NCBI RefSeq assembly: GCF_947496075.1
Contig: NZ_CANMBJ010000004.1
Location: forward strand, 310,001-374,000
Direction of reading: 5' to 3'
Origin: an uncultured Tateyamaria sp.
GTDB taxonomy: Bacteria > Pseudomonadota > Alphaproteobacteria > Rhodobacterales > Rhodobacteraceae
DNA length: 64,000 nucleotides
The position numbers were made by a program, and so were the translations under genes. This document shows, piece after piece, positions 1 to 64,000 of the stretch. The stretch's first letter is position 1, and each line of letters starts with the position of its first letter. The notes beneath the pieces are model-generated. The model had not been told where the DNA came from and ran no database searches. It saw only the letters and a program-made list of their open reading frames with translations.

Positions 1-1
1 A

Positions 2-568
2 TTCCTGGCTGATTTCCCGGACATCACAGTGAACATGGTGCTGAACAACCGCTATGTTGAACTGATTTCCGAAGGGTTCGACATGGCCATCCGCATTGGT
101 GAGCTGGAAGACAGCACCCTGCGGGCCCGCAAGTTGACCGAAACGACGAAGCGCATGATCGCCTCGCCCAAGTATTTCGAGCAATATGGTCGCCCGGAAA
201 AGATCGACGATCTGAACGAGCACAAGCTGTTGCACTATTCCAACCAATCGTCGGGCAACGTGTGGAAGCTGACCGCCCCGTCGGGTGAAAAGCGTCAGGT
301 GCGCACGGCCGGGTGGCTGAGCGTGAATGACGGGCAGTCGTTGCTGAATGCGGCCATCTCGGGCCTTGGCATCGCGTATCTGCCGAGCTTCCTTTATGCC
401 GACGCGTTGGAGCAAGGTCTGGTCATGGATGCGATCCCTGACTTGCCGATGGAAACGCAAGGCATCTATGCCGTGTACCCGCCGGGACGGTTCACGCAGC
501 CCAAGGTCCGTGCGTTCATCGATTTCCTGGTCCATGCCTTTGCTGAAAAAGGTCCGGCAGACTGGTAA
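2..568 (+). CDS. LysR-family transcriptional regulator, C-terminal part (5' truncated by window)
   Basis: The reading frame is open from the first bases of the window, so the N-terminal winged helix-turn-helix lies outside. What is visible (about 188 residues) matches the LysR substrate-binding domain: an FPDITV strand, then the VELISEGFDMAIRIGEL segment, a LRARKL stretch and the GLGIAYLPSFL loop near the C-terminus. These are hallmarks of the CrgA/DsdC-like branch that often regulates nearby oxidoreductase or efflux genes. The target cannot be inferred because the divergent neighbour is missing. A terminator follows 34 bases after the stop. Confidence 0.85.
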   Translation, partial: FLADFPDITVNMVLNNRYVELISEGFDMAIRIGELEDSTLRARKLTETTKRMIASPKYFEQYGRPEKIDDLNEHKLLHYSNQSSGNVWKLTAPSGEKRQVRTAGWLSVNDGQSLLNAAISGLGIAYLPSFLYADALEQGLVMDAIPDLPMETQGIYAVYPPGRFTQPKVRAFIDFLVHAFAEKGPADW

Positions 569-601
569 GAATTAGCCAACCTCCCTCGGTTATGTGACTG
601 C

Positions 602-629
602 CCCCGGTGCGCGAGTGCCGGGGCTTTTT
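602..629 (+). terminator. Rho-independent terminator of the LysR gene
   Basis: CCCCGG and CCGGGG form a 6-bp GC stem around a 10-base loop, followed by a CTTTTT run. It lies just downstream of the LysR stop codon on the same strand. Confidence 0.7.
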
Positions 630-1008
630 GTCGCTTGAGTTCCGGTTTGCACCCGTTTTACAGGATGCAGCGCTGTGGACAGCGGCAGCTACGCGCAGAA
701 AGCGGACTTTGCAAAGCCCAACGTCAGCCCTGGGCCGACCTTGGAGGTCACACCGGTCGCTGCAATGCCGCTTCCCTAAAGCAGACATCTAGTTAAGGTG
801 ATGAATTTGATGGATATGGAAGAGTTTCGACTTGGCTGAAACTGCTCTAAGCGAGTTACTTGCGTTAAAGAGGTTAGCAGCTTGCGGACGTGTGAAGCGA
901 TCCGGCTGGACGCGGCAAGCTGAGGGCGCGCATAGAGTTGAGTTGTTCGGGAGCCAATAGCGTCTATAACACCGAAAGGGACGGAACATCCGCCCCTTCC
1001 CGTTTACA
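630..1008. other. Intergenic stretch with no recognised gene
   Basis: About 380 bases between the LysR terminator and the end of the SnoaL-like gene. Short open frames on both strands show no start context and no family resemblance. No tRNA, riboswitch or repeat was recognised. Confidence 0.5.
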
Positions 1009-1422
1009 TCATGCCCAGCCAAGCTGTGTGAGCGCGTGACCATCGTTCCAAATCTTGGTCATATGCGTGATTTTACCACCCGCAAATTCCAGGGCGTACA
1101 CGTAATCTGACGCCACTTTAGCACCGGTCGCGTCGACGGGGCCACCGGGCCCGGACTGCGTGCCGTGGAAAACCGCAAATGCAAGAACGATACCCCGGTC
1201 TTCGTCGGATGCGAACCCTTTCAGTTCGTAGTGACCATCTGGGATGGGTGTCAGCAGCCCCTTCATCCATTCTGCGTATGCCGCCAGCGTGAGTGTATCC
1301 TCCAGCGCGCTGGACTGGCACGAAAAACTGGCATCTGCGCTGCAATACTCGGCGCATCCATCCCAGCCTTTACCGGTTTCACAGGCTTCGAAAAACTCTC
1401 GTGCGGTCACTGTCATACTCAT
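1009..1422 (-). CDS. SnoaL-like / NTF2-fold protein
   Basis: A 137-residue protein with the size and pattern of the SnoaL/NTF2-like superfamily: an N-terminal helix (TAREFFEACETGKGW), a CSADASFSCQ strand, a HYELKGFASDEDRG region and the closing KITHMTKIWNDGHAL strand. Family members are small cone-shaped folds used as polyketide cyclases, isomerases or ligand binders, so the reaction cannot be named. The start was chosen at 1422 because AAGGAG sits 8 bases upstream; the longer open frame lacks such a site. It is divergent from the cyclase gene, with 153 bases between the two starts, so they may share a control region. Confidence 0.7.
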   Translation of the reverse strand: MSMTVTAREFFEACETGKGWDGCAEYCSADASFSCQSSALEDTLTLAAYAEWMKGLLTPIPDGHYELKGFASDEDRGIVLAFAVFHGTQSGPGGPVDATGAKVASDYVYALEFAGGKITHMTKIWNDGHALTQLGWA

Positions 1423-1575
1423 TCTGCCATCTCCTTGCATGCGGCACCGGGGACAATCCCCAAAGCGCCATGCGTTACAGTTAGGCAAGCTTGCGGTGTA
1501 GAGATATCGTTCAAATGAACCAGTTGATGCAGGAGGTATGTAGGGTATGGTTCTCTACATTTAGCCGAGGAAATT

Positions 1576-4500
1576 ATGTCGGACGCCGTACAAATTGTTG
1601 AAACACTGTCCAAACGAGAAGCGGAGGTAGCGGCTGCCTACGCGGACGGTGCCAGCTACAAGATCATTGCACGCGAACTTGGCATTTCTCCCACGACAGT
1701 TCGGTCTCACTTGCGCACAGTCTATGGCAAGCTGAATGTCACGTCGAAAATCGCATTGGCGCAAGCGCTGGCCGATCCACACGCATCATCGACCGCGGAC
1801 CAGAATACAACAGGCCTGTTGGCTGATCTGGCACTTGAACTGGACGAAGCCATACGACGAGAGCGCGCGATGACACGCGTTTTGCGGATCATCAATGACA
1901 GCAGCGGAAACCTTGATGAGGTGATTGACGAGGTGCTGGAGCAGGCCCTTGAAATCTGCGAGGCGGAATTCGGCATTCTAATGGAGCATCACGGGAATTT
2001 CACGTTCACGGAAATGCGTTCCAGCAACATCAGTGCGCCTTTTTCGGATTGGCTGTCGACACAAGGAGCTTTCAACCCCGGGGCCGACACCGCCGTAGGC
2101 CGAGCGGCCAGATCTTTGAAGCCAATCAGCGTTGTTGATGTAAATGCAGATGAGGTTTCTTACGAAGATAACCCGCTTCGTTTTGCGACCGTGAAGTTTG
2201 GTCACGCGCGATCCTTGGCTGCGATCCCGATGACGGCGGGTGGGCGTTTGATCGGCGTCTTTAGTGTTTACCGGACCCGCGTGCATCCGTTCAACGACCG
2301 TGCTCTGGAATTGGCGCAGGCCTTTGCAGATCAAGCTGCCATCGCGATTGAAAACTCTCTTCACATTAAGGAAATGGAGACGCGCCTGGACCGGTCAGCC
2401 GCCTCCCGCGAAATTCTGGACGCCATCAGCACATCCAGCGATGACGAAGGGCCAGTTTTCGATGCCATCCTGCGCAATGCCGCCAAACTCTGCAATTCCC
2501 CGATGGCCCGACTGGAATTGGCCGACAGCGCGCGGCAAAATCACTATTGTGCTGCCGCTTGGGGTGACAAGATGCGGTCGTTCAAGATTGGCGAGGTATT
2601 GCCGCTTGACCAACCGAACGACCTGCCGACCGCCATTCGCGAAGGTGTGGTGCGCCACGTTCACGACCTTTCGAAATCGGATCTCTATCTAAGCGGTAAC
2701 CCGACCCGCGTCAGAATGGTAGAGGAAGAAGGTTACCACACCTATCTATGCGTCCCCTTGATTGCGGCAGGCAGAGGCATCGGCGCGATTGTCCTAAGCC
2801 GCCGCGAAGTGGCGCCTTTCTCGGACGAGAGTATCGCGTTGGTCGAAAACCTTGCCAAACAGGCGGTGATCGCAATCGAGAACGTCCGCCGGTTTCGCGC
2901 GTTGCGCGATCGTCTGGACCGGGCTGCGGCGACGCGTGAAATTTTGGAAGCGATCAGCAACGCCAGTGACGACGAGGGACCCGTTTTTGACGCTATTCTC
3001 GGCAACGCGCGCAAACTCTGCGATGCTCCTTTCGCAGCGCTGATACTGGGGCGTGCGGCGGACGAAATCCAAACCATGATCGCCCATCATGGGGCCCTAC
3101 AAAGTACAGAGGATTTCTACAGCCAAGGCAAGGTACCGATGGACCCGGACCAATCCTTTGCGGCACGTGCAATCATCGAAAAGCGTCCTGTACATCTGCA
3201 CAACATGATGGACACAGAGCAGTACCGTGCTGGTGTGCCAAACGTTGTCGAATTGTGCGATGTCCAAGGCATTCGCACGAACCTTTTTGTCCCGCTTATT
3301 CGGGATGGCGAGGGGATCGGCTGTTTCATCATCTTTCGCCACGAAGTCAGGCCCTACAGCGACGAGCAGATCGCGTTGGTCGAAACTTTCGCCACGCAGG
3401 CCGTCATCGCGCTGGAAAACGTCCGCCGGTTCCGCGAAGTAGAGACACGGCTAAAACGCGAAAAAGCCTCCAGCGATATTCTGACTATGATCAGTCAAAG
3501 TCGCGACGACGAGGCCCCCGTGTTTGACCTGATCCTTAGAACGGCTGCCGACTTGTGCAGTGCGCATGCTGCCGCGCTTGCGATGGGCCAGGTCGGCGAC
3601 AAACATCAGACGATGGAGGCGTCCTACGGGCTGGATGCCGCCACCGTCAAAGTCTATGACGATGGTCTTGTCTCAATGGACCCCGACCAATCCGTTGGTG
3701 CGCGTGCCATTGTGTCACAAGAAACGGTTCATATCCACGACATGGCCGAAACGGATGCTTACAAGAGTGGCGTAACCGTATTTGTTTCGGTGGTCGAAGA
3801 AACCGGTATCCGGTCCAACCTGCTTGTTCCGCTGATCACGAGTGAAGGCGCCATCGGGGTTTTGATTCTGTTTCGCAAGGTGGTGAAACCCTACACCCCA
3901 GACGAAATCGCGTTGGTCGAGACCTTTGCCGCCCAAGCCGTCATCGCAATCGAAAATGCGCGTCAGTTCAGGGCGTTGCAGGCGCGCACGTCCGAAGTAC
4001 AGGAATTAAACGCATCGCTCGAGGCGAAGGTCGACGAACAGGTCGTTGAAATTGAGCGGATCGGACGGTTGAAACGTTTCTTGCCGTCTGCGGTCGCGGA
4101 TACAGTCGTTTCCTCGGGTTCAGAGCAGATGTTGCAAAGCCACCGCGCGCTACTGGGTGTTCTGTTTTGCGACATCCGCGGTTTTACCGCCTTCTGTGAA
4201 ACGGCGGAGCCCGAAGAGACGATCGAGGTGCTCCAGACCTATCACGAAGAGATGGGTAAGCTTATCAACCAGCACGGCGCGGGCGTCGATCTTCGGATGG
4301 GTGATGGCATCATGGTGTTGTTCAATGACCCCATCCCTTGTGATGATCCTGCAGGGGACGCGGTTCGGCTTGCAATTGCGATGCGCGCGCGGATGGTTGA
4401 GCTATGTACGGTGTGGAAGCGGCTAGGCCACCGTCTCGGGTTTGGAGTCGGCGTCTCTCTTGGCTATGCAACTGTGGGCCTCGTGGGATTTGAGGGTCGT

Positions 4501-4698
4501 TTTGACTACACCGCATCTGGAACTGCGATCAATCTTGCATCGCGGCTGTGCGATGAAGCGGATGATGGGGAAATCCTGCTTAGTACGCGAGCAGGAATTG
4601 CGGTTGAGGATACCTTCAGGGTTGAGACGAGAGGAGAACTCAGTCTCAAGGGAATTCGTGAACCCATAGAAGTGTTCAGGCTCGCGAGCGATGTTTGA
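1576..4698 (+). CDS. LuxR-type HTH, four GAF domains and class III adenylate/guanylate cyclase fusion
   Basis: A 1040-residue multidomain protein. Residues about 8-68 are a LuxR/GerE helix-turn-helix (SKREAEVAAAY, IARELGISPTTVRSHLRTVY). Four GAF-like sensor modules follow, at roughly 95-255, 267-440, 446-615 and 622-795. The last three begin with nearly the same lead-in (RLDRxxAxREILxxIS, DDEGPVFDAIL) at a spacing of about 177 residues. A coiled-coil signalling helix (about 795-845) leads to the cyclase domain (about 850-1035). Metal-binding Asp866 (CDIRGF) and Asp910 (MGDG) and the late INLASRL Asn/Arg pair are present. The usual purine-selecting Lys before GDG is not obvious, since the segment reads DLRMGDG. 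Inferred role: a cytoplasmic protein coupling ligand or redox sensing to cNMP synthesis and perhaps to DNA binding. An HTH joined to a cyclase is unusual. Confidence 0.85.
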   Translation: MSDAVQIVETLSKREAEVAAAYADGASYKIIARELGISPTTVRSHLRTVYGKLNVTSKIALAQALADPHASSTADQNTTGLLADLALELDEAIRRERAMTRVLRIINDSSGNLDEVIDEVLEQALEICEAEFGILMEHHGNFTFTEMRSSNISAPFSDWLSTQGAFNPGADTAVGRAARSLKPISVVDVNADEVSYEDNPLRFATVKFGHARSLAAIPMTAGGRLIGVFSVYRTRVHPFNDRALELAQAFADQAAIAIENSLHIKEMETRLDRSAASREILDAISTSSDDEGPVFDAILRNAAKLCNSPMARLELADSARQNHYCAAAWGDKMRSFKIGEVLPLDQPNDLPTAIREGVVRHVHDLSKSDLYLSGNPTRVRMVEEEGYHTYLCVPLIAAGRGIGAIVLSRREVAPFSDESIALVENLAKQAVIAIENVRRFRALRDRLDRAAATREILEAISNASDDEGPVFDAILGNARKLCDAPFAALILGRAADEIQTMIAHHGALQSTEDFYSQGKVPMDPDQSFAARAIIEKRPVHLHNMMDTEQYRAGVPNVVELCDVQGIRTNLFVPLIRDGEGIGCFIIFRHEVRPYSDEQIALVETFATQAVIALENVRRFREVETRLKREKASSDILTMISQSRDDEAPVFDLILRTAADLCSAHAAALAMGQVGDKHQTMEASYGLDAATVKVYDDGLVSMDPDQSVGARAIVSQETVHIHDMAETDAYKSGVTVFVSVVEETGIRSNLLVPLITSEGAIGVLILFRKVVKPYTPDEIALVETFAAQAVIAIENARQFRALQARTSEVQELNASLEAKVDEQVVEIERIGRLKRFLPSAVADTVVSSGSEQMLQSHRALLGVLFCDIRGFTAFCETAEPEETIEVLQTYHEEMGKLINQHGAGVDLRMGDGIMVLFNDPIPCDDPAGDAVRLAIAMRARMVELCTVWKRLGHRLGFGVGVSLGYATVGLVGFEGRFDYTASGTAINLASRLCDEADDGEILLSTRAGIAVEDTFRVETRGELSLKGIREPIEVFRLASDV

Positions 4699-5067
4699 TT
4701 GATTTGTTCGCCTGATGCCGGATGCAATTGACGTGCATCGACGTAGTGTCGGCCCATTGCCAACATCTGAGACGATAAAATCTCGACCCGTGGGCTTCTC
4801 CGAACCGGACATTATGCATCGCGCAGCATTTCTTCTGAAAGGTATCCGGATCGCGGCCCATTTTGAGCGTTTGCGTCGCTATTCACCTGGAGCCGTTTTG
4901 ACAAAGCATACATCGCGAACGGCGTCTCGTGGCCAACAAGTCGGCAAGCCTGGGGCCCGTCCCATGCCAGCTTTCCCAATTACGTGACCCCGGGGGATAT
5001 CCGCTGGTCGGGTGCACGATGCCCTGTGTCGATTGACAGCTTCCGCAGTTCCGGCTTCGCTGGTGTC
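4699..5067. other. Intergenic stretch with no recognised gene
   Basis: About 370 bases between the cyclase gene and the exported protein. The frame of the downstream gene stays open back to an ATG at 4984, but the region before 5068 reads as non-coding and lacks a signal-peptide start. No hairpin terminator or repeat was noticed. Confidence 0.4.
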
Positions 5068-6084
5068 ATGATGAAACCCCTTGCAATTGCTCTGTCGTTG
5101 GCCGTCTTTGGAGCACCTTTCGCCGCCTCGGCTCAGGAAACAACTCGGCAACCCATGCCTTCGGCTTACTTCGCGCTTCGCAATCAGGGCGGCGCCTTTG
5201 ATTTTTCAGAAGCGGATTGGCGCATCGCCGTTTCGGAGGCCAGCGAACGGATTTACTGGAAGATCGGGAAGGATCCAACCACAATGGAACGCGTGGCCGA
5301 GGTCGCGGCTTCTGTTGAAGGCGACCCACCGTTCGCTTGGCTCTTTACTGTCAACCTGCGCCCCGACCAAGCCGGACAGTTTGACACCCTGCTCGACACA
5401 CTTGTTGCCTCTGAGAAGCCCCCTTTTGATGGCGCCGAGACGATCCTGCGAGCACCCCTCTGCCAATTGATCCGCAGCGCCAAAGATGCGGATGTCGCAG
5501 TGCCCGTCTACTACGTCGCGACCGTTGAAGGCGCCCCTGAACGCAGCGCCTGCTATACGAAGGTGGTTGAGCACGTCCTAGATGCGCCCGCGGAGTTCCA
5601 GGCACCGCCCCTTAAACAAATCTCCATCGACGGTGCAGCCCTCGCAACACAAGCGACGATGCCCGGTATGATTGTCGTTTCCAACACCTTGATCGTTCCC
5701 GATGCATGGACGGGCGAGCGACAAGTCGTACCTCGCGACAGCACAACCTTTGCTCCGGGCGAGATGATCATGCTCCATGCGATGCTGGACTATGTAGGGC
5801 GCGACCTGCCCGGCACACCGCTTGCGAGCTACGAGGTCAGGTTGGATATTGAGTTGCGGGACGCCGAGGGCAACGTGATTGGCGCACAGAACGATGCCAT
5901 GCGGTTTACCGGGCAGCCAATCCATAGCGTCCCAATCCGTGACGACTACTGGCGCACCGGAGTTGTAACGGGCTTTCCGCTGCAAGAGCCCGGGCAGTAC
6001 GAGATCAGATATCGCTTGACCGATCTCAACCGGCCCGAAACGGCTGGGCAGACCGAGATCATCAAAACCGTTTTGATCGAATGA
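5068..6084 (+). CDS. Exported protein of unknown function
   Basis: A 338-residue protein with a clear Sec signal peptide: MMKPLAIALSLAVF, then a predicted cleavage after AASA before QETT. The ATG pair at 5068/5071 was preferred over the in-frame ATG at 4984 because it places the signal peptide at the N-terminus. No enzyme motif was recognised. The C-terminal third (YEVRLDIELRDAEGNVIG, QEPGQYEIRYRLTDLN) reads like a beta-sandwich, Ig-like fold, suggesting a periplasmic binding or structural protein. It stands alone: the neighbour upstream is the cyclase and the neighbour downstream is a convergent TetR gene. Confidence 0.6.
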   Translation: MMKPLAIALSLAVFGAPFAASAQETTRQPMPSAYFALRNQGGAFDFSEADWRIAVSEASERIYWKIGKDPTTMERVAEVAASVEGDPPFAWLFTVNLRPDQAGQFDTLLDTLVASEKPPFDGAETILRAPLCQLIRSAKDADVAVPVYYVATVEGAPERSACYTKVVEHVLDAPAEFQAPPLKQISIDGAALATQATMPGMIVVSNTLIVPDAWTGERQVVPRDSTTFAPGEMIMLHAMLDYVGRDLPGTPLASYEVRLDIELRDAEGNVIGAQNDAMRFTGQPIHSVPIRDDYWRTGVVTGFPLQEPGQYEIRYRLTDLNRPETAGQTEIIKTVLIE

Positions 6085-6541
6085 TCGCTCGTTGATCTCG
6101 CGTCTCGTCAAAGCGTCTCATTGGTGCGGCGAAGCAGTGTCAAATGTGGGCTCTTTCCAGACCTCGGATTCGGCGCAGACTTGCCTCTCAATCTACCCGT
6201 CTGACAAGCGCTCACCACCCATACCAGACATTTGGTTCAACTCGCACTCGCAACCACAGGTTCCCAAAGCCACACGTTCATGCCTTGTGCGAGATTGTGG
6301 GGCAACTAACGACTGCAGGCGTGGCATAAAACGCCATTTAACTGCACACCCATCAATGACGGTTTCTGGGATAGCACTGAGGAAGCTAAAAATCGCTATC
6401 CAAGCTAGATGAATAGGTGGATTTGGGCAACTGGACGGCGCAGCTGCGTCGCGTTGTCCAGGCAAATCTCGGGGCTGCAAGGGGTGACCAATATCACCGC
6501 CAAACCATGCTTGCGCGCTCGTCAGACACAGTTTCCGCAAT
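6085..6541. other. Intergenic stretch between convergent genes
   Basis: About 455 bases. A short plus-strand frame (6092-6412) has no ribosome site and a composition unlike a protein. Nothing else was recognised. Confidence 0.4.
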
Positions 6542-7153
6542 TCATTTTGTTAGCAAGAAATGCATGACTTCGGCAGTGTCCTGGATCATGGCAGCCTCGT
6601 CCATGCCGGGATTTTCCACCACCATTTCCACCACTGAATTGCCGATTTCGATCAGCAGACGTACCCTTCTACGAAGTTCAGGTTCCGCGAAGCCGAGGTC
6701 CAGATTCATGAGCGAGGACGTCAGTCCGTCCGTAAGCTCTTCGTGAGACTTCAGTCGAACCTCAACGAGCTGCGGTGTCGCATACATCGTTTTCAACACG
6801 GCAACGCCGCCAGGGAAGTCGCGCGTGATTTGAACTTGTCCAGACAGGGTCCTGACGGTTCGGTCTACATTGAGGCCATCGTGTTTCATATCAACCGAAC
6901 TCTCTGCCACCGCCGTGTTCTGCAAGTGCATCAGTTGCTTGGCCAGCTCAGACACAATGGCGTATTTGTTCGGAAAATATCGATAAAGAGCGGGAGGGGT
7001 CAGCTCTGCCGCTTTGCAGATCTTGTTGGTTGTCAGCTCTTCAAAGCCAATTTCCTCTAGCAGCTTAGCCGCTGTTTCCAAGATCAGTCCAACAGTCTTG
7101 TTCGCCCGCGTCTGCAAAGGCGTGGTTCGTCTCTCGAGCCGTTTCGACGTCAT
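6542..7153 (-). CDS. TetR/AcrR-family transcriptional regulator
   Basis: A 203-residue protein. Residues about 22-70 form the TetR DNA-binding domain: a helix ILETAAKLLEEIGFEELTTN, then the recognition region ICKAAELTPPALYRYFPNKYAIV, with the family's conserved Y-R-Y-F-P-N-K core. The remaining all-helical C-terminus is the ligand/dimer domain and gives no ligand clue. The gene is divergent from the patatin-like lipoprotein, and a perfect palindrome (7207-7222) lies 54 bases upstream of this start. It is therefore likely autoregulatory and may control the lipoprotein gene. Confidence 0.88.
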   Translation of the reverse strand: MTSKRLERRTTPLQTRANKTVGLILETAAKLLEEIGFEELTTNKICKAAELTPPALYRYFPNKYAIVSELAKQLMHLQNTAVAESSVDMKHDGLNVDRTVRTLSGQVQITRDFPGGVAVLKTMYATPQLVEVRLKSHEELTDGLTSSLMNLDLGFAEPELRRRVRLLIEIGNSVVEMVVENPGMDEAAMIQDTAEVMHFLLTK

Positions 7154-7206
7154 AGCAATCTCCTGTCAGCTGCGGGTCCGGAAGCACCAACCCAGACAGG
7201 TGGATG

Positions 7207-7222
7207 TATAGTATTTACTATA
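7207..7222. promoter_or_regulatory. Palindromic candidate operator of the TetR regulator
   Basis: TATAGTATTTACTATA is a perfect inverted repeat of 7-base arms around TT. It sits in the TetR/patatin intergenic region, 54 bases upstream of the TetR start, overlapping a likely promoter because it is A+T-rich. Palindromes of this size next to a TetR gene are commonly its operator; binding is inferred. Confidence 0.55.
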
Positions 7223-7433
7223 TATTTTTGGGGTGCTACCAAAGCTCGTAAATTCGTTATGCCCTAAGCCTGAACATTCTGTTCCAAACTTGATCAGATG
7301 CCAAGCAGGGACATTTGCAATCATGAGACCAAATGAGCCACCGCTGTTGCGGTTCTCATCCAACGTGATCGCCTTTTGGGACCATTGACTATAAACAAAA
7401 GGTAGCGGTTCAGCGAGACATCTCACGCAAAAA

Positions 7434-8639
7434 TTGGACAGAACGTGGCGGCGAGCCCGATTTCTCGGCCGTCTTTTCCTGATCGCGATTCTGGCTGCAG
7501 GGTGCGCGACGCATGATCGGGCGTCTGTTGCGCCGTCCGGGGATGACTATGAAAGCTTCGCGCCCCTGGGTGTGCCGTCAGATGTTCGAACTTTTGGCGA
7601 CATTTCTGAGCTCGATGAAGAGTCCATTGTCACTGAGTTCAAATCCGTTTTTGCAAGGCCGGGAAAACAGGGCAGCGTAAACATCCTCGCGCTTTCCGGT
7701 GGCGGGCCTGACGGTGCGTATGGCGCAGGGATTCTGAACGGATGGACCGAGACAGGACAAAGGCCTCAGTTCGATGTTGTGACAGGAATTTCCACCGGCG
7801 CGATTATAGCGCCCTTCGCGTTCCTGGGGCCGGAGTATGACGCAGCCATTCGTCGGTTCTATACGACAACAGACACGACACGCGTTGCCAGGTTCAGAGT
7901 CGTTGGTGCGCTAGTCGGAGGGGGCGCGCTTGCTGACAACAAGCCATTGGCTGATGCCATCGCCGAAGAACTGACGGATGCCATTATCCGGAAAATCGGT
8001 CAGGAGCATCAGAAGGGCCGCCGCCTTATCGTTGGCACCACCAATATCGACGCTGAACGTCCGGTCCTCTGGGATATCGGGGCACTTGCCAGCGCAGACA
8101 CACCAGAGAGCTTTGCATTGGTCCGAAAGGTCATTCTTGCCTCCGCAGCAATACCCGTGCTCTTCACGCCGGTTCGAATTCCTGTAACCGACGGGCTCAC
8201 AACCAAAGAAGAACTTCACGTCGACGGGGCATTGACCCAACAGATTTTCGTATACCCGGCCAATTTGCCGATGAAACGCACCCTTGCAGAGGTCGGTTTG
8301 GCAAACGCAGAGAACACAATCTGGCTCATCCACAACAAACGCTTGGAGCCCCGCTTTGAAGCTCAAAGTACACGTTTGGCAAGCATGGCAGGTCGGACAT
8401 TGTCCACTCTGATCCGGTCACAAAGCTATGGTGACATCGCGTTCATCATTGCGCTGGCCAAGCGCGACGGGCTGCGTGTGAACGGACTGGCCGTCCCAAA
8501 GCGATTTAGCGAAAAACCGACCCAAGCCTTTGATCCGGCCTATATGAAGAAGCTTTATGAGCTGGGTGTTGAAGACGGTCGCCAAGCCAAATCGTGGCGT
8601 CCTGATCTGCAAGAGGAACTTTTTGCCATCGGCAATTAA
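7434..8639 (+). CDS. Patatin-like phospholipase, lipoprotein
   Basis: A 401-residue protein. The N-terminus carries a lipoprotein signal (FLIAILAAGC, lipid-anchored Cys24), placing it at the envelope. The patatin fold is marked by the glycine-rich oxyanion loop SGGGPDGAYGAG (residues 88-99), the nucleophile elbow GISTG with Ser120, and the catalytic Asp264 in VDGA. Together these form the Ser-Asp dyad that hydrolyses acyl esters of phospholipids. The start is a TTG with a weak upstream ribosome site, chosen because it gives a proper signal peptide; no in-frame ATG or GTG is nearer. Control by the divergent TetR is plausible. Confidence 0.88.
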   Translation: MDRTWRRARFLGRLFLIAILAAGCATHDRASVAPSGDDYESFAPLGVPSDVRTFGDISELDEESIVTEFKSVFARPGKQGSVNILALSGGGPDGAYGAGILNGWTETGQRPQFDVVTGISTGAIIAPFAFLGPEYDAAIRRFYTTTDTTRVARFRVVGALVGGGALADNKPLADAIAEELTDAIIRKIGQEHQKGRRLIVGTTNIDAERPVLWDIGALASADTPESFALVRKVILASAAIPVLFTPVRIPVTDGLTTKEELHVDGALTQQIFVYPANLPMKRTLAEVGLANAENTIWLIHNKRLEPRFEAQSTRLASMAGRTLSTLIRSQSYGDIAFIIALAKRDGLRVNGLAVPKRFSEKPTQAFDPAYMKKLYELGVEDGRQAKSWRPDLQEELFAIGN

Positions 8640-8786
8640 AGTGGCATGAGGTCATCGCCAAAATCCTGAGAGCGTTGCGCGGGTTATTGGAGGCTCAGGC
8701 TCTTTTGGGTTTGTTGGCGTTTTTCGTCCGAGAGAACTTTTCCAAAGCGGATCGGTGCCGCGTCAGAGAATAACGGACCGAGAACT

Positions 8787-8981
8787 TTAAGAGTCTCCAC
8801 TCAACCCGTTAAGGGCACGGCGCTGAGCGTCGCTCATCGGCTTGTCTTCGGCCTCGAGAATGCGATGCGCATCACTCTCCATGTTATCGTATTGGCTCGC
8901 ACGCACGGACCAGAAGAACCCGAGAAGGGCGCAAAGCCCGAGGCCAACAGAGATCGGGATGAGATAAATGATAGCGGTCAT
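8787..8981 (-). CDS. ccoS: Cytochrome cbb3 oxidase maturation protein CcoS
   Basis: A 64-residue protein with one N-terminal membrane helix (IIYLIPISVGLGLCALLGFFW) and a short charged tail (YDNMESDAHRILEAED), the usual shape of CcoS/FixS. CcoS is needed for putting cofactors into the cbb3 oxidase. It is the last gene of the operon; its ATG overlaps the ccoI stop by four bases. Confidence 0.9.
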   Translation of the reverse strand: MTAIIYLIPISVGLGLCALLGFFWSVRASQYDNMESDAHRILEAEDKPMSDAQRRALNGLSGDS

Positions 8982-11077
8982 TCGGGCACCCTGAGGCGGA
9001 GGCCGTTCGCAAGAACTACAATGGAGGAAGACGACATCAGGATCGCGGCGACAAGCGGGCTGAGATAGCCGGCAAGGGCAAGTGGCACCGTCACGATGTT
9101 GTAAACGGCTGAGAACGTCAGGTTCTGGCCAATCAGGTCGCGGGCGGCCCGGGCAACCTGAATTGTCCGCGGTACCAATGTGAGGTCAGGTTTGACGAGG
9201 ACGACGTCTGCCGCAACCTGGGCGACCTCTGTGGCACCAGCGAATGAGATCGAGACATATGCAGCCTTTAGCGCAGGCGCATCATTGATCCCATCCCCCA
9301 GCATCAAAGGTTTTTTGTCAGCTTCCATCGCCGTTCTCAGAAATGACAGCTTGTCATGTGGTGCAGCACCGCCACGGTGCGACGGGATTGCATTGCTGTG
9401 AGCGAAGGCTGCGACCGAGGGCTGCGCGTCACCGGATAAAAGGGTCAGTGGCATGTCCAGAGCGTCCAAAGCCCCGAGCATATCTGGCAATCCAGCGCGG
9501 GCGGTTTCGCGAAAGCGGAAACCATGTATTTGACCTGCAGGAGAGCGATACCACAGGGTCGGAAACTCCGTTGTCTCCGGCCCCCCAACGAATTGTGCAG
9601 AACCGAGCCGCGCGCCATCGGGCGCTTCAATTCCCTGCCCTGGAATCTCTCGCAGATCAGGCAACGGCATCACGTCCAGCCCGTCGCACAACATCTTGGC
9701 CAATGGATGCGCGCTGCCAGCTGCAAGCCTTGCGGCGGCGTGACGTACGGCGGCGTGACGTACGGCGGCATCGGGCACCTGCAGCACCGGAAGCGGCTCG
9801 GACAGCGTGCCAGTCTTATCAGCAACCACGACGTTCGCGTCACTCAGCCGTTCCAATGCATCACTTGATTTCACGACGATGCCTGCGCGCATCAACATGT
9901 TGACGGCCCGCGCAGAAACCGCAGGGGTCGCGAGCCCGGCAGCGCAGGGGCAGGTTACAACCAGCACGGCAACGGCGATCATCAACGCGTCGGCAAAACT
10001 GGCGCCCAAAAGAAAGTACCACAGAGCAAAACCAGCAACACCGCCGCCCAGCACCAGCGGAATATACCCGCGCGCGAATTGGTCGGCCCGTTGTTGCGCT
10101 GCACTCTTGTTTGCAACGACATCCGTGATCATTTGGGAAATCTTGCCGATCTGCGCATCCTCACCGATATGGGTGACCTGCAGTCTTGCCGGACCGGTAT
10201 GCACGATGGCCCCGGCCACAACGGCTTGGGATTTGGTGACCTCCCGTGGAAGGGTTTCGCCCGTTATGACGCTTTCATCCACCTGTGCATGGTCCGACAA
10301 CAGCGCCCCATCGGCAGGCACCCGCTCGCCACTCCCAACAAGGATGACATCGCCTGGAAGCAGATCACCCGCGGCAACAGTTTCTATGCGCCCATCCGCC
10401 CCTTCGCGCCTTGCATCAATCTGCATGAGGTTGCGCAGGTTCTCTGCCGCATCCCCTGAGCGTCGTTTCAACGCACGCTCAATCACGCGGCCGATCAACA
10501 GGAAGAAGACCAAAGTCGTAACAGCGTCAAAATAGACGTGTTCGGTGCCGCGCAGGGTTTCAAACAAGCTGGCCAGATAGGTGATCGCGATGGCGATGGA
10601 GATCGGCGTGTCCATCGTCATCGAGCCATGGCGCAAAGCGCGCAGCGAGGGCGCGTAAAAGACCGCACCGGAATATAAGACGACAGGGGTGGCAAGGCCG
10701 GCTGAAATCCAATGCAGAAACTGCATACTGCCCGACCCCATATCAGTGGCGACACCCGCCCAGACCGCAAAGGAAATTGCCATGATGTTCATCATCGCAA
10801 AACTGGCCAATCCCAGTTGCGGCAGCAAGGAAGGCTCGACCGGTGCTGCGTCTCCTATCTGAAACGGCAGGGCGTCGTAGCCAATCGCGCGGATTTGGTC
10901 GATCAGCGTATCTGCGGTTTGCAGGGCGGGGTCCCAGACCAGCCGAATGCGTTTGACGGTGGCATTGCCGCGGGCGAGCACAACCCCCTGCTGCGCGCCC
11001 AAATGGCGTTCGATCTTGGCAATGCAGCCTGCGCAATTCACGCCATCCAGGGCAAAGGTCAGGCTTGCCTGTGTCAC
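8978..11077 (-). CDS. ccoI: Copper-translocating P1B-type ATPase CcoI (FixI)
   Basis: A 699-residue heavy-metal ATPase. An N-terminal HMA domain binds copper through Cys15-x-x-Cys18 (VNCAGC). The membrane metal site is the CPC motif at residues 376-378, and the phosphorylated Asp420 lies in DKTGT. A GDGINDAPAL hinge follows near the C-terminus. CcoI exports copper for the CuB centre of cbb3 oxidase, which fits its place behind ccoNOQP. The protein has a small oddity: AVRHA is duplicated by a 15-base tandem repeat at 9735-9764. It overlaps ccoS and the small gene upstream by four bases each. Confidence 0.93.
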   Translation of the reverse strand: MTQASLTFALDGVNCAGCIAKIERHLGAQQGVVLARGNATVKRIRLVWDPALQTADTLIDQIRAIGYDALPFQIGDAAPVEPSLLPQLGLASFAMMNIMAISFAVWAGVATDMGSGSMQFLHWISAGLATPVVLYSGAVFYAPSLRALRHGSMTMDTPISIAIAITYLASLFETLRGTEHVYFDAVTTLVFFLLIGRVIERALKRRSGDAAENLRNLMQIDARREGADGRIETVAAGDLLPGDVILVGSGERVPADGALLSDHAQVDESVITGETLPREVTKSQAVVAGAIVHTGPARLQVTHIGEDAQIGKISQMITDVVANKSAAQQRADQFARGYIPLVLGGGVAGFALWYFLLGASFADALMIAVAVLVVTCPCAAGLATPAVSARAVNMLMRAGIVVKSSDALERLSDANVVVADKTGTLSEPLPVLQVPDAAVRHAAVRHAAARLAAGSAHPLAKMLCDGLDVMPLPDLREIPGQGIEAPDGARLGSAQFVGGPETTEFPTLWYRSPAGQIHGFRFRETARAGLPDMLGALDALDMPLTLLSGDAQPSVAAFAHSNAIPSHRGGAAPHDKLSFLRTAMEADKKPLMLGDGINDAPALKAAYVSISFAGATEVAQVAADVVLVKPDLTLVPRTIQVARAARDLIGQNLTFSAVYNIVTVPLALAGYLSPLVAAILMSSSSIVVLANGLRLRVPE
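9735..9764. repeat. 15-bp tandem duplication inside ccoI
   Basis: The unit GCGGCGTGACGTACG occurs twice in direct succession in ccoI. It adds five residues (AVRHA AVRHA) in the nucleotide-binding region after DKTGT, keeping the frame. Confidence 0.8.
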
Positions 11078-11238
11078 TTCGCGGCCCCCTTGATGCTGCG
11101 TTCCAGAACCTGCCCTTGGTAGGCGTCAATTGAGATATAGATGTGCCAGGACTTGATCCCGATATAGCCCAGCAACAGCAGTCCGATCATCGCGAACATC
11201 TTGTTGCGGAACTGCGGCTCTTTTTCAGTTCGAGGCAT
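11074..11238 (-). CDS. Small membrane protein in the position of CcoH
   Basis: A 54-residue protein with one hydrophobic helix (MFAMIGLLLLGYIGIKSWHI) and a short tail. The start ATG lies inside the end of ccoP (14-base overlap), and its stop overlaps the ccoI start by four bases, so it is translationally coupled to both. CcoH/FixH, normally about 150 residues with an N-terminal helix and a periplasmic domain, usually occupies this place after ccoG. This protein could be a minimal CcoH-like factor or an unrelated assembly peptide. Sequence alone does not settle it. Confidence 0.6.
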   Translation of the reverse strand: MPRTEKEPQFRNKMFAMIGLLLLGYIGIKSWHIYISIDAYQGQVLERSIKGAAK

Positions 11239-12106
11239 CGTCCTTTTCCTCATCCTGACCAGCCCACAGCACATACATTGTCAGCTTCTTGATCTCTTCT
11301 TCGGTCAACCGTCCCGACCAGCCCGGCATGACACCTCGGCGTCCGTATTTGAGGGTCTGGGTCAGCACCTCGCGCGACCCGCCATATATCCATGCGTCGT
11401 CCACGAGGCTAGGCGCTCCGCTTTCCATGCCGCCAATGCCACCCTCCTCGTGGCAGCTGGAGCAATTGTCCTCGAAAACAGTTACGCCGGTTTTCGCCAG
11501 TTCTGTGTCATGCTTAGAGCCGGAAATCTGGAGGACATATTCCACCACAGCTTTCAGATCAGAGCTTTCGATCATACCATCACCAAAGGCTGGCATTTCC
11601 GCCCAACGGGTATCGTCATCAAGGTGGTTGATCCCAACTTGCAGCGTGTATTCAATTTCCTCGGGCGTGCCGGACCAAAGCCAATGATCATCTGTCAGAT
11701 TGGGAAAGTTTGTCTGCCCTTTCAGGTCGCGCCCATGGCATGCCGCGCAATTGTCGCGATAAAGCACGCCAATGGCCTCGCCATACTTGGCCTCAAGCGT
11801 TGTATCCTCAGCCAATGCGGTAACATCGAGTTCGGCAAATTCTGGCATTTGCATCAGGCGGAGATCCTGGCGCGCGTCCACAGCAACGGCAACTCTGTCT
11901 CGCGACGAGTACCCCGCAAGACCTTTCACATATCCCGAGATGCCAGGCCACGAGGGATAGAGCACCCAAATGATGACTGAGACAATGATTGTCAGCCACA
12001 GCGAGATCCGAAAGACCAGTGGCACAGGTGTGTTCAGTTCCCTCAGCCCATCCCATTCATGGCCGGTGGTTTCCTGTCCGCTCGTCTCGTCCAGCTCAGG
12101 TTTCAT
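11225..12106 (-). CDS. ccoP: Cytochrome cbb3 oxidase subunit III, dihaem CcoP
   Basis: A 293-residue membrane-anchored dihaem cytochrome c. The N-terminal part has a single membrane helix (about residues 30-50, FRISLWLTIIVSVIIWVLYP). Two haem c sites follow: C120-AA-CH124 and C215-SS-CH219, each with a later Met ligand candidate (MPAFGDG, GVMPGW). CcoP passes electrons from periplasmic cytochrome c or the bc1 complex to CcoO. The length fits the family. The start overlaps the ccoQ stop (ATGA). Confidence 0.95.
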   Translation of the reverse strand: MKPELDETSGQETTGHEWDGLRELNTPVPLVFRISLWLTIIVSVIIWVLYPSWPGISGYVKGLAGYSSRDRVAVAVDARQDLRLMQMPEFAELDVTALAEDTTLEAKYGEAIGVLYRDNCAACHGRDLKGQTNFPNLTDDHWLWSGTPEEIEYTLQVGINHLDDDTRWAEMPAFGDGMIESSDLKAVVEYVLQISGSKHDTELAKTGVTVFEDNCSSCHEEGGIGGMESGAPSLVDDAWIYGGSREVLTQTLKYGRRGVMPGWSGRLTEEEIKKLTMYVLWAGQDEEKDDASN

Positions 12107-12264
12107 CGTTTGATTTCCTCGTCGCTGAGAGGGGATTGTGCTGCCTTGTCGTAGGTTTTCTTATGTGACGGCCAATAGACCCAGAGAGCGGTCAGCAAGA
12201 ACACGACCAGCAGGTAAACTGCGCCCCAGGTCTTGGAGAAAACAAGGACTGTATCATGGGTCAT
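12103..12264 (-). CDS. ccoQ: Cytochrome cbb3 oxidase small subunit CcoQ
   Basis: A 53-residue protein too short for most gene callers' cut-offs. It begins MTHDTVLVFSKTWG, has one membrane helix (VYLLVVFLLTALWVYW) and ends in a charged tail with the KTYDKAAQSPLSDEE stretch typical of CcoQ/FixQ. CcoQ stabilises the association of CcoP with CcoNO. It overlaps both ccoO (ATGA at its start) and ccoP (ATGA at its end). Confidence 0.93.
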   Translation of the reverse strand: MTHDTVLVFSKTWGAVYLLVVFLLTALWVYWPSHKKTYDKAAQSPLSDEEIKR

Positions 12265-12992
12265 CTGTTGTTTGCCTCCGCATCGAAGCTGTCAAAATCA
12301 ACGAGTGTCCCCAGCATTTGCAGATATGCCACAACCGCGTCCATTTCGGTCAACTGGTCGGGCTGGCCATCAAAATCGCGGACCTGCACATTCTCGCCAT
12401 AGCTTTCGCGCAGATCATCCTCGTAATCCGCAAGTGGGTCGGCCTGCCGCAAGGCGTCTCTTGCCGCATGGTTGATCTGGTCATCCGAATAGGGCACGCC
12501 AACGCGCCGCAATGCAGTCAAGGCGCCGCTCAGCTGCTGCGTATCAAGCCTGTTTTCCAGCAGAAAGCTGTAACCTGGCATCACCGACCCTTCGACAAAA
12601 TCACGCGGATTGGTCAGATGTGCCACATGCCAGATGTCGGAGTACTTTGCGCCGACACGGGAGAGATCCGGCCCGGTGCGCTTTGATCCCCATTGGTGCG
12701 GGTGATCGTACATGCTTTCGGCGGCAAGGCTGTAATGACCATACCGGTCCACATCCGAGCGAAGTGTGCGGATCATCTGGCTGTGGCAGGCGTAGCACCC
12801 TTCGCGCACATAGATATCGCGCCCGGCGCTTTCCAATGGCGTGTAGGGGCGCATCCCGTCGACCTTCTCCACGGTGTTCTCAATGGTGAACAGAGGGGCA
12901 ATCTCAAAAAGGCCACCCAGTGAGGCCACGAACAGGATCATCAGCGCGAACCCGATGCCATTACGTTCCAACCGTTGGTGTGGTGTGCTCAT
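12261..12992 (-). CDS. ccoO: Cytochrome cbb3 oxidase subunit II, monohaem CcoO
   Basis: A 243-residue protein: a membrane helix (residues about 12-36), then a periplasmic domain with one haem c site, C66-YA-CH70, followed by SQMIRTLRSDVDRYG, a signature of CcoO/FixO. It carries electrons from CcoP to the haem b of CcoN. The start at 12992 (MSTPHQRLERNG) was preferred over an upstream in-frame start because it gives the normal length and lies 4 bases after the ccoN stop. Confidence 0.95.
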   Translation of the reverse strand: MSTPHQRLERNGIGFALMILFVASLGGLFEIAPLFTIENTVEKVDGMRPYTPLESAGRDIYVREGCYACHSQMIRTLRSDVDRYGHYSLAAESMYDHPHQWGSKRTGPDLSRVGAKYSDIWHVAHLTNPRDFVEGSVMPGYSFLLENRLDTQQLSGALTALRRVGVPYSDDQINHAARDALRQADPLADYEDDLRESYGENVQVRDFDGQPDQLTEMDAVVAYLQMLGTLVDFDSFDAEANNR

Positions 12993-12996
12993 TGCT

Positions 12997-14619
12997 TTAT
13001 TCCCCCGGCTGCAGAATTGGACGGTTTGCATCAGATACGGGTGCCATGCGGGGCCCGTTGACGGTCATGTAGATATTGTAGGCCCCGAGACAGGCCCCGA
13101 TCAGATAGAGCAGCCCGCCGATGGCCCGGGCAAAGTAGTAGGGGCGCATTGCATCCACCGTATCAATGAAGGCGTAGACAAAATTGCCGTCTGGATCATA
13201 GGTCTGCCACATCAGCGCTTGGGTGATGCCACTGTTCCACATCGCGCCGACGTAGATCAGCGTGCCGGACAGGGCGAGCCAGAAGTGCCAAGCCTCAAGG
13301 CGCAGTGAATAAGTGCCTTCTCGCTTCCAGATCCACGGCACCATCTTGTACATCGCCCCAAAGCTGATGAAGGCGACCCAACCCAGCGCGCCCGCGTGCA
13401 CATGACCCACAGTCCAATCTGTGTAGTGACTTAGCGTGTTTACGGGACGAATGGCGAGGAAGGACCCCTCGAATGTCGCCAGCCCATAAAACAGGATCGC
13501 GACCATCATGAAGCGTACGGCGGGATCGGTGCGCACCTTGTCCCAGGCACCGTTGATGGTCAGGATCCCGTTGAACACCGACCCCCAGCTGGGCACCAGC
13601 AGGATGACTGACATGGTCATACCCAGATACTGCACCCAGTCGGGCAGCGCCGTGTAATGCAGGTGGTGAGACCCGGCCCAGAGGTACAGGAAGGTGATGC
13701 CCCAGAACCCGATGATCGACAGGCGGTAGGAATAAATCGGCCGGTTCACCGCCTTGGGCAGGAAGTAGTACATCATCCCGAGGAATCCGGCGGTCAGCAG
13801 GAAACCAACGGCGTTATGACCATACCACCATTGCGTCATGGCATCCTGAACGCCGGAAAACAGTGAATAGCTTTTGGGATAGGCAATGCTGACCGGCATT
13901 GCGAGGTTGTTGACCACGTGCAGCATCGCGATCACCACGATAAAACCCATGTAGTACCAGTTCGCGACGTAGATGTGTGGCTCTGCCCGGTTGGCAAGCG
14001 TGCGCATGTAAATCCACAGGTAACCTACCCATGCAAAGGTCAGAACCAGATCGGCGTACCACTCCGGTTCGGCATATTCCTTGGATTGGGTGATGCCCAT
14101 CGGGTAGCCTGTGACCGCCAGCAGGACGAACAGATTGTAGCCGAAGAAGACAAACCATGGAGAGACTTCACTGGCCAGCCGGGCCCGCGATGTCCGCTGC
14201 ACAACATAGAATGATGTGGCCATCAGAGCGTTACCACCAAAGCCGAATATAACGGCGGTGGTGTGCATGGGTCGGATACGTCCAAAGTTGGACCATGACA
14301 TGTCGCCATTCCAGGACGGGATCGCCAGTTGCCACGCCAGGATGTCACCGATGGTGAAGCCGATCACGCCCCAGATAAAGGTCGCCCCAACACCCCATTT
14401 GATAACTGTGTCACTGTATTCATGGGGGATATCGGGTCGCGTGTCGTTCAGCCGGTTGATCAGGTTCATTAGCCCCCAGCCGGCCACAATTGCGATCAGC
14501 CAGCCGTGAAAGACATATCCAGCCTCCCGGCCAAACCCCAGGATCGCAACGCCGAGGAGGAACACCAAGAACGTGACAGCGAAGATGACACCGATTTCGA
14601 CGCGTTCAGAGTTGGTCAT
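12997..14619 (-). CDS. ccoN: Cytochrome cbb3 oxidase catalytic subunit I, CcoN
   Basis: A 540-residue polytopic haem-copper oxidase subunit of about 12 membrane helices. Signature stretches include WYGHNAVGFLLTAGFLG (CuB/proton-channel helix), AGSHHLHYTALPDW with the paired His ligands, and HYTDWTVGHVHAGALGW with the late haem ligands. The cbb3 oxidase reduces O2 with high affinity under low oxygen and pumps protons. It is preceded, with a four-base overlap, by the DUF1971 gene, so the three genes upstream are probably part of the same transcript. Confidence 0.96.
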   Translation of the reverse strand: MTNSERVEIGVIFAVTFLVFLLGVAILGFGREAGYVFHGWLIAIVAGWGLMNLINRLNDTRPDIPHEYSDTVIKWGVGATFIWGVIGFTIGDILAWQLAIPSWNGDMSWSNFGRIRPMHTTAVIFGFGGNALMATSFYVVQRTSRARLASEVSPWFVFFGYNLFVLLAVTGYPMGITQSKEYAEPEWYADLVLTFAWVGYLWIYMRTLANRAEPHIYVANWYYMGFIVVIAMLHVVNNLAMPVSIAYPKSYSLFSGVQDAMTQWWYGHNAVGFLLTAGFLGMMYYFLPKAVNRPIYSYRLSIIGFWGITFLYLWAGSHHLHYTALPDWVQYLGMTMSVILLVPSWGSVFNGILTINGAWDKVRTDPAVRFMMVAILFYGLATFEGSFLAIRPVNTLSHYTDWTVGHVHAGALGWVAFISFGAMYKMVPWIWKREGTYSLRLEAWHFWLALSGTLIYVGAMWNSGITQALMWQTYDPDGNFVYAFIDTVDAMRPYYFARAIGGLLYLIGACLGAYNIYMTVNGPRMAPVSDANRPILQPGE

Positions 14620-14936
14620 AGCGCAACCTCCTCGTTGTCACGGTCCGCGTGCTTGGTCGCGGGATCATGGTAGAACTCAATGTGGAAACGGACCGACCCA
14701 TCCGGCGCAATCTTGTGCAATTCTCCGGGCAGGATCACGCCCGGGTTTTCGGGAGCCAAAAGCTGCGGCTCCCGGTCAATGCGCGTGTACAGCAGCTGGC
14801 CACTTTCGATCACGATCAATCCCCAAGAGTTAGGCTTGGTACTGTGATTGCTCAGAAGTGGCTGGGGAATGGTCGTCTCATCAAAGGTTTTGGTCTGCGC
14901 ATACTTAATTGCGTCGTGAGGCAAAGAAACAGTCAT
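14616..14936 (-). CDS. DUF1971 (YeaR/TehB-tail-like) small cupin-type protein
   Basis: A 106-residue protein. The central and C-terminal part (SWGLIVIESGQLLYT, PENPGVILPGELHKI, RFHIEFYHDP) follows the pattern of DUF1971, shared by E. coli YeaR and the tail of some tellurite-resistance proteins. This is a small beta-barrel with an H-x(n)-F-x-ID/EF end. YeaR is known to be induced by nitrate and NO in E. coli, which suits this respiratory and NO-linked neighbourhood. The start at 14936 overlaps the DUF2189 stop by four bases. Its biochemical role is unknown. Confidence 0.75.
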   Translation of the reverse strand: MTVSLPHDAIKYAQTKTFDETTIPQPLLSNHSTKPNSWGLIVIESGQLLYTRIDREPQLLAPENPGVILPGELHKIAPDGSVRFHIEFYHDPATKHADRDNEEVAL

Positions 14937-15700
14937 GCGCGCTCTCCTTTGAAGAGGTCGCAATAGGCATGCCATGTGGCAAACCCGAGAAGCGGGAAAA
15001 TGAAGATGAGGCCCAGAAGACCGGTGAGCAGGCCGATCAGAATGCCTGCACAGACAACAACCGCCCAGCTGATCATCAGGCGGAAGTTATGTGTGGTTGC
15101 GTTGAAGCTGAGGCCCATGGCAGAGAAACAATCGATCTTGCGATCCACCAACATTGGAATAGAGAAAACGGAGATCGCAAAGCCAAGCGCCGCAAATAGC
15201 CCGCCAAACACACTGCCAACCAAAATCGTGGCAATCCCTTGAGGGCTCGACAGCAGTGTCGTCATCGTCTCGACAAACCCCGCGAAGGGCAGAAGGCCAA
15301 AGAAGATCGCAAAAATGAGTGTTGCGGCGCGAATCCAGGCCAGAGCGAAAACCATCAAGATGATGCCGATCAGGATGACCTGTTCAGGGGACGCCACATC
15401 AGTTGCCCCCCCGTCCTGACCGCGACGGCTCATGCTATAAAGCCCGACGGTCGCCAGTGGCCCTACCAACATGCCGCCCGCCAGAATGGGCAGCAGCGCC
15501 CATTCGAGGTCGAAATACCAAAGCAGCAGTATTGTCACCCATCCGGCGGCACAAAGAGCGATGCCGTAACAGACCGCCGTAGTTGGGTGCCGCTTCAGAT
15601 CTGATACTGCCAACTGCAGCCAGCGCTTGATCACCGTGGCGATTGGTTCCTCAACCCGGCGCGCTTTCCAGGGGGGAGTGCGGGCTGCTGCAAGATCCAT
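14933..15700 (-). CDS. DUF2189 integral membrane protein
   Basis: A 255-residue polytopic membrane protein with about six hydrophobic segments. Features of DUF2189 include the LQLAVSDLKRHP lead-in, LLWYFDLEWALLPILAGGMLVGPLATVGLY and the IPMLVDRKIDCFSAM(G)LSFNA segment. Members are often found beside ccoNOQP in alphaproteobacteria, but no activity is established. The start at 15700 (MDLAAARTPP) drops an unlikely Cys/Trp-rich extension and leaves a 1-base gap to the gene before it. Confidence 0.8.
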   Translation of the reverse strand: MDLAAARTPPWKARRVEEPIATVIKRWLQLAVSDLKRHPTTAVCYGIALCAAGWVTILLLWYFDLEWALLPILAGGMLVGPLATVGLYSMSRRGQDGGATDVASPEQVILIGIILMVFALAWIRAATLIFAIFFGLLPFAGFVETMTTLLSSPQGIATILVGSVFGGLFAALGFAISVFSIPMLVDRKIDCFSAMGLSFNATTHNFRLMISWAVVVCAGILIGLLTGLLGLIFIFPLLGFATWHAYCDLFKGERA

Positions 15701-15701
15701 A

Positions 15702-16148
15702 TCAAATCCGTCCTGTCTGAAGTGTGGAAGAGAGCAATGCCATCGCTGCGGCCAGCAACAAGGCAAGTAGTTTTGTGCATTCCAGCGCAATGAAAACCAG
15801 ATGCAGCTTTGAGCCGCTCAATGCGGTGCCGGCGATCACTTGATCTGTGAGCTCTGACAGCTGTGGCAGAACGACAAAGCGTTGGACGACAAAGACTGAC
15901 AGGGCGACAAGGACCCATGTTTGCACACGGCGCGTTTCGATCGCGATGGCAAGCGCGGCAAATGCAGCGAGGACCATCTCCAGATACCCCACCCATAAGA
16001 ACTGCACGCGCCCGACTTGCAGGGCAACTGGCCGCGTCAAGTCGGCCACCTGAAACTTCGCAGGCGCCGCAATCATATTGGCTGAAATTGATGCTCCGGC
16101 CCAAATGAGCAGAGACATTACGATTAACAGTCGCGCGGCAATCAGCAT
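15702..16148 (-). CDS. Four-helix membrane protein, first gene of the cbb3 operon
   Basis: A 148-residue protein with four predicted membrane helices ([77 protein letters not shown]). The overall shape resembles small DUF4149-type proteins, but I do not recognise the family with certainty. The start at 16148 has AGGGA seven bases upstream. It begins the transcript that continues into DUF2189, DUF1971 and ccoN with spacings of 1 base or overlaps, so it is probably made under the same low-oxygen control. Confidence 0.6.
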   Translation of the reverse strand: MLIAARLLIVMSLLIWAGASISANMIAAPAKFQVADLTRPVALQVGRVQFLWVGYLEMVLAAFAALAIAIETRRVQTWVLVALSVFVVQRFVVLPQLSELTDQVIAGTALSGSKLHLVFIALECTKLLALLLAAAMALLSSTLQTGRI

Positions 16149-16443
16149 GTACAGATCCCTGTTGCCCACTGACAAGCAAGGGGCATGAGGCCGGAGAGGC
16201 ATTTCTTTGATCTCAAGCAGATTTTTGGGCGATGGCCGCCTGGAAAGTGGATGGCGACCGCGCGCGGTGATGGCCAAATGTGCATTGATCCCTGACTGCG
16301 GCTATTCCAGTTAGGGCTGCCGCAAACTCATCGCCCTATCGGATGCCTGACGCAGAGAGGTCAGGCAAAACACTGTTTTTGTCGCTTCACTCCTTAGCTG
16401 CCCCGACCACGAATTCTGTGGAAGTGTTTTAGAGCTTTTAAAT

Positions 16444-16458
16444 GGTATTTACAATACC
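16444..16458. promoter_or_regulatory. Inverted repeat GGTATT-N3-AATACC
   Basis: A perfect 6-base inverted repeat with a 3-base spacer in the A+T-rich divergent region. It is a candidate regulator site for the cbb3 operon or the globin; which regulator binds is unknown. Confidence 0.4.
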
Positions 16459-16570
16459 TATTTTAAGCGTATGATTTAAAGCATGAAAAACCAGAAGTAC
16501 GTGCCAGCACTTTGGATATGCTCACTTGATCTCAGCTTGGGTGCTTCGCACTTGTCAGAATCATCTATAT

Positions 16571-16598
16571 CAAAAAAGTAGCTTTAACTAGTTTTTTG
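16571..16598. promoter_or_regulatory. Inverted repeat upstream of the globin gene
   Basis: Arms CAAAAAAGTAG and CTAGTTTTTTG (10 of 11 paired) around six bases. The left arm recurs as CCAAAAAGTAGCTT at 16608-16621, 18 bases before the globin start, giving three related half sites. This suits an operator for the nearby Rrf2-type regulator, but that is inference. Confidence 0.45.
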
Positions 16599-16639
16599 AG
16601 TGACGCACCAAAAAGTAGCTTCATCCTGCCTGCCATCGA

Positions 16640-17053
16640 ATGGAGACTTGCCAAGTGACCCCACCCCGCATTGATGTTGATCGGAAGGCTATCGCAGACG
16701 TGGTGGCGGTATTTTACCAGCGCGTCCGGAAGGACGGAACGCTCGCCCCGATATTTGCTGAGCGTGTCAAAAACTGGCCAGAGCATGAGGAAAAGATCAC
16801 CCGTTTCTGGGCGAATGCACTGCTGTTTGAGCGGTCTTATTCCGGCAATCCGATGCGCGCGCACATGGATGCAGAAAACGTTCGACCGGAACATTTCGAG
16901 GGGTGGTTGACCCTTTTTGACGAGGTCCTGAAAGAACACATCAGCTCGCCGCAACGTGAGCAATGGTCCACGTTAGTGCACAGGATTGGTCGCGGGTTGT
17001 CCTTTGGTTTGACCGAATTCCAGAAAGCACCGGGTGATCCGCCAAAACTCTGA
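16640..17053 (+). CDS. Group III truncated haemoglobin
   Basis: A 137-residue globin. The order of conserved blocks is that of group III truncated haemoglobins: VVAVFYQRVRKDGTLAPIF, WPEHEEKITRFWANALL, then YSGNPMRAH with the proximal His75, and a C-terminal helix with REQWSTLVHRIGRGLS. These proteins bind O2 or NO and are linked to NO detoxification or microaerobic life. The nearby NsrR-like gene and cbb3 operon support that setting. The start could also be the GTG at 16655. Confidence 0.9.
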   Translation: METCQVTPPRIDVDRKAIADVVAVFYQRVRKDGTLAPIFAERVKNWPEHEEKITRFWANALLFERSYSGNPMRAHMDAENVRPEHFEGWLTLFDEVLKEHISSPQREQWSTLVHRIGRGLSFGLTEFQKAPGDPPKL

Positions 17054-17105
17054 CACAGGATCATAGCCCCAAAAGCAGTACGATCCTGCTGTCGTGGTCA
17101 TTCGG

Positions 17106-17421
17106 TCAGGGCAATCGCAGTTTCCATAGGGAAATGATCAGCCCCATCTGAATGGTCCGGTTTGATTCTTGGTTCATGATTGGCCGGGCTTCCTCCGGAA
17201 CAATGGTTTCCAGGGTTGATGGGCGGTAGCCCAGAGCCCTGTGGGGTCGTTCGGTGTTGTAGTGCCTCCTTCCACTGTTCTATCAGGGTTTCTGCCGCAC
17301 GGACCCCGCGACAGCTTGCCTTGTGTCGAGCGATGCTGGCGCAGTACCCGGCAGGCACGCCGCCCCGAAGCACCCAACTCATTGCGGACGAGGTCGATGC
17401 AGGCTCGACGGCAGACAGGAC
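17106..17421 (-). pseudogene. Remnant of IS3-family transposase OrfB
   Basis: Immediately after orfA the frame LLSPVCRRACIDLVRNELG, GASGRRACRVLRQHRSTQ matches the N-terminus of OrfB. About 40-50 residues later the reading jumps to another frame with HYNTERPHRALGYRPSTLET, the C-terminal tail of the same protein. The central DDE catalytic core is gone. This shows one large internal deletion with a frame change. The tail frame runs past the left inverted repeat before stopping at about 17106. Confidence 0.8.
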
Positions 17422-17755
17422 TCAGAAGTTTCCCAAGGCGGTCTCGGTCAGGATCAACTTGTCGAACGCCACGTCAGATACGGTTTTCCTCAGCCGCTCA
17501 TTCTCTTTCTGCAATCGTTTGAGTTCCTTCAGCTGGTCGGCTCCCATCCCGCCATACTGCTTGCGCAAGCGATAGTATGTCTGCTCGGTGATGCGCACTT
17601 CGGGGATCGCGTCGACCCGCGGCATTCCTTGCCTTACAAGCACCTCAACCTGCCGAAACTTCGTGACAATTTCTTCTGGCTTGTGCCTCTTCGTAGCCAT
17701 CTTCATCCTCTGTTTTTCTAAACATAACAGCGGACCACTTCCGGGGTGAGGATCA
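17135..17755 (-). mobile_element. Internally deleted IS3-family insertion sequence
   Basis: About 620 bases bounded by imperfect terminal inverted repeats (TGATCAGCCCCATCTGAATG at the left; the complement of the right end reads TGATCCTCACCCCGGAAGTG, both continuing into TGGTCCG). The element is flanked by GAAA on both sides (17131-17134 and 17756-17759), a 4-base target duplication usual for IS3. It holds an intact orfA but only the two ends of orfB, so about half the expected length is missing. It lies between the globin and NsrR genes. Confidence 0.8.
17422..17706 (-). CDS. IS3-family transposase OrfA (intact)
   Basis: A 94-residue DNA-binding OrfA. It has the MATKRHKPEEIVTKFRQVEV start, a helix-turn-helix (ITEQTYYRLRKQYGGM) and a leucine-zipper stretch (LKELKRLQKENERLRKTVSD), ending DKLILTETALGNF. 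It is open throughout, but with the matching orfB destroyed it cannot support transposition alone. Confidence 0.85.
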   Translation of the reverse strand: MKMATKRHKPEEIVTKFRQVEVLVRQGMPRVDAIPEVRITEQTYYRLRKQYGGMGADQLKELKRLQKENERLRKTVSDVAFDKLILTETALGNF

Positions 17756-17780
17756 GAAATACTGTGATGAAACTTATATT

Positions 17781-17808
17781 TTGCATTTGAGTTACCAATA
17801 AAATGCAA
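17781..17808. promoter_or_regulatory. Inverted repeat TTGCATTT-N12-AAATGCAA before the nsrR-like gene
   Basis: Perfect 8-base arms, 12 bases apart, ending 12 bases before the regulator's ATG. TGCATTT/AAATGCA cores resemble published NsrR sites in other proteobacteria, which are more closely spaced. It may be an autoregulatory operator. Confidence 0.5.
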
Positions 17809-17820
17809 TAGGTATCAGAT

Positions 17821-18270
17821 ATGCAGCTTTCAACATTCTCTGACTACGCGATCCGCACGCTCATGCATCTGGCGGTGGCGGATAGACACATGCTGACAAC
17901 GCGTCAGATTGCAGTCATTCATGGGGCAAAATACAATCATCTTGCAAAAGTCACCCAGTGGCTTGTGCGGGAAGGCTATGTCGTTTCGATGCGCGGCAGA
18001 GCGGGTGGACTGAAACTTGCCGTGGATACGAAAGACATTAATGTGGGTCTTGTTTTGCGAGACCTTGAACGTCAAAGCGTACTTGTCGAATGCATGAGGG
18101 CCGATGGCGGATCCTGCATTTTGTCGCCGTTGTGTCCGCTTACAGCGGCTTTGAAGGCTGCACAGACAGCTTTCTTTGAGTCCCTTTCCCAACTCACACT
18201 CCACGACCTGACAAATGAGAACCGCCCAATTGGCCATTTGCTGTCGCGACTTAATGATGACGTAGCCTAG
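17821..18270 (+). CDS. nsrR: Rrf2-family NO-responsive repressor, NsrR-like
   Basis: A 149-residue Rrf2 regulator. It starts MQLSTFSDYAIRTLMHLA, the family signature, with the winged helix at about residues 1-65 (ITTRQIAVIHGAKYNHLAKV, RGRAGGLKLA). Three cysteines at 91, 99 and 105 (C-x7-C-x5-C) are placed as in NsrR, where they hold an NO-sensitive iron-sulfur cluster. The globin upstream on the same strand is a typical NsrR target. An IS3 remnant now separates the two genes, and an inverted repeat lies just before this gene. Confidence 0.82.
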   Translation: MQLSTFSDYAIRTLMHLAVADRHMLTTRQIAVIHGAKYNHLAKVTQWLVREGYVVSMRGRAGGLKLAVDTKDINVGLVLRDLERQSVLVECMRADGGSCILSPLCPLTAALKAAQTAFFESLSQLTLHDLTNENRPIGHLLSRLNDDVA

Positions 18271-18516
18271 AGATAAAAAGCGAACGTGGACCTTAACCTC
18301 AACTCACTGAGTCGGACCGTTTTGGTATAGAATCCATTCCTGTTTTTTTCTGTTTATTGGCTTGCGGTCAGCTAGGAATTTGCAGGCATGCACAGGCAAA
18401 CTGTCGAATGTCCGCTTCCCGCCGTTGGTGTTGAATTGCCATGTCCGCCTTGGGCTGGATCCAGTCAATCAACCAAAGCCGTCAAACGACCGCTCCGAGC
18501 CCAATTTGCGCATCCG

Positions 18517-19068
18517 TCAGGTTGCATCGAATGACGGCTCGTGGCGACAAAGCTCGACCAACCGTTCCTCGACTGGCGAGGACTGTACGATGGACGAGTT
18601 GGTCGCACCGAACGGCACGATCCGGTCGATGACCGCTTCCATTTCCGCCACGTCGCGGACATGCGCGCGTGCAACGAAGCAATCCTCTCCAGACACGCGA
18701 TCACAGGCGACGATCTGAGGCGTGTCCTGAATCGCCTCAATCATGTTCTTCATCTCGCCCGGGAGAGGTCTTGCGCGGATCAGGAGCGTCAGGCCATAGC
18801 CGAGGCGAGCGGGATCGATGCGCGCGCCATATCCAGTGATGATGCCCACATCCTCAAGACGCCGCACACGGTCCGCGACGCTGGGGGCGGAAAGACCCAC
18901 ACGGCGGGACAGTTCTGCGCGGGGAATGCGTGCGTCTGCGCACAGCTCACGGAGAATCGCAGCGTCGATGCTGTCGAGACCCACTTCGTCTGATCGAAGG
19001 TTTTTGGGTGTTTTTTCCTTCATTCTCGAATTCATTTCCGCCTCTGACATGCCCAGTCTCCATATCAC
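18517..19068 (-). CDS. Lrp/AsnC-family transcriptional regulator
   Basis: A 183-residue regulator. An N-terminal helix-turn-helix (LDSIDAAILRELCADARI, RRVGLSAPSVADRVRRLEDVGII) is followed by the RAM ligand domain (about 100-170) with the GEDCFVARAHVRDVAEME stretch. Lrp/AsnC proteins respond to amino acids. It is divergent from a RhtA-like exporter, with 29 bases between the starts, so amino-acid-controlled export is a likely pairing. The start at 19068 has AAAGGCGG upstream; an in-frame ATG at 19050 is an alternative. Confidence 0.9.
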   Translation of the reverse strand: MIWRLGMSEAEMNSRMKEKTPKNLRSDEVGLDSIDAAILRELCADARIPRAELSRRVGLSAPSVADRVRRLEDVGIITGYGARIDPARLGYGLTLLIRARPLPGEMKNMIEAIQDTPQIVACDRVSGEDCFVARAHVRDVAEMEAVIDRIVPFGATNSSIVQSSPVEERLVELCRHEPSFDAT

Positions 19069-19097
19069 AAGCCGCCTTTACCTTGCATCATCATATC

Positions 19098-20036
19098 ATG
19101 TCAGATCACACCCCTGCAAACTCCGCCCGCACCAGCGCTCCGGGCGCCATGTCACGCATATCCGAGACCGTTCCCCCTCACGCATGGTTCGGCGTCTCAG
19201 CCGTTTTCCACTATCTTGGCCCCGCCTTTGCGGTCCTGTTGTTTCCGGTCGTCGGGGTGCTGGGCGTCGCCTGGTTCCGCATCGCTTCGGCCGCCCTGAT
19301 CTTCGCCCCCGTCACGAAGCCATGGCGCACCTTCAAGACATCGACGCCCCGCGAGCGCGTTCTTCTGCTCGCGCTTGGCGGTTGTCTTGCGGTGATGAAC
19401 AGCTCTTTCTACCTGGCGCTCGACCGGCTGCCGATCTCGCTGGTCGCCGCCATCGAGTTCGTTGGCACGATCGGGATCGCACTCTGGGGTCTTCGCACGG
19501 GGCGAAACTGTCTTGCCTTCGCCTTTGCCATCATCGGTGTGGCCCTTCTGATCGACGTGCCGTCGCTTCTGGCGGTGGGCGGACCCGCCCTTACGTCTGA
19601 CCTTCTGGGCTTGTTCTGGGCTGTGCTGAACGGCTCCCTGTTTGTTCTCTACATCATCCTCGGCCACAAGATTTCCGAAGGCGGCGCATCAGGCGGCGTG
19701 GAACGTCTGGGGGCTGCCATGACAGCGGCGTTCATCTTCGTCATGCCAATCGGGTTCTTGCAGGCGCTTGAGGCCTTCGGTGCGCCGTTACTGGTTTTGG
19801 CCGGGATCGGCGTTGGTATCTGTTCCTCGGTCATCCCGTATGTCTGCGACCAACTCGCCATGGCCCGCCTGCCCCGCGCCAGCTTCGCACTTTTGTTGGC
19901 CCTGTTGCCTGCGACCGCCACGATCATTGGCGTGATAGTGTTGCGGCAGATTCCGAGCGCCACCGACATGCTTGGTGTGGCTTTGGTTATGATCGGCGTT
20001 GCCGTCCATAAACCCGCTCCCGTGTTATCGCAGTAG
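19098..20036 (+). CDS. EamA-family transporter, RhtA-like amino acid exporter
   Basis: A 312-residue membrane protein with about ten helices in two EamA repeats. The segment LLFPVVGVLGVAWFRIASAALI and the run VAAIEFVGTIGIALWG match the RhtA branch (threonine/homoserine export in E. coli), as does IPYVCDQLAMARLPRASFALL in the second half. The start at 19098 was selected because the longer frame overlaps the divergent regulator. No strong ribosome site is seen; an in-frame ATG 18 codons on is possible. The substrate is inferred to be an amino acid from the Lrp neighbour. Confidence 0.82.
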   Translation: MSDHTPANSARTSAPGAMSRISETVPPHAWFGVSAVFHYLGPAFAVLLFPVVGVLGVAWFRIASAALIFAPVTKPWRTFKTSTPRERVLLLALGGCLAVMNSSFYLALDRLPISLVAAIEFVGTIGIALWGLRTGRNCLAFAFAIIGVALLIDVPSLLAVGGPALTSDLLGLFWAVLNGSLFVLYIILGHKISEGGASGGVERLGAAMTAAFIFVMPIGFLQALEAFGAPLLVLAGIGVGICSSVIPYVCDQLAMARLPRASFALLLALLPATATIIGVIVLRQIPSATDMLGVALVMIGVAVHKPAPVLSQ

Positions 20037-20095
20037 CGGGTACTACCTGATCGAATGGCAACTTTTGCCGGGATCGGAGACCGGGTTTGCGCGGT

Positions 20096-21349
20096 TCAGA
20101 AGCGATCCAGCGCGTAGGCGCTGAGGCTGATGTTCTCCGGTTCGCTGCATACCGTTCTGGCAAGTATGTCACCTGACTTGGGAGCCATCATGAGGCCATA
20201 ATGCGAGTGGCCAAAGTTCACGAAGAGCCCTGGCTGATCCGTGACCGGCCCAAGTGCGGGCAGGCTGTCTGGAAAGGATGGGCGTCGGCCCATCCAGAAT
20301 GTTGTTTCATCCGTCCGCAGGTTTGGAAATGCGGACACGGCTACATCAATCAATTGCTGTCTACGACGTTTCGTCGGTGGAGCGTCGACCGGTGCAAACT
20401 CGGCCTGACCGGCAACACGCACGCCGTTCTCCATGCTGCTGGCCACGAATTTTGCGTCCACGTCCATAACCGAATTGTTGATCTCGATGCCGGGATCACT
20501 GAACTCGACGTGATAGCCACGCTCCGCCATCAGCGGAACGGACATGCCGAGGTCGGTCAGGAGACCGGGGCTCCACGCGCCCAGACAAAGAACGACGCGC
20601 TCCGCCTGGAAGGTCCCGTCGTCGCACTGGACTTCCCAGTAGCTCTGGTCAGTGCGATGGATGCGCCTGGCCATTGTCCGTTTGTACGTGGCACCCATCT
20701 CGCGCGCTTTTTGCGCCAGGACCTGACCCAGTCTGCCCGGCGAACGCATACGGGCTTGCCCTTTTATCAGGACGGCGGCGCCAAAGTCCGGACCGAGTTC
20801 GGGTTCGATGTCTGCCAGTCGGTCCTTTCCAACAAGCTCCAGATCAGCGCCCATCTCGCTCCGAATAAGGTAGTCGATGGATTGCAGATTGGCGCGGCTG
20901 CCATCACGAAACGCATGTACGTACATGCTGTCGGTAATCAGCCCCTCATGCCCCGTGCCCGTCAGATGCCTTTGATACAGTTCGATGGATGGTCCGCAAA
21001 GATGGGACATGGCCTCGGCGCGGGCACGCACATTTTCTTCGCGGCCACCACGAAGAAAGCTGAGGCCCCACGGGATCATTTTCAGCAGGGACCTTGGGTG
21101 GATAGACAAAGGTCGACCGTAGCCAAACATGAGCCTTGGGATCGATTTCCACGTGCCGGGCAGCGACTGCGGGATGATTGACCAGGGTGACACCACCCCG
21201 GCATTGCCCATCGAGGTTTCCTGGCCGGGCTCGCCCTTGTCTATCAGCGTGACCGGAACGCCCTTTTCAAGCAGCGATAGCGCTGTGCAGATGCCGACAA
21301 TGCCTGCACCGAGGACAATGACAGGCGTTCGGTTGTCAGGCTGCAGCAT
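20096..21349 (-). CDS. FAD-dependent oxidoreductase, DadA-like (D-amino acid dehydrogenase family)
   Basis: A 417-residue flavoprotein of the DAO family. The dinucleotide fold is GAGIVG (residues 14-19), followed by VTLIDKGEPGQETSMGNAGVVSPW, the usual DadA-type flavin-contact loop. The C-terminus has WMGRRPSFPDSLPALGPV and FGHSHYGLMMAP, which close the FAD site. DadA oxidises D-amino acids to keto acids with electrons to the respiratory chain, but family members also take other amines. The gene overlaps the end of the TRAP permease gene by 14 bases, so the imported compound is probably its substrate. Confidence 0.85.
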   Translation of the reverse strand: MLQPDNRTPVIVLGAGIVGICTALSLLEKGVPVTLIDKGEPGQETSMGNAGVVSPWSIIPQSLPGTWKSIPRLMFGYGRPLSIHPRSLLKMIPWGLSFLRGGREENVRARAEAMSHLCGPSIELYQRHLTGTGHEGLITDSMYVHAFRDGSRANLQSIDYLIRSEMGADLELVGKDRLADIEPELGPDFGAAVLIKGQARMRSPGRLGQVLAQKAREMGATYKRTMARRIHRTDQSYWEVQCDDGTFQAERVVLCLGAWSPGLLTDLGMSVPLMAERGYHVEFSDPGIEINNSVMDVDAKFVASSMENGVRVAGQAEFAPVDAPPTKRRRQQLIDVAVSAFPNLRTDETTFWMGRRPSFPDSLPALGPVTDQPGLFVNFGHSHYGLMMAPKSGDILARTVCSEPENISLSAYALDRF

Positions 21350-23549
21350 TGGCGGTTCTTCGTGCGATGGCCTGACTGATGATTGCTGGCGCAGCGATCA
21401 GAAGCGCGACCAGATCAGCCTGCAGGGACGGCGCGATGAACACCAGGCCAGCGATGGCCAGCAGAACACGGAAAACCGCACCCATCGGTGCGAGCCAGTA
21501 GCCGACGACCGCGGCTGACAAGGAGATGACACCTGCGATGCAGCTTGCGGCGGTATAGGTGAATTCCCATAGGTCGAAGCCAGTGGACGACACGAAAAGC
21601 AGCACGGGTGCATAGACGAATGCCATTGGCGCGACGACCTTCCCGAGGCCGAGTGTGAAGGCGCTGATCCCGGTTCGGAACGGGTTCGAGTTGGCGATCG
21701 CTGCGGCGGCGTAGGCCGAGGTGCAGACCGGCGGCGTAATCTCGGCGACCACGCCGTAGTAGAGCACGAACATGTGCGATGCGATCGGCGGGATACCAAG
21801 CTGTGCCAATGCCGGTTGGGCGACCGATACGAGCATGATGTAGAGCGCAGTTGTCGGCACGCCGGCACCCATCAGGATGCAGGCCAGCGCGATAAAGACC
21901 AGGCTGATGAACAAAGTCAGGTCTTCGACAGTAAAAAGTTCATAGGCGCCGAACTGGAACAGCCAGATCAGGTCATTGCCAAGGTTGGTAGCCGCCTGTG
22001 TGACCATGAAGCCGATGCGGAAGCCGACACCCGTTGTGTTGATGACACCGATGACAATGCCCACCGCTGCCGAGGCTGCGCCGACCGCTAGCGCATATTT
22101 CACACCGGTCTCGAACGTGTCCGCCATTTCAGACAGCGTGGTGCGATGTTGCGGATTGAGTGTCGCGAGGACCGCACCGCCGATCAGGATGATCGACATG
22201 GTCAGGTCAAATCCGCCGCCCAAGTATTTCCAGGCGACGAAGGCGATGAAAGCGGCGGCGTAAACCAGTGTGATCGGCACTTTCATCCGGCTCATCCCCG
22301 CGATGATGGCCAACGAGATGCCGCAGAACGCCGACATATAGGGTGTGTAGCCCGAGAACAGCACGACCAGCAGCCCGACCAGCGGGACGATGTTGGCCCA
22401 GCCGTCACGCCAGACCGCGCCAAGCTGCGGCAGTGCGTCCTTCGTCAGCCCCTTCAGCCCGAGGCGGCGGGCCATTAGATGGACAACAGTAAAGACGCCG
22501 ACATAGTGCAGCAAAGCAGGGAAGATCGCGGCGATGACGATGGTGGTGTAGGGCACCTCGAGAAACTCCGCCATGATGAAGGCCGCAGCCCCCATGATGG
22601 GTGGCGTGATCTGACCGCCCGCCGACGCCGCAGCTTCGACGCCGCCCGCGAAATGGCCGGGATAGCCGAGGCGTTTCATGTTCGGGATGGTCAGCGCACC
22701 GGTTGAAACCGTGTTCGCGACCGATGAGCCCGAGATCGTGCCGAAGAAGGCCGAGGACACGACTGACACTTTCGCCGGACCGCCGGTATAGCGGCCTGCG
22801 AGGATGGTGGCGTTGTCGATGAAGAGCTGCCCGAGGCCGGTACGTTGGGCGATCACGCCGAAGAGGACAAAGTGAAACACGATGGTCGACACGACCCAAA
22901 GCGTGACACCGAAAATGCCTTCTTGCGGGAAGTACATCGACGAAACGAACGTGTTGAACTTCACACCCGGGTGTTGGAGCAGGCCCGGAAAGACTGGTCC
23001 GAACAGAGCGTAGCAGATGAAAACGCTGATGATCAAAGGCAAGATCCAGCCCAGGGTGCGTCGCGCAATGTCGAGGACGAGTACGATCAGGATGCAGCCG
23101 AACAGCATGTCAAAGCCGTTCGGATTGCCCATCCGGAAGGTCATCTCCTCAACCCCCAGCCAGGCGACGCCGCGCCACGCAAAGCCAAGGTATAGCGCCG
23201 ATGCGACGCCGAGGATCATCAGGATGATGTCAAGGTAAGGCACGCCGCCAAGGCGCAAGGTGCCGGTATTCAGATCAAATGAGGTCTTCGTTTTGATCAA
23301 CGGATAGAAGGAATAGGTTAGAATAAAGAGACCCGATAGATGCCAGCCCATGTGCCAATAGTCCGGCGGGAGCGCGAAACCTGCGGTAAGGTAATGGTAC
23401 ACGGCGAAGGTGAGGGCGACGTAGCGAAGGAATTTGCCGAAGACCGGTGTGACCGAGCGGGTTGCGGCCCCTTCATCGTATTTTTCTTCGATCGCTGCGA
23501 GCTCAGCTTCCGTCAACTCGCGCACGTCTTCTGATCGCGGATCGCTCAT
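21336..23549 (-). CDS. TRAP transporter fused permease (TAXI-type DctQM)
   Basis: A 737-residue membrane protein combining the small and large TRAP permease subunits. After a charged N-terminus come several helices of the Q-like part (about 40-200) and then the M-like domain with FFGTISGSSVANTVSTGALTIP, GQITPPIMGAAAFIMAEFL and VAEITPPVCTSAYAAAAIA, signature loops of DctM. Import is driven by an ion gradient with an extracytoplasmic binding protein. The partner TAXI gene lies upstream, separated by a strong terminator. Confidence 0.93.
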   Translation of the reverse strand: MSDPRSEDVRELTEAELAAIEEKYDEGAATRSVTPVFGKFLRYVALTFAVYHYLTAGFALPPDYWHMGWHLSGLFILTYSFYPLIKTKTSFDLNTGTLRLGGVPYLDIILMILGVASALYLGFAWRGVAWLGVEEMTFRMGNPNGFDMLFGCILIVLVLDIARRTLGWILPLIISVFICYALFGPVFPGLLQHPGVKFNTFVSSMYFPQEGIFGVTLWVVSTIVFHFVLFGVIAQRTGLGQLFIDNATILAGRYTGGPAKVSVVSSAFFGTISGSSVANTVSTGALTIPNMKRLGYPGHFAGGVEAAASAGGQITPPIMGAAAFIMAEFLEVPYTTIVIAAIFPALLHYVGVFTVVHLMARRLGLKGLTKDALPQLGAVWRDGWANIVPLVGLLVVLFSGYTPYMSAFCGISLAIIAGMSRMKVPITLVYAAAFIAFVAWKYLGGGFDLTMSIILIGGAVLATLNPQHRTTLSEMADTFETGVKYALAVGAASAAVGIVIGVINTTGVGFRIGFMVTQAATNLGNDLIWLFQFGAYELFTVEDLTLFISLVFIALACILMGAGVPTTALYIMLVSVAQPALAQLGIPPIASHMFVLYYGVVAEITPPVCTSAYAAAAIANSNPFRTGISAFTLGLGKVVAPMAFVYAPVLLFVSSTGFDLWEFTYTAASCIAGVISLSAAVVGYWLAPMGAVFRVLLAIAGLVFIAPSLQADLVALLIAAPAIISQAIARRTANAAA

Positions 23550-23582
23550 AACGCGCCCTCCTCAGGTCGAATGTCGTTGATC

Positions 23583-23617
23583 AAAAAAGAAACGGACGGC
23601 TATGGCCGTCCGTTTCT
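23583..23617 (-). terminator. Strong hairpin between TAXI binding protein and permease genes
   Basis: A perfect 13-bp stem (AGAAACGGACGGC paired with GCCGTCCGTTTCT) with a 4-base loop. In the minus-strand direction it is followed by TTTTTT, so it would terminate transcripts coming from the binding-protein gene. Read-through would supply the permease and oxidase genes at a lower level. Confidence 0.88.
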
Positions 23618-23626
23618 GTTGGGAGG

Positions 23627-24637
23627 TTATTCGAGAAGCCCGGCTTCCTTATAGAACTTCTCTGCACCGGCATGCAGCGGCACGCCCAGAGCAGCGATGC
23701 CGTCAAGCGCCGTGTCTGGTGTGATCTGCTTGCCCTTCGCGTGGCCGTTGTCCAGGAGCTTGCGCGTGTTGTCGTTCCACAGCGCAGCGGTGATGCCGTA
23801 AACAAGCTCTTCGGATAGGTCGGACGACACCACCAGAAGCGCGGACACCGCAGGCGTTTTCACATCGTAGTCGATGCCTTCGTACACGCCTGCCGGGATC
23901 ATCGACGGTATGTAGGCCGGGATAACCTCGTTGATCTTGGCGAGATCCTCTTCGGTGAAGGTGTGAAGCTCCATGCCCTTGGTTGTGGCCAGTTGAACCA
24001 TCGCCGAGACCGGCCAGCCCGCAGCGTAGAAGTAGGCGTCTAGCTGACCGTCGGCGAGACGTTCAGCGGACTGTGAGTTGTTCAATTCGGCCTCGTCGTA
24101 GTTGTCGCGGTTCAGGCCCCATTCGGCCAGCATCATCTCGACAGCGACCTGCGTGCCAGAACCAGCCTGCGCTATGCCGACGCGCTTGCCTTCGAGATCG
24201 GACAGCGAGGCGATGCTTGCACCTTCGGGCAGAACCAGATGGAGGTCTTCGGGATAGAGGTTCGCAACGATCCGCAGCTTTTCATGCGGCTTACCGTCGA
24301 ACTTGCCCTCGCCCAAATACATCGAGCGGGTCACATCCGCGGCGGCCATACCTGCTTCCAACTCACCGTTCTGCACGGCGGTGTTGTTGAAGACCGACGC
24401 CGTGGTCGACTGAGCAATTGCGATCAGGCCGGGCACACCGCATTGGCCACCTTCATCGCAGGGCCGCGATCCCGGAGGCGCTGAAATGCCGTTGGCAATG
24501 GTGCCCCCAATCGGGAAATAGGTGCCGCCCGCACTGCCAGTGCCGATCCGGAAAAATGTCGGGTCCTGTGCAAAGGCTGTGCCTGCACTCAACGTTGCAG
24601 CAACAGCAAAAGCCAAAAGTTTTGATGATTTGTTCAT
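23627..24637 (-). CDS. TAXI-family TRAP transporter solute-binding protein
   Basis: A 336-residue periplasmic protein. A signal peptide (KLLAFAVAATLSAGTAFA) precedes FFRIGTGSAGGTYFPIGG, the start signature of TAXI binding proteins. The inner segment GKRVGIAQAGSGTQ also fits. It captures a small organic acid or amino acid and delivers it to the fused permease. The start at 24637 was chosen because AGGGAG precedes it; a longer frame lacks a signal peptide at its front. It is the first gene of the TAXI-permease-DadA unit and is divergent from a LysR gene. Confidence 0.92.
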   Translation of the reverse strand: MNKSSKLLAFAVAATLSAGTAFAQDPTFFRIGTGSAGGTYFPIGGTIANGISAPPGSRPCDEGGQCGVPGLIAIAQSTTASVFNNTAVQNGELEAGMAAADVTRSMYLGEGKFDGKPHEKLRIVANLYPEDLHLVLPEGASIASLSDLEGKRVGIAQAGSGTQVAVEMMLAEWGLNRDNYDEAELNNSQSAERLADGQLDAYFYAAGWPVSAMVQLATTKGMELHTFTEEDLAKINEVIPAYIPSMIPAGVYEGIDYDVKTPAVSALLVVSSDLSEELVYGITAALWNDNTRKLLDNGHAKGKQITPDTALDGIAALGVPLHAGAEKFYKEAGLLE

Positions 24638-24757
24638 TATATACTCCCTGTGAACAGACTTCTGAAAGCGTGTCATGCGAAGAAGCCTAGACAGCCGAAT
24701 AAATAAATTCCAATTTTATTAATCTGTGTTTTGATAGATTTAGCTTATACATCGACT

Positions 24758-25705
24758 ATGAACTTTACCCAGATATCGACATTTCAAGCCGTCATGACAT
24801 CCGCCTCGTTGTCCGATGCGGCGACCAAACTGGGCCGGACGCAGCCCGCGGTGAGCGCCGCAATCAAGGCGCTCGAAGATCAACTTGGGCTGCAACTCTT
24901 TGAAAGGCGGGGAAGAAAACTGATCCCGGTGCCGGAAGCCCAGTATCTTCTGACCGAGGCCGACGCAATTCTTTCGCAGCTCAACCGCGTGCGGCAGACC
25001 ATGCGCAGTCTTTCAGACGGTCACAGCGGGACTCTGAAAGTGGCTGCCATGCCAGGCCCGGTCTCGCTGATCTTTCCGAAATTCATTGCTTCAAAAGTAA
25101 GCGATACTGAAGGCATCTCCATCTCGATCCAGGCCCGAACGTCCAACCAGATCGCTGAACTCACGCGCGCGCAGTCCATCGACTTTGGCTTTGCCGATGC
25201 CGCAAACACTGAACCCGAGGAAAACCTGTATCGTTCAGTTGTCATAAGCGCCGACTGCCCGGTGGCTGTGCCGGAAAACCACCCGCTCGCACAAAAATCC
25301 GAAATCAGTTTTGCGGACCTTGATGATCAACCGCTGGGCACCTTGCCGCAATCGCATCGGCAGACCCAGGATCTTGCGAGCCGATTTGCAGCTGAAAGCT
25401 TGTCGCTGCGGGCAACGATTGAAAGCCAAACTTTCTTGCCAATCCTGCATTTCGTCGCTGCGGGCCGTTGCTGCACCGTGTTGGACCCGCTGTCGGTTTT
25501 TCTTGTCAATGCGGATGCACCAATGGTCGGGGGCATTGCAATTCGTCCGATGGCAGACCCGATCAGGTACTACTATGCGATCTACTCTCCTCGCTATCGA
25601 CCGATTTCGGTAATCGCCAGGAACCTGCTCGGGGCATGGCAGGCAGAAGTTATGAAACTGCTGGACAGCTCTGGGTTCAATCCACGATTTGAAGGTAAGG
25701 CTTAG
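24758..25705 (+). CDS. LysR-family regulator, likely controlling the TAXI-TRAP/DadA genes
   Basis: A 315-residue LysR protein. The N-terminal helix-turn-helix (STFQAVMTSASLSDAATKLGRTQPAVSAAIKALE) is complete, and the C-terminal effector domain runs from about 90 to 300 (GTLKVAAMPGPVS, IDFGFADA, HFVAAGRCCTVLD). It is divergent from the TAXI gene, with 120 A+T-rich bases between, the common LysR layout. The effector is probably the transported solute. The start was set at the ATG 24758, because the upstream TTG lies in probable promoter sequence. Confidence 0.9.
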   Translation: MNFTQISTFQAVMTSASLSDAATKLGRTQPAVSAAIKALEDQLGLQLFERRGRKLIPVPEAQYLLTEADAILSQLNRVRQTMRSLSDGHSGTLKVAAMPGPVSLIFPKFIASKVSDTEGISISIQARTSNQIAELTRAQSIDFGFADAANTEPEENLYRSVVISADCPVAVPENHPLAQKSEISFADLDDQPLGTLPQSHRQTQDLASRFAAESLSLRATIESQTFLPILHFVAAGRCCTVLDPLSVFLVNADAPMVGGIAIRPMADPIRYYYAIYSPRYRPISVIARNLLGAWQAEVMKLLDSSGFNPRFEGKA

Positions 25706-25721
25706 CCCAGAGAGTGGCCCC

Positions 25722-26642
25722 TCAGTTTTCCTCCCCCACCACAATCACCTCAACCCGCCGGTTCGCTTCGCGCCCCGCTGCGGTGAGGTTGCTTGCCACC
25801 GGTGACAGATACCCCATGCCGCCTGCCTCGATCCGGTTTGGTGAGACATCATAGCGTTCGATCAGGCGATCCCGGACCGCGCTCGCCCGGGCGCGGGAAA
25901 TGGCGATGTTCGCTTCAAGCTCGCCGACAGTATCCGTATGCCCGACGATGGCGATGCGCAGGTTGGGGCGGTTCTCCATCAGCTGGGCGATCTGTTCGAG
26001 CTCGGGCGCACGCCCTTCACCAAGGTCAGTGGTGCCAGTTGCGAAGTCGAGGCTGCGCAGAATGGCCGATCCGGACGCGAGAAGAGATTGACCCAGATTT
26101 GCGGTTGGAGCCACGGGGATGTCTGCAGTCGGGGATGGGGTCGTTGGTACGGCAGCCTCTTGCGCGCCCACCTGCACCACTTGCAGATACCCCGCATCAG
26201 GCGCCGTGCTGGCCAGCAGCCACACGGCATCCCCTGTGCGCGGATGGCGCGCGCTTAGGAAGTGATAAGCGCGCACGTTCACATACATGTTGGGCGCGGG
26301 CAGCACATCAATTCCAAAGCGAAAATCAAAACCGCCGCATGCATTCGCGTCGCAATCGAGCAAAGTGTCATAGCCCGCATCGGCCAATTGCGCGCGCAGT
26401 GGGGCCAGGATTTGCAGGGGCGTCAGGCCTGGGGATGGAATGCGGTAGCTGCGCCGCTGCACGGGACCATCAATGCGTTCTGCTGCCACGTGCCCGTCCG
26501 CATAGGGCGCGGTGGCGACCGACACGCGATCCAACACGCTGTCGCGCGCAGCCGTCTGGCGGGCGTTTGAGGGCAGTTCAAGTTGCAGGGCAAGGGCAGG
26601 TCCCGCGAGTAGGCATACCAAAGCAGTCAAGCAGACCCGCAT
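25722..26642 (-). CDS. OmpA-family exported protein
   Basis: A 306-residue protein with a signal peptide (MRVCLTALVCLLAGPALA). The N-terminal half is an unassigned domain containing two cysteines in CDANACGG. The C-terminal OmpA domain (about 190-300) has IVGHTDTVGELEANIAISRARA, the peptidoglycan-binding signature, and closes with NRRVEVIVV. It should tether to the cell wall in the periplasm. The ATG is preferred at 26642; it follows the AhpD-like gene by two bases, indicating cotranscription. Confidence 0.85.
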   Translation of the reverse strand: MRVCLTALVCLLAGPALALQLELPSNARQTAARDSVLDRVSVATAPYADGHVAAERIDGPVQRRSYRIPSPGLTPLQILAPLRAQLADAGYDTLLDCDANACGGFDFRFGIDVLPAPNMYVNVRAYHFLSARHPRTGDAVWLLASTAPDAGYLQVVQVGAQEAAVPTTPSPTADIPVAPTANLGQSLLASGSAILRSLDFATGTTDLGEGRAPELEQIAQLMENRPNLRIAIVGHTDTVGELEANIAISRARASAVRDRLIERYDVSPNRIEAGGMGYLSPVASNLTAAGREANRRVEVIVVGEEN

Positions 26643-26644
26643 GT

Positions 26645-27211
26645 TCAACGCGCCTGCCCATGGTATTCGGGGTTCGGCCTCATAGCAGTAGCACTCGCCA
26701 CGCGGTTGGACATGTTGAAGAAGGCCGCCACGTTGATCAGGTCCCAGATGTCACGATCACTTAGCCCGTGATCGCGCAAGACCTGTCTATCGGGTTCCTC
26801 GATCCGGGCGGAGGCTACGGTGACCTTTTCCGCAAACTCCAGCATGGCGCGTCGGCGTGGCGTGACATCCGCTACACGCCAGTTCATCACCAGTTGTTCG
26901 CCCAGTTCCGGGTTTCCCGACAGTTGGCGCACCGCTGCCCCATGGGCCGTCAGGCAGTAGTAGCAGCGGTTCGTGGCACTGACGACGACAGCCACCATCT
27001 CGCGTTCGAGCTTTGACAGCCCGCTATCGGCCAGCATCAGGTCGTTGTAGAGCCCGGTAAAGGCATTCAGCTTGTCGGTATCGAACGCATGCGCTTTGAG
27101 CACGTTCGGGACCATGCCCAGCTTGTCCATGCACACGTCGAAATACTTTTGCGTGGCCTCGGGCAGGGGATCGACCATGGGCAGGTCGAGGGCGGTGGGC
27201 TGGTCTGTCAT
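26645..27211 (-). CDS. Peroxidase-related AhpD/CMD-family protein
   Basis: A 188-residue protein of the alkylhydroperoxidase-D-like (carboxymuconolactone decarboxylase) family. The active site is Cys83-YY-Cys86 with His90 (NRCYYCLTAHG), the motif of uncharacterised peroxidase-related enzymes. These reduce peroxides with thiol partners. The start at 27211 (MTDQPTALDLP) overlaps the GNAT stop by four bases; the longer frame would run deep into that gene. Confidence 0.85.
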   Translation of the reverse strand: MTDQPTALDLPMVDPLPEATQKYFDVCMDKLGMVPNVLKAHAFDTDKLNAFTGLYNDLMLADSGLSKLEREMVAVVVSATNRCYYCLTAHGAAVRQLSGNPELGEQLVMNWRVADVTPRRRAMLEFAEKVTVASARIEEPDRQVLRDHGLSDRDIWDLINVAAFFNMSNRVASATAMRPNPEYHGQAR

Positions 27212-27930
27212 GTGTTCTCCGGCGCTGTCCGGTAATGATAGCCACAGACCTGTCGGAACCCCAACCCCCGATAAAGCGCATTGGCGGGACCATTCGCCGC
27301 TGTGGTCAGCACGGCGATCCGATCTGCGCCATTTTCCGCCGCCCAGAACGCCGCGCGCCGCATGATCCACTGCGCGACGCCCTGTCGGCGCTGGTGGGCC
27401 AGCACCTCAACCGCGTGCACCATGGCGATGCCATCGTGGATGGCTGCGAATGCGGTGCCCGCCGGTTTGTCCTTGTGCCGGGCGAGGATGGCCGTTTTCA
27501 CCTTGGCCCGGTGCATCACGGCAAGGCGCGCGGGACCGATGCCACCTGCGGCCCAGATGTCTTCCATGATCGCCAGGGGTTCCCAGATGGAGAAAGCGGT
27601 GACGCGCGGGATGGGGATGTCGGTCAGCGTCGCAACGGGTGCAACATAGCCATTGGTGGGGTCGACAATGGTGTAGCCGTGGGCATCGAGCAGATGGTCA
27701 AGCGCGTCCTCATCCTGTCGCACCATGAAAAGCGGCGTCTGGCCAATGTCCCGCATGGCGGCTTCTGCAACGGCGAGGTCGGGTTTGGTTACTGGCCCTT
27801 CCGCTGTTGCCGCGGACACCCGTTTGCCACCGCCCTGACCATCGCGGATGGCCCACGGTCCGGCGCGCGTTACCTTTGCCGCAGGCCATGTGCCATCAAT
27901 GGCAGCGTAGAACGCGGCCGTGTCAGTCAT
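27208..27930 (-). CDS. GNAT-family N-acetyltransferase
   Basis: A 240-residue protein. The GNAT core lies in the C-terminal half: VHAVEVLAHQRRQGVAQWIM contains the acetyl-CoA pyrophosphate loop (Q/R-x-x-G-x-A), followed by a helix and the NGPANALYRGLGFRQVCGYHYR end motif. The N-terminal half (about 1-110) is an additional module common in two-domain GNATs. The substrate is unknown. It overlaps the genes on both sides by four bases. Confidence 0.85.
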   Translation of the reverse strand: MTDTAAFYAAIDGTWPAAKVTRAGPWAIRDGQGGGKRVSAATAEGPVTKPDLAVAEAAMRDIGQTPLFMVRQDEDALDHLLDAHGYTIVDPTNGYVAPVATLTDIPIPRVTAFSIWEPLAIMEDIWAAGGIGPARLAVMHRAKVKTAILARHKDKPAGTAFAAIHDGIAMVHAVEVLAHQRRQGVAQWIMRRAAFWAAENGADRIAVLTTAANGPANALYRGLGFRQVCGYHYRTAPENT

Positions 27931-28649
27931 GCCGGGAAGTGATCTGACAATGTGCTGAGGGCCGCGTCCACTTCGGCCCCGTCTGTGCCGCGAATGACGA
28001 CATTGGCCCCAAAGCGCCCGTTCTGGATAAAGGGATATGAGCCGATGCTGAGGTCCGGGTGGGCCGCCGCCAATTCGCCCAAGGGCCCCGCGATATCACC
28101 CTCACCCCGCTCGATCCGCAGGGTTTTCGAGATGAGTGGCGCGCCACCCGTCAGCGTGGGCAGGACAGAAGCGACCATGGCCTGAAACACCGATGGCACG
28201 CCCGCCATGACGTGAACGTTCTGGATTGTGAAGCCCGGCGCGGCGGACACCGGATTGTCGATCAGGGCAGCTCCATCAGGGATGCGCGCCATGCGCAGGC
28301 GCGCGGTATTCAGTTCAGTGCCGGATTTTGCATAGTGTTCGGCCAGAATGGCACGGGCGTCATCACGGATGTCGATATGCGTGTCAAAGGCCGCCGCGAT
28401 GCAGTCAGCCGTGATGTCATCATGGGTGGGGCCAATGCCGCCGGACGTAAATACGGTATCGTATGCCGCTGACAGCGCGCGGACCGCTGCAACAATCGCG
28501 CTTTGGTCATCGCTGACGACCCGCACCTCTTTCAGGTCGATGCCGTGTTCGGTCAATTGGCCCGCAAGATGGTGCATGTTGGCATCGCGGGTGCGGCCCG
28601 AGAGGATCTCGTCTCCGATCACCAGCATGGCAGCGGTGGGGTTCGGCAT
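27927..28649 (-). CDS. CinA-like molybdopterin-binding domain protein
   Basis: A 240-residue protein comprising only the MoCF (molybdopterin-binding-like) domain of CinA. Signatures are VIGDEILSGRTRDANMHHLA near the start and VFTSGGIGPTHDDITADC. Full CinA adds a C-terminal NMN deamidase domain, absent here, so it is the short form common in alphaproteobacteria, possibly acting as an ADP-ribose pyrophosphatase. It is the first gene of the four-gene minus-strand unit ending with the OmpA-like gene and is divergent from sfsA. Confidence 0.87.
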   Translation of the reverse strand: MPNPTAAMLVIGDEILSGRTRDANMHHLAGQLTEHGIDLKEVRVVSDDQSAIVAAVRALSAAYDTVFTSGGIGPTHDDITADCIAAAFDTHIDIRDDARAILAEHYAKSGTELNTARLRMARIPDGAALIDNPVSAAPGFTIQNVHVMAGVPSVFQAMVASVLPTLTGGAPLISKTLRIERGEGDIAGPLGELAAAHPDLSIGSYPFIQNGRFGANVVIRGTDGAEVDAALSTLSDHFPA

Positions 28650-28709
28650 CTTGTGCTTCCTTCTTGACCCATCTTGTTGAGGGGCCAGTCACGGTATAGG
28701 CCTGCCCCC

Positions 28710-29414
28710 ATGCGCTTTCAAACCGAACTTGTGCCTGCCACCCTGATCCGCCGCTACAAACGCTTTCTGGCCGATTGCCGGTTGGAGGATGGGCGCGAAG
28801 TGGTGGCCCACTGCGCCAATCCCGGCTCGATGATGGGGCTGGCCGACCCAGGCATGCGGATCTGGCTGGAACCCAATGACGACCCGAAAAAGAAGCTGAA
28901 ATTCGGCTGGCGCTTGGTTGAACATGAGAGCGGGCACTTCACCGGCGTGGACACATCTGTGCCCAACAAGGCCCTGCGCGCGGCCTTTGAGGCGCGCAAG
29001 GTGCCGGGTTTTGATGCGTACACAACGGTGCGGCCCGAGCAGAAATATGGCGAGGTCAGCCGGATCGACTTTCTCTTGCAGGGAGACGGGGTGCCGGATG
29101 CCTATGTCGAGGTGAAATCAGTGACCCTGTCCCGCCAGAATGGTTTGGCGGAGTTCCCCGATTCCGTCACCGCCCGTGGGGCGAAGCATTTGCAGGAACT
29201 GTCCCGCATGGCGGACGCCGGGCATCGGGCGGTGATGCTGTATCTGGTACAGCGCACAGATTGTGATCGCTTCGCCCTCGCCAGCGACATCGATCCGGGA
29301 TATGCTGGTGCGTATGCGGCCGCATCCGGGGCGGGGGTGGAAACCCTGTGCCTTGGCTCCCATATTACGCCCGCCGGCGTACAATTGGGTGGGCCGTTGG
29401 CCGTGGTCATCTGA
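28710..29414 (+). CDS. sfsA: Sugar fermentation stimulation protein SfsA (nuclease-like)
   Basis: A 234-residue SfsA. Conserved blocks are RRYKRFLADCRLEDG, VAHCANPGSMMGL, SRIDFLL and DAYVEVKSVTL, which carry the PD-(D/E)XK-like residues, and EFPDSVTARGAKHLQEL. The E. coli protein binds DNA and was described as a sugar fermentation regulator; the core resembles nucleases. The start at 28710 (MRFQTELVPATL) fits the family's N-terminus. Confidence 0.92.
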   Translation: MRFQTELVPATLIRRYKRFLADCRLEDGREVVAHCANPGSMMGLADPGMRIWLEPNDDPKKKLKFGWRLVEHESGHFTGVDTSVPNKALRAAFEARKVPGFDAYTTVRPEQKYGEVSRIDFLLQGDGVPDAYVEVKSVTLSRQNGLAEFPDSVTARGAKHLQELSRMADAGHRAVMLYLVQRTDCDRFALASDIDPGYAGAYAAASGAGVETLCLGSHITPAGVQLGGPLAVVI

Positions 29415-29463
29415 CCCACTGGCCCTTATTGCCGCAGTGCAGTATGTTTGACAGGTGAACGCT

Positions 29464-30288
29464 ATGGAGCGCGCTTTGGACCATGATACTCGTGGCCGTC
29501 TGACCAAGGACGGTATACGCATCTATGACCCTTCGGACTTTGCCGGGATGCACGCGGCAGGGCGGCTTGCGGCCGAGATTCTGGACGCGATGTCAGCCCA
29601 CGTGTTTCCGGGCCAGACCACAGGTGCCATCGACAAGATCATTACCGACATGGTCGAGGCGGCGGGCGCGACCTCGGCCACAATCGGGTACAAGGGTTAT
29701 CAGCACGCCAGCTGCATCAGTGTGAACCATGTTGTCTGCCACGGCATTCCCGGCGACAAGGTTCTGAAAGATGGCGACATTCTGAACATCGACGTAACGG
29801 TCATTGTCGATGGCTGGTACGGTGATACGAGCCGCATGTTCGTGGCGGGCAGACTGCCCCGCAAGGCCGAGCGCCTGATTGAAATCACTCATGACAGCCT
29901 GATGCGCGGGATCGAAGCGGTGAAGCCCGGCAACACCTTTGGCGACATTGGCTATGCCATCCAGAGCTTTGTCGAAAGCCACCGCATGTCCGTCGTGCGC
30001 GACTTCTGCGGGCACGGGCTGGGCCGCGTGTTTCATGCACCGCCCAACGTTCTGCACTATGGCCGTCCGGGGACGGGGGCCGTGCTTGAGCCCGGCATGT
30101 TCTTCACCATCGAACCTATGGTGAACCTTGGCCGTCCGGAGACCAAGACGCTGGCTGACGATTGGACTGCGGTGACCCGCGACAAATCCTTGTCGGCGCA
30201 GTTTGAGCATTCCGTGGGTGTGACCGAGGACGGGGCTGAGATCTTTACCCTGTCGCCGGCAGGCACATTTCACCCGACCTATGGTTAA
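29464..30288 (+). CDS. map: Type I methionine aminopeptidase
   Basis: A 274-residue Map. The five metal ligands are visible: Asp in LNIDVTVIVDGWYGD (two Asp), His in CGHGLGRVFH, Glu in FFTIEPMV and Glu in FEHSVGV. The substrate His lies in SVNHVVCHGIP. It removes the initiator Met from new proteins in the cytoplasm. The ATG at 29464 has AGGTGA five bases upstream and is preferred to the GTG at 29455. A second in-frame stop (TAG) two codons after the TAA coincides with the left end of a palindromic repeat. Confidence 0.95.
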   Translation: MERALDHDTRGRLTKDGIRIYDPSDFAGMHAAGRLAAEILDAMSAHVFPGQTTGAIDKIITDMVEAAGATSATIGYKGYQHASCISVNHVVCHGIPGDKVLKDGDILNIDVTVIVDGWYGDTSRMFVAGRLPRKAERLIEITHDSLMRGIEAVKPGNTFGDIGYAIQSFVESHRMSVVRDFCGHGLGRVFHAPPNVLHYGRPGTGAVLEPGMFFTIEPMVNLGRPETKTLADDWTAVTRDKSLSAQFEHSVGVTEDGAEIFTLSPAGTFHPTYG

Positions 30289-30290
30289 GT

Positions 30291-30317
30291 GTAGGGCGGA
30301 CGACACGTCCGCCTTAC
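30291..30317. repeat. Palindromic GTAGGGCG...CGCCTTAC element (copy a)
   Basis: An 8-bp stem GGCGGACG/CGTCCGCC with loop ACA, flanked by GTAG and TTAC. It lies just after the map stop; its left TAG is in the map reading frame. It is a member of the family described in the findings. Confidence 0.8.
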
Positions 30318-30383
30318 GAGTGGTGTAAGGGGCAGCTTGCTGCACTTGAGCGGCATCTGCATAGCGCGATGATAGCCACATCT

Positions 30384-30430
30384 GTAAGGCGCACCTCCGG
30401 TGCGCCGGGCGGAGGTCACCTCCGCCTTAC
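30384..30430. repeat. Paired palindromic element (copies b1 and b2) at the rsmD stop
   Basis: Two hairpins side by side: GGCGCACC/GGTGCGCC with loop TCC, then GGCGGAGG/CCTCCGCC with loop TCA. The outer ends GTAAGGCG and CGCCTTAC are themselves inverted. The right end, read on the minus strand, supplies the TAA stop of rsmD. Confidence 0.85.
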
Positions 30431-30972
30431 TGCCTCTCAAGCAGCGTGACGTGTGTGCCCCCGAACCGCCGTTGGTCCAGCAGCACGTAACCCGCAGGCG
30501 CGGTCATCGGGGCGCTTTCTTCCCACACGATCACGGCCTCGGGCGCGCACCAGTCCCGAACCGCGTTCAACGCCTTCTCTCCCATCCCCTTGCCATATGG
30601 TGGGTCGAGGAAGACCAGATCAAACGGAGCGCCAGCCCAGGCCATGGGCCGCGTTGCATCGCCGCGCATCAGCTGCGCTTGGTGACCCGCCTCCAGCTTC
30701 TGGATGTTCTGCGTGATCAGCTTTTGTCCGACCCGGCCGTTTTCCACGAACACCGCTGCCTTCGCCCCGCGTGACAATGCTTCGAACCCCAGGGCGCCCG
30801 TCCCGGCAAATAGGTCCAGCACATGCGCCCCTTCGATCACCCCGCGATGGGTCAGCATGGAAAACAGGCTTTCGCGCACACGGTCGGGCGTTGGACGCAG
30901 ATGCGCGCCCGGATCGCCCTTGCCCACGGTGGCCAAAGGCACACCGCGCCACCGGCCCGCGATGATCCTCAC
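30427..30972 (-). CDS. rsmD: 16S rRNA (guanine966-N2)-methyltransferase RsmD
   Basis: A 181-residue SAM-dependent methyltransferase. SAM site DLFAGTGALGFEA lies at residues 53-65 and catalytic DPPYG at 123-127, preceded by LRPTPDRVRESLFSML, which is typical of RsmD. It methylates G966 of 16S rRNA in the small subunit. The start overlaps the FAD reductase stop by four bases. Its stop codon is built from the palindromic repeat end. Confidence 0.94.
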   Translation of the reverse strand: MRIIAGRWRGVPLATVGKGDPGAHLRPTPDRVRESLFSMLTHRGVIEGAHVLDLFAGTGALGFEALSRGAKAAVFVENGRVGQKLITQNIQKLEAGHQAQLMRGDATRPMAWAGAPFDLVFLDPPYGKGMGEKALNAVRDWCAPEAVIVWEESAPMTAPAGYVLLDQRRFGGTHVTLLERQ

Positions 30973-32171
30973 TTCAAGAGCGCCTTGAGATCACCATCGG
31001 GGTCTGCGACCACCGCCGGGTCCGCCGACTTACCAGCCTCGATCAGTCGTTTGCCGATCATGTAGGCGCGCGGGTCATTCGCCGCATCCACGGCCAGCAG
31101 CCTGTCACCCGCGTAGTACCAGAAGGACTTTGCTGCTCCTCCATCCCGCGTTACGACCCGGTCGTAACCGGTGTTCAGCCCGGCGATCTGCAGCTTCACG
31201 TCGTACTGATCGGACCAGAACCAGGGGCGTGCGACATAGTCCTTACCTGCCCCCATGATGTTTTCCGCCACGCATTCCGCCTGATCAATGGCGTTTGGCA
31301 CGCTTTCCAGCCGGATGCGGTCACCGCGATAGGGGAAGGATGCGCAATCGCCCGCGGCCCAGACATGGGGCGCAGAGGTGCGGCCCTGGGCATCCGTGGC
31401 GATGCCATTGTCTATGGCAATCCCGGCCGCCTCCGCCAGGTCGCTGCCCGGGGAAATACCAACCCCCACGATCACAAGGTCCACATCCAGCGTGGTTCCG
31501 TCCGTCAACTCTGCCCCCGACACTGTCCCGTCGCCGATCAGCCGTGTCAGGCCGACGCCTTCGCGCAGGTCAACGCCGTGGCCCTTGTGCAGATCGCGGA
31601 AGTAGTCGCTGGTCTGGGGCGCCGCGACCCGTTGTAGGATGCGGTCCGCCATTTCGACCAGAACCACGTTCAGGCCAAGCTTGCAGCACACCGCTGCCGC
31701 CTCAAGCCCGATATAGCCGCCGCCGACGATCAATGCCGTCTTGCCCGCCTTGCACCACGGCGCCATCGTGTCCACGTCTGCAAGATCACGGACAGTAAAC
31801 ACACCTTCCAGATCACCACCGATGGACGCGGGCAGCCGCCGCGGAGCAGACCCGGTGGTCAGCACAAGGTCGGTATAATCCAACACCTCATCCCCAACCG
31901 TAACGGTCCGGGCTGCAGTATCGATCGCCGTCACGGTCTGCCCGGTGCGCAGATCGATTTTGTTGTCGGTGTAAAAGCTGTCGGGCCGCAGGAACATCCG
32001 CTCAAGCGGCATTTCACCCAGCAGGTAGGCCTTGGACAGGGGGGGGCGTTGATAGGGCAGCGCAGGTTCGGACCCGATCAGCGTCACGCGCCCTTCGAAG
32101 CCGCCATTGCGCAGTTTGGCGACGCAAGACGACCCTGCCTGCCCTGCTCCGATCACCACAACATGGCTCAT
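30969..32171 (-). CDS. FAD/NAD(P)-dependent ferredoxin (rubredoxin/putidaredoxin-type) reductase
   Basis: A 400-residue flavoprotein. It has two Rossmann sites: VIGAGQAGSSCVAKL at the N-terminus for FAD and LIVGGGYIGLEAAAV (about 145-160) for NAD(P)H. The later GDCASFP motif binds FAD, and the C-terminal reductase domain follows (FWSDQYDVKLQIAG). This set is typical of reductases feeding electrons to small ferredoxins for P450s or dioxygenases; no such partner is nearby. The ATG at 32171 has AAAGGTGA upstream and is preferred to the GTG nine bases earlier. Confidence 0.88.
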   Translation of the reverse strand: MSHVVVIGAGQAGSSCVAKLRNGGFEGRVTLIGSEPALPYQRPPLSKAYLLGEMPLERMFLRPDSFYTDNKIDLRTGQTVTAIDTAARTVTVGDEVLDYTDLVLTTGSAPRRLPASIGGDLEGVFTVRDLADVDTMAPWCKAGKTALIVGGGYIGLEAAAVCCKLGLNVVLVEMADRILQRVAAPQTSDYFRDLHKGHGVDLREGVGLTRLIGDGTVSGAELTDGTTLDVDLVIVGVGISPGSDLAEAAGIAIDNGIATDAQGRTSAPHVWAAGDCASFPYRGDRIRLESVPNAIDQAECVAENIMGAGKDYVARPWFWSDQYDVKLQIAGLNTGYDRVVTRDGGAAKSFWYYAGDRLLAVDAANDPRAYMIGKRLIEAGKSADPAVVADPDGDLKALLK

Positions 32172-32257
32172 GTGATTCACCTTTACCCTCGCCCTTTGCC
32201 GTAGCGCAGCCTATATCGCAGAAGAAGACAGACGCAATTCCAAGAAAGGCGCAAACA

Positions 32258-32746
32258 ATGGCAATTTCTGTAGGCGACACGCTGCCCGACGCGACACTTG
32301 TTCACCTGGGCGATGAAGGCCCCGAACAGGTGCAATTGAGCGAGAAGACCAAGGGCCGCAAGGTTGTGATCTTTGCCCTGCCCGGTGCCTATACCGGCAC
32401 GTGCAGCACCGCCCACGTGCCCAGCTTTATCCGGACCAAGGACGGTTTCGCCAGCAAGGGTGTGGACGAGGTGATCTGTGTCTCTGTCAACGACCCCTTC
32501 GTCATGGGCGCCTGGGGCGAGGCGACAGGTGCCACCAAGGCAGGCATAACAATGCTGGGCGATCCCGATGCGACTTTTACCAAGGCCATGGGCCGTGCAT
32601 TCACAGCCCCGCCCGTGGGTCTTTACGATCGCTCAACCCGCTACGCGATGGTTGTCGAAGACGGCAAAGTGACCGTGCTGCAGGAAGAAGAGAATCCCGG
32701 CGTCTGCGACGTATCAGGCGGTGAGGCTCTGCTGGAAGCGATCTGA
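32258..32746 (+). CDS. Peroxiredoxin, Prx5 type
   Basis: A 162-residue peroxiredoxin. The peroxidatic Cys49 lies in FALPGAYTGTCSTAHVP, the Prx5/hybrid signature, with the following WGEATGA and GDPDATFTKAMG segments. It reduces H2O2 and alkyl peroxides, probably with glutaredoxin/glutathione or thioredoxin. It is a single gene with its own terminator 25 bases after the stop, divergent from the FAD reductase gene. Confidence 0.92.
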   Translation: MAISVGDTLPDATLVHLGDEGPEQVQLSEKTKGRKVVIFALPGAYTGTCSTAHVPSFIRTKDGFASKGVDEVICVSVNDPFVMGAWGEATGATKAGITMLGDPDATFTKAMGRAFTAPPVGLYDRSTRYAMVVEDGKVTVLQEEENPGVCDVSGGEALLEAI

Positions 32747-32770
32747 GCACGCGCCAAATCAACCTGACGC

Positions 32771-32800
32771 AAAAGGCCCCCGATCCGGGGGCCTTTTTTT
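32771..32800 (+). terminator. Rho-independent terminator after the peroxiredoxin gene
   Basis: AAAGGCCCCCG and CGGGGGCCTTT form a perfect 11-bp stem with loop ATC, followed by a run of T. As the minus-strand pterin dehydratase gene converges here, it may serve both directions. Confidence 0.92.
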
Positions 32801-32828
32801 CATTTGGATCACATTGGCCTCGCCCGCG

Positions 32829-33125
32829 CTACTCGACCAAGCTGTCCAGTTTGCGCGCCAGTTTCACGTCAAGCGGGCTCAGCCCACCCACGTCATGCGT
32901 GGTCAGGGTTACCTCGACCCGCTTGTAGACATTGAACCACTCCGGGTGGTGATCCCACTTTTCCGCCCAGATGGCCGCGCGGGTCATCCATCCAAACGCA
33001 TCCACAAAATCAGCGAATTCAAAGGTCTTGTGGATCGCATCGCGCCCGTCGGTTACGGCCCATCCGGTGGCAAGCAACGGGTCCAGCAGCGTGCTCCGCG
33101 TCTCATCGCTCAGCTTTTCCATCAT
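32829..33125 (-). CDS. phhB: 4a-hydroxytetrahydrobiopterin dehydratase (PCD)
   Basis: A 98-residue protein with the full PCD pattern: [21 protein letters not shown], then [18 protein letters not shown] containing the paired active-site His, and [13 protein letters not shown]. It dehydrates the carbinolamine made by aromatic amino acid hydroxylases; a hydroxylase is not in the window. The start overlaps the FemAB-like gene stop by four bases, so it belongs to the minus-strand unit beginning with ridA. Confidence 0.93.
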
Positions 33126-34309
33126 TCCTGTTCCTCGATCTGGACCTTTTTGAAAGGTCCGTAGTCCGTGAGGATTTCGATCTCCTCTTCCACCGCCTCA
33201 CGTTCGGCTTCGAGGTAGCGGGCCACCGCGTCGGCAAAGCCCGGATCACCCAACCAGTGCAGGCTGTGGGTCTGCGTGGGCAAGTAGCCCCGTGCCAGCT
33301 TGTGTTCGCCCTGTGCCCCTGCCTCGACACGGGCCAGCCCGTGTTGGATGGCGATGTCGATGGCCTGATAGTAGCACAGCTCAAAATGTAAGCAGGGGTG
33401 ATGCTCGATACATCCCCAATAGCGGCCAAAGAGCGTTTCCGCGCCTAAAAAATTGAGTGCGCCCGCAACATAGCGCCCGTCACGTTCGGCCAGCACCAGC
33501 GCCATGTCATCGGCCAACGTCTCCTGCGCGATGTCAAAGAAGCGGCGGGTCAGGTAAGGCGTGCCCCACTTGCGCGCGCCGGTGTCCTGGTAGAAGTGCC
33601 AGAATGCATCCCAGTGTTCAGGCCGCAGGTCATCACCCGTCAGCACGTGGATGGTGCCGCCGAACTCCTGCGCCCGCTGCCGCTCCTTGCGGATGTTCTT
33701 GCGCTTGCGACTGGAGAGCGAGGCGAGGAAATCGTCGAACGTGTCGTAGCCGTCGTTCAGCCAGTGGAACTGCTGCGTGGTCCGGGCCATCAGACCAAGG
33801 TCAGCCCCGAAATCCCGCTCAGTTTCCGTGCAAAAGGTCACGTGCAGCGAGCTGAGATTGTTGTTTTCCCCCAGTTGCACCGCGCCCGAGATTAGCCCGC
33901 GCATCCCCAGTTCGGGAAAGTCCGGGTGGGTCAGGAACCTCCGACCCGTTGCGGGCGTGTGGGGGACCGCGATTTGCAGCTTGGGATAGTACCGCCCGCC
34001 GGCCCGTTCGAACGCGTGCGCCCAATTGTGGTCAAAGATGTATTCGCCCTGGCTGTGGCTTTTGGCGTACATCGGTGCAAAGCCGATGGTCTGCCCAGCC
34101 GCCATTGCCTGCAGGTATTGCGGTTGCCAGCCTGTGCCGGGACCGACCGAATTGCTGTCCTCCAGCGCCTTGAGAAAGCGGTACGTGGTGAAAGGGTCGT
34201 TTGGCCTGCCACCGTTTGCAGCCTCGGGACAAGCGCAGGCATCCCATTCCGTTTCCGAGACGGCGGACAGGCTGGGCAACACACGGATTTCAATCTCTTG
34301 TTCGGACAC
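33122..34309 (-). CDS. FemAB/GNAT-like N-acyltransferase (DUF482 type)
   Basis: A 395-residue protein of the peptidoglycan-bridge-like acyltransferase class known as DUF482. Markers are [32 protein letters not shown] (phosphate-binding helix), the [17 protein letters not shown] block and [22 protein letters not shown] near the end. The natural acceptor is unknown. A GTG at 34309 with AGGAAAG upstream is the likely start; the frame stays open 69 bases further to a TTG that overlaps the GDPD gene. Confidence 0.8.
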
Positions 34310-34374
34310 GTGAGTCTTTCCTGGGGCCTTCCCCTGCACTTCGACCACTGAATGTGTGCCGCGCGCGGCGCGGT

Positions 34375-35142
34375 TCAACCAGGATGCGGGGCGAGGTAGC
34401 CTTCAAAGGTCACATTTTGTGCGACCTCGCGCGCTTGTGCTTCTTCCGCGAGCGACCGGATAGTCCAACAGAGGATATTGGCACCGGCATCTTTCAAGTC
34501 TGCGACACGTTGGCGGGCTAGGTCTGCCGCCTCGTGGCTGATGAAGGACGCGCCGACCCCGTCGAAATCCGGGATGCCGCGCAGGTGATCGCGTGTCGCT
34601 GCGTTCAAAGGCCAGTCATCGGCGGCGTAGGCACTGGTGACCAATCCGCGCGGGATGTCCGGGCACAGCGCGGCCATGCGCGACACGCTGTGCGGGTTGA
34701 AGGACATGAGGGCGACGGGTCCATCATAGCCATTCAATGCGGCAGCCGTTGCCTGCTCCAGCCGGCCAATGTCGTCGCCCATTGCGCCGTCCTGATCCTT
34801 GATCTCGATCAGCAACGGGACTTGGCCTGCCACGATCTCAAGCACTTCGGGCAGCGTCGGGATGCCTTCATCACCGCCTTTCAGAGGTGTCTGCCGAAGT
34901 GTCCCCGCGGGGACAACGCGCACAGGCCCGGTCCCTTCGGCCAAACGGTCGAGCGCATAGTCATGAAACACCATGGCCTGATTGTCGGCGCTGAGTTGCA
35001 CGTCGATCTCGATCCCGTAGCCATGGTCGATGGCCGCGCGAATGGCGGCGCGGCTGTTTTCAGGGCGGCCATCTGTGACATCGTGCAGGGCGCGGTGCGC
35101 CAGTGGCGCATCTAAGAATGCATCGGGCAAACGAGGGATCAT
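34375..35142 (-). CDS. Glycerophosphodiester phosphodiesterase
   Basis: A 255-residue GDPD with its catalytic pattern: AHRALHD (His), then GRPENSRAAIRAAIDHGYGIEIDVQ (Glu and Asp metal ligands) and MVFHDYALDRL (second His). LLIEIKD supplies a further Glu. It splits glycerophosphodiesters to glycerol-3-phosphate and an alcohol. No signal peptide is visible, so it is cytoplasmic. The start overlaps the ridA stop by four bases. Confidence 0.92.
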   Translation of the reverse strand: MIPRLPDAFLDAPLAHRALHDVTDGRPENSRAAIRAAIDHGYGIEIDVQLSADNQAMVFHDYALDRLAEGTGPVRVVPAGTLRQTPLKGGDEGIPTLPEVLEIVAGQVPLLIEIKDQDGAMGDDIGRLEQATAAALNGYDGPVALMSFNPHSVSRMAALCPDIPRGLVTSAYAADDWPLNAATRDHLRGIPDFDGVGASFISHEAADLARQRVADLKDAGANILCWTIRSLAEEAQAREVAQNVTFEGYLAPHPG

Positions 35143-35597
35143 TTGATCTGAAAGATACCTTCGATCTCGACCGCCACGCCCAGCGGGAGAGCCGCGGCAG
35201 AGACAGCAGAACGGCTGTGGCGACCTGCATCACCCAGCGCTTCGACCAGGAAGTCCGACGCACCGTTGATGACTTTAGGCTGGTCCGTGAAATCGGCTGT
35301 CGAATTGACGAAGCCGGTCAACTTGATCACGCGCACAAGCCGGTCGATATCGCCACCGCATGCCGCCTTGACCTGTGCCAGGAGGCTGATGGCGCAGGTT
35401 TTTGCTGCTGCCGCCCCGGCCTCGACGTCCATGTCGGCGCCGAGCTTGCCCAGGATCAGGCCATCCAGTCCGTTCGAGATCTGACCAGAGACATAGACGA
35501 TGTCGCCCACCTGCACGAACGGCACGTAATTGGCAGCGGGTGCGGGGGCGTCTGGTAGGGTCACGCCCAGCTCGGACAAGCGGGATTCGATGGACAT
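35139..35597 (-). CDS. RidA-family (YjgF/YER057c) protein
   Basis: A 152-residue RidA homologue of the longer subgroup. NYVPFVQVGDIVYVSGQI, then the LIRVIKLTGFVNS and RSAVSAAALPLGVAVEIEGIF blocks are characteristic. The canonical Arg of deaminating RidA would lie in the RSAV segment. The family hydrolyses reactive enamine/imine intermediates. It is the first gene of the unit ridA, GDPD, FemAB-like, PCD. Confidence 0.9.
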   Translation of the reverse strand: MSIESRLSELGVTLPDAPAPAANYVPFVQVGDIVYVSGQISNGLDGLILGKLGADMDVEAGAAAAKTCAISLLAQVKAACGGDIDRLVRVIKLTGFVNSTADFTDQPKVINGASDFLVEALGDAGRHSRSAVSAAALPLGVAVEIEGIFQIK

Positions 35598-35664
35598 GGG
35601 ATGTCTCCTTTGATCGGTTTGCGCGGACGCTAGACCGCCCGCGCTGCCGTGAAAAGGCCCGATG

Positions 35665-36966
35665 TCAGGATTCGCGGAACGCGCGGTTGAAGTAGTCCGC
35701 CATCGGCTTGATCAGGTAAGCCAGCGGCGACCGGTCGGCCGTGCGAATAAACGCCTCGACCGGCATGCCGGGAACCAGCACCTGTCCCTCGGCCAGCTTG
35801 TCGATTTCTCCGGGGCTCAGCACAATTTCGGCCCGGTAGTAGCTGGCGCCGACATTCTCGTCCTCGAACGCATCCGCAGATACCAGCGCAACCTCACCCA
35901 CCAGTTCAGGCGTGGTGCGTTGGTCGAGCGCTGAGAACCGCAGGTTCACCGACTGCCCCGTCACGATCTGGTCGATGTGAATCGGGTCCACCCGTGCAGC
36001 GATGACAAGTGGGCGGTCTTGTGGGATCAGGAACAGGACCGGATCGGCGGCCCGCACGACCGAGCGTGGTGTCTGCACCCGCATGTTGTAGACAATGCCG
36101 GATACGGGCGCGCGGATCTCCATCCGTTCGATATCGGTCAGCAAGGCCAGCCGCTGTTCGATCAACTCCAATTCGCGCGTGCGCAGGTCGCGCAATTGGG
36201 TGATGGCCTCTTCGCGCCGCCCGGACGTCAGGCGCAGCACTTCGATTTCGATCTCGGTGATACGTTGTTCGGATTGGGCTTTGGACGCCGCAAGCTCACC
36301 CAATTGCCCTTCAAGCGAGGCCTGTTGTCGTTGCAAAGCCAGAACGCCAGAGGCTTGTGCTAGCCCCCGCTCCAGCAGGCTTTGCTGCGCCTCGAGTTCC
36401 TGTTCAATCAAGTCAAGTTGCCGGGCCAGCGACACCTCTTGTGCCTCGATCCCCTTGATCTGATTGCGGGTTTGCGCCGCGCGTTCTGCGAGCTGTTCGG
36501 ATTGGTTATCAATGGACTCGCGCCGGGCGTAGAAGAGGTTTTCCTGCCCAGTCACCAATTCTTGTACGTCTGGCCAAGTGGCCGCGACCTCCAACAACTT
36601 GGACTCGAACGTGATCTCGTCCTTGTCGTCCCGTTCGGCTTCAAGCCGCCCGCGGCGGGCCATGAATTCGTACAGCTGCCCTTCGACGATGGCCTGGCTG
36701 GAGCGCATCTGTTTGACGTCGAGCTGAACCAACAGGTCACCCGCTTCGACGCTGTCGCCCTCTTTCACTTCGATCTTGGACACGATGCCGCCGGTCGAAT
36801 GCTGTATAACCTGCCTGTTCTGGTCGACTTCGATCCGGCCTGACGCAATCACAGCCCCTGCGATTTCCGTCAGGGTTGCCCACGCAACCAGACCGCCCAA
36901 AAGACCAAACAGACCGAAGAAGCCAATGACCAGCGGCTTGGTTGCAGACCAGCGTTTGTTGCTCAT
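35665..36966 (-). CDS. Type I secretion periplasmic adaptor (HlyD family)
   Basis: A 433-residue membrane fusion protein. One N-terminal membrane helix (VIGFFGLFGLLGGLVAWATLT) leads to a split lipoyl domain (GRIEVDQNRQVIQHSTGGIV) and a long coiled coil (about 90-280, rich in LEAQ/ERAAQ repeats). After that come the beta-barrel domain (IRAPVSGIVYNMRVQT) and the C-terminal VLVPGMPVEAFIRT. This layout is that of PrsE/AprE-type adaptors, which join the ABC permease to an outer-membrane TolC, not present here. It overlaps the ABC gene by four bases. Confidence 0.92.
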   Translation of the reverse strand: MSNKRWSATKPLVIGFFGLFGLLGGLVAWATLTEIAGAVIASGRIEVDQNRQVIQHSTGGIVSKIEVKEGDSVEAGDLLVQLDVKQMRSSQAIVEGQLYEFMARRGRLEAERDDKDEITFESKLLEVAATWPDVQELVTGQENLFYARRESIDNQSEQLAERAAQTRNQIKGIEAQEVSLARQLDLIEQELEAQQSLLERGLAQASGVLALQRQQASLEGQLGELAASKAQSEQRITEIEIEVLRLTSGRREEAITQLRDLRTRELELIEQRLALLTDIERMEIRAPVSGIVYNMRVQTPRSVVRAADPVLFLIPQDRPLVIAARVDPIHIDQIVTGQSVNLRFSALDQRTTPELVGEVALVSADAFEDENVGASYYRAEIVLSPGEIDKLAEGQVLVPGMPVEAFIRTADRSPLAYLIKPMADYFNRAFRES

Positions 36967-38708
36967 GATACCCCTCCTGCGCCCGCGGGCGCGCGCTGGA
37001 TCTGTTCGTGGTTCTTGACCATGGATTTCAACACTTCGTCCTTGGGTCCGAAGGCCGTGCGCACGCCGCCGTCAATGACCAGCAGCAGGTCGCATTCCTG
37101 AATGGCGGCGGGCCTGTGTGCCATGATGATGACGGACCGCCCGTCGGCCTTGGACGTGCGAATGGCCTGGTTCAGCGCCATGGTCCCCTCGTTGTCGAGG
37201 TTCGAGTTGGGTTCATCCAGAACAAGGATCACCGGATCGTCGTATAACGCCCGTGCGAGGCCGATGCGCTGTATCTGCCCGCCCGAAAGCCGCTGTTGGC
37301 CTGCGTCGATCCGTGTATCGTAGCCATCCGGCAGTTCGAGGATCATCTCGTGCGCGTCCGCCTTTTGCGCGGCGGCCACAACTTTTTTATCATCGGGCGA
37401 CGTCGAGAGCCGCGCGATGTTTTCGGCAATCGTGCCGTCAAACAACTGAACCCGCTGCGGCAGGTAGCCGATATGCATGCCCAGAACGTCAGGGGCATAT
37501 TGATCAAGCGCCGCGGCATCCAGACGGATAGACCCGCCTGCGGGGCGCCACACGCCAGTGAGGCAGCGGGCAAGCGTGGACTTGCCTGCCCCTGACGGGC
37601 CGATCACGCCCATGGCGTGCCCCGGCGGTAGATCGAAATTGAGGCCGCGCAGGGCCGCGGACTTTTCGCCGGGTGGCACCACTGTCAGGCTTTTGGCCAC
37701 AAGTCGGGCCTTGGGTTTTGGCAATTCGGTTCGTGTTGGTTCAGGGCCGACTGCCCCCAGCAACTCGGCCAGTGCGCCCCACCCTTTGATCGCGCGTTGC
37801 ACAACGGGCCACTGGGTCAGCATCAATTCGATAGGCGCGAGCGCCCGGCCCAAAAGGATGGAACCCGCAATCATCGCACCGGGCGTCATTTCATTTTGGA
37901 GAACCAGATAAGCCCCCACCCCAAGCATCGCGCTTTGCAAAAACAGACGCAACGTCTTGGTCAACGAGGTAAAGCCCCCTCCGATATCCGTCGCCTTGAT
38001 TTGTTCATCAAGGGCAGCGCCGCGCGCCTTTTGCCACCGGTCAAAGGCCGAGTCGCGCATGCCCATGGCCTGCACCATCTCTGCTTCAATCCGAAGCTGG
38101 TCCGACATCGAAGCCGCCACCTGCCCCGCCTGCCCGGCGCGCAACTGCGGCAGACGCGACAAGAGTTGGTTGGCCAGCGCAATAAGAATCAACACGGCGC
38201 CACCGCCCAGCGCCAAAAACCCCAAGACAGGATGGAAAATAAAAATTGCACCGATGAAAATTGGCGTCCACGGCAAATCAAAAAACGCCATCAACACGGG
38301 CGACGTGATAAATCGCTGAACCCCTTCGAGGTCTGCAAGGCCCGTCTGCGTGCGTAAGTCCGGCGCAACAGCAGATTTGCGGACCACCGCATCGAACACC
38401 CTGCGATCCAGGTCGTTCTGAAAACGTGCCCCCACCCGCGCCATGATCCGACCGCGCGTGAAGTCGAGAATGCCCATCACACCGTACAGAAAGACCACCA
38501 GAAGCGACAAAGCGATCAATGTTTCTTCGCTTCTGCTGCCCAGCACACGATCATAGACCTGCAGCATGTACATTGGTCCGGTCAGCATCAGCAGGTTGGC
38601 AAACAGGCTGAATAGCCCGACAGCCCAATATAGGCCCCTGCTCTTGCGGCGCGCCGCGTACAGCTCTGCCTGTCCTCTTTTCGTCAGTTCACTTTGCATC
38701 GGCACCAT
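36963..38708 (-). CDS. Type I secretion permease/ATPase (PrsD/AprD-like)
   Basis: A 581-residue ABC exporter half. The N-terminal half has about six membrane helices with the LLMLTGPMYMLQVYDRVLGSRS segment typical of PrsD/AprD. The ATPase half has Walker A IGPSGAGKST, signature LSGGQIQRIGLARAL, and Walker B VILVLDEPNSNLD. No peptidase-C39 domain is seen, so substrates would carry C-terminal signals (RTX-type). The substrate gene is not in the window. Confidence 0.93.
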   Translation of the reverse strand: MVPMQSELTKRGQAELYAARRKSRGLYWAVGLFSLFANLLMLTGPMYMLQVYDRVLGSRSEETLIALSLLVVFLYGVMGILDFTRGRIMARVGARFQNDLDRRVFDAVVRKSAVAPDLRTQTGLADLEGVQRFITSPVLMAFFDLPWTPIFIGAIFIFHPVLGFLALGGGAVLILIALANQLLSRLPQLRAGQAGQVAASMSDQLRIEAEMVQAMGMRDSAFDRWQKARGAALDEQIKATDIGGGFTSLTKTLRLFLQSAMLGVGAYLVLQNEMTPGAMIAGSILLGRALAPIELMLTQWPVVQRAIKGWGALAELLGAVGPEPTRTELPKPKARLVAKSLTVVPPGEKSAALRGLNFDLPPGHAMGVIGPSGAGKSTLARCLTGVWRPAGGSIRLDAAALDQYAPDVLGMHIGYLPQRVQLFDGTIAENIARLSTSPDDKKVVAAAQKADAHEMILELPDGYDTRIDAGQQRLSGGQIQRIGLARALYDDPVILVLDEPNSNLDNEGTMALNQAIRTSKADGRSVIIMAHRPAAIQECDLLLVIDGGVRTAFGPKDEVLKSMVKNHEQIQRAPAGAGGVS

Positions 38709-38863
38709 TTCGCTTGTTCACTGCTCGACTTTGTTTTCTTGACACGATGGCGTATTTTGCCTGTCACGCAAGTGCCACATGTACAAGGTTACCCAAGTGG
38801 CGCTATGGGCATTTAGAATAACTGCATTAATTACATGCCAAGAATATCCAACGGAGATTTGCA

Positions 38864-39625
38864 TTGTCTCTTTTTTGTCGCGCTCGGCGCGCAGCCCTTC
38901 TTCTCATCGCCGTCGGATCGCTGGCGGCCTGTGCTACGTCGGACCAACGGCCCGCGCAACCTGATGGCGTCTTCGATCCGTATGAGGCGCAAAACCGCCG
39001 GGTTCACGCATTCAACCGTGGCCTTGACCGTGCCGTGGTGCGTCCAGCAGCCGTAGGTTACTCGACCGTGCTGCCAGACGAAATTGAGGACAGCATCAGC
39101 CACTTTGCCAAGAATCTTGGCGAGCCTTCAGTCGTGGTGAACAGCCTGCTGCAGGGTGACGCCCGTGGGGCTGGCATTTCGACCGTGCGGTTCCTGACGA
39201 ACTCGGTTCTGGGCATCTTTGGTCTGTTTGACGTGGCAAGCGACTTCCAAATTCCGCAGCACGACACCGACTTCGGCGAAACGCTTTATGTCTGGGGCGT
39301 GGGCGAAGGCGCTTACATTGAGCTTCCGCTTCTTGGTCCGTCGACTACGCGAAACACGACCGGCAAGGTTGTTGACCTGTTCACCAACCCCCTGAGCTAC
39401 ATGGTCGAAAGCCCTGAACAGTATTATGGCACCGTCGCGGCGGCGGCTTCTGGCCTATCCCGCCGTGGCCGGTTTTCAGACACGGTCGATTCGATCCTAT
39501 ATGAAAGCGCTGACAGTTACGCGCAGGCACGCCTGATCTGGTTGCAGAACCGCCGCTTTCAGTTGGGCGATACGGGAACTGCAGCCGCGATTGACCCGTT
39601 TGCCTTGGATACAGAGGGTTTTTAG
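38864..39625 (+). CDS. mlaA: MlaA/VacJ-family outer-membrane lipoprotein
   Basis: A 253-residue lipoprotein. The lipobox is LAAC with Cys23. Family blocks are FDPYEAQNRRVHAFNRGLD, LGEPSVVVNSLLQGD, FGLFDVASDFQIPQHDTDFGETL and YIELPLLGPSTTR. MlaA removes misplaced phospholipids from the outer leaflet of the outer membrane and passes them to MlaC. A TTG start at 38864 with GGAG eight bases upstream is the best choice. The MlaC-like gene follows by one base. Confidence 0.93.
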   Translation: MSLFCRARRAALLLIAVGSLAACATSDQRPAQPDGVFDPYEAQNRRVHAFNRGLDRAVVRPAAVGYSTVLPDEIEDSISHFAKNLGEPSVVVNSLLQGDARGAGISTVRFLTNSVLGIFGLFDVASDFQIPQHDTDFGETLYVWGVGEGAYIELPLLGPSTTRNTTGKVVDLFTNPLSYMVESPEQYYGTVAAAASGLSRRGRFSDTVDSILYESADSYAQARLIWLQNRRFQLGDTGTAAAIDPFALDTEGF

Positions 39626-39626
39626 T

Positions 39627-40223
39627 ATGATGATGTATCGACGCCAATTCATTGCCGCAGCGACCAGCGCTGCCGCAGTTCTTCCCGCCGTGCCCGCCTT
39701 TGCCCTGAACGAAGCCAGTGCAGAGCGGCTGATCAATTCGCTTGTCGGCGACATCAACAATGTCATCGCCTCAGGCAAAGGCGAGAATGCGATGTTCCGC
39801 GATTTTGAACGCATCTTTGCCAAGTACAGCGACACATCCTACATCGCGGCCTACGCCATGGGTGTGGATGGCCGCCGCGCCAGCAACGGGCAGAAACGGG
39901 CATTTTCGAAGGCGTTTCAGGGCTATATTTCGCGCAAATATGGCCGCCGCTTTCGTGAATTCATCGGCGGTCGCCTGGAAGTCAGAGGCGTGCGGCAGGT
40001 CAAGAATTGGTTCGAAGTCGAAACCACGGCTTTTCTGCGTGGCGAGTCCCCGTTTGCGGTGACCTTCCACGTATCGGACAGATCCGGCCGCGACCTGTTC
40101 TTCAACATGTTCATCGAAGGTGTGAACCTGCTGTTGACCGAGCGCACCGAGATTGGCGCACTGATCGACCGCAATGGCGGCGACATCGACGCCATGATCT
40201 CGGATCTGAGCAAGCTAAGCTAG
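39627..40223 (+). CDS. mlaC: MlaC-like phospholipid-binding protein
   Basis: A 198-residue periplasmic protein, with a twin-arginine-like leader (YRRQFIAAATSAAAVLPAVPAFA). The body follows MlaC/Ttg2D: FERIFAKYSDTSYIAAYAMG, AFSKAFQGYISRKYGRRF and LFFNMFIEGVNLLLTERTEIG. It would carry phospholipid between MlaA and the inner membrane MlaFEDB complex, which is not in the window. The start at 39627 keeps the leader compact. Confidence 0.88.
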   Translation: MMMYRRQFIAAATSAAAVLPAVPAFALNEASAERLINSLVGDINNVIASGKGENAMFRDFERIFAKYSDTSYIAAYAMGVDGRRASNGQKRAFSKAFQGYISRKYGRRFREFIGGRLEVRGVRQVKNWFEVETTAFLRGESPFAVTFHVSDRSGRDLFFNMFIEGVNLLLTERTEIGALIDRNGGDIDAMISDLSKLS

Positions 40224-40250
40224 CAGGCTCCAAGCAGAACAACCAAGTAC

Positions 40251-40280
40251 AGGCTCTGCTGCATGCGGGGCCTTTTTTTG
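40251..40280 (+). terminator. Terminator of the mlaA-mlaC operon
   Basis: AGGCTCTGC pairs with GCGGGGCCT (9 bp, two G-U pairs) around TGCAT and is followed by seven T. The convergent PBP1A gene ends 32 bases on. Confidence 0.75.
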
Positions 40281-40311
40281 TTCACTTCCGCCCTCAGGCT
40301 TCTTCATCGTC

Positions 40312-42471
40312 TTAGCGTGAACGGCCACCGCCCAGAATATCGCGCACCAGCATCTCGATCAGACCTTCGGTCGTGCGCGGCACTTCCTGTTGTCGCGGGG
40401 CAGGTTGTGGTGCAGGCGCAGGGGCGGCCTGCCGCTTTGCACGTTCCGGCACTTGCAGCGGCAAGGGGCTAGCTGGCACGCCTTCGTGTATTCTTACCAT
40501 CGTTTCGCGCCAGATCTCGGCAGGCAACCCGCCCCCGGTTACACCGGTCAGGGGTGTATTGTCGTCATAGCCCATCCAGACACCAGCAACGTAGTCTGCT
40601 GTGAACCCGACAAACCAGGCATCTCGTGCCGCTTGCGTTGTCCCCGTCTTGCCCGCGATTTCACGAGCACCGAACTGCGCGCGCTGGCCTGTTCCTTCAC
40701 TGACAACCTTTTCCATCATCCAGATCAGCTCTCTCGCCGCCCCTTCCCGGATCACACGTTCACCGATGCCGCCGCCGGTGCCCATCAAAGGCTCGTCATC
40801 GCCCTGCAGGCGCAGGTCGATCAGACCGTAGGGTGTCACCGAGGACCCGCCATTCAGAATGCCGGCATAGGCACCGGTCATGTCCAGAAGCGTGCTTTCC
40901 GACGCGCCAAGGGCCAAAGCAGGTCCGTCGGCCATATTCCCATCGATACCAAAGTCGCGCGCAACGCGGCGGACGAGGTCCCGGCCCACGCTTTCAGAGA
41001 CTTTGACCGCCGGGATGTTCAGCGATTCCGCCAGAGCCTTGGTCAAGGTTACGCGACCTGAATAAGTGTTGGTGTAGTTGCGTGGGGACCAGCGACCCGA
41101 TCCGGGGATGTCGAGGGTCAGTGGGTCATCATCCACAAAATCGAGCGGGGAGTATCCCAATTCCAGCGCCACTGCATAGACAAACGGCTTGAAGGCCGAT
41201 CCGGTTTGCCGTTGCGCCTGGATCGCACGGTTGAAAACGCCTGCAACCCGCGTTTCACGCCCACCGACCATGGCACGCACGGCTCCATCCGCGCTCATCA
41301 CCACGATCGCGGCCTGGGCTTTGGATCCTTCTCGGACCTTGGTTTCGAACACCTCTTTCAGCGCGTCTTCGGCAGCGCTTTGCAAGCGTTGATCCAGCGT
41401 AGTGCGGATGATCACGTCTTCGGTCGTGTTGCGGGTGAAGAATTCCGGGCCGGTCGACATGACCCAATCCGCAAAGTAGCCGCCGGCCTTGCGCCGCGCT
41501 GCGGGCGACAGGTTTGCAGGGTTCTGTTGCCACTTGGCAACCTCGGCGTCCGACAGATAGCCTTGTTCACCCATCAAGCGCAGGACGGTTGCCGCCCGCT
41601 CTTGCGAGCGCTGCAGGTTGGATGTGGGAGCCATGCGCGAGGGCGCAGTCAAAAGACCAGCAATCATCGCCCCTTCGGACGGGTTCAGATCAGTTGCGGG
41701 CTTTCCAAAATACCGCTGCGCAGCCGCTTCGGCCCCATAGGCCCCGCCGCCCATGTAGGCGCGGTTGAGGTAGATCGACAGGATCTCATTCTTGGAGTAC
41801 TTCGCCTCCATCGCCATGGCGTAGATGGCTTCCTTGGCCTTGCGTTGGAGCGAGCCACGGCGACAGTCAGAGACGTAAGCTGCTTCGGACTCCCATTCGC
41901 TTGGCTCGTATTCAACGCCTAGGCACAGCAACTTGGCTGTCTGCTGGGTGATGGTTGAACCACCGTGGCCCTGCAGCGGGCCGCGCCCCTCGCGCAAGTT
42001 AATGCGCACGGCACTGGCCACACCGCGCGGACTGACGCCGAAATGCCGGTAGAACCGCTTGTCTTCGGTGGCGACCACCGCATTCTTCAGGCCCGGCGCC
42101 ACGGTGCCAGCCATGACCGCCCCACCGAATTGATCGCCGCGCCATGCAAACCGGTCGCCTTCGCGATCCAGCAATGTGACCGATCCACGTGCCCGCCCAT
42201 CCAACAGTTCATTCGCATCCGGCAGCGTGGTCCAGAAATAGCCAACGGCCAGCGCGACGACCGCTGTGACCGTCAGCCCAACACGCCAGGTGATCCACCA
42301 GATCAATCGCATCATCCAGCGGAACAAGCGGACAAAGATGTTGCGCTGAGGCTTCTTAGGCGCTGCCCTGCGGCGCTTGGCGGGCGCCTTACGCGCGGGC
42401 TTCTTGGCCGCTTTTTTTGGATAGCGGCGATCAGCCACCAAAGGGCGTTTGCCCTTTCTTGAATCACTCAT
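40312..42471 (-). CDS. Penicillin-binding protein 1A family (bifunctional)
   Basis: A 719-residue class A PBP. An Lys/Arg/Ala-rich cytoplasmic tail (about 1-55) precedes one membrane helix. The transglycosylase domain has TEDKRFYRHFGVSPRG, HGGSTITQQTAKLL with the catalytic Glu in the first block. The transpeptidase domain carries the SxxK motif in TGSAFKPF, the SEST/SLN motif region and KTGTT. The C-terminal tail is proline/glutamine-rich. It builds and crosslinks peptidoglycan. It stands alone, divergent from glnK. Confidence 0.94.
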   Translation of the reverse strand: MSDSRKGKRPLVADRRYPKKAAKKPARKAPAKRRRAAPKKPQRNIFVRLFRWMMRLIWWITWRVGLTVTAVVALAVGYFWTTLPDANELLDGRARGSVTLLDREGDRFAWRGDQFGGAVMAGTVAPGLKNAVVATEDKRFYRHFGVSPRGVASAVRINLREGRGPLQGHGGSTITQQTAKLLCLGVEYEPSEWESEAAYVSDCRRGSLQRKAKEAIYAMAMEAKYSKNEILSIYLNRAYMGGGAYGAEAAAQRYFGKPATDLNPSEGAMIAGLLTAPSRMAPTSNLQRSQERAATVLRLMGEQGYLSDAEVAKWQQNPANLSPAARRKAGGYFADWVMSTGPEFFTRNTTEDVIIRTTLDQRLQSAAEDALKEVFETKVREGSKAQAAIVVMSADGAVRAMVGGRETRVAGVFNRAIQAQRQTGSAFKPFVYAVALELGYSPLDFVDDDPLTLDIPGSGRWSPRNYTNTYSGRVTLTKALAESLNIPAVKVSESVGRDLVRRVARDFGIDGNMADGPALALGASESTLLDMTGAYAGILNGGSSVTPYGLIDLRLQGDDEPLMGTGGGIGERVIREGAARELIWMMEKVVSEGTGQRAQFGAREIAGKTGTTQAARDAWFVGFTADYVAGVWMGYDDNTPLTGVTGGGLPAEIWRETMVRIHEGVPASPLPLQVPERAKRQAAPAPAPQPAPRQQEVPRTTEGLIEMLVRDILGGGRSR

Positions 42472-42579
42472 GCTTGACCCCTGCCCGGCCTTATGTTTCC
42501 AGCAGTGTATCCCGTTTCAATCGCTTTGCCACGCCCCTTGATGGCGCAGGTACGGGATTCCTTACCGTCCATTTTTTAA

Positions 42580-43062
<483 letters not shown>

Positions 43063-43089
43063 GCGCCAGCCATAGGAAGAACACGGACA

Positions 43090-44400
43090 ATGAAACTTAC
43101 GAAATCTCTGATTGCCGGTGCCGCGCTGACCGCGCTGCCGACGTTGGCGCTGGCGCAGGACGCCGCCCCGGGCTTTGACGAAATCGGCCCCTACATCATG
43201 ACCACCCTGCTGTTCTGCATGGCTGGTTTCCTTGTCTTCTTCATGGCGGCAGGTTTTGCCATGCTTGAAGGCGGTCTGGTGCGTTCCAAGAACGTGACCA
43301 TGCAGATGACCAAGAACATCGGCTTGTTCTCGATTGCAGCCATCATGTACTGGCTCGTCGGATTCAACACGATGTATCCTGGCGAGTTCAACGGCTACTT
43401 CGCCATCGGCGGCCAGACTGTCCTTGACCCCGTGGGCGTCGCGGCAGCGGACGCCGCGCTGGATTATGCATCTGTCGGTTCCGACTTCTTCTTCCAACTG
43501 GTGTTTGTCGCAGCCACTGCGTCCATCGTCTCTGGTGTCTTGGCCGAACGCATCAAACTGTGGCCCTTCCTGATCTTTGTCGTTGTTTTGACAGGGTTTA
43601 TGTACCCGATCTCCGGTTCCTGGAAATGGGGCGCTGGTTGGCTTGACGCTGCCGGCTTCCAAGACTTTGCCGGCTCGACGGTCGTGCACTCCGTGGGTGG
43701 CTGGGCTGCTCTGGCTGGTGCCATCGTGCTGGGTCCACGTCTGGGCAAGTACAAGGACGGCAAGGTCAATCCGATGCCCGGTTCGAACCTCGCCCTTGCC
43801 ACTTTGGGGACGTTTATTCTGTGGCTGGGTTGGTTCGGTTTCAACGGTGGTTCGCAACTGGCGATGGGCACCGTGGGTGACGTTTCCGACGTGAGCCGCA
43901 TCTTTGCCAACACCAACATGGCCGCCGCCGCCGGTGCTGTGACTGCCCTGATCCTGACTCAGGTTCTGTACAAGAAGCCTGACCTGACCATGGTGCTGAA
44001 CGGCGCGCTGGCCGGTCTGGTATCCATCACGGCAGAACCGCTTGCACCCACCCTGTTCGGTGCGCTGTGGATCGGTGCCATCGGTGGTGTGATCGTGGTC
44101 TTTACCGTGCCGCTTCTGGACAAGTTCAAGATCGACGACGTGGTTGGTGCGATCCCGGTTCACCTGTTTGCCGGTATCTGGGGCACCATCGCCGTTGTCT
44201 TCTACAACAGCGATGCGAACCTTGGCACGCAGCTGCTGGGCATCATCGCATACGGTGTGTTCACCTTTGTCGCTTCGCTGATCGTGTGGTTCATCCTCAA
44301 GGCAGTCATCGGTATCCGTGTCGGCGAAGAGGAAGAAATCAACGGTCTCGACATGTCGGAACTGGGCATGGAAGCGTATCCGGATTTCTCGAAAGGCTGA
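43090..44400 (+). CDS. amtB: Ammonium transporter AmtB
   Basis: A 436-residue channel with a signal peptide (LIAGAALTALPTLALA) and eleven predicted helices. Markers are FMLEGGLVRSKNVTMQMTKN-type loop (here AMLEGGLVRSKN), DFAGSTVVHSVGGWAALAGA with the first pore His, and VPVHLFAGIWGT-like IPVHLFAGIWG with the second. It conducts ammonium into the cell under nitrogen limitation and is blocked by PII. The end GLDMSELGMEAYPDF is typical of the family. Confidence 0.96.
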   Translation: MKLTKSLIAGAALTALPTLALAQDAAPGFDEIGPYIMTTLLFCMAGFLVFFMAAGFAMLEGGLVRSKNVTMQMTKNIGLFSIAAIMYWLVGFNTMYPGEFNGYFAIGGQTVLDPVGVAAADAALDYASVGSDFFFQLVFVAATASIVSGVLAERIKLWPFLIFVVVLTGFMYPISGSWKWGAGWLDAAGFQDFAGSTVVHSVGGWAALAGAIVLGPRLGKYKDGKVNPMPGSNLALATLGTFILWLGWFGFNGGSQLAMGTVGDVSDVSRIFANTNMAAAAGAVTALILTQVLYKKPDLTMVLNGALAGLVSITAEPLAPTLFGALWIGAIGGVIVVFTVPLLDKFKIDDVVGAIPVHLFAGIWGTIAVVFYNSDANLGTQLLGIIAYGVFTFVASLIVWFILKAVIGIRVGEEEEINGLDMSELGMEAYPDFSKG

Positions 44401-44431
44401 GACTCCTTCCTCTCAGTTAGAGAACCGACTG

Positions 44432-44457
44432 ACCGGGCGTTCGCGCCCGGTCTTTTT
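44432..44457 (+). terminator. Terminator of glnK-amtB
   Basis: ACCGGGCG and CGCCCGGT form an 8-bp stem with loop TTCG, a stable tetraloop, followed by CTTTTT. Confidence 0.92.
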
Positions 44458-44822
44458 CATTTGTAAAAGGTACGTACGAGGCGTTAACCGAGGTTGCGCG
44501 CCCCCCATCGGTCGGCGTTTGCCCCGTCAAAACTGCACATTTTCAGGCTGAAACTACGTGTTTTGCAGCGCACGATTTGGGTGGATTGCGGTGTGGAATC
44601 TGGAAACTGCGCATTTTGAGGCCGAAACTGCACAGAATGACCCGGCGCACGGGCGGGGCGTAGTTAACGCAACAGGTTTCGCCTGAAATTTGTGCGCCGC
44701 TTTTGAATGGTTAAGTGACATGCGCGGGTCGCTGCAGGTCAGGCGCATGTCTGCTCAAACCCGATTTTGCGATGCCGTGGCCCGAACCGATGACGCGGGC
44801 AGAAGTCGGGCAGGTGTACCCC
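44458..44822. other. Intergenic stretch with paired 21-bp repeats
   Basis: About 365 bases between the amtB terminator and the convergent kinase gene. It contains no gene that I recognise. Four related AAACTGC-type repeat units lie inside, listed next. Confidence 0.5.
44530..44645. repeat. Two pairs of 21-bp-spaced direct repeats
   Basis: Related units AAACTGCACATTTTCAGG (44530), AAACTACGTGTTTTGCAG (44551), AAACTGCGCATTTTGAGG (44604) and AAACTGCACAG (44625). Within each pair the spacing is exactly 21 bases. The 28-base blocks 44530-44557 and 44604-44631 match at 24 positions. Confidence 0.75.
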
Positions 44823-45473
44823 CTATCCAAAAAACCACTCACCGACACATCGCATCAAATCGGCCTCGGATGACGCCACATCAACCGCCAAGGCAAAGAG
44901 GTCATTCTGATGGCATTCCGCCTGCACGCGATCCGTAAACATCGCATCCCGAGCCAGCAGGTTGGCAAGGGCGCGTTCCGGATCGCTCGTCCGGTTCGGT
45001 ATGTCCCATGTGGAGCCACGCGCGTCGAAGGCCTGACGGCGGAAGGCCGGTGTCGGCAAGAGCCACACCGCGTGGCGACCGTCAGAAAGCAGCGGCGCAA
45101 CCAGGCGAGGCAAGAGGCGGAAGCCCTCTGCAATCACCGGCGTGTCTCGGGGTAGAGCAAGCAGGTCTTGCACGATGAGCTCAAAGCCCTCGCCTGCGAA
45201 CCAGTGAAAGCTGTCCAGCATGTCCCGGGGCGATCGGTTCACCCAACGGTCATCCATGTTCATTCGTTTGAATGCGTCGAGACGGGGGCATATCGCAGCC
45301 CGGCAACGGGCGGCGTGATCCTGCGTGGTGTCGTCGCTGGAATAAAGGTGGGCGCCGTGGGTCTGTGCCAAGCGCTTGGCGATGGTTGTCTTACCGGCAC
45401 CGCTGCCCCCGCCCAGCCAGCGGACATGGGACAGTGCAGTGCGAAGTTGATCAGGAGAGTCCGGAGCAGGCAT
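44823..45473 (-). CDS. P-loop kinase-like ATPase
   Basis: A 216-residue P-loop NTPase. Walker A GGGSGAGKTTIAKRLA is at residues 21-36 and is followed by HLYSSDDTTQDH, a pattern of adenylate/uridine-kinase-type proteins. The later segment DTPVIAEGFRLLP fits a Walker B strand with the Glu. No lid or substrate motif was identified; similar single-domain proteins are annotated only as AAA or nucleotide kinases. It is a single gene. Confidence 0.75.
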   Translation of the reverse strand: MPAPDSPDQLRTALSHVRWLGGGSGAGKTTIAKRLAQTHGAHLYSSDDTTQDHAARCRAAICPRLDAFKRMNMDDRWVNRSPRDMLDSFHWFAGEGFELIVQDLLALPRDTPVIAEGFRLLPRLVAPLLSDGRHAVWLLPTPAFRRQAFDARGSTWDIPNRTSDPERALANLLARDAMFTDRVQAECHQNDLFALAVDVASSEADLMRCVGEWFFG

Positions 45474-45670
45474 TGTGGGTTCGTATCAGGAATGACCAAT
45501 GTGTGGCTGCCCGCACGATGACGAAGCTGGACACAAGCTGATTTCTGCGCACAGTACGCGAGGTCCAGCCCAAGTGTCTTTGGGCCAGCATGTCTGCGTT
45601 ACAATTCGGGGAACCGGTTTGGAGGGCCTTTGAGCCCAAAATGACATGATTATGAACTGCATGGTCCCAA

Positions 45671-46036
45671 TCAAGCAGGTTCAAAGAGCTCGACCATATT
45701 GCCGGACGGATCGGAACACAGAATTTGCTTGCCGCCAGGTCCAGCAACGATCTCGTTCCGGAATACAACTCCTTGCTCTCTAAGTTTCGTTGAAAGCTCC
45801 TCCAGCTTTCCGACGGAAATAACGATACGACTCCAACCACCAGGTACTGGTTGCGACCCATCTGGCATAGGCTTTGACGCTGAAGCCGGAGGTCCTGCCA
45901 GCCAAAGATCAAGGTCTCCTTTGTTCAGTATTGCCATAGCAGGGCCGTACTGCTCAATAAGGGTGAAATCCAGCAGACCGGTATAGAAGTCTACGGCCGC
46001 CTGAACGTCATGCACGATATATCGAAACTGCGCCAT
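45671..46036 (-). CDS. VOC-family (glyoxalase/dioxygenase-like) protein
   Basis: A 121-residue protein with the two beta-alpha-beta-beta-beta modules of the VOC fold: FRYIVHDVQAAVDFYTGLLDF opens the first, WSRIVISVGKLEELSTKLRE the second, and SDPSGNMVELFEP closes it with the usual metal-ligand Glu. The substrate is unknown. GAGGAG lies nine bases before the ATG at 46036, which decides that start over a longer frame. It is less GC-rich than its neighbours. Confidence 0.88.
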   Translation of the reverse strand: MAQFRYIVHDVQAAVDFYTGLLDFTLIEQYGPAMAILNKGDLDLWLAGPPASASKPMPDGSQPVPGGWSRIVISVGKLEELSTKLREQGVVFRNEIVAGPGGKQILCSDPSGNMVELFEPA

Positions 46037-46207
46037 TCTGCTAACTCCTCTTCGGTGCATTGAACTGTAGGGCAATTGTTCAATGTCGACAAAGTCCCGC
46101 ACTGCGGCAGCACCGCAGAACTGTCTTGCAGCCGATGCAGCGTTCAAATTCAGGCGTGTGGACGCGGTATAGAAACACGTTGCGGGAAAACGCCGGCCTT
46201 TGTCGAA

Positions 46208-46237
46208 AACGGGCCCAGCACAGCAGGCCCGTTCTGC
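46208..46237 (-). terminator. Possible terminator of the sseA-aminotransferase operon
   Basis: AACGGGCC and GGCCCGTT form an 8-bp stem over a 10-base loop. In the minus direction the stem is followed by TTTTCG, a weak T run, about 50 bases after the aminotransferase stop. Confidence 0.5.
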
Positions 46238-46284
46238 GGCATTGTCAGATCATGCGCCTTTGTGTTGGCCTGTTTGAACCCACC

Positions 46285-47466
46285 TCAGACCCCGGCCTTG
46301 ACGATGGCTTCGGCGAGGATCGGCACCGTTTCGGCGTTTAGCCCCGCGATGTTCATGCGGCTGTCGCCGACCATGTAGATGCCTGAGTCTTCGCGCATCT
46401 TGACCACCAGTTCGGGCGACGCGCCAAGGCGTGAGAACATGCCGCGGTGCTGGGCGAGGAAGCCGAAGCGGTTCGAGCCGGAACGTGTCTCAAGCTCTTT
46501 GGCGAGCTGTTCGCGCAGGGACAGCATGCCGAGGCGCATGTCTTCGAGTTCCGTCATCCAGTCGGTGCGTAGGGCGTCGTCATTCAGGATCATCGTCACC
46601 AGACGTGCGCCGTGGTCGGGCGGGAAGCTGTAGTTCTGACGGTTGAGGAAGCTCAGCGTGCCTTGGGCAATCGCCTTGTCCGTGCCATTCGCGACCAGCA
46701 TCAGGATGCCGGTGCGTTCGCGGTAGATCCCGAAATTCTTGGAACAGCTGGCTGCGATCAGGCATTCGGGTACAGCCGCTGCAACAGCGCGTGTACCGGC
46801 TGCGTCCACATCCAGACCGTCGCCAAACCCCTGGTAGGCGATATCGATCATCGGGGTCGCGCCGGTATCTTGCAGGACGTTGATCACCTCATCCCATTGC
46901 GGGCCGGTCAGGTTGGCGCCCGTCGGGTTGTGGCAGCAGCCGTGCAGCAGGATCACATCGCCCTTTTTCGCAGTTTTGAGGTCGGCGATCATACCGTCGA
47001 AATCGACACCACGCGTTTCGTCATCGAAATAGCGGTACATCACTTTCTCCATGCCAAGGTAGTCGAGGATGGACAGGTGGTTCGGCCAGGTCGGGTTCGA
47101 CACGAAGATACGTGCGTCGGCATTGGCCATGCGGATCAGTTCAAACGCCTGCCGCACGGCACCCGTCCCGCCGGGTGTTGCCACCGAGTTGACCGAGCTG
47201 CGCGGCACGGTGGTGCCCAGCACGAGGTTCACCATGGCGTCGTTGAAGTCAGGCGCACCGGCGAGGCCGACATAGCTTTTGGTGTCTTCGACTTCCCACA
47301 GCTTTTGCTCTGCCGCCTTGATCGCGCGCATCACGGGGGTGTTGCCTGTCGCGTCCTTGTAGACGCCGACGCCAAGGTCGACCTTGGCGTCGCGCGGGTC
47401 CTCGCGATACATCTGCATCAGCATCAGGATGCCGTCGGGTTTCTGCGCAGTCAGGTGTTCGAACAT
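46285..47466 (-). CDS. Aromatic/aspartate aminotransferase (class I)
   Basis: A 393-residue PLP enzyme of the AspC/TyrB group. It begins MFEHLTAQKPDGILMLMQ; GVGVYKDATGNTPVMRAI, CCHNPTGANLT, and IDIAYQGFGDGL carry the PLP-binding Asn and Asp/Tyr. The lysine that binds PLP lies in AASCSKNFGIYRERTG. The C-terminal Arg that holds the substrate carboxylate is in SRMNIAGL. It shares one base with the sseA stop (TGATG), so the two are coupled. Confidence 0.94.
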   Translation of the reverse strand: MFEHLTAQKPDGILMLMQMYREDPRDAKVDLGVGVYKDATGNTPVMRAIKAAEQKLWEVEDTKSYVGLAGAPDFNDAMVNLVLGTTVPRSSVNSVATPGGTGAVRQAFELIRMANADARIFVSNPTWPNHLSILDYLGMEKVMYRYFDDETRGVDFDGMIADLKTAKKGDVILLHGCCHNPTGANLTGPQWDEVINVLQDTGATPMIDIAYQGFGDGLDVDAAGTRAVAAAVPECLIAASCSKNFGIYRERTGILMLVANGTDKAIAQGTLSFLNRQNYSFPPDHGARLVTMILNDDALRTDWMTELEDMRLGMLSLREQLAKELETRSGSNRFGFLAQHRGMFSRLGASPELVVKMREDSGIYMVGDSRMNIAGLNAETVPILAEAIVKAGV

Positions 47467-48320
47467 CAGACGTCTCCGGTTGCGACGGGGACCATGGGCG
47501 ACATGCCCCATTCGGCCCAGCTTCCGTCATAGAGGGACCAACTGTCATGCCCCATACGCTCAAGCGCGAGGGCGAGGATGGCTGCGGTGATCCCGGAGCC
47601 GCAGGTGGTGATGATGGGTTTGTTCAGATCGACGCCCGCGTTTTCAAAAACGGCGCGCGTTTCGGTGGGGGATTTCAGTGTTTTGTCACCGTTGAGCAGC
47701 GTGTCATAGGGCAAATTGCGCGAGCCCGGGACATGCCCGGACCGCACACCTTCGCGCGGCTCTGGCGCCTCGCCCCTAAAACGTGCCGCGGCGCGGGCAT
47801 CCACGACCTGGGTCGAGCCCAGCTTGGACGCCTGGCTGACCTGCGTGACATCCCGCACAAGGTGGTTCTGGAACCGCGCCGTCAGGTGCCGGTCCTTGAT
47901 GACGGGACCAATGTCTTCGATTGGGCGCCCTTCGGCCTGCCATTTCGGCAAACCACCATCCAGCACGGCCACATCGCGATGCCCCATCAGCCGGAACAGC
48001 CACCAGACGCGCGGCGCGCTCAGAATACCAGCACCGTCATAGACAACGACCTGGTGTCCGTCGCCCACGCCCATGGCCCGCATGCGCGACATGAACTTTT
48101 CCGGCGGGGGGGCCATATGCGGCAGGTCTGAGCGGGCATCGCTGATTTCGTCAATGTCAAAGAAGCGCGCGCCGGGGATATGGGCCGCCTCGTATTCGGC
48201 CCGGGCGTCGCGACCTGCATCCGGCAGATACCACGACGCATCCAGCACCCGCAGGTCGGGATCCTTGAGATGCGCTGCCAACCAATCGGTCGATACAAGC
48301 GTCTTTGGATCGTCAGACAT
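47466..48320 (-). CDS. sseA: 3-mercaptopyruvate sulfurtransferase
   Basis: A 284-residue two-rhodanese-domain protein. The first, inactive, domain carries LKDPDLRVLDASWYLPDAGRDA and IPGARFFDIDEIS; the second ends in the active-site loop CGSGITAAILALALERMG, where CG-S-G-x-T is the mercaptopyruvate type. It moves sulfur from 3-mercaptopyruvate, formed by transamination of cysteine, to thiophilic acceptors. The coupled aminotransferase could supply that substrate. The start at 48320 fits family length. Confidence 0.94.
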   Translation of the reverse strand: MSDDPKTLVSTDWLAAHLKDPDLRVLDASWYLPDAGRDARAEYEAAHIPGARFFDIDEISDARSDLPHMAPPPEKFMSRMRAMGVGDGHQVVVYDGAGILSAPRVWWLFRLMGHRDVAVLDGGLPKWQAEGRPIEDIGPVIKDRHLTARFQNHLVRDVTQVSQASKLGSTQVVDARAAARFRGEAPEPREGVRSGHVPGSRNLPYDTLLNGDKTLKSPTETRAVFENAGVDLNKPIITTCGSGITAAILALALERMGHDSWSLYDGSWAEWGMSPMVPVATGDV

Positions 48321-48393
48321 GGGTGAGTCCCTCCGGGCGGTCAAAAACGCCTTTGACTAACGCCGGAGGGACCAGATTGGCAAGGCCTGCGCG

Positions 48394-48663
48394 TCAGCGA
48401 CCGAGTTGCTGGCGCAAGGCCCCCACGATGGCCAGAACAGCGCCACCACCGATGCCACCACCGGCAACCTGTTGCAGGATGCCTGCCAGATCCATGCCAC
48501 CGCTGGCATCGCCGCCCAGCATCGACAGGACCGTGCCGCCGATGCCGCCGCCAACGATGCCGCTGAGCGAGTTGACCAGAACCCCCTGATTGAGGTTTTT
48601 GAGCATACCGCCGGCGGCATTGCCGCCAATGGCACCGGAAATCAGGCCAATAATGAGTTCCAT
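48394..48663 (-). CDS. Small glycine-rich hydrophobic protein
   Basis: An 89-residue protein made almost wholly of Gly, Ala, Leu, Ile and Val, with GxxxG-type repeats (GLISGAIGGNAAGGML, GIVGGGIGGTVLSMLGG, VAGGGIGGGAVLAIVGALR). This resembles glycine-zipper membrane proteins. GGGAAGGGAA precedes the ATG at 48663. The frame stays open upstream but with poor coding character. Function is not known. Confidence 0.65.
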   Translation of the reverse strand: MELIIGLISGAIGGNAAGGMLKNLNQGVLVNSLSGIVGGGIGGTVLSMLGGDASGGMDLAGILQQVAGGGIGGGAVLAIVGALRQQLGR

Positions 48664-48808
48664 GTGTTCCCTTCCCTGCGGGGGTCTTATCCAGGTCCGA
48701 CCCGCACCCCCTTTGCGCACCGGCGGCACGGGGATAGCGCAGTTTCGCTGGACCACATCAGGGGAAAGCACAGCCAGTTTTCCCATGGCTGAACGGAAAC
48801 GTATGGCG

Positions 48809-49285
48809 TTACCCGCGTTCCTTGAGCAGGCGCTGCTTCTGGCGATTCCAGTCGCGCTTGGCCGAAGTGTCGCGCTTGTCGTGCAGCTTCTTGCCCTTGG
48901 CGATGCCGATCTTCAGCTTCGCGCGGCCCTTGTGGTTGAAGTAGAGCACGATGGGCACCAGCGTCATCCCCTTGCGCTGCGTGGCGTTCCAGAGGTTCGA
49001 CAGTTCCTTGCGGCTGACCAGCAGCTTTCGGGGGCGGCGTTCTTCGTGCTTGAACGATTTGGCCTGGTCATAGGGCGCGATGTAGCTGTTGATCAGCCAC
49101 AATTCCCCATTGTCCACATGGGCATAGCTTTCGGCAATGTTGGCACCACCGGCGCGCAAGGACTTGACCTCGGACCCTTCAAGCACGATGCCGCATTCGA
49201 GATCATCCTCGATTGCGTAATCAAAGCGGGCCCGCCGATTTTCGGCGGCCACCTTGTAATTGGGGTCTGATTTACCTTGAGCCAT
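48809..49285 (-). CDS. smpB: SsrA-binding protein SmpB
   Basis: A 158-residue SmpB. The blocks [54 protein letters not shown] and [17 protein letters not shown] are diagnostic. It binds tmRNA and delivers it to stalled ribosomes. The tmRNA gene was looked for alongside and not seen. Confidence 0.97.
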
Positions 49286-49399
49286 GGGCGATGGATGTAG
49301 GGGGTTGGCCGGGTGCAGGCAAGGGCTCTGCAGGAGTTCATGGAATCTTGGGATTTGGGCGAATAAGCTGCGCGGCGGGGAAAGAAACGGAGAATTGGT

Positions 49400-50071
49400 A
49401 TGCGGGTCTGGATGGTGCTGGCGGCATTTGCCGCCCTGTTGGGCTGTGCCGAACCTGTCCCATCCTCAGGTGCGGCCCGGATCATCGCCACGGGTGACAG
49501 TCTGCTGGCATGGAACGCGGCGTCCAACCGATCCGTCGTGTCGGCTTTGGAAAAGCGGTTGAGGGCCACAGTTGTGGATAGGTCCGTCGTTGGCGCACGC
49601 TATCACTATGTACTGCCTATCAGCGGCAGCCTGGGCCTGCGGATCGGCAGCCAATACGCCGTCGGTCGCTGGGATTGGGCGATCATGAATGGCGGCGGCA
49701 ACGATCTGTGGCTGGGCTGCGGGTGCCGCAAATGCGACGCCCAGCTGAACAGGCTGATCAGCGCGGACGGCACGAGCGGCACCGTAGTGGATATGGTGCG
49801 CCGGGCGCGGGCCGATGGCGCGCGGGTTATTTATGTCGGCTACCTGCGGACCCCGGGCCAACCGTCGATGATCGATCACTGCCGCGATATAGGTGATGCC
49901 TATGAGGCGCGGCTGGCACGGATGGCCGAGGGTGACGCAGGCGTTACCTTTGTCTCGATCGCAGATCTGGTGCCGCATGGCGATCTGAGCTTTCACGCAG
50001 CGGACCGCATTCATCCCTCCCCCAAGGGCAGCGCGGCCATCGCGGCCCGGATTGCGGCCGTGATGCGGTAA
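49400..50071 (+). CDS. SGNH/GDSL-family hydrolase, lipoprotein
   Basis: A 223-residue protein with a lipoprotein leader (FAALLGC, Cys16). The SGNH blocks are visible: ATGDSLLAW with the nucleophile Ser34, a Gly before GGGNDLW with its Asn, and [10 protein letters not shown] with the Asp and His of the triad. It should hydrolyse esters at the envelope. Three cysteines (GCGCRKC) cluster after the Asn block, unusual for the family. The stop TAA is formed by the left end of a palindromic repeat. Confidence 0.87.
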
Positions 50072-50090
50072 GGCGCACGTGTCGTGCGCC
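50068..50090. repeat. Palindromic GTAAGGCG element (copy c) at the SGNH hydrolase stop
   Basis: An 8-bp stem GGCGCACG/CGTGCGCC with loop TGT. The GTAA preceding the stem contributes the TAA stop of the SGNH gene. The right flank differs from TTAC. Confidence 0.8.
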
Positions 50091-50122
50091 CGCCCGGGCT
50101 GGGTCAGGGCGGGCGCGATAGA

Positions 50123-51526
50123 TCAGGAAAACACCTGCTTCAGCACGGGAATACGCGACAGGATCAGCCAGTCCAGCAACAGAACGGTCAACAGCGTGAT
50201 CCCGGCCATCGGAAAGGCCAGCGAGATGGCAAGCCCCACAAGCACGGCCCCCTGCCAAAGCGGCATATCGCGTGGCAGCGCGGGCGCGGCCAGTCGCAAC
50301 CCGCCGGGGCGCCGTTTCCACCACATCACCACGCCCGAGACACACAACAGCAGGACGGACAAGCAGATCAGGGTGTTGGCCAGCACGCTCCACAGGCCCA
50401 GCGTGCCCATGTGCAGAGCGATGCCCACGGCCATGGCCTTGCCCGCCAGCGAGTAGTCGGCGAACTGCACATCGGCGAGGATTTTGCCTGTGTACTGGTC
50501 GATATGCGTGGTCCGGTCCGCCATGGGGTTTTCGCTGTCATTGCTCATGCTGTCGCGCGACAGGGTCCAGACACCATCCGCACCGCTTGGCAGGTTCAGC
50601 TGATACCGCGCGTCGAACCCGATCTGGCGGGCCAGCATGTCCACTGTGTCGAGCGTCACGGGCGTCCCTTCGGGCATTCCCGTGATACCGGCCTGGCTGC
50701 CGGAGGCCGGCATGGGCGTCTGCTCCAACGCCCAAGGCACTTCCTTGGGGCCATGGTTCATTGAGGCGTGGATGTCGTCCGACAAGGGCACGTTGTCCCA
50801 TTTCTCGGCTGGGAACTGGCTCCAGGCCTGGACCATCTTTTCGCCCCAGACGCCTGCCCAGGCGAGGCCGGAGATCAGGAAAAACACTAGAAACATCGAG
50901 ATCCAGATGCCGAAAACGCCATGCAGGGATTTCCAGGTGGCCCGTCCGCGCCCGAAGGATGGGACAAGCGCCGCGCGCCAGCCGGCGCCACGGGGCCACC
51001 ACATGTAGAGGCCCGTGGCGATCAGCACCATGCCGAGCGACGCGGCAATCTCGATCATGCGGTCGCCGGTGACGCCCAAAAGCAAAGTGCCATGCACATT
51101 GTCGGCAAAGTCATACCAGCCCGAGCGGCGCGGGAAGGTTTCAAGCACTGCCCCGGTATAGGGGTCGATGGCCACCATGGTGGCTGCGTCTTCGGCGTCC
51201 ACGCGGAAGATGGCGGCGCGGTCGTCACTGCGGGGCGCCACGTATTGGCGTAGCGCGCCGCCGGGTATTGCAGCAACGGCTGCGTCGGCCTGTTGGGAAA
51301 CGGCCAGCGCTGCATCTTGCGGGATCACTGGAATGCGGTCGCCGTCGCGCCCGTCAACAAAGGCGATCCAGAGCATTGCCATGCCGGTGATAGCGAGTAT
51401 CGCAAAGAAGGGAATCACGTAGAGACCGGCATAGAAATGCCAGCGCCATGCTGCGCGATAGAGTTTGGAGGACGCGGTTGCGTCTTGCGCCTGTTCAGGC
51501 GTCTGGGTTGGGTCGAGAGAGACCAT
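50123..51526 (-). CDS. PepSY-associated transmembrane protein
   Basis: A 467-residue protein of the PepSY_TM type: four main membrane helices at about residues 28-52, 155-178, 210-235 and 400-430. A large periplasmic domain lies between, with PYTGAVLETFPRRSGWYDFADNVHGTLLLG, whose HG(T/S)L pattern is typical. Relatives act in iron/siderophore uptake or as reductases. It lies downstream of a small exported DUF2946-like gene on the same strand, 43 bases apart, probably cotranscribed. Confidence 0.88.
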   Translation of the reverse strand: MVSLDPTQTPEQAQDATASSKLYRAAWRWHFYAGLYVIPFFAILAITGMAMLWIAFVDGRDGDRIPVIPQDAALAVSQQADAAVAAIPGGALRQYVAPRSDDRAAIFRVDAEDAATMVAIDPYTGAVLETFPRRSGWYDFADNVHGTLLLGVTGDRMIEIAASLGMVLIATGLYMWWPRGAGWRAALVPSFGRGRATWKSLHGVFGIWISMFLVFFLISGLAWAGVWGEKMVQAWSQFPAEKWDNVPLSDDIHASMNHGPKEVPWALEQTPMPASGSQAGITGMPEGTPVTLDTVDMLARQIGFDARYQLNLPSGADGVWTLSRDSMSNDSENPMADRTTHIDQYTGKILADVQFADYSLAGKAMAVGIALHMGTLGLWSVLANTLICLSVLLLCVSGVVMWWKRRPGGLRLAAPALPRDMPLWQGAVLVGLAISLAFPMAGITLLTVLLLDWLILSRIPVLKQVFS

Positions 51527-51569
51527 TGGAAAAATTCCTCTGTCAGATCAATGTGTTGGATTGGGTCTG

Positions 51570-51959
51570 TCAGAGGTGTGCGGGCGGCCCCCTTGGCCGG
51601 GTGCGGTCGGGGCGCAGCTGCGCAAGCGCTTGCGAGACGCGGGTCAGTTTCGGCGTGAAGGCAGAGATTTGGGCTGCGTGTGCCGGGAAGTCGATGGCGG
51701 GCGCACGGTCAAGCGTCGCTTGCCCGGCCCAGTCGCAGAGCTGGTGCTGTGCCTCGACCGGGTTGCCATCAGCATCAAGCGTGACCGTCGTTGTATCCAG
51801 CCCGGTACAAATTACCATCGTGATTGTCCCCGCCTGCGCCTCGGGCATGGTGCCAGGGGCGATGAGCGAAAACAGCATGAAAAGCAGTGTGATCGCGGCG
51901 CGAAGGCCGACCCGGGCCAGCGAGATCAGGTTGTTGAAAGGGCGCGCGCTCATGCGCAC
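51570..51959 (-). CDS. DUF2946-like small exported protein
   Basis: A 129-residue protein. A hydrophobic segment near the N-terminus (AAITLLFMLFSLIAP) is followed by MVICTGLDTTTVTLDADGNPVEAQ and a Cys-containing CDWAG. The order MVICTG-x-TVTLDADG-C is characteristic of DUF2946, a family often near copper- or iron-related membrane proteins. It precedes the PepSY gene. Function is not established. Confidence 0.65.
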   Translation of the reverse strand: MRMSARPFNNLISLARVGLRAAITLLFMLFSLIAPGTMPEAQAGTITMVICTGLDTTTVTLDADGNPVEAQHQLCDWAGQATLDRAPAIDFPAHAAQISAFTPKLTRVSQALAQLRPDRTRPRGPPAHL

Positions 51960-52056
51960 CGCTTATAGAGCAGTCTGTTCAAAGCCTACACGCAAAACTG
52001 TCGCAGTCATCGACGGCAGTGCTGTCCAGCGCTCAAAACCGGAAATCTACCGCCCG

Positions 52057-52875
52057 TCAGTCGCCAAGCTTCTTGTGCACTTCGTCGAGGTCAATCTCGC
52101 CTATGGGCATCTTGTTGGACGGATCCTCGAAATCGTATTTGAACACTTCGAAATCGCGTTTGTAGATCTCGTAGACCAGATGCATCGACAGATCGTCGAA
52201 GTAATCCTCGACCGGGTGAGCGCGTTTTGGGCCATGCCCTTCGCTTTCGTTGAAGCGGGGGATGTCGGCGATGTTCACGCTGTTGGGCGTGTCGATGGCC
52301 TGCATGACCTCTTCCATGCCCTCGTTGAACTTCTCGGTCCAGATGATCTTGTCATACTTCCCGCCGTTCACGATGAAGGTGCTGACATGGCCCGACATGG
52401 CGGACCAGTGAATGTCAGGCTCCATCGGGCGGCGCCAGCGGATCGTGTCCCGGGCAAAGAGCAGAAAACGGCGGAACGACTGGATCTGGTCAAACTCCTG
52501 CTTGCCATCATCGCCCCCGACCTCGATCCCGTATTTCTGGATCAGGAGCGGGACGAGGTTGCCGCGATAGCGTTTGCCGTTGCGCTGGATGCCGCAGATC
52601 TTGTCAAAGAAGGACGACAGGATGCGGGTGTAGGGGTTGCGTACGCAGGTGAAGGCGTAGGAACCATGGGATTTCACGTTGTCGGTGATGATCGGCTGGC
52701 TCGCCTCAAGCGCCCATTTGTGCATGCCGCCTTGGGCATCGTGAATGTCGCCATCAAAGAATTCGCCGTGATCCGAGTAGAACATAATCTGCCCGATGGT
52801 CGAGCAGGCGCATTTCGGCACCACGCGATACACAACACTTTCGCTTTCCGTCATCCAGGTCCCTGGGAACCCCAT
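52057..52875 (-). CDS. Sulfotransferase-family 2 protein
   Basis: A 272-residue protein. The PAPS 5'-phosphosulfate loop is VPKCACSTIGQ (PK-x3-ST), and the 3'-phosphate segment is FTCVRNPYTRILSSFFDKI with the conserved R-N-P-Y and Ser. Both are signatures of carbohydrate sulfotransferases (Sulfotransfer_2). It has no signal peptide, so it would work in the cytoplasm. It is divergent from a glycosyltransferase gene, with 140 A+T-rich bases between. An alternative start is the ATG at 52854. Confidence 0.88.
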   Translation of the reverse strand: MGFPGTWMTESESVVYRVVPKCACSTIGQIMFYSDHGEFFDGDIHDAQGGMHKWALEASQPIITDNVKSHGSYAFTCVRNPYTRILSSFFDKICGIQRNGKRYRGNLVPLLIQKYGIEVGGDDGKQEFDQIQSFRRFLLFARDTIRWRRPMEPDIHWSAMSGHVSTFIVNGGKYDKIIWTEKFNEGMEEVMQAIDTPNSVNIADIPRFNESEGHGPKRAHPVEDYFDDLSMHLVYEIYKRDFEVFKYDFEDPSNKMPIGEIDLDEVHKKLGD

Positions 52876-53015
52876 ACCACTTGCCCTTTTTACCTGCTGC
52901 GATCCTTGCCGCCCGCGTTGTGGCGCAAAAAAGCAAATAAATCCTGTTTATTCAATCTCTCCTTAGCTTTATCACCGTAAACAATCGCACGCTAAGAGGC
53001 AGTAAAGTTTCCTGA

Positions 53016-54593
53016 ATGGCAAAAATCGCCTACATCCTGCTGTGTCACAAGGACCCGGAGGCCATCATCAAGCAGGCCGAACGCCTGACGGCTGCGGGCG
53101 ACTATATGGCGATCCACTTTGATGCCCGCGCGAGCGGTGTGGCGTTTGCCAAGATTCGCGCGGCCCTCAAGGACAATCCCAACGTGGCCTTTGCCAACCG
53201 CCGAATCAAATGCGGGTGGGGAGAATGGAGCCTTGTCCAAGCCACGCTTTATGCCGTTGAAAGCGCTGTTGAGGCGTTTCCCCGCGCGACCCATTTCTAC
53301 ATGCTGTCCGGCGATTGCATGGCGATCAAGTCCGCCCAGTACACCCACCGCTTCCTTGATGACAACGACGCCGATTTTATCGAGAGCTTCGACTATTTCG
53401 AGAGCGACTGGATCAAGACCGGGATGAAGGAAGAGCGGTTGATCTACCGCCACTTCTTTAACGAGCGCACGCAGAAATGGCGGTTCTATACCAGCTACCA
53501 TTTACAGCAACGCTTTGGGATCAAACGTGAAATTCCGGCCGACATACAGGTACAGATCGGCAGCCAGTGGTGGTGTCTGCGGCGTCGGACTATCGAATGG
53601 GTCCTGGACTTCGCCCGCCAACGCAAGGACGTGATGCGGTTCTTCCGGACCACGTGGATCCCGGACGAGACGTTCTTTCAGACCATCGTGCGCCATGTGG
53701 TGCCGGAGGACGAGATTCGCACGCGGACGCTGACCTTCCTGATGTTCACGGATTATGGCATGCCGGTGACATTCTATGACGATCACTATGACCTGCTGCT
53801 GAGCCAGGATTTTCTGTTTGCCCGCAAGATCAGCCCGGAAGCGCGGGATCTGAAACGCCGCCTTGGCCTGCTGTACGCGGCGGAGAATGTGCAGTTCCAG
53901 ATTTCGAACGAAGGGGCGAGCCTGTTCAAGTTCCTGACCGGACGGGGCCGGATCGGGCGCCGTTTTGCGACCCGGTTCTGGGAAACCGAAAGCACCTTGG
54001 GGCGCAATCGCGAGCTGCTGATCATCGTCTGCAAGAAGTGGCACGTCGCCAAGAGGCTGCTCGAACGCATCCGGGTGACAACCAACGTTCCTGCGATCGA
54101 GTATCTATTCAACGAAGAGCATACGCCCCTGCCCGATCTTGGTGGCATCCAGACGACCTTGGAAAAGCGCACGCGCCACAGGCGTGCGTTGATGCGGATG
54201 CTGTTTGACTATTTTGACACTGATCGCCTGATTGTATGCATGGATCCGGGCAACCTGGACCTGTTGCAGGACTTTGCGGGCGATCGGTCAATCACGCGGA
54301 TGCTGGAAGTTCAGTGCGCTTTTTCCGATGACTACCTGATTGGGCATGCCATGCGTGTGGGGCTTGCCGGAGAACAGACAAGCACGGAAACCCTGGAACG
54401 ATTGTTGCCCACGATCCGCAACGATATGACGTTCGAGTCTGATCGCATCCGCGATGCAAATTTCGAACACTTGGATCGGATCCAGGAAATTGCGGATCTG
54501 GATGACAACGCGTCTGCACTGTCTCACTTTTTGAGCGTCCCGCCTGAGAAGGCGCGCGAGATCGCGTCTGTCGACTACCTGTTTTCGGACTAG
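53016..54593 (+). CDS. Core-2/I-branching-type glycosyltransferase (DUF5928-like C-terminus)
   Basis: A 525-residue protein. The N-terminal domain (about 1-270) follows the Core-2/I-branching GT14 type: AYILLCHKDPEAIIKQAERL, MAIHFDAR, FYMLSGDCMAIKS and GSQWWCLRRRTIEWVLDF, then the catalytic-type WIPDETFFQT. The C-terminal half (about 300-525) is an additional domain like those listed as DUF5928 in Rhodobacterales. It could add a sugar branch to an exopolysaccharide or glycan that the divergent sulfotransferase then modifies. Confidence 0.85.
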   Translation: MAKIAYILLCHKDPEAIIKQAERLTAAGDYMAIHFDARASGVAFAKIRAALKDNPNVAFANRRIKCGWGEWSLVQATLYAVESAVEAFPRATHFYMLSGDCMAIKSAQYTHRFLDDNDADFIESFDYFESDWIKTGMKEERLIYRHFFNERTQKWRFYTSYHLQQRFGIKREIPADIQVQIGSQWWCLRRRTIEWVLDFARQRKDVMRFFRTTWIPDETFFQTIVRHVVPEDEIRTRTLTFLMFTDYGMPVTFYDDHYDLLLSQDFLFARKISPEARDLKRRLGLLYAAENVQFQISNEGASLFKFLTGRGRIGRRFATRFWETESTLGRNRELLIIVCKKWHVAKRLLERIRVTTNVPAIEYLFNEEHTPLPDLGGIQTTLEKRTRHRRALMRMLFDYFDTDRLIVCMDPGNLDLLQDFAGDRSITRMLEVQCAFSDDYLIGHAMRVGLAGEQTSTETLERLLPTIRNDMTFESDRIRDANFEHLDRIQEIADLDDNASALSHFLSVPPEKAREIASVDYLFSD

Positions 54594-54644
54594 TTTGCGG
54601 CTTTGCGGTCGCACTGGCCGGGCCGCTTGCCTATAGACGCTGTC

Positions 54645-55763
54645 ATGTCCACGCAAACCACAGCCCCGATCTTTGCCATCACCTTGCCCGGGATGGAGGA
54701 TACGCTTGCTGACGAAGCGCGTGCGCATGGCTTTGATGTGCAAGGCGTGACGCCGGGCGGCGTTCATATCGGTGGCGGGTGGCCCGAGATTTGGCGCGCC
54801 AATCTTGAGCTGCGCGGTGCAACGCGGGTCTTGTGGCGCATGGGGTCCTTCATGGCGTTCCATCTGGCCCAGCTGGACAAGCGCGCCCGCAAGTTTCCAT
54901 GGGCCGAGGTGTTGCGCCCGGATGTGCCTGTGCGGGTTGAGGTTGCGACCTCGCGCAAATCCAAGATTTATCATGCCGGTGCTGCGACCAAGCGAATTGA
55001 AACAGCTTTGGTTGAAAGCGCGGGCATGACCGTGGCAAGCGACGCGCCCATCACCCTGAAGATACGCATTGACGACAATCGCGTAACGATCAGTGTGGAT
55101 ACGTCTGGCGAGCCTTTGCACAAACGCGGCCACAAGGAAGCGGTGGGCAAAGCCCCCATGCGCGAGACGCTGGCTGCGCTGTTTCTGCGCCAATGCGGCT
55201 ATGACGGGACGCAGCCGGTTTTTGACCCGATGTGCGGATCGGGCACTTTTGTCATCGAAGCCGCAGAGATCGCTGCCGGGTTGCAGGCCGGACGGGCGCG
55301 GAGCTTTGCCTTTGAACATCTTGTTGGCTTTGACGCAGGCGTCGTGTCGGACGTGCGCACGTTTGAGCGGCGGGGCGCACCACAGGTGCGCCTTACCGGG
55401 TCGGACCGGGATCAGGGTGTGATCGCGATGGCGCAGGCCAATGCCGAACGGGCCGGTGTTGCGGACCTTGTGCAATTTGAGACAGGCAGTGCAGGTGACA
55501 TATCCCCGCCCGATGGGCCGCCCGGACTCGGCATCGTGAACCCGCCCTACGGTGCGCGGATCGGCAACAAAAAGGCGCTTTACCCGGTCTATGGCCGGTT
55601 GGGACAGGTGCTGGCCGAACGGTTTTCGGGCTGGCGTGTGGGCATTGTGACCAGCGAGGCATCATTGGCGAAAGCAACCGGTTTGCCGTTTGAACCCGAA
55701 GGACCAAGCATCGCCCATGGCGGGTTGCGGGTGAAGCTGTGGCGCACCGGACCTTTGCCGTAA
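54645..55763 (+). CDS. THUMP-domain RNA methyltransferase (RlmL/YcbY-like)
   Basis: A 372-residue protein. An N-terminal THUMP RNA-binding domain (about 10-170, FAITLPGMEDTLADEA) precedes a Rossmann methyltransferase with DPMCGSGTFVIEAAEIA (SAM site) and NPPYGARIGNK (catalytic NPPY). This is the architecture of the 23S rRNA m2G2445 methyltransferase domain, without the second domain of E. coli RlmL. The ATG at 54645 was chosen, since the longer frame reaches back to the preceding stop. Its stop TAA is part of a palindromic repeat. Confidence 0.9.
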   Translation: MSTQTTAPIFAITLPGMEDTLADEARAHGFDVQGVTPGGVHIGGGWPEIWRANLELRGATRVLWRMGSFMAFHLAQLDKRARKFPWAEVLRPDVPVRVEVATSRKSKIYHAGAATKRIETALVESAGMTVASDAPITLKIRIDDNRVTISVDTSGEPLHKRGHKEAVGKAPMRETLAALFLRQCGYDGTQPVFDPMCGSGTFVIEAAEIAAGLQAGRARSFAFEHLVGFDAGVVSDVRTFERRGAPQVRLTGSDRDQGVIAMAQANAERAGVADLVQFETGSAGDISPPDGPPGLGIVNPPYGARIGNKKALYPVYGRLGQVLAERFSGWRVGIVTSEASLAKATGLPFEPEGPSIAHGGLRVKLWRTGPLP

Positions 55764-55810
55764 GGCGCAGGTATCCTGCGCCGGGCGTGGCGGATCGAGA
55801 TCCACCTTAC
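55760..55810. repeat. Paired palindromic element (copies d1a and d1b) at the methyltransferase stop
   Basis: First hairpin GGCGCAGG/CCTGCGCC with loop TAT, then a degenerate second one ending GATCCACCTTAC. Outer ends are GTAAGG and CCTTAC. The left TAA is the stop of the methyltransferase gene. Confidence 0.8.
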
Positions 55811-55824
55811 GGGGCATTTCACCT

Positions 55825-55850
55825 GTAAGGCGGAGGTGTCCTCCGCCCTA
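55825..55850. repeat. Palindromic element (copy d2) at the DUF1523 stop
   Basis: GGCGGAGG/CCTCCGCC with loop TGT; left flank GTAA, right flank CTA. On the minus strand the right end reads TAGGGCGG, whose TAG is the stop codon of the DUF1523 gene. Confidence 0.82.
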
Positions 55851-56495
55851 TTTCGATTTCCACGTGTCCAGCCAGCGCCGGATGCGTCCGCGCCGCTCAG
55901 ACACGGCATCGCCTGCCGCTTCCCAGCTGTCTTGAATCTCTTCCAGTCGCGGATCGATCCGTGACCTGCGGAAGCGCCGCCAGCGCACCCAGATCGCGTA
56001 GAAAATCGCAGCGATGACCATCAGGACGAGAATATTGACCCACGGAATACCCTTGGACGCATCCGGCCCCTCGATCTGGCGCAAGGATATGGCGTTGGGG
56101 AAAATCGTGAGAAATTCGTTCCGCCATCCATAGTGCGTTAGCAGGTACCATTCCGGTGCATCCCGGGTCGAAACGGAATCCGCCGCCTCGGTATAGAGGT
56201 TCGAGGTATCGAACTTGAAATAGGGCGGCCAGCTCCAGCCTGTATCCTCGTTCCGGTACACCATGGGCCGCCCGTTGGCGCGTACCGTCTGGATGAACTG
56301 CACATCGCGGTTGATCAGCCCGTCGGACTGCGTGTCGGGCCGGGACCAGAACATGCGCGTCCAGTCCCCCAGCTCTTGCCGTTCTTCATAGGTGTTCACG
56401 ATCCGCACGATGTCACGCTGGGGCAGCGTGTAGTGCAGGAACGCCCCCACCACGACCCAGAAGGCAATCAGTAATGTCCAGCCGATGTAACGCAT
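55848..56495 (-). CDS. DUF1523-family membrane protein
   Basis: A 215-residue protein: an N-terminal membrane helix (IGWTLLIAFWVVVGAFLHYT), then RDIVRIVNTYEERQELGDWTRMFW and RDVQFIQTVRANGRPMVYRNEDTGWSWPPYFKFDTSNL, the DUF1523 core, and a second helix (VNILVLMVIAAIFYAIWVRW) near the C-terminus. The family is restricted mostly to Rhodobacterales and has no known function. It is the last gene of the large minus-strand operon; its stop comes from the repeat. Confidence 0.88.
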   Translation of the reverse strand: MRYIGWTLLIAFWVVVGAFLHYTLPQRDIVRIVNTYEERQELGDWTRMFWSRPDTQSDGLINRDVQFIQTVRANGRPMVYRNEDTGWSWPPYFKFDTSNLYTEAADSVSTRDAPEWYLLTHYGWRNEFLTIFPNAISLRQIEGPDASKGIPWVNILVLMVIAAIFYAIWVRWRRFRRSRIDPRLEEIQDSWEAAGDAVSERRGRIRRWLDTWKSK

Positions 56496-56505
56496 AACGT
56501 CCCCT

Positions 56506-56769
56506 TCAGGCGAAATTCACAAGATAGATGATCAACCCCACAAGGAAGATCGGCACGATATAGACCCCGAGGATCAGCTTGCGCCTGAGCGATCCATTGT
56601 AGTCGGCCAGCCCGTCTTGCACGTAGGCCTCGCGCGGGCCGGGCTTGTCGCCGGTATCCCATTCCTCTTCCAGCCGGTCTCGCGCCCGCGCCCGCGAGTA
56701 GAGCGACAGACAGACATAGATCACCGTCAGCACGACAAACGCGATCAGGAACAGTCGGGCCAATACCAT
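56506..56769 (-). CDS. Two-helix small membrane protein
   Basis: An 87-residue protein with a helix at each end (FLIAFVVLTVIYVCLSLYS and LILGVYIVPIFLVGLIIYLVNF) and a charged loop between. It lies ten bases before DUF1523 and five after the DUF6638-like gene. It is probably part of the same envelope complex. No domain was recognised. Confidence 0.75.
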   Translation of the reverse strand: MVLARLFLIAFVVLTVIYVCLSLYSRARARDRLEEEWDTGDKPGPREAYVQDGLADYNGSLRRKLILGVYIVPIFLVGLIIYLVNFA

Positions 56770-56773
56770 AATC

Positions 56774-58105
56774 TTACCTCCTCACCGCGCCCCAGGGGCC
56801 AACCCGCGCAATCAGGTCGCGGGGCTGTGGGGCCGGGTCCATGGGCGCGTCGTGACCAAACAAAGCCTGCCGCGCCCCAACCTTGTCGGCCTTGTACTCG
56901 GCTTCGAGATATTGCGCGACATATTCCTTTTTCGCCTCGGGCCATGTGCCATAGGCGGCATAGAACGCCTGCTTGTGGCAGATAAAGAGCTGGCGCACAT
57001 CGCGCGGGCAAAGCTCGGCCAGCAGCATGTTCACCAGATCGGCATCCGGCGTGTCGGCTGCGCGCAGCGTGTAGAAATATGCGGGATGTTCTGAACTGAT
57101 CCGCGGCCACTTGCCCCCGTTCTCGGCCCAGTTGACCAGATCAGCCAGACCGCGGAATTCATCCGGCAGCAGGTGCGCATGTTCGCGGGCCAGCCTGCGC
57201 ATGTCACGTCTGCTTGTTCCGGCCAAGTCCACGCCCGCCTCTGTCACGGTCGAGACCAGAATGAAGTCCATCTTCTGCCGCAGGATTGCAGCCCCGTTGA
57301 TGCCGCGCGCCTTCACCACCGGTTCAACCAGATCGTTGTATTCGAGGAATTTGGCGATCCGGTTCCGGTCGGTCAGGTCGAATGTGTACTTGGTCGGCAC
57401 GTCCTCGGGCTTGTCCTCGGCCGCGATGGTGGCCGGGTGGTCGAGCGTCTGGAAGATGTAGAGCCCGCCGAAATGCGCGGTCCAGAAGTTGCCCTTGTCC
57501 ATCTTCAGCGGTTTCAGCTTGACCGGGTTGCGCGTCACATCGCCCGTTTGCCCGGCAAGCTGGATCATCTCGCCAATCAGCACATCATCGAACCACGCGT
57601 CGTCTTCGCTCAGGAACCTGTCGACCTTGCCCGCCAGTGTATCGGCATTGCGCACCGTACCCCGGGTCGTGTCCGCCTCGACCGTGATGGCGCGCAAGTC
57701 AAAGAGACGCGCGGGGTGGCTGATGTCGTAGACCGTGTTCACCAACTCACCCGCCACGGCATCGCGGGCGGTGAGGGCAAAGAGGGCGGCCTCGTTTTCC
57801 GCGATGAAGCGTTTGAGGATGCCGTGGGAGGTGGAGAATTTCGCATTAAGCAGCGGGCATTTGCGTTGCTCGGTCGACAGCAGGATGAACTGCCGGTTGA
57901 CCCCGTTGTGGTTGAGGTAGAGCGGATCACCGAGTTCATTGCCGACCTCGGGCGAGTAGCCGGAGATGTCGATGTAGAAGTCGGTCAGGGCCGTGCGCTT
58001 GCCCGTGAGGTGTTCAAGCGCGCGGTTGTACCGTTCGACCAGCGCGGGCGAGGCCACGTGGAACAGGTTGCCGAACATCAGGCCACGTTGGATAAGGCGG
58101 ATCAT
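56774..58105 (-). CDS. DUF6638-like conserved protein
   Basis: A 443-residue soluble protein with no membrane helix or catalytic motif that I recognise. It begins MIRLIQRGLMFGNLFHVASPALVERYNRALEHL and looks alpha-helical with many acidic turns. I believe it matches a Rhodobacterales family labelled DUF6638 that sits beside an AAA ATPase gene; this is recall, not a search. The ATG at 58105 overlaps the previous stop (ATGA), which fixes the start; the open frame upstream is an artefact. Confidence 0.7.
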   Translation of the reverse strand: MIRLIQRGLMFGNLFHVASPALVERYNRALEHLTGKRTALTDFYIDISGYSPEVGNELGDPLYLNHNGVNRQFILLSTEQRKCPLLNAKFSTSHGILKRFIAENEAALFALTARDAVAGELVNTVYDISHPARLFDLRAITVEADTTRGTVRNADTLAGKVDRFLSEDDAWFDDVLIGEMIQLAGQTGDVTRNPVKLKPLKMDKGNFWTAHFGGLYIFQTLDHPATIAAEDKPEDVPTKYTFDLTDRNRIAKFLEYNDLVEPVVKARGINGAAILRQKMDFILVSTVTEAGVDLAGTSRRDMRRLAREHAHLLPDEFRGLADLVNWAENGGKWPRISSEHPAYFYTLRAADTPDADLVNMLLAELCPRDVRQLFICHKQAFYAAYGTWPEAKKEYVAQYLEAEYKADKVGARQALFGHDAPMDPAPQPRDLIARVGPWGAVRR

Positions 58106-58398
58106 GAGCGGTCCCTTCTGAGTTGCGCCAGCCGCACGACCAGCACGCCGACGCTGGGCATGCTGAGCGACAGGAGCGCGTTGGCAAACCCGGCTTCCCC
58201 GCTTGGGCCGAGGATGGGGAGCGGCAGGCCCATGGCTTGGATAACAAGCACGAGGAGAGCCGCGATACCGATGATGACGCTGGTGCAGAGCATACCAAGC
58301 AGGAAGTCGGGCAGCGGGAATGCACGTTTGAGCATGGGAGGCAGAACCCATGCGGCGGCCACGACAAGGCCCATGGCGATGATGCCGGTGATGATCAT
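58102..58398 (-). CDS. Small membrane protein of the ATPase operon (A)
   Basis: A 98-residue protein with three hydrophobic helices (MIITGIIAMGLVVAAAWVLPP, FLLGMLCTSVIIGIAALLVLVIQAMG, ALLSLSMPSVGVLVVRL). It shares ATGA overlaps with its neighbours on both sides. A much longer upstream reading frame is rejected because its extra residues are Pro/His/Arg-rich and overlap the next gene. Confidence 0.7.
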   Translation of the reverse strand: MIITGIIAMGLVVAAAWVLPPMLKRAFPLPDFLLGMLCTSVIIGIAALLVLVIQAMGLPLPILGPSGEAGFANALLSLSMPSVGVLVVRLAQLRRDRS

Positions 58399-58691
58399 GG
58401 CGCGGCCCTGCCCAGGCGGAAGATCAGCGGTGTCGCGAGGGCCAGAAGGGGCAGGGCGAAGCTGCGGAAGGTGATCTGGAGGTTGTAGCCGATATGAGCA
58501 GGCCAGGAGTTGTTGAAGAGCAGCATGGTTTCGGAGAGCGGTGTGCCTTCGAAGCCCATGGCGGTGTGGATGGCGGCTTGGGTGAGGAACAGGAGGGCTG
58601 CGGCGGCGAGGAAGCCGAGGAGGACCCGTTGGAGGGGGAGGACGGTGCCGAGGATGAGGGCGGCGATGGCTATGGCAAGAAGGAGGGTCAT
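58395..58691 (-). CDS. Small membrane protein of the ATPase operon (B)
   Basis: A 98-residue protein with three hydrophobic stretches (MTLLLAIAIAALILGTVLP, VLLGFLAAAALLFLTQAAIHT, FALPLLALATPLIFRLG). Its start overlaps by four bases the stop of the abortive-infection gene, and it overlaps the next gene likewise. It is similar in size to the following gene, but I see no clear homology between them. Confidence 0.7.
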   Translation of the reverse strand: MTLLLAIAIAALILGTVLPLQRVLLGFLAAAALLFLTQAAIHTAMGFEGTPLSETMLLFNNSWPAHIGYNLQITFRSFALPLLALATPLIFRLGRAAP

Positions 58692-59541
58692 GTGTTTCCA
58701 CTTTCCCATTTGACGTAATCAGAATTACCCCCAAAGGCACTCGAAGGATAGTACTGCAGGTGCTCCAAATCGATCAAGCGACTTACTGGTAAATTATCAA
58801 ATAGCGCATACTTCTCAATAAACGGACGGAAATTCGTTCCAGGACCTATATTGCAGTTGTAAAATATTAGGATAAGTTCATAATCCGATAAAATTGATCT
58901 TAAAACCCTCGAATGACGTTTTTGGGCATATTCGTTTTCATCAATAAAGCGGAAGAAGTTGAACAGAAACCGGAAGTAGTGCGCAAACTCATATCCATAT
59001 TGATCAAAAAAAGATATGTTGAAGGCGTTGAATTCTGTATTTTCATTGTTTGTTATTTTGTCCCACTGCCTATTGTGTCGCATCACAAAAGCCCTGAAGC
59101 AGTCACGGCCTTTTATAACCTTTCCATTGCTAGAGTTCACCACATCAATTGATTCCACTATTTCATTGACCGTAGAAAGCATCTGGAAGAAAGTGTTCTC
59201 GAAAATTTGCTGCTTTAAATTTTTATTTGCTCAGCCATCTCATTTTTCTGATCAATAGAAACTTTTCTTTGCTCAGATAATTCGATCGATTGCATAGCAA
59301 CTGTAACTACAATCCATATAAACGCTAGAGCACCAGCGAAACCAGCAAGCGTATCGCCCAACTCGTTCGGCGTAGCCTGTCTGAGATAGAAAAACTTAGT
59401 CGGGCAAGAGACATATCCTAAAGCCGAATTGAAACAGGCCGGTAATAGTGCAGCCCATAAAAAAAGAACAAGCAAAAGAATTGTGAGGATCACACCCCAA
59501 TAAAGTGGCTGCCGAAGCCAATACAGAAGACACTTAGTCAA
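58688..59541 (-). pseudogene. Phage abortive-infection protein (putAbiC-like), frameshifted
   Basis: Two frames on the minus strand make up one gene. The first (59541-59215, 108 aa) has two membrane helices and a GDTLAGFAGALAFIWIVVT segment that ends in a coiled coil (SIELSEQRKVSIDQKNEMAEQIK). The second (in the -1 frame) continues with NLKQQIFENTFFQMLSTVNEIV and has HYFRFLFNFFRFI and RSILSDYELILIFYNCN, signatures of the putative phage abortive infection family. One A added to the five-A tract (plus strand T5 at 59220-59224) would fuse the frames. The gene is visibly A+T-rich against its neighbours, suggesting acquisition. The start is a TTG overlapping the ATPase stop. Confidence 0.78.
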
Positions 59542-61472
59542 CCCTTCCCTCCCAAATACCTCTTCTTCGCCTCTTCCTGCCGCCCAAAGTCGCGCACCAT
59601 CGCCTCGATCGCCACTTCATCCGACTTGTCCGCATAGCGGAACTCGCTGTCCGCGTACCTGTTGATCTCCTGAACCACCATGTCGACCGTGATCGGCACG
59701 CGCAGCTCTTCGATCATCGCTTTCTTCTCGTCATACGTTTTGAACAGGAACAGCTCGGGGTTCTCCATCCATTCGTCCGGCAGTTCGAAATCCATTGCCC
59801 GCACCTTGACCGCATCCGTGATGTTCTTGATCGCACGGCCCGTAAACCGTTCGTCCGCTTGCTGAATGCCCTTCAGATATGTCCCCAACTTGGCAATTGT
59901 ATCCAACTCACCGATATCCGAATGCACGCGGTCAAAGACCTCCATCAGCCCCGGTTCATGCGGGCGGGAATGGCTGTCGAAGCTGGCGGCGACGGCCTTC
60001 TTGATCTCTTGAGCCGAGAACAGCTCGTGCGCGCCCATGGGGATGTCGTGGTTCTTGCCCATCAGGAGCGCGAGGATGTCGATGTAGTCGTCGCGCGTTT
60101 GCGGGCCATCGACGAGGAACCGTGCCCCGGCCCGCTGGCGCAGGGCGTCATCCACGTTCTCGGGGTAGTTCGAGAACATGCCGAAAGTGCAATTGCCGCG
60201 CACGACGGTGTTGGCGCCCGCAAAGCTCTCCATCAGCACAGCCGTAATTTCCAACTGGCCCGCCGACGACTGCCGGTCGCCGCGCTTGCCTGCAAGCTGG
60301 TCGATGTCGTCGATGGTGCCAAAGCCGATGACGTTCGGGTCGATCACGTTGTTGATGAATGCCTTGGCGTTCTGGCCCGACTTGCCCTGATAGCTGTCGA
60401 TATTGTCGGTGCTCAGGTTCTGGTAGCGGAAGGCATAGCCCGCCACCCCGCAATAGTCGTTGATCAGCCCGGCCATCATCTGGATCAACGTGGTCTTACC
60501 CGTCCCGGGCGCGCCGTCCCCCATGAAGGTAAAGATGAAGCCGCCCAGTTCGGCAAAGGGGTTAAGCCGCCGGTCGAAATCATAGGCCATCAGCATCTTG
60601 GCGAGCTTCATGGCCTGGTATTTGGCGATATGGTTGCCCACGACCTCGTGCGGTTTCTTGAAGGTCATGGTGAGGGTTTGCGACTTGGCCTTGGTGGCAG
60701 GTGTGAAGCCCTGGACGGTGAAGTCGTCCGCCTCCACATGCCAACTGGCCCCGGTGAAGGGGGCGAGGCGCGGGGCGTTCTGGGCGCGCAAGCTGACCTT
60801 TTCCATCAGCGCCTCAGCAAAGGCGGTGATTGCCGCGATAAGGTGGGCGTCGTCGGTGGCGTGGGTGGCGATGTCCTGATCCAGTTCCCAGAGGCAGCCA
60901 TGCAACGCGGTCTGGCCGTTGTCGGTCAGGATTTCTTCGACCTCGCCCACCTCTGCCGTGACTTCGGTCTGGTGGGCAGAAAGCAGGTAGGCGGTGGCGT
61001 TTCCAAAGACGTAGAGGGTGATGAGTGCCTCAGCCGCGAGCAGTTCGGCGAACTCGGTCTTGCGGGCGGCGGGCAAGGCTCCCTCCAGATTGGCGCGTTT
61101 CAGATCGCCGAGGCCCGAGACGGAAGCGTAGTTTTCGGAGACGGCCAGCGCGATGGAAATGGCGCGGCGCAGAGCGTTGAGTGCCGTGGCCTGCACGGGC
61201 GACATCAGCGCATCATCGTCATCGGCCCCTTCGATGGTCGCCATCAGTTGAACGGCCCCGGTGGGCACGGTGCGGCGGGTGACAAGGCCCGGCGTGGTGG
61301 TGCGGAAGCGGCGGCGTGTGCCAATACCACTCGACCGCTCCGCTTGCGGCGCGTCCTTGCCCTTGCCGATGCGCGGCGCATGGTCGAAGCCTTGGAGCAT
61401 GGAAAGGGCCATGGGGTAATGCGCCGTAATCTCGGCCTCGCGCAGTTCCATTTGGTCGGCGGTTTGGGTCAT
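59538..61472 (-). CDS. AAA-family ATPase
   Basis: A 644-residue protein. An N-terminal regulatory region (about 1-270) is followed by an AAA module: Walker A GDGAPGTGKTTLIQM (about 315), Walker B-like VIGFGTIDDIDQL, a sensor stretch TFGMFSNYPENVDDALRQRAGARFLVDGP with the second arginine-rich part, and a C-terminal helical lid. It resembles MoxR/proteasome-type remodelling ATPases in outline only. It is the central enzyme of this operon, and I could not assign a known system. The start at 61472 overlaps the lipoprotein gene (ATGA). Confidence 0.8.
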   Translation of the reverse strand: MTQTADQMELREAEITAHYPMALSMLQGFDHAPRIGKGKDAPQAERSSGIGTRRRFRTTTPGLVTRRTVPTGAVQLMATIEGADDDDALMSPVQATALNALRRAISIALAVSENYASVSGLGDLKRANLEGALPAARKTEFAELLAAEALITLYVFGNATAYLLSAHQTEVTAEVGEVEEILTDNGQTALHGCLWELDQDIATHATDDAHLIAAITAFAEALMEKVSLRAQNAPRLAPFTGASWHVEADDFTVQGFTPATKAKSQTLTMTFKKPHEVVGNHIAKYQAMKLAKMLMAYDFDRRLNPFAELGGFIFTFMGDGAPGTGKTTLIQMMAGLINDYCGVAGYAFRYQNLSTDNIDSYQGKSGQNAKAFINNVIDPNVIGFGTIDDIDQLAGKRGDRQSSAGQLEITAVLMESFAGANTVVRGNCTFGMFSNYPENVDDALRQRAGARFLVDGPQTRDDYIDILALLMGKNHDIPMGAHELFSAQEIKKAVAASFDSHSRPHEPGLMEVFDRVHSDIGELDTIAKLGTYLKGIQQADERFTGRAIKNITDAVKVRAMDFELPDEWMENPELFLFKTYDEKKAMIEELRVPITVDMVVQEINRYADSEFRYADKSDEVAIEAMVRDFGRQEEAKKRYLGGKG

Positions 61473-61921
61473 TCCGGGCACCTCTTTATGATGTCGGTTT
61501 TGTCTTCACAGACAACGCGTCCCGTCTCGGGATCATAGGAATATAGGACTGGGGCTATACCGTGAGTTTGAAAATGAAGGACCTCGATCTGGTCCGTATC
61601 GATCTCGTGACAGACGCGCACGACGTCGACACCACCAACCCACAGCATGGCGGTGCTATTGGCTTTCTCAACACATTTGTGGGTCTCATTGTACGGATGG
61701 TTTTTTCCAAATCTTCTGGGCGCAAAACCACGCCGCTCCAAGAACGCCTGCAATCCATCATCTCCCCGAAGTTCCAATCGGTTTGCAATGCTCTCTGCCG
61801 TCGGTCGCACATTGACACTACAACCGGCAACACCAAGCAAAACGACAAAAAGAGTTATGCAGCCTAGGCCCTGCCCTTTACCTGTTTCAAAAAAATCCCC
61901 CCCGGAGGGCCGATTTGACAT
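61469..61921 (-). CDS. Predicted lipoprotein of unknown function
   Basis: A 150-residue protein. A hydrophobic segment ending LLGVAGC (lipobox, Cys34) follows a longer than usual N-terminal region, so the true start may lie downstream at an alternative codon. The mature part has four cysteines (THKC, RVCHEI, RVVCED, KRCPE) that could form two disulfides in the periplasm. It is less GC-rich than the genes around it. Its stop overlaps the ATPase start. Confidence 0.6.
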   Translation of the reverse strand: MSNRPSGGDFFETGKGQGLGCITLFVVLLGVAGCSVNVRPTAESIANRLELRGDDGLQAFLERRGFAPRRFGKNHPYNETHKCVEKANSTAMLWVGGVDVVRVCHEIDTDQIEVLHFQTHGIAPVLYSYDPETGRVVCEDKTDIIKRCPE

Positions 61922-61934
61922 CTCGCCGCTCCCT

Positions 61935-63056
61935 TCAGTATCTCAGCACCCGCCCCGACGGGCTGACCACGAATTTGCGGACCGAGCCGAAACCGGGCGG
62001 ATTCATCTCTTCGAGCGCCTGGAAGGCGCGTTGGGGTAGCACGATGCTGCGTTCCATCCGTGTGGCCCCGAGGTCGGCGCCGCGGCCCGAGAACGGGTCG
62101 AGGGCAAAGACCTCGCGTTCGACGGACGAAAACCAGCCCGCGCGTTCCTCAATTACACGTTCCGAGCGCAGGTCTTCCTCGGTCCAGACCAGCGCCCAGT
62201 CCTGCCCTGCGGGCGCGCGCGCGGCTTTCAACACATCTAGAATCGGCCCTGATTGTTCCGTAAAGGCCGAGGAATACATCGGCCCCGCATAGAAACGGCG
62301 CAGGCGTTTGGGGTGGATGTCGTCGAAATCCTCGTCGAACCCTTTGGCGATGGTGACCAGCTTTAGCTTGCCGAGCGATTGCGCCATCAGGTGCGCTTGG
62401 GCTTCGGGCCAGCGGCGGGGGTCCTTGGGCAGAGCGGTGCGGCCCGTGTCCTCGACCTCCATCATGTAGATGACGGGCAGGTTCAGTTCGGTGTCGTAGA
62501 CGGCCCAGTGGATGCGGAAGCTGCGGCGGTCGTCGCTGAGGTTGCCGGTCCAGACGATCTGTGGGTCGTTGCGGGGCCAGAAGAGTTGTCCCTTTTGCAG
62601 GTCTTCGTAGTAGAGCCGCTGGGATAGGGCGAATTGCAGTTTCGTGGGCACCTGGCGGTCGCCGATGATGACCTCGACCATCTGCTTTTTCAGCTCATCC
62701 GCGGTTTCGATGCGATCGAGATGGCGGTCGGCCTGCAACGCGTCGGAGGCCATGGTGAGCAGTTCCTCGGCCGCCGGAAAGCCGCTGTAGCGCGTGTCGA
62801 TGGCGAGGCTGCCAAAGAAGCGGCCGGTGTCGCGGCCGACCAGTAGATACTTCTGGCTGAGCGCGCGGAAGGTGAAAGTCAGTTCGGCAATGTAGCGGGT
62901 GAGGATCTTGACCTCGTCCCGGTTCAGATCGCCCTCGGCTTCCATCACGCCGGCCACGCGGGCGAGGTGGCCGGTGATCGTCTCGAACTTCTTGAAGTAG
63001 CGGCGCGAGGCGAAGAGGTCGGTGAGGCCGGAGGTTTCGGGTTTGCTTCGGTTCAT
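61935..63056 (-). CDS. Conserved soluble protein of the ATPase operon
   Basis: A 373-residue protein with no membrane helix. It starts with an alpha-helical half (RRYFKKFETITGHLARVAGVMEAEGDLNRDEVKIL) and has a beta-rich second half (VDTELNLPVIYMMEVED type strands). I do not recognise the family. No zinc-binding HExxH is visible. Its start overlaps a 59-aa membrane gene (ATGA), and the lipoprotein follows 13 bases on. Confidence 0.65.
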   Translation of the reverse strand: MNRSKPETSGLTDLFASRRYFKKFETITGHLARVAGVMEAEGDLNRDEVKILTRYIAELTFTFRALSQKYLLVGRDTGRFFGSLAIDTRYSGFPAAEELLTMASDALQADRHLDRIETADELKKQMVEVIIGDRQVPTKLQFALSQRLYYEDLQKGQLFWPRNDPQIVWTGNLSDDRRSFRIHWAVYDTELNLPVIYMMEVEDTGRTALPKDPRRWPEAQAHLMAQSLGKLKLVTIAKGFDEDFDDIHPKRLRRFYAGPMYSSAFTEQSGPILDVLKAARAPAGQDWALVWTEEDLRSERVIEERAGWFSSVEREVFALDPFSGRGADLGATRMERSIVLPQRAFQALEEMNPPGFGSVRKFVVSPSGRVLRY

Positions 63057-63232
63057 CGGTCATGCCCACCAAGTCCGGACCTGTCCGCGTCCATATTGAA
63101 AGCGCCCAACAGAAGTAGCCCTATCAACACCAGAGCAATGAACGGAACAAAGGCCCACCATGCAGCACCAAATTTACTGGCAGCGAGAATACCCAGAATA
63201 CCCACAACGATAGATGCAACTTTCAAATTCAT
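63053..63232 (-). CDS. Small two-helix membrane protein
   Basis: A 59-residue protein: MNLKVASIVVGILGILAASKFG and AWWAFVPFIALVLIGLLLLG form two membrane helices, with a short charged end. The ATG at 63232 gives a compact protein; the open frame upstream is Arg/Pro-rich and improbable. It overlaps the next gene by four bases. Confidence 0.65.
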   Translation of the reverse strand: MNLKVASIVVGILGILAASKFGAAWWAFVPFIALVLIGLLLLGAFNMDADRSGLGGHDR

Positions 63233-63353
63233 AGGCGGGCCTCGGCATCCGCAAAAGCTAAGGGCAGCCCACGACCGCGGGTCTGGATATAAACAGCGCC
63301 TGAGTAGGCGGTCGGGGGCTGCCCGGGCGTAAAAGGCCAATTCCTAATCATCG

Positions 63354-63746
63354 TCAGTCATTATTTGAAGCTGAGGCTATCATGTCCGTTCCATCAGCAT
63401 TTAACCGGTGAACATGCTTGTCCCAAAAACTATGCTGCACGTTTTTGAAAAAAACACCTTTGGACTTCGGATTAGACGCTGCCAAAAGATTGATCTGGCG
63501 TATGGGTCGCATCATAAAACCGTGAATGAAACCAAAAAAGGCACCGACTCCGCACAAGAAAATCGCGGAGACATAGTTTCCAAAACTTGGGTCATTAAAA
63601 GCCCGTCTCAGTGCAGGGATGTCGCTGTGCACCTCACGTTCTCCCCCAGTAAAAACAAGCAGGCTGACGAAAAAAGTCGCCGCCAAGAACCAGACTGCGC
63701 CAGTCACCATACCTGACCTGAACTGCAGCGGATTAATGTAGATCAT
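63354..63746 (-). CDS. Membrane protein of unknown function
   Basis: A 130-residue protein with two helices (GAVWFLAATFFVSLLVFTG and YVSAIFLCGVGAFFGFIHGF) and a soluble tail with KNVQHSFWDKHVHRL. It is notably A+T-rich compared with the operon's conserved genes. It overlaps the stop of the preceding coiled-coil gene (ATGA). Confidence 0.65.
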   Translation of the reverse strand: MIYINPLQFRSGMVTGAVWFLAATFFVSLLVFTGGEREVHSDIPALRRAFNDPSFGNYVSAIFLCGVGAFFGFIHGFMMRPIRQINLLAASNPKSKGVFFKNVQHSFWDKHVHRLNADGTDMIASASNND

Positions 63747-64000
63747 GCACCATACGCGTTGCTGTCGTGCTTCTCGACGATCTGGGCAAAGCGCCGGGCA
63801 AACCGTTCATCCGCCTTGGCCTTCTGCTCCAGCACGTCGCGGGCAAAGACCATCTGGTCTTCGTGCGCTTCCAGCATGTCGGCCATACGGGCGTTGGTGG
63901 CGGCACCGATCCCGGCCATGGCGGTTTGTGCTTCCTGGTCCGTCTGCACGCCGATCTCGTTGATGCGGTGGGCGACGTCCTGCTGCTGGGCCGTTTTCAG
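63743..64000 (-). CDS. C-terminal end of a helical protein (partial, runs off the window)
   Basis: The frame is open to the window edge, giving 85 residues of charged helix (AHEDQMVFARDVLEQKAKADERFARRFAQIVEKHDSN). It may be the tail of a TelA/toxic-anion-resistance-like or other coiled-coil protein, but that is a guess. It is the first visible gene of the ATPase operon. Confidence 0.55.
   Translation of the reverse strand: MKTAQQQDVAHRINEIGVQTDQEAQTAMAGIGAATNARMADMLEAHEDQMVFARDVLEQKAKADERFARRFAQIVEKHDSNAYGA

Follow-up and report, generated by a model that had tools for sequence, protein, structure and literature searches.

GTAA-tagged REP hairpins at gene ends in Tateyamaria and an accompanying RAYT clade without an intact active site

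Hairpin elements in the window and in the genome

The window, by which we mean the whole 64,000-nucleotide stretch of an uncultured Tateyamaria sp. analysed here, carries short hairpins at the ends of several genes. A palindromic element, GTAG-GGCGGACG-ACA-CGTCCGCC-TTAC, occupies positions 30291..30317, and the TAA stop of map (M24 peptidase; 30286-30288) lies 2 nt ahead of it. Further on, two hairpins stand head to head, GTAA-GGCGCACC-TCC-GGTGCGCC on the plus strand (30384..30406) and GTAA-GGCGGAGG-TGA-CCTCCGCC on the minus strand (30408..30430), and the TAA in the tag of the latter (30429-30427) is the stop of an rsmD-family methyltransferase gene (PF03602; 30427..30972, minus strand). The GDSL/SGNH hydrolase gene (49400..50071, plus strand) likewise ends in a tag, its TAA (50069-50071) belonging to the single hairpin GTAA-GGCGCACG-TGT-CGTGCGCC at 50068..50090 (plus strand). 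Another head-to-head pair begins with GTAA-GGCGCAGG-TAT-CCTGCGCC (55760..55782, plus strand), whose tag supplies the TAA (55761-55763) of an RlmKL-type methyltransferase gene (54645..55763, plus strand), while its second half (55789..55810, minus strand) has a GTAA tag on a 7-bp stem of the GGYGGAT type. Finally, the stem of the single hairpin GTAA-GGCGGAGG-TGT-CCTCCGCC (55825..55847, plus strand) adjoins the minus-strand triplet TAG (55850-55848), the stop of a DUF1523 gene (55848..56495, minus strand).

A first-pass annotation had described five loci with perfect 8-bp stems, four of them supplying the stops of the rsmD, hydrolase, methyltransferase and DUF1523 genes, and reading of the sequence bears out both statements. 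Its consensus from GTAA to TTAC holds at all five as far as the stems are concerned, but the full GTAR...TTAC palindrome exists only at 30291-30317: the loci 30384-30430 and 55760-55810, each taken for one element, are head-to-head pairs, their closing TTAC belonging to the second hairpin as its tag (and at 55760-55810 only the first hairpin is of the type described), and the elements at 50068 and 55825 are single hairpins without TTAC. Nor were the five loci the full set, as a further REP-like consensus copy at 55374..55396 (minus strand), within the methyltransferase gene, had been overlooked; that this copy is an insertion was rejected, there being no length change at that place in 20 aligned methyltransferase orthologues. 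A scan of the window for hairpins with any stem sequence gave 8, against 0-5 in 20 codon-block shuffles, which is a weak test alone.

In the whole genome we counted 113 hairpin bodies with 121 heads. The covariance-model search that had been proposed as a check returned at least 116 matches at E<=10 and at least 74 at E<=0.2 (the E-values are rough), both lower bounds because scoring was confined to the top 150 of some 3,700-3,800 first-look candidates. The tag is GTAA in 111 heads and GTAG in 10, so that the family departs from the canonical GTAG (GT[AG]G). Stems of 7-8 bp, loops mostly of 3-4 nt and complementary stem variants agree with the 6-13 bp stems and short loops of GTAG REPs, with the limit that the hairpin scan itself picks paired stems and required a GGYG stem start. 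The hairpins occur singly or as head-to-head pairs; 61 bodies lie between convergent genes, 42 between unidirectional and 3 between divergent ones, and 7 are intragenic. They also cluster at RAYT genes. The family thus shares with the GTAG REP superfamily its many copies, its chiefly intergenic position at 3' ends, its head-to-head dimers and its linked RAYT, and the window hairpins are REP elements of a GTAA-tagged sister type.

Placement at stop codons and fate in related genomes

Placement relative to stop codons is far from random, as the suggestion of a repeat that serves as a gene 3' end or targets such ends had implied. With genes called by our own simple, unbenchmarked caller, a stop falls exactly at the tag in 17 of the 113 bodies (2.3 expected), and 19 bodies stand exactly 7 nt past a stop on their other side (1.5 expected); both counts exceed all 2000 within-gap shuffles, in which 106 of the 113 bodies were shuffled. 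Bodies directly abutting a stop on that other side (6, against 2.4 expected and a shuffle maximum of 7) are not significantly enriched. Among the 121 heads, 19 lie at offset 0 and 9 at 6-13, with none at -60 to -1, 3-5 or 14-29, offsets 1-2 being impossible because the letters of the tag exclude them. For 58 of the 113 bodies, one flank or both have a stop ending within 0-10 nt. In a second genus (g122), a gene takes its stop from the TAA of the tag at 6 of the 16 distinct elements read.

Orthologous gene ends were compared in three related genomes; the 42 distinct gene ends comprise 35 in the orthologue query and 4 more matched through other loci, and sites 17, 43 and 44 had no orthologue rows. 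A paired hairpin at the same offset was present in 76 of 113 gene-end comparisons (36/48 where the tag meets the stop, 10/18 where the other side abuts it and 30/47 at the 7-nt spacing), which are not all independent since a single hairpin may count for two gene ends. In 26 comparisons no paired element was found, and in 11 it stood at another offset. In 110 of the 113, whether or not the element was present, a stop occupied an unchanged codon column, so the protein is neither lengthened nor shortened and the element lies in register with a gene end already in place; this rules out the REP as a new stop that truncates genes. Seven orthologues kept the stop column at tag sites without a paired element, and their stop reads GTAR in 5, some of them retaining hairpin remnants, and CTGA in 2; in genes without a REP the stop is GTAA or GTAG in 38 of 319. 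That a pre-existing GTAA stop always served as the insertion target is undecided.

The compensated stem differences noticed in the window are found between paralogues, among hairpins pre-selected for pairing by the scan, and also between orthologous positions not so selected. There, in 72 hairpin-by-genome comparisons (27 rows less than 60% identical set aside), 508 stem pairs were unchanged and 23 broken; a change on both sides that preserves pairing occurred in 13, spread over 7 sites, and a one-sided change that preserves pairing in 14. As 10 of the 13 compensated changes are C-G/G-C swaps, replacement by another REP copy fits as well as stepwise compensation, and all 13 fall on stem pairs 5, 7 and 8, three of the pairs variable between paralogues. 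Broken pairs, absences and degenerate copies indicate decay in relatives. The stems stay near the family consensus while several flanks, judged by eye, are no longer alike. At the stop of the RlmKL-type methyltransferase gene, other Tateyamaria have different GTAG stem types.

The accompanying RAYT clade

The transposase to be expected beside REPs was sought, and a RAYT family is present in the genome, where NCBIfam model NF047646 detects it. The model matches 15 of 15 members of our alignment A2, and PDB 4er8 is the sole PDB sequence matched at E<=0.01. Pfam PF01797 (Y1_Tnp) gave no RAYT match in this genome; a REP family without any RAYT was nevertheless dropped, given the NCBIfam detection. 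The RAYTs that accompany GTAA hairpins form a clade (support 0.925) of 41 sequences at 40 distinct loci, none with an intact active site. In all 41 the catalytic Tyr is replaced by M, L, F or V and the metal-binding Asn by Ala, and in 38 the first HUH His is replaced as well, L296, L337 and L341 keeping both His. The catalytic residues are absent from every Tateyamaria-genus copy examined in this group, in 16 of 20 genus genomes, a third G005 match and a weak G013 match being left out. As to the sample, fragments L011, L098 and L122 are omitted from the trees, L113, L119, L311 and L319 gave no RAYT frame, L317 is counted as other, outside the inactive tally, and L331, a duplicate of L294, is counted once; the order-level loci L330-L352 are not a random RAYT sample because they were chosen as the best matches to the inactive-group alignment. 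L386, a broken fragment, groups with the clade.

The reading frames of the clade are open. Of the 66 pairs that 12 genus members form, 27 gave a dN/dS of 0.08-0.34, and the rest exceeded the pS limit of 0.62; the genes are under purifying selection. Gene order is conserved in Tateyamaria and in up to three further genera: neighbours are the same within the Tateyamaria genus, in g137 and in g174, one neighbour is shared in g140, and syntenic neighbours were not found at the g122, g143, g198, g50, L296 and L320 loci tested. Thirteen of the 40 genes themselves end in GTAA.

The type of tag goes with the type of protein. Near the 40 inactive-clade loci we counted 47 GTAA-only and no GTAG-only hairpins, against 1 and 72 near 28 catalytically intact RAYT loci; 12 of the 40 lack a hairpin of this kind in the vicinity or show a tie, and G009, G010 and G017 carry the inactive RAYT with only 1, 1 and 2 GTAA-model matches. 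This link rests on one clade and may therefore reflect a single evolutionary event. That REP tags supply stop codons is not new, being already in print for GTAG REPs (PMC3733652). What looks new is the partner, a RAYT clade without the catalytic Tyr, the metal-binding Asn and usually one HUH His that accompanies GTAA hairpins; a search, mostly of open-access texts, on inactive or domesticated RAYTs, Rhodobacterales RAYTs and stop-codon REPs in Rhodobacter found no description of it.

Interpretation and comparison with known systems

Hairpins together with a conserved RAYT relative that lacks the cutting residues suggest a former mobile element that is now a gene-end mark, and we think it probable that a GTAA REP-RAYT pair stopped moving while its hairpins were kept at gene 3' ends. 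An HUH/Y1 RAYT enzyme would once have dispersed the hairpins. Their retention would then come from the benefit of a hairpin placed directly after a stop codon, where it would most likely act as a barrier at the RNA 3' end of one convergent transcript or of both; the inactive RAYT may still bind them without cutting. More tentatively, a Rhodobacteraceae REP-RAYT pair could have become a domesticated, fixed gene-end system. The transposase, with Tyr, Asn and usually an HUH His gone, would have turned into a hairpin-binding protein, and the tag would have passed from GTAG to GTAA, its stop now TAA, with the hairpins kept in stop register; there the protein, binding but not cutting, would mark or protect the 3' end of one convergent transcript or of both.

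These could, alternatively, be ordinary selfish REPs without host function, persisting where insertion is least harmful, at convergent gene ends, with the tag a preferred target or chance stop and the stem changes replacement by other copies. The absent or degenerate copies in relatives, the compensated changes only at paralogue-variable pairs 5, 7 and 8, the GTAR stop at 5 of 7 orthologous tag sites lacking the element and the differing GTAG stem types at one methyltransferase stop all agree with this. Harmless insertion, however, could strike at any small distance, whereas heads lie at 0 (19) and at 6-13 (9), the ranges 3-5 and 14-29 being empty; stems hold the family consensus while several flanks have diverged, and the accompanying RAYT is without catalytic residues in every genus copy examined. 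On balance we consider selfish persistence rather unlikely. In E. coli, REPs lying up to about 15 nt from a stop reportedly act at translation (Liang, Rudd and Deutscher, 2015), and a hairpin directly past the stop might here slow termination and tune the upstream gene, as the 58 bodies with a stop within 10 nt would allow; the preferred spacings differ by side (0 and 7 nt), which speaks against a single tuned distance, and we consider this reading improbable. Very improbable are bidirectional intrinsic terminators arisen in place with no mobile-element origin, for which speak G+C-rich hairpins right past stops, the 61 bodies between convergent genes, RNA folding energies between -18.9 and -31.9 kcal/mol at the five window loci and a T-run behind the stem in a few copies outside the window (L055, L074), but against which stand a fixed tag, family stem, head-to-head pairs and RAYT clustering, all REP features, a fold no better than its shuffled versions at one of the five loci (z -0.96) and, by eye, no run of at least 4 T on either side of any of the five window elements.

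What makes bacteria retain RAYTs and REPs is difficult to say, as slow mobility has to be told from host benefit; PMC8049555 and PMC6006769 call RAYT function unknown or uncharacterized. If a retired pair is the right reading, a conserved clade that lacks catalytic residues, is under purifying selection and still keeps company with its hairpins at the ends of orthologous genes would be a case of benefit without mobility, and would offer a clean system for testing host benefit. NF047646, for its part, labels as transposases proteins without the residues of the known mechanism.

With GTAG REPs (Di Nocera et al. 2013, PMC3733652, as far as its accessible text goes) our elements share the unpaired tetranucleotide tag, the 6-13 bp stem with alternative complementary residues, the short loop, the head-to-head dimers and a site close to the 3' end of genes in convergent or unidirectional order, and there too tags often provide stop codons. 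The tag here, however, ends in A, so the stop supplied is TAA; that text contains no word beginning GTAA, Rhodobacter or Roseo. CGTC REPs differ in their CGTC tag and in A/T at the first two stem pairs, whereas stems here start GGYG, and intrinsic terminators differ in the T-run directly after the G+C-rich hairpin, which the five window elements lack. The protein belongs to the RAYT/TnpAREP sequence family (NF047646; PDB 4er8), whose genes often lie beside their REPs, but this clade lacks the catalytic Tyr, the metal Asn and mostly the first HUH His. The survey of HuH Y1 proteins (PMC6006769, accessible text) provides the family framework and the tie between REP types and subclasses; as it gives HuH and Y motifs as common to all its sequences and a GT[AG]G foot as canonical, GTAA hairpins and inactive RAYTs both fall outside those definitions. 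In the REPtron/TnpAREP system, according to the accessible text of PMC8266576, the protein likewise recognises tag plus hairpin and the tag helps to choose the cleavage site; Y-to-F proteins served as catalytic controls, and S. maltophilia tag mutants formed complexes that cut poorly, especially when changed at the last two positions. Here changes of active site and tag co-occur in nature.

Hairpins in register with stop codons

The first-pass annotation had described covarying hairpins at five loci of the window (30291-30317, 30384-30430, 50068-50090, 55760-55810 and 55825-55850) whose ends would supply the stop codons of the adjoining genes. The hairpins are present at all five loci, arranged as two head-to-head pairs, one full palindrome (GTAG at one end, TTAC at the other) and two single hairpins, the head being the end that bears the tag, i.e. 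the unpaired tetranucleotide before the stem. The stops of rsmD, of the GDSL/SGNH hydrolase gene and of the RlmKL-type methyltransferase gene are indeed the TAA of the tag of a repetitive extragenic palindrome (REP), and that of the DUF1523 gene is a TAG directly abutting the hairpin stem.

A sixth copy with perfect consensus lies at 55374-55396 on the minus strand, inside the methyltransferase coding sequence; it also shows the far-side pattern CCGC-N3-TCAAA, and paired versions occupy the corresponding position in L123-L126 and L133, with no length difference at this copy among the methyltransferase orthologues. The window methyltransferase shares 97% identity with the protein of an uncultured Tateyamaria and 74-92% with those of twelve further Tateyamaria records, and it is from these hits that the genus is taken to be Tateyamaria. 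At the stop of this gene, other Tateyamaria carry different GTAG-tagged stem types (L132:9110 and L135:9089; GTAG-GGTGCGCA... and GTAG-GATGGGCA...), so that one orthologous gene end is occupied by unrelated stems.

The window makes up 64 kb of a genome of 4.94 Mb in 11 contigs, where a covariance model built from 20 seeds gave at least 116 matches at E<=10 among the best 150 of 3794 candidates scored. Context was read in stretches around the matches, with genes from a simple purpose-made caller, tried on the window first and unbenchmarked, and hairpins defined by a GTAR tag, a GGYG start and a paired stem. We counted 121 heads (111 GTAA, 10 GTAG) on 113 hairpin bodies, 61 of them between convergent genes, 42 between unidirectional and 3 between divergent genes, and 7 intragenic; the stretches were picked for containing elements, and the convergent share is therefore not directly comparable with the whole genome.

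The TAA or TAG of the tag is the stop of a same-strand gene in 19 of the 121 heads (head-0). Other same-strand stops lie at offsets 6-13 (nine heads), with none at 1-5, 14-29 or -60 to -1. The letters of the tag rule out offsets 1 and 2, but 3 to 5 are permitted and empty. If insertion at gene ends were blind to frame, about two genes reading into the element would be expected for each stop in a tag, provided that selection does not remove such extensions. In 19 cases the stop of the opposite gene ends exactly 7 nt beyond the far side of the stem (tail-7). The distance is 0 in seven heads (six bodies; tail-0), and two stops end within the element (-1 and -28). Some of the copies read CCGC-N3-TCA on this side, the TCA corresponding to the stop codon TGA of the other strand. 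We moved 106 of the 113 bodies 2000 times within their own intergenic gaps: head-0 was observed in 17 bodies (shuffle mean 2.3, maximum 8), tail-7 in 19 (1.5, maximum 6) and tail-0 in 6 (2.4, maximum 7). The head-0 and tail-7 signals are therefore strong and that of tail-0 is not, and the placement relative to stop codons is non-random.

Retention and pairing in related genomes

The gene 3' ends of these elements were traced in three related genomes, those of L133, L126 and L123, giving 113 comparisons of gene ends by genomes, in which some gene ends share a hairpin. In 110 of them the stop keeps its codon column. A paired element stands at exactly the same offset in 36/48 head, 10/18 tail-0 and 30/47 tail-7 comparisons, at a different offset in 11 of the 113 and is absent in 26. 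From this analysis it is evident that a REP-type hairpin family lies in register with stop codons and is partly retained across species.

For pairing, the hairpin at the orthologous position was taken whether paired or not, and 27 rows less than 60% identical were set aside, leaving 72 hairpin-by-genome comparisons. Of the stem pairs, 508 show no change, 13 differ on both sides yet still pair, 14 differ on one side and pair, and 23 are broken or mismatched. It is possible that the double changes reflect replacement by other REP copies, because they fall at seven sites and only at stem pairs 5, 7 and 8, and 10 of the 13 are swaps between C-G and G-C. At one site, L072:10181, both sides of a stem pair are swapped although identity to the L133 genome at the gene ends is 98%.

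A catalytically inactive RAYT clade and the GTAA tag

A REP-associated tyrosine transposase (RAYT) had been suggested as something to look for, and the NCBIfam model NF047646 matches two in this genome. Pfam PF01797 finds none, and a survey based on Pfam only would overlook them. Four REPs lie at the 3' end of the first (L010), one of them with an imperfect stem, and this gene terminates in a REP tag. The second (L011, C6:477932-478192) matches only the first 88 of the 146 model positions, keeps HUH intact and is surrounded by both GTAG and GTAA hairpins; this cut-off gene looks like the remnant of a separate REP-RAYT pair.

All 20 genus genomes have a RAYT match, 19 above the model cut-off; the match in G006 is weak and contains an internal stop. 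The proteins split into two groups, one catalytically intact (HUH and Tyr, mostly with GTAG hairpins alongside) and one inactive, read in 16 of the 20 genomes, in which alignment to E. coli TnpAREP (PDB 4er8) shows the first HUH histidine replaced by V or T, the tyrosine by M or L and the asparagine by Ala (role and numbering of N119 as in PMC6006769).

Matches were found in 44/120 genomes at family level, 168/390 at order level and 35/385 at class level, the loci read at the first two levels being the best-scoring matches only. In the tree the inactive sequences, 41 in all (40 distinct loci) and drawn from ten genera within the family, form a clade with support 0.925 that contains no intact active site. 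Adding five loci raises the membership to 42 (support 0.84) through the broken fragment L386; this is one of four loci read outside the family, the other three being intact RAYTs. The inactive gene is under purifying selection: of 66 pairs compared among 12 genus members, 27 were within the pS limit of 0.62 and gave dN/dS values of 0.08-0.34, with synonymous sites close to saturation in many pairs. Three clade members (L296, L337, L341), all with GTAA hairpins close by, keep both HUH histidines and have F or L for the catalytic tyrosine; the order of the steps towards inactivity may be visible in them.

Upstream of L010 lies a gene that by its look we take to encode a class-I glutamine amidotransferase; it was matched at all 15 of the other genus loci tested, as well as in g137 and g174. 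The downstream gene, presumably for a short-chain dehydrogenase, was matched at 13 of the 15 and also in g137, g174 and g140. The g122, g143, g198, g50, L296 and L320 loci showed neither neighbour, and nor did four intact-RAYT contrast loci. Vertical inheritance is thus shown for only part of the inactive clade.

Tags were counted on perfect stems of at least 7 bp within 600 nt of RAYT genes, at loci selected by protein match and not by tag, the inactive ones all from one clade. The 40 inactive-clade loci have 47 bodies with GTAA only, none with GTAG only and 2 with both. The corresponding numbers are 1, 72 and 1 at the 28 intact loci, and 0, 12 and 0 at six further loci that carry single defects and lie outside the clade. 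No hairpin or a tie was recorded at 12 of the 40 and 3 of the 28. GTAA-model matches at E<=0.2 number 0, 2 and 0 in G006, G013 and G015, where no inactive RAYT was read, and 1-90 in the remaining genus genomes; G009, G010 and G017 possess an inactive RAYT but have just 1, 1 and 2. Five genomes of the genus g122 each hold 16-32 forward copies of the palindrome GTAAGGTGGATCNNGATCCACC (<=2 mismatches), the control giving no match, and a gene stop falls in the tag at 6 of 16 distinct loci read. A conserved RAYT clade devoid of catalytic residues therefore goes with the GTAA tag.

Comparison with known REP-RAYT systems

It is possible to hypothesize that these hairpins were formerly moved by RAYT action and are now kept for a function, and that the inactive protein would bind them. 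Judged by titles and abstracts, we found no description of an inactive RAYT clade or of GTAA-tagged REPs in the open-licence literature searched. For GTAG-tagged REPs, Di Nocera et al. (PMC3733652) had already reported tags that often provide stop codons. In a HuH survey (PMC6006769), HuH and Y are kept in all its sequences and canonical REPs are given a GT[AG]G foot. According to a study on the S. maltophilia system (PMC8266576), tag mutants still form complexes and are cut poorly, worst at the last two positions; by analogy, this behavior would be compatible with a state in which the protein binds but does not cut.
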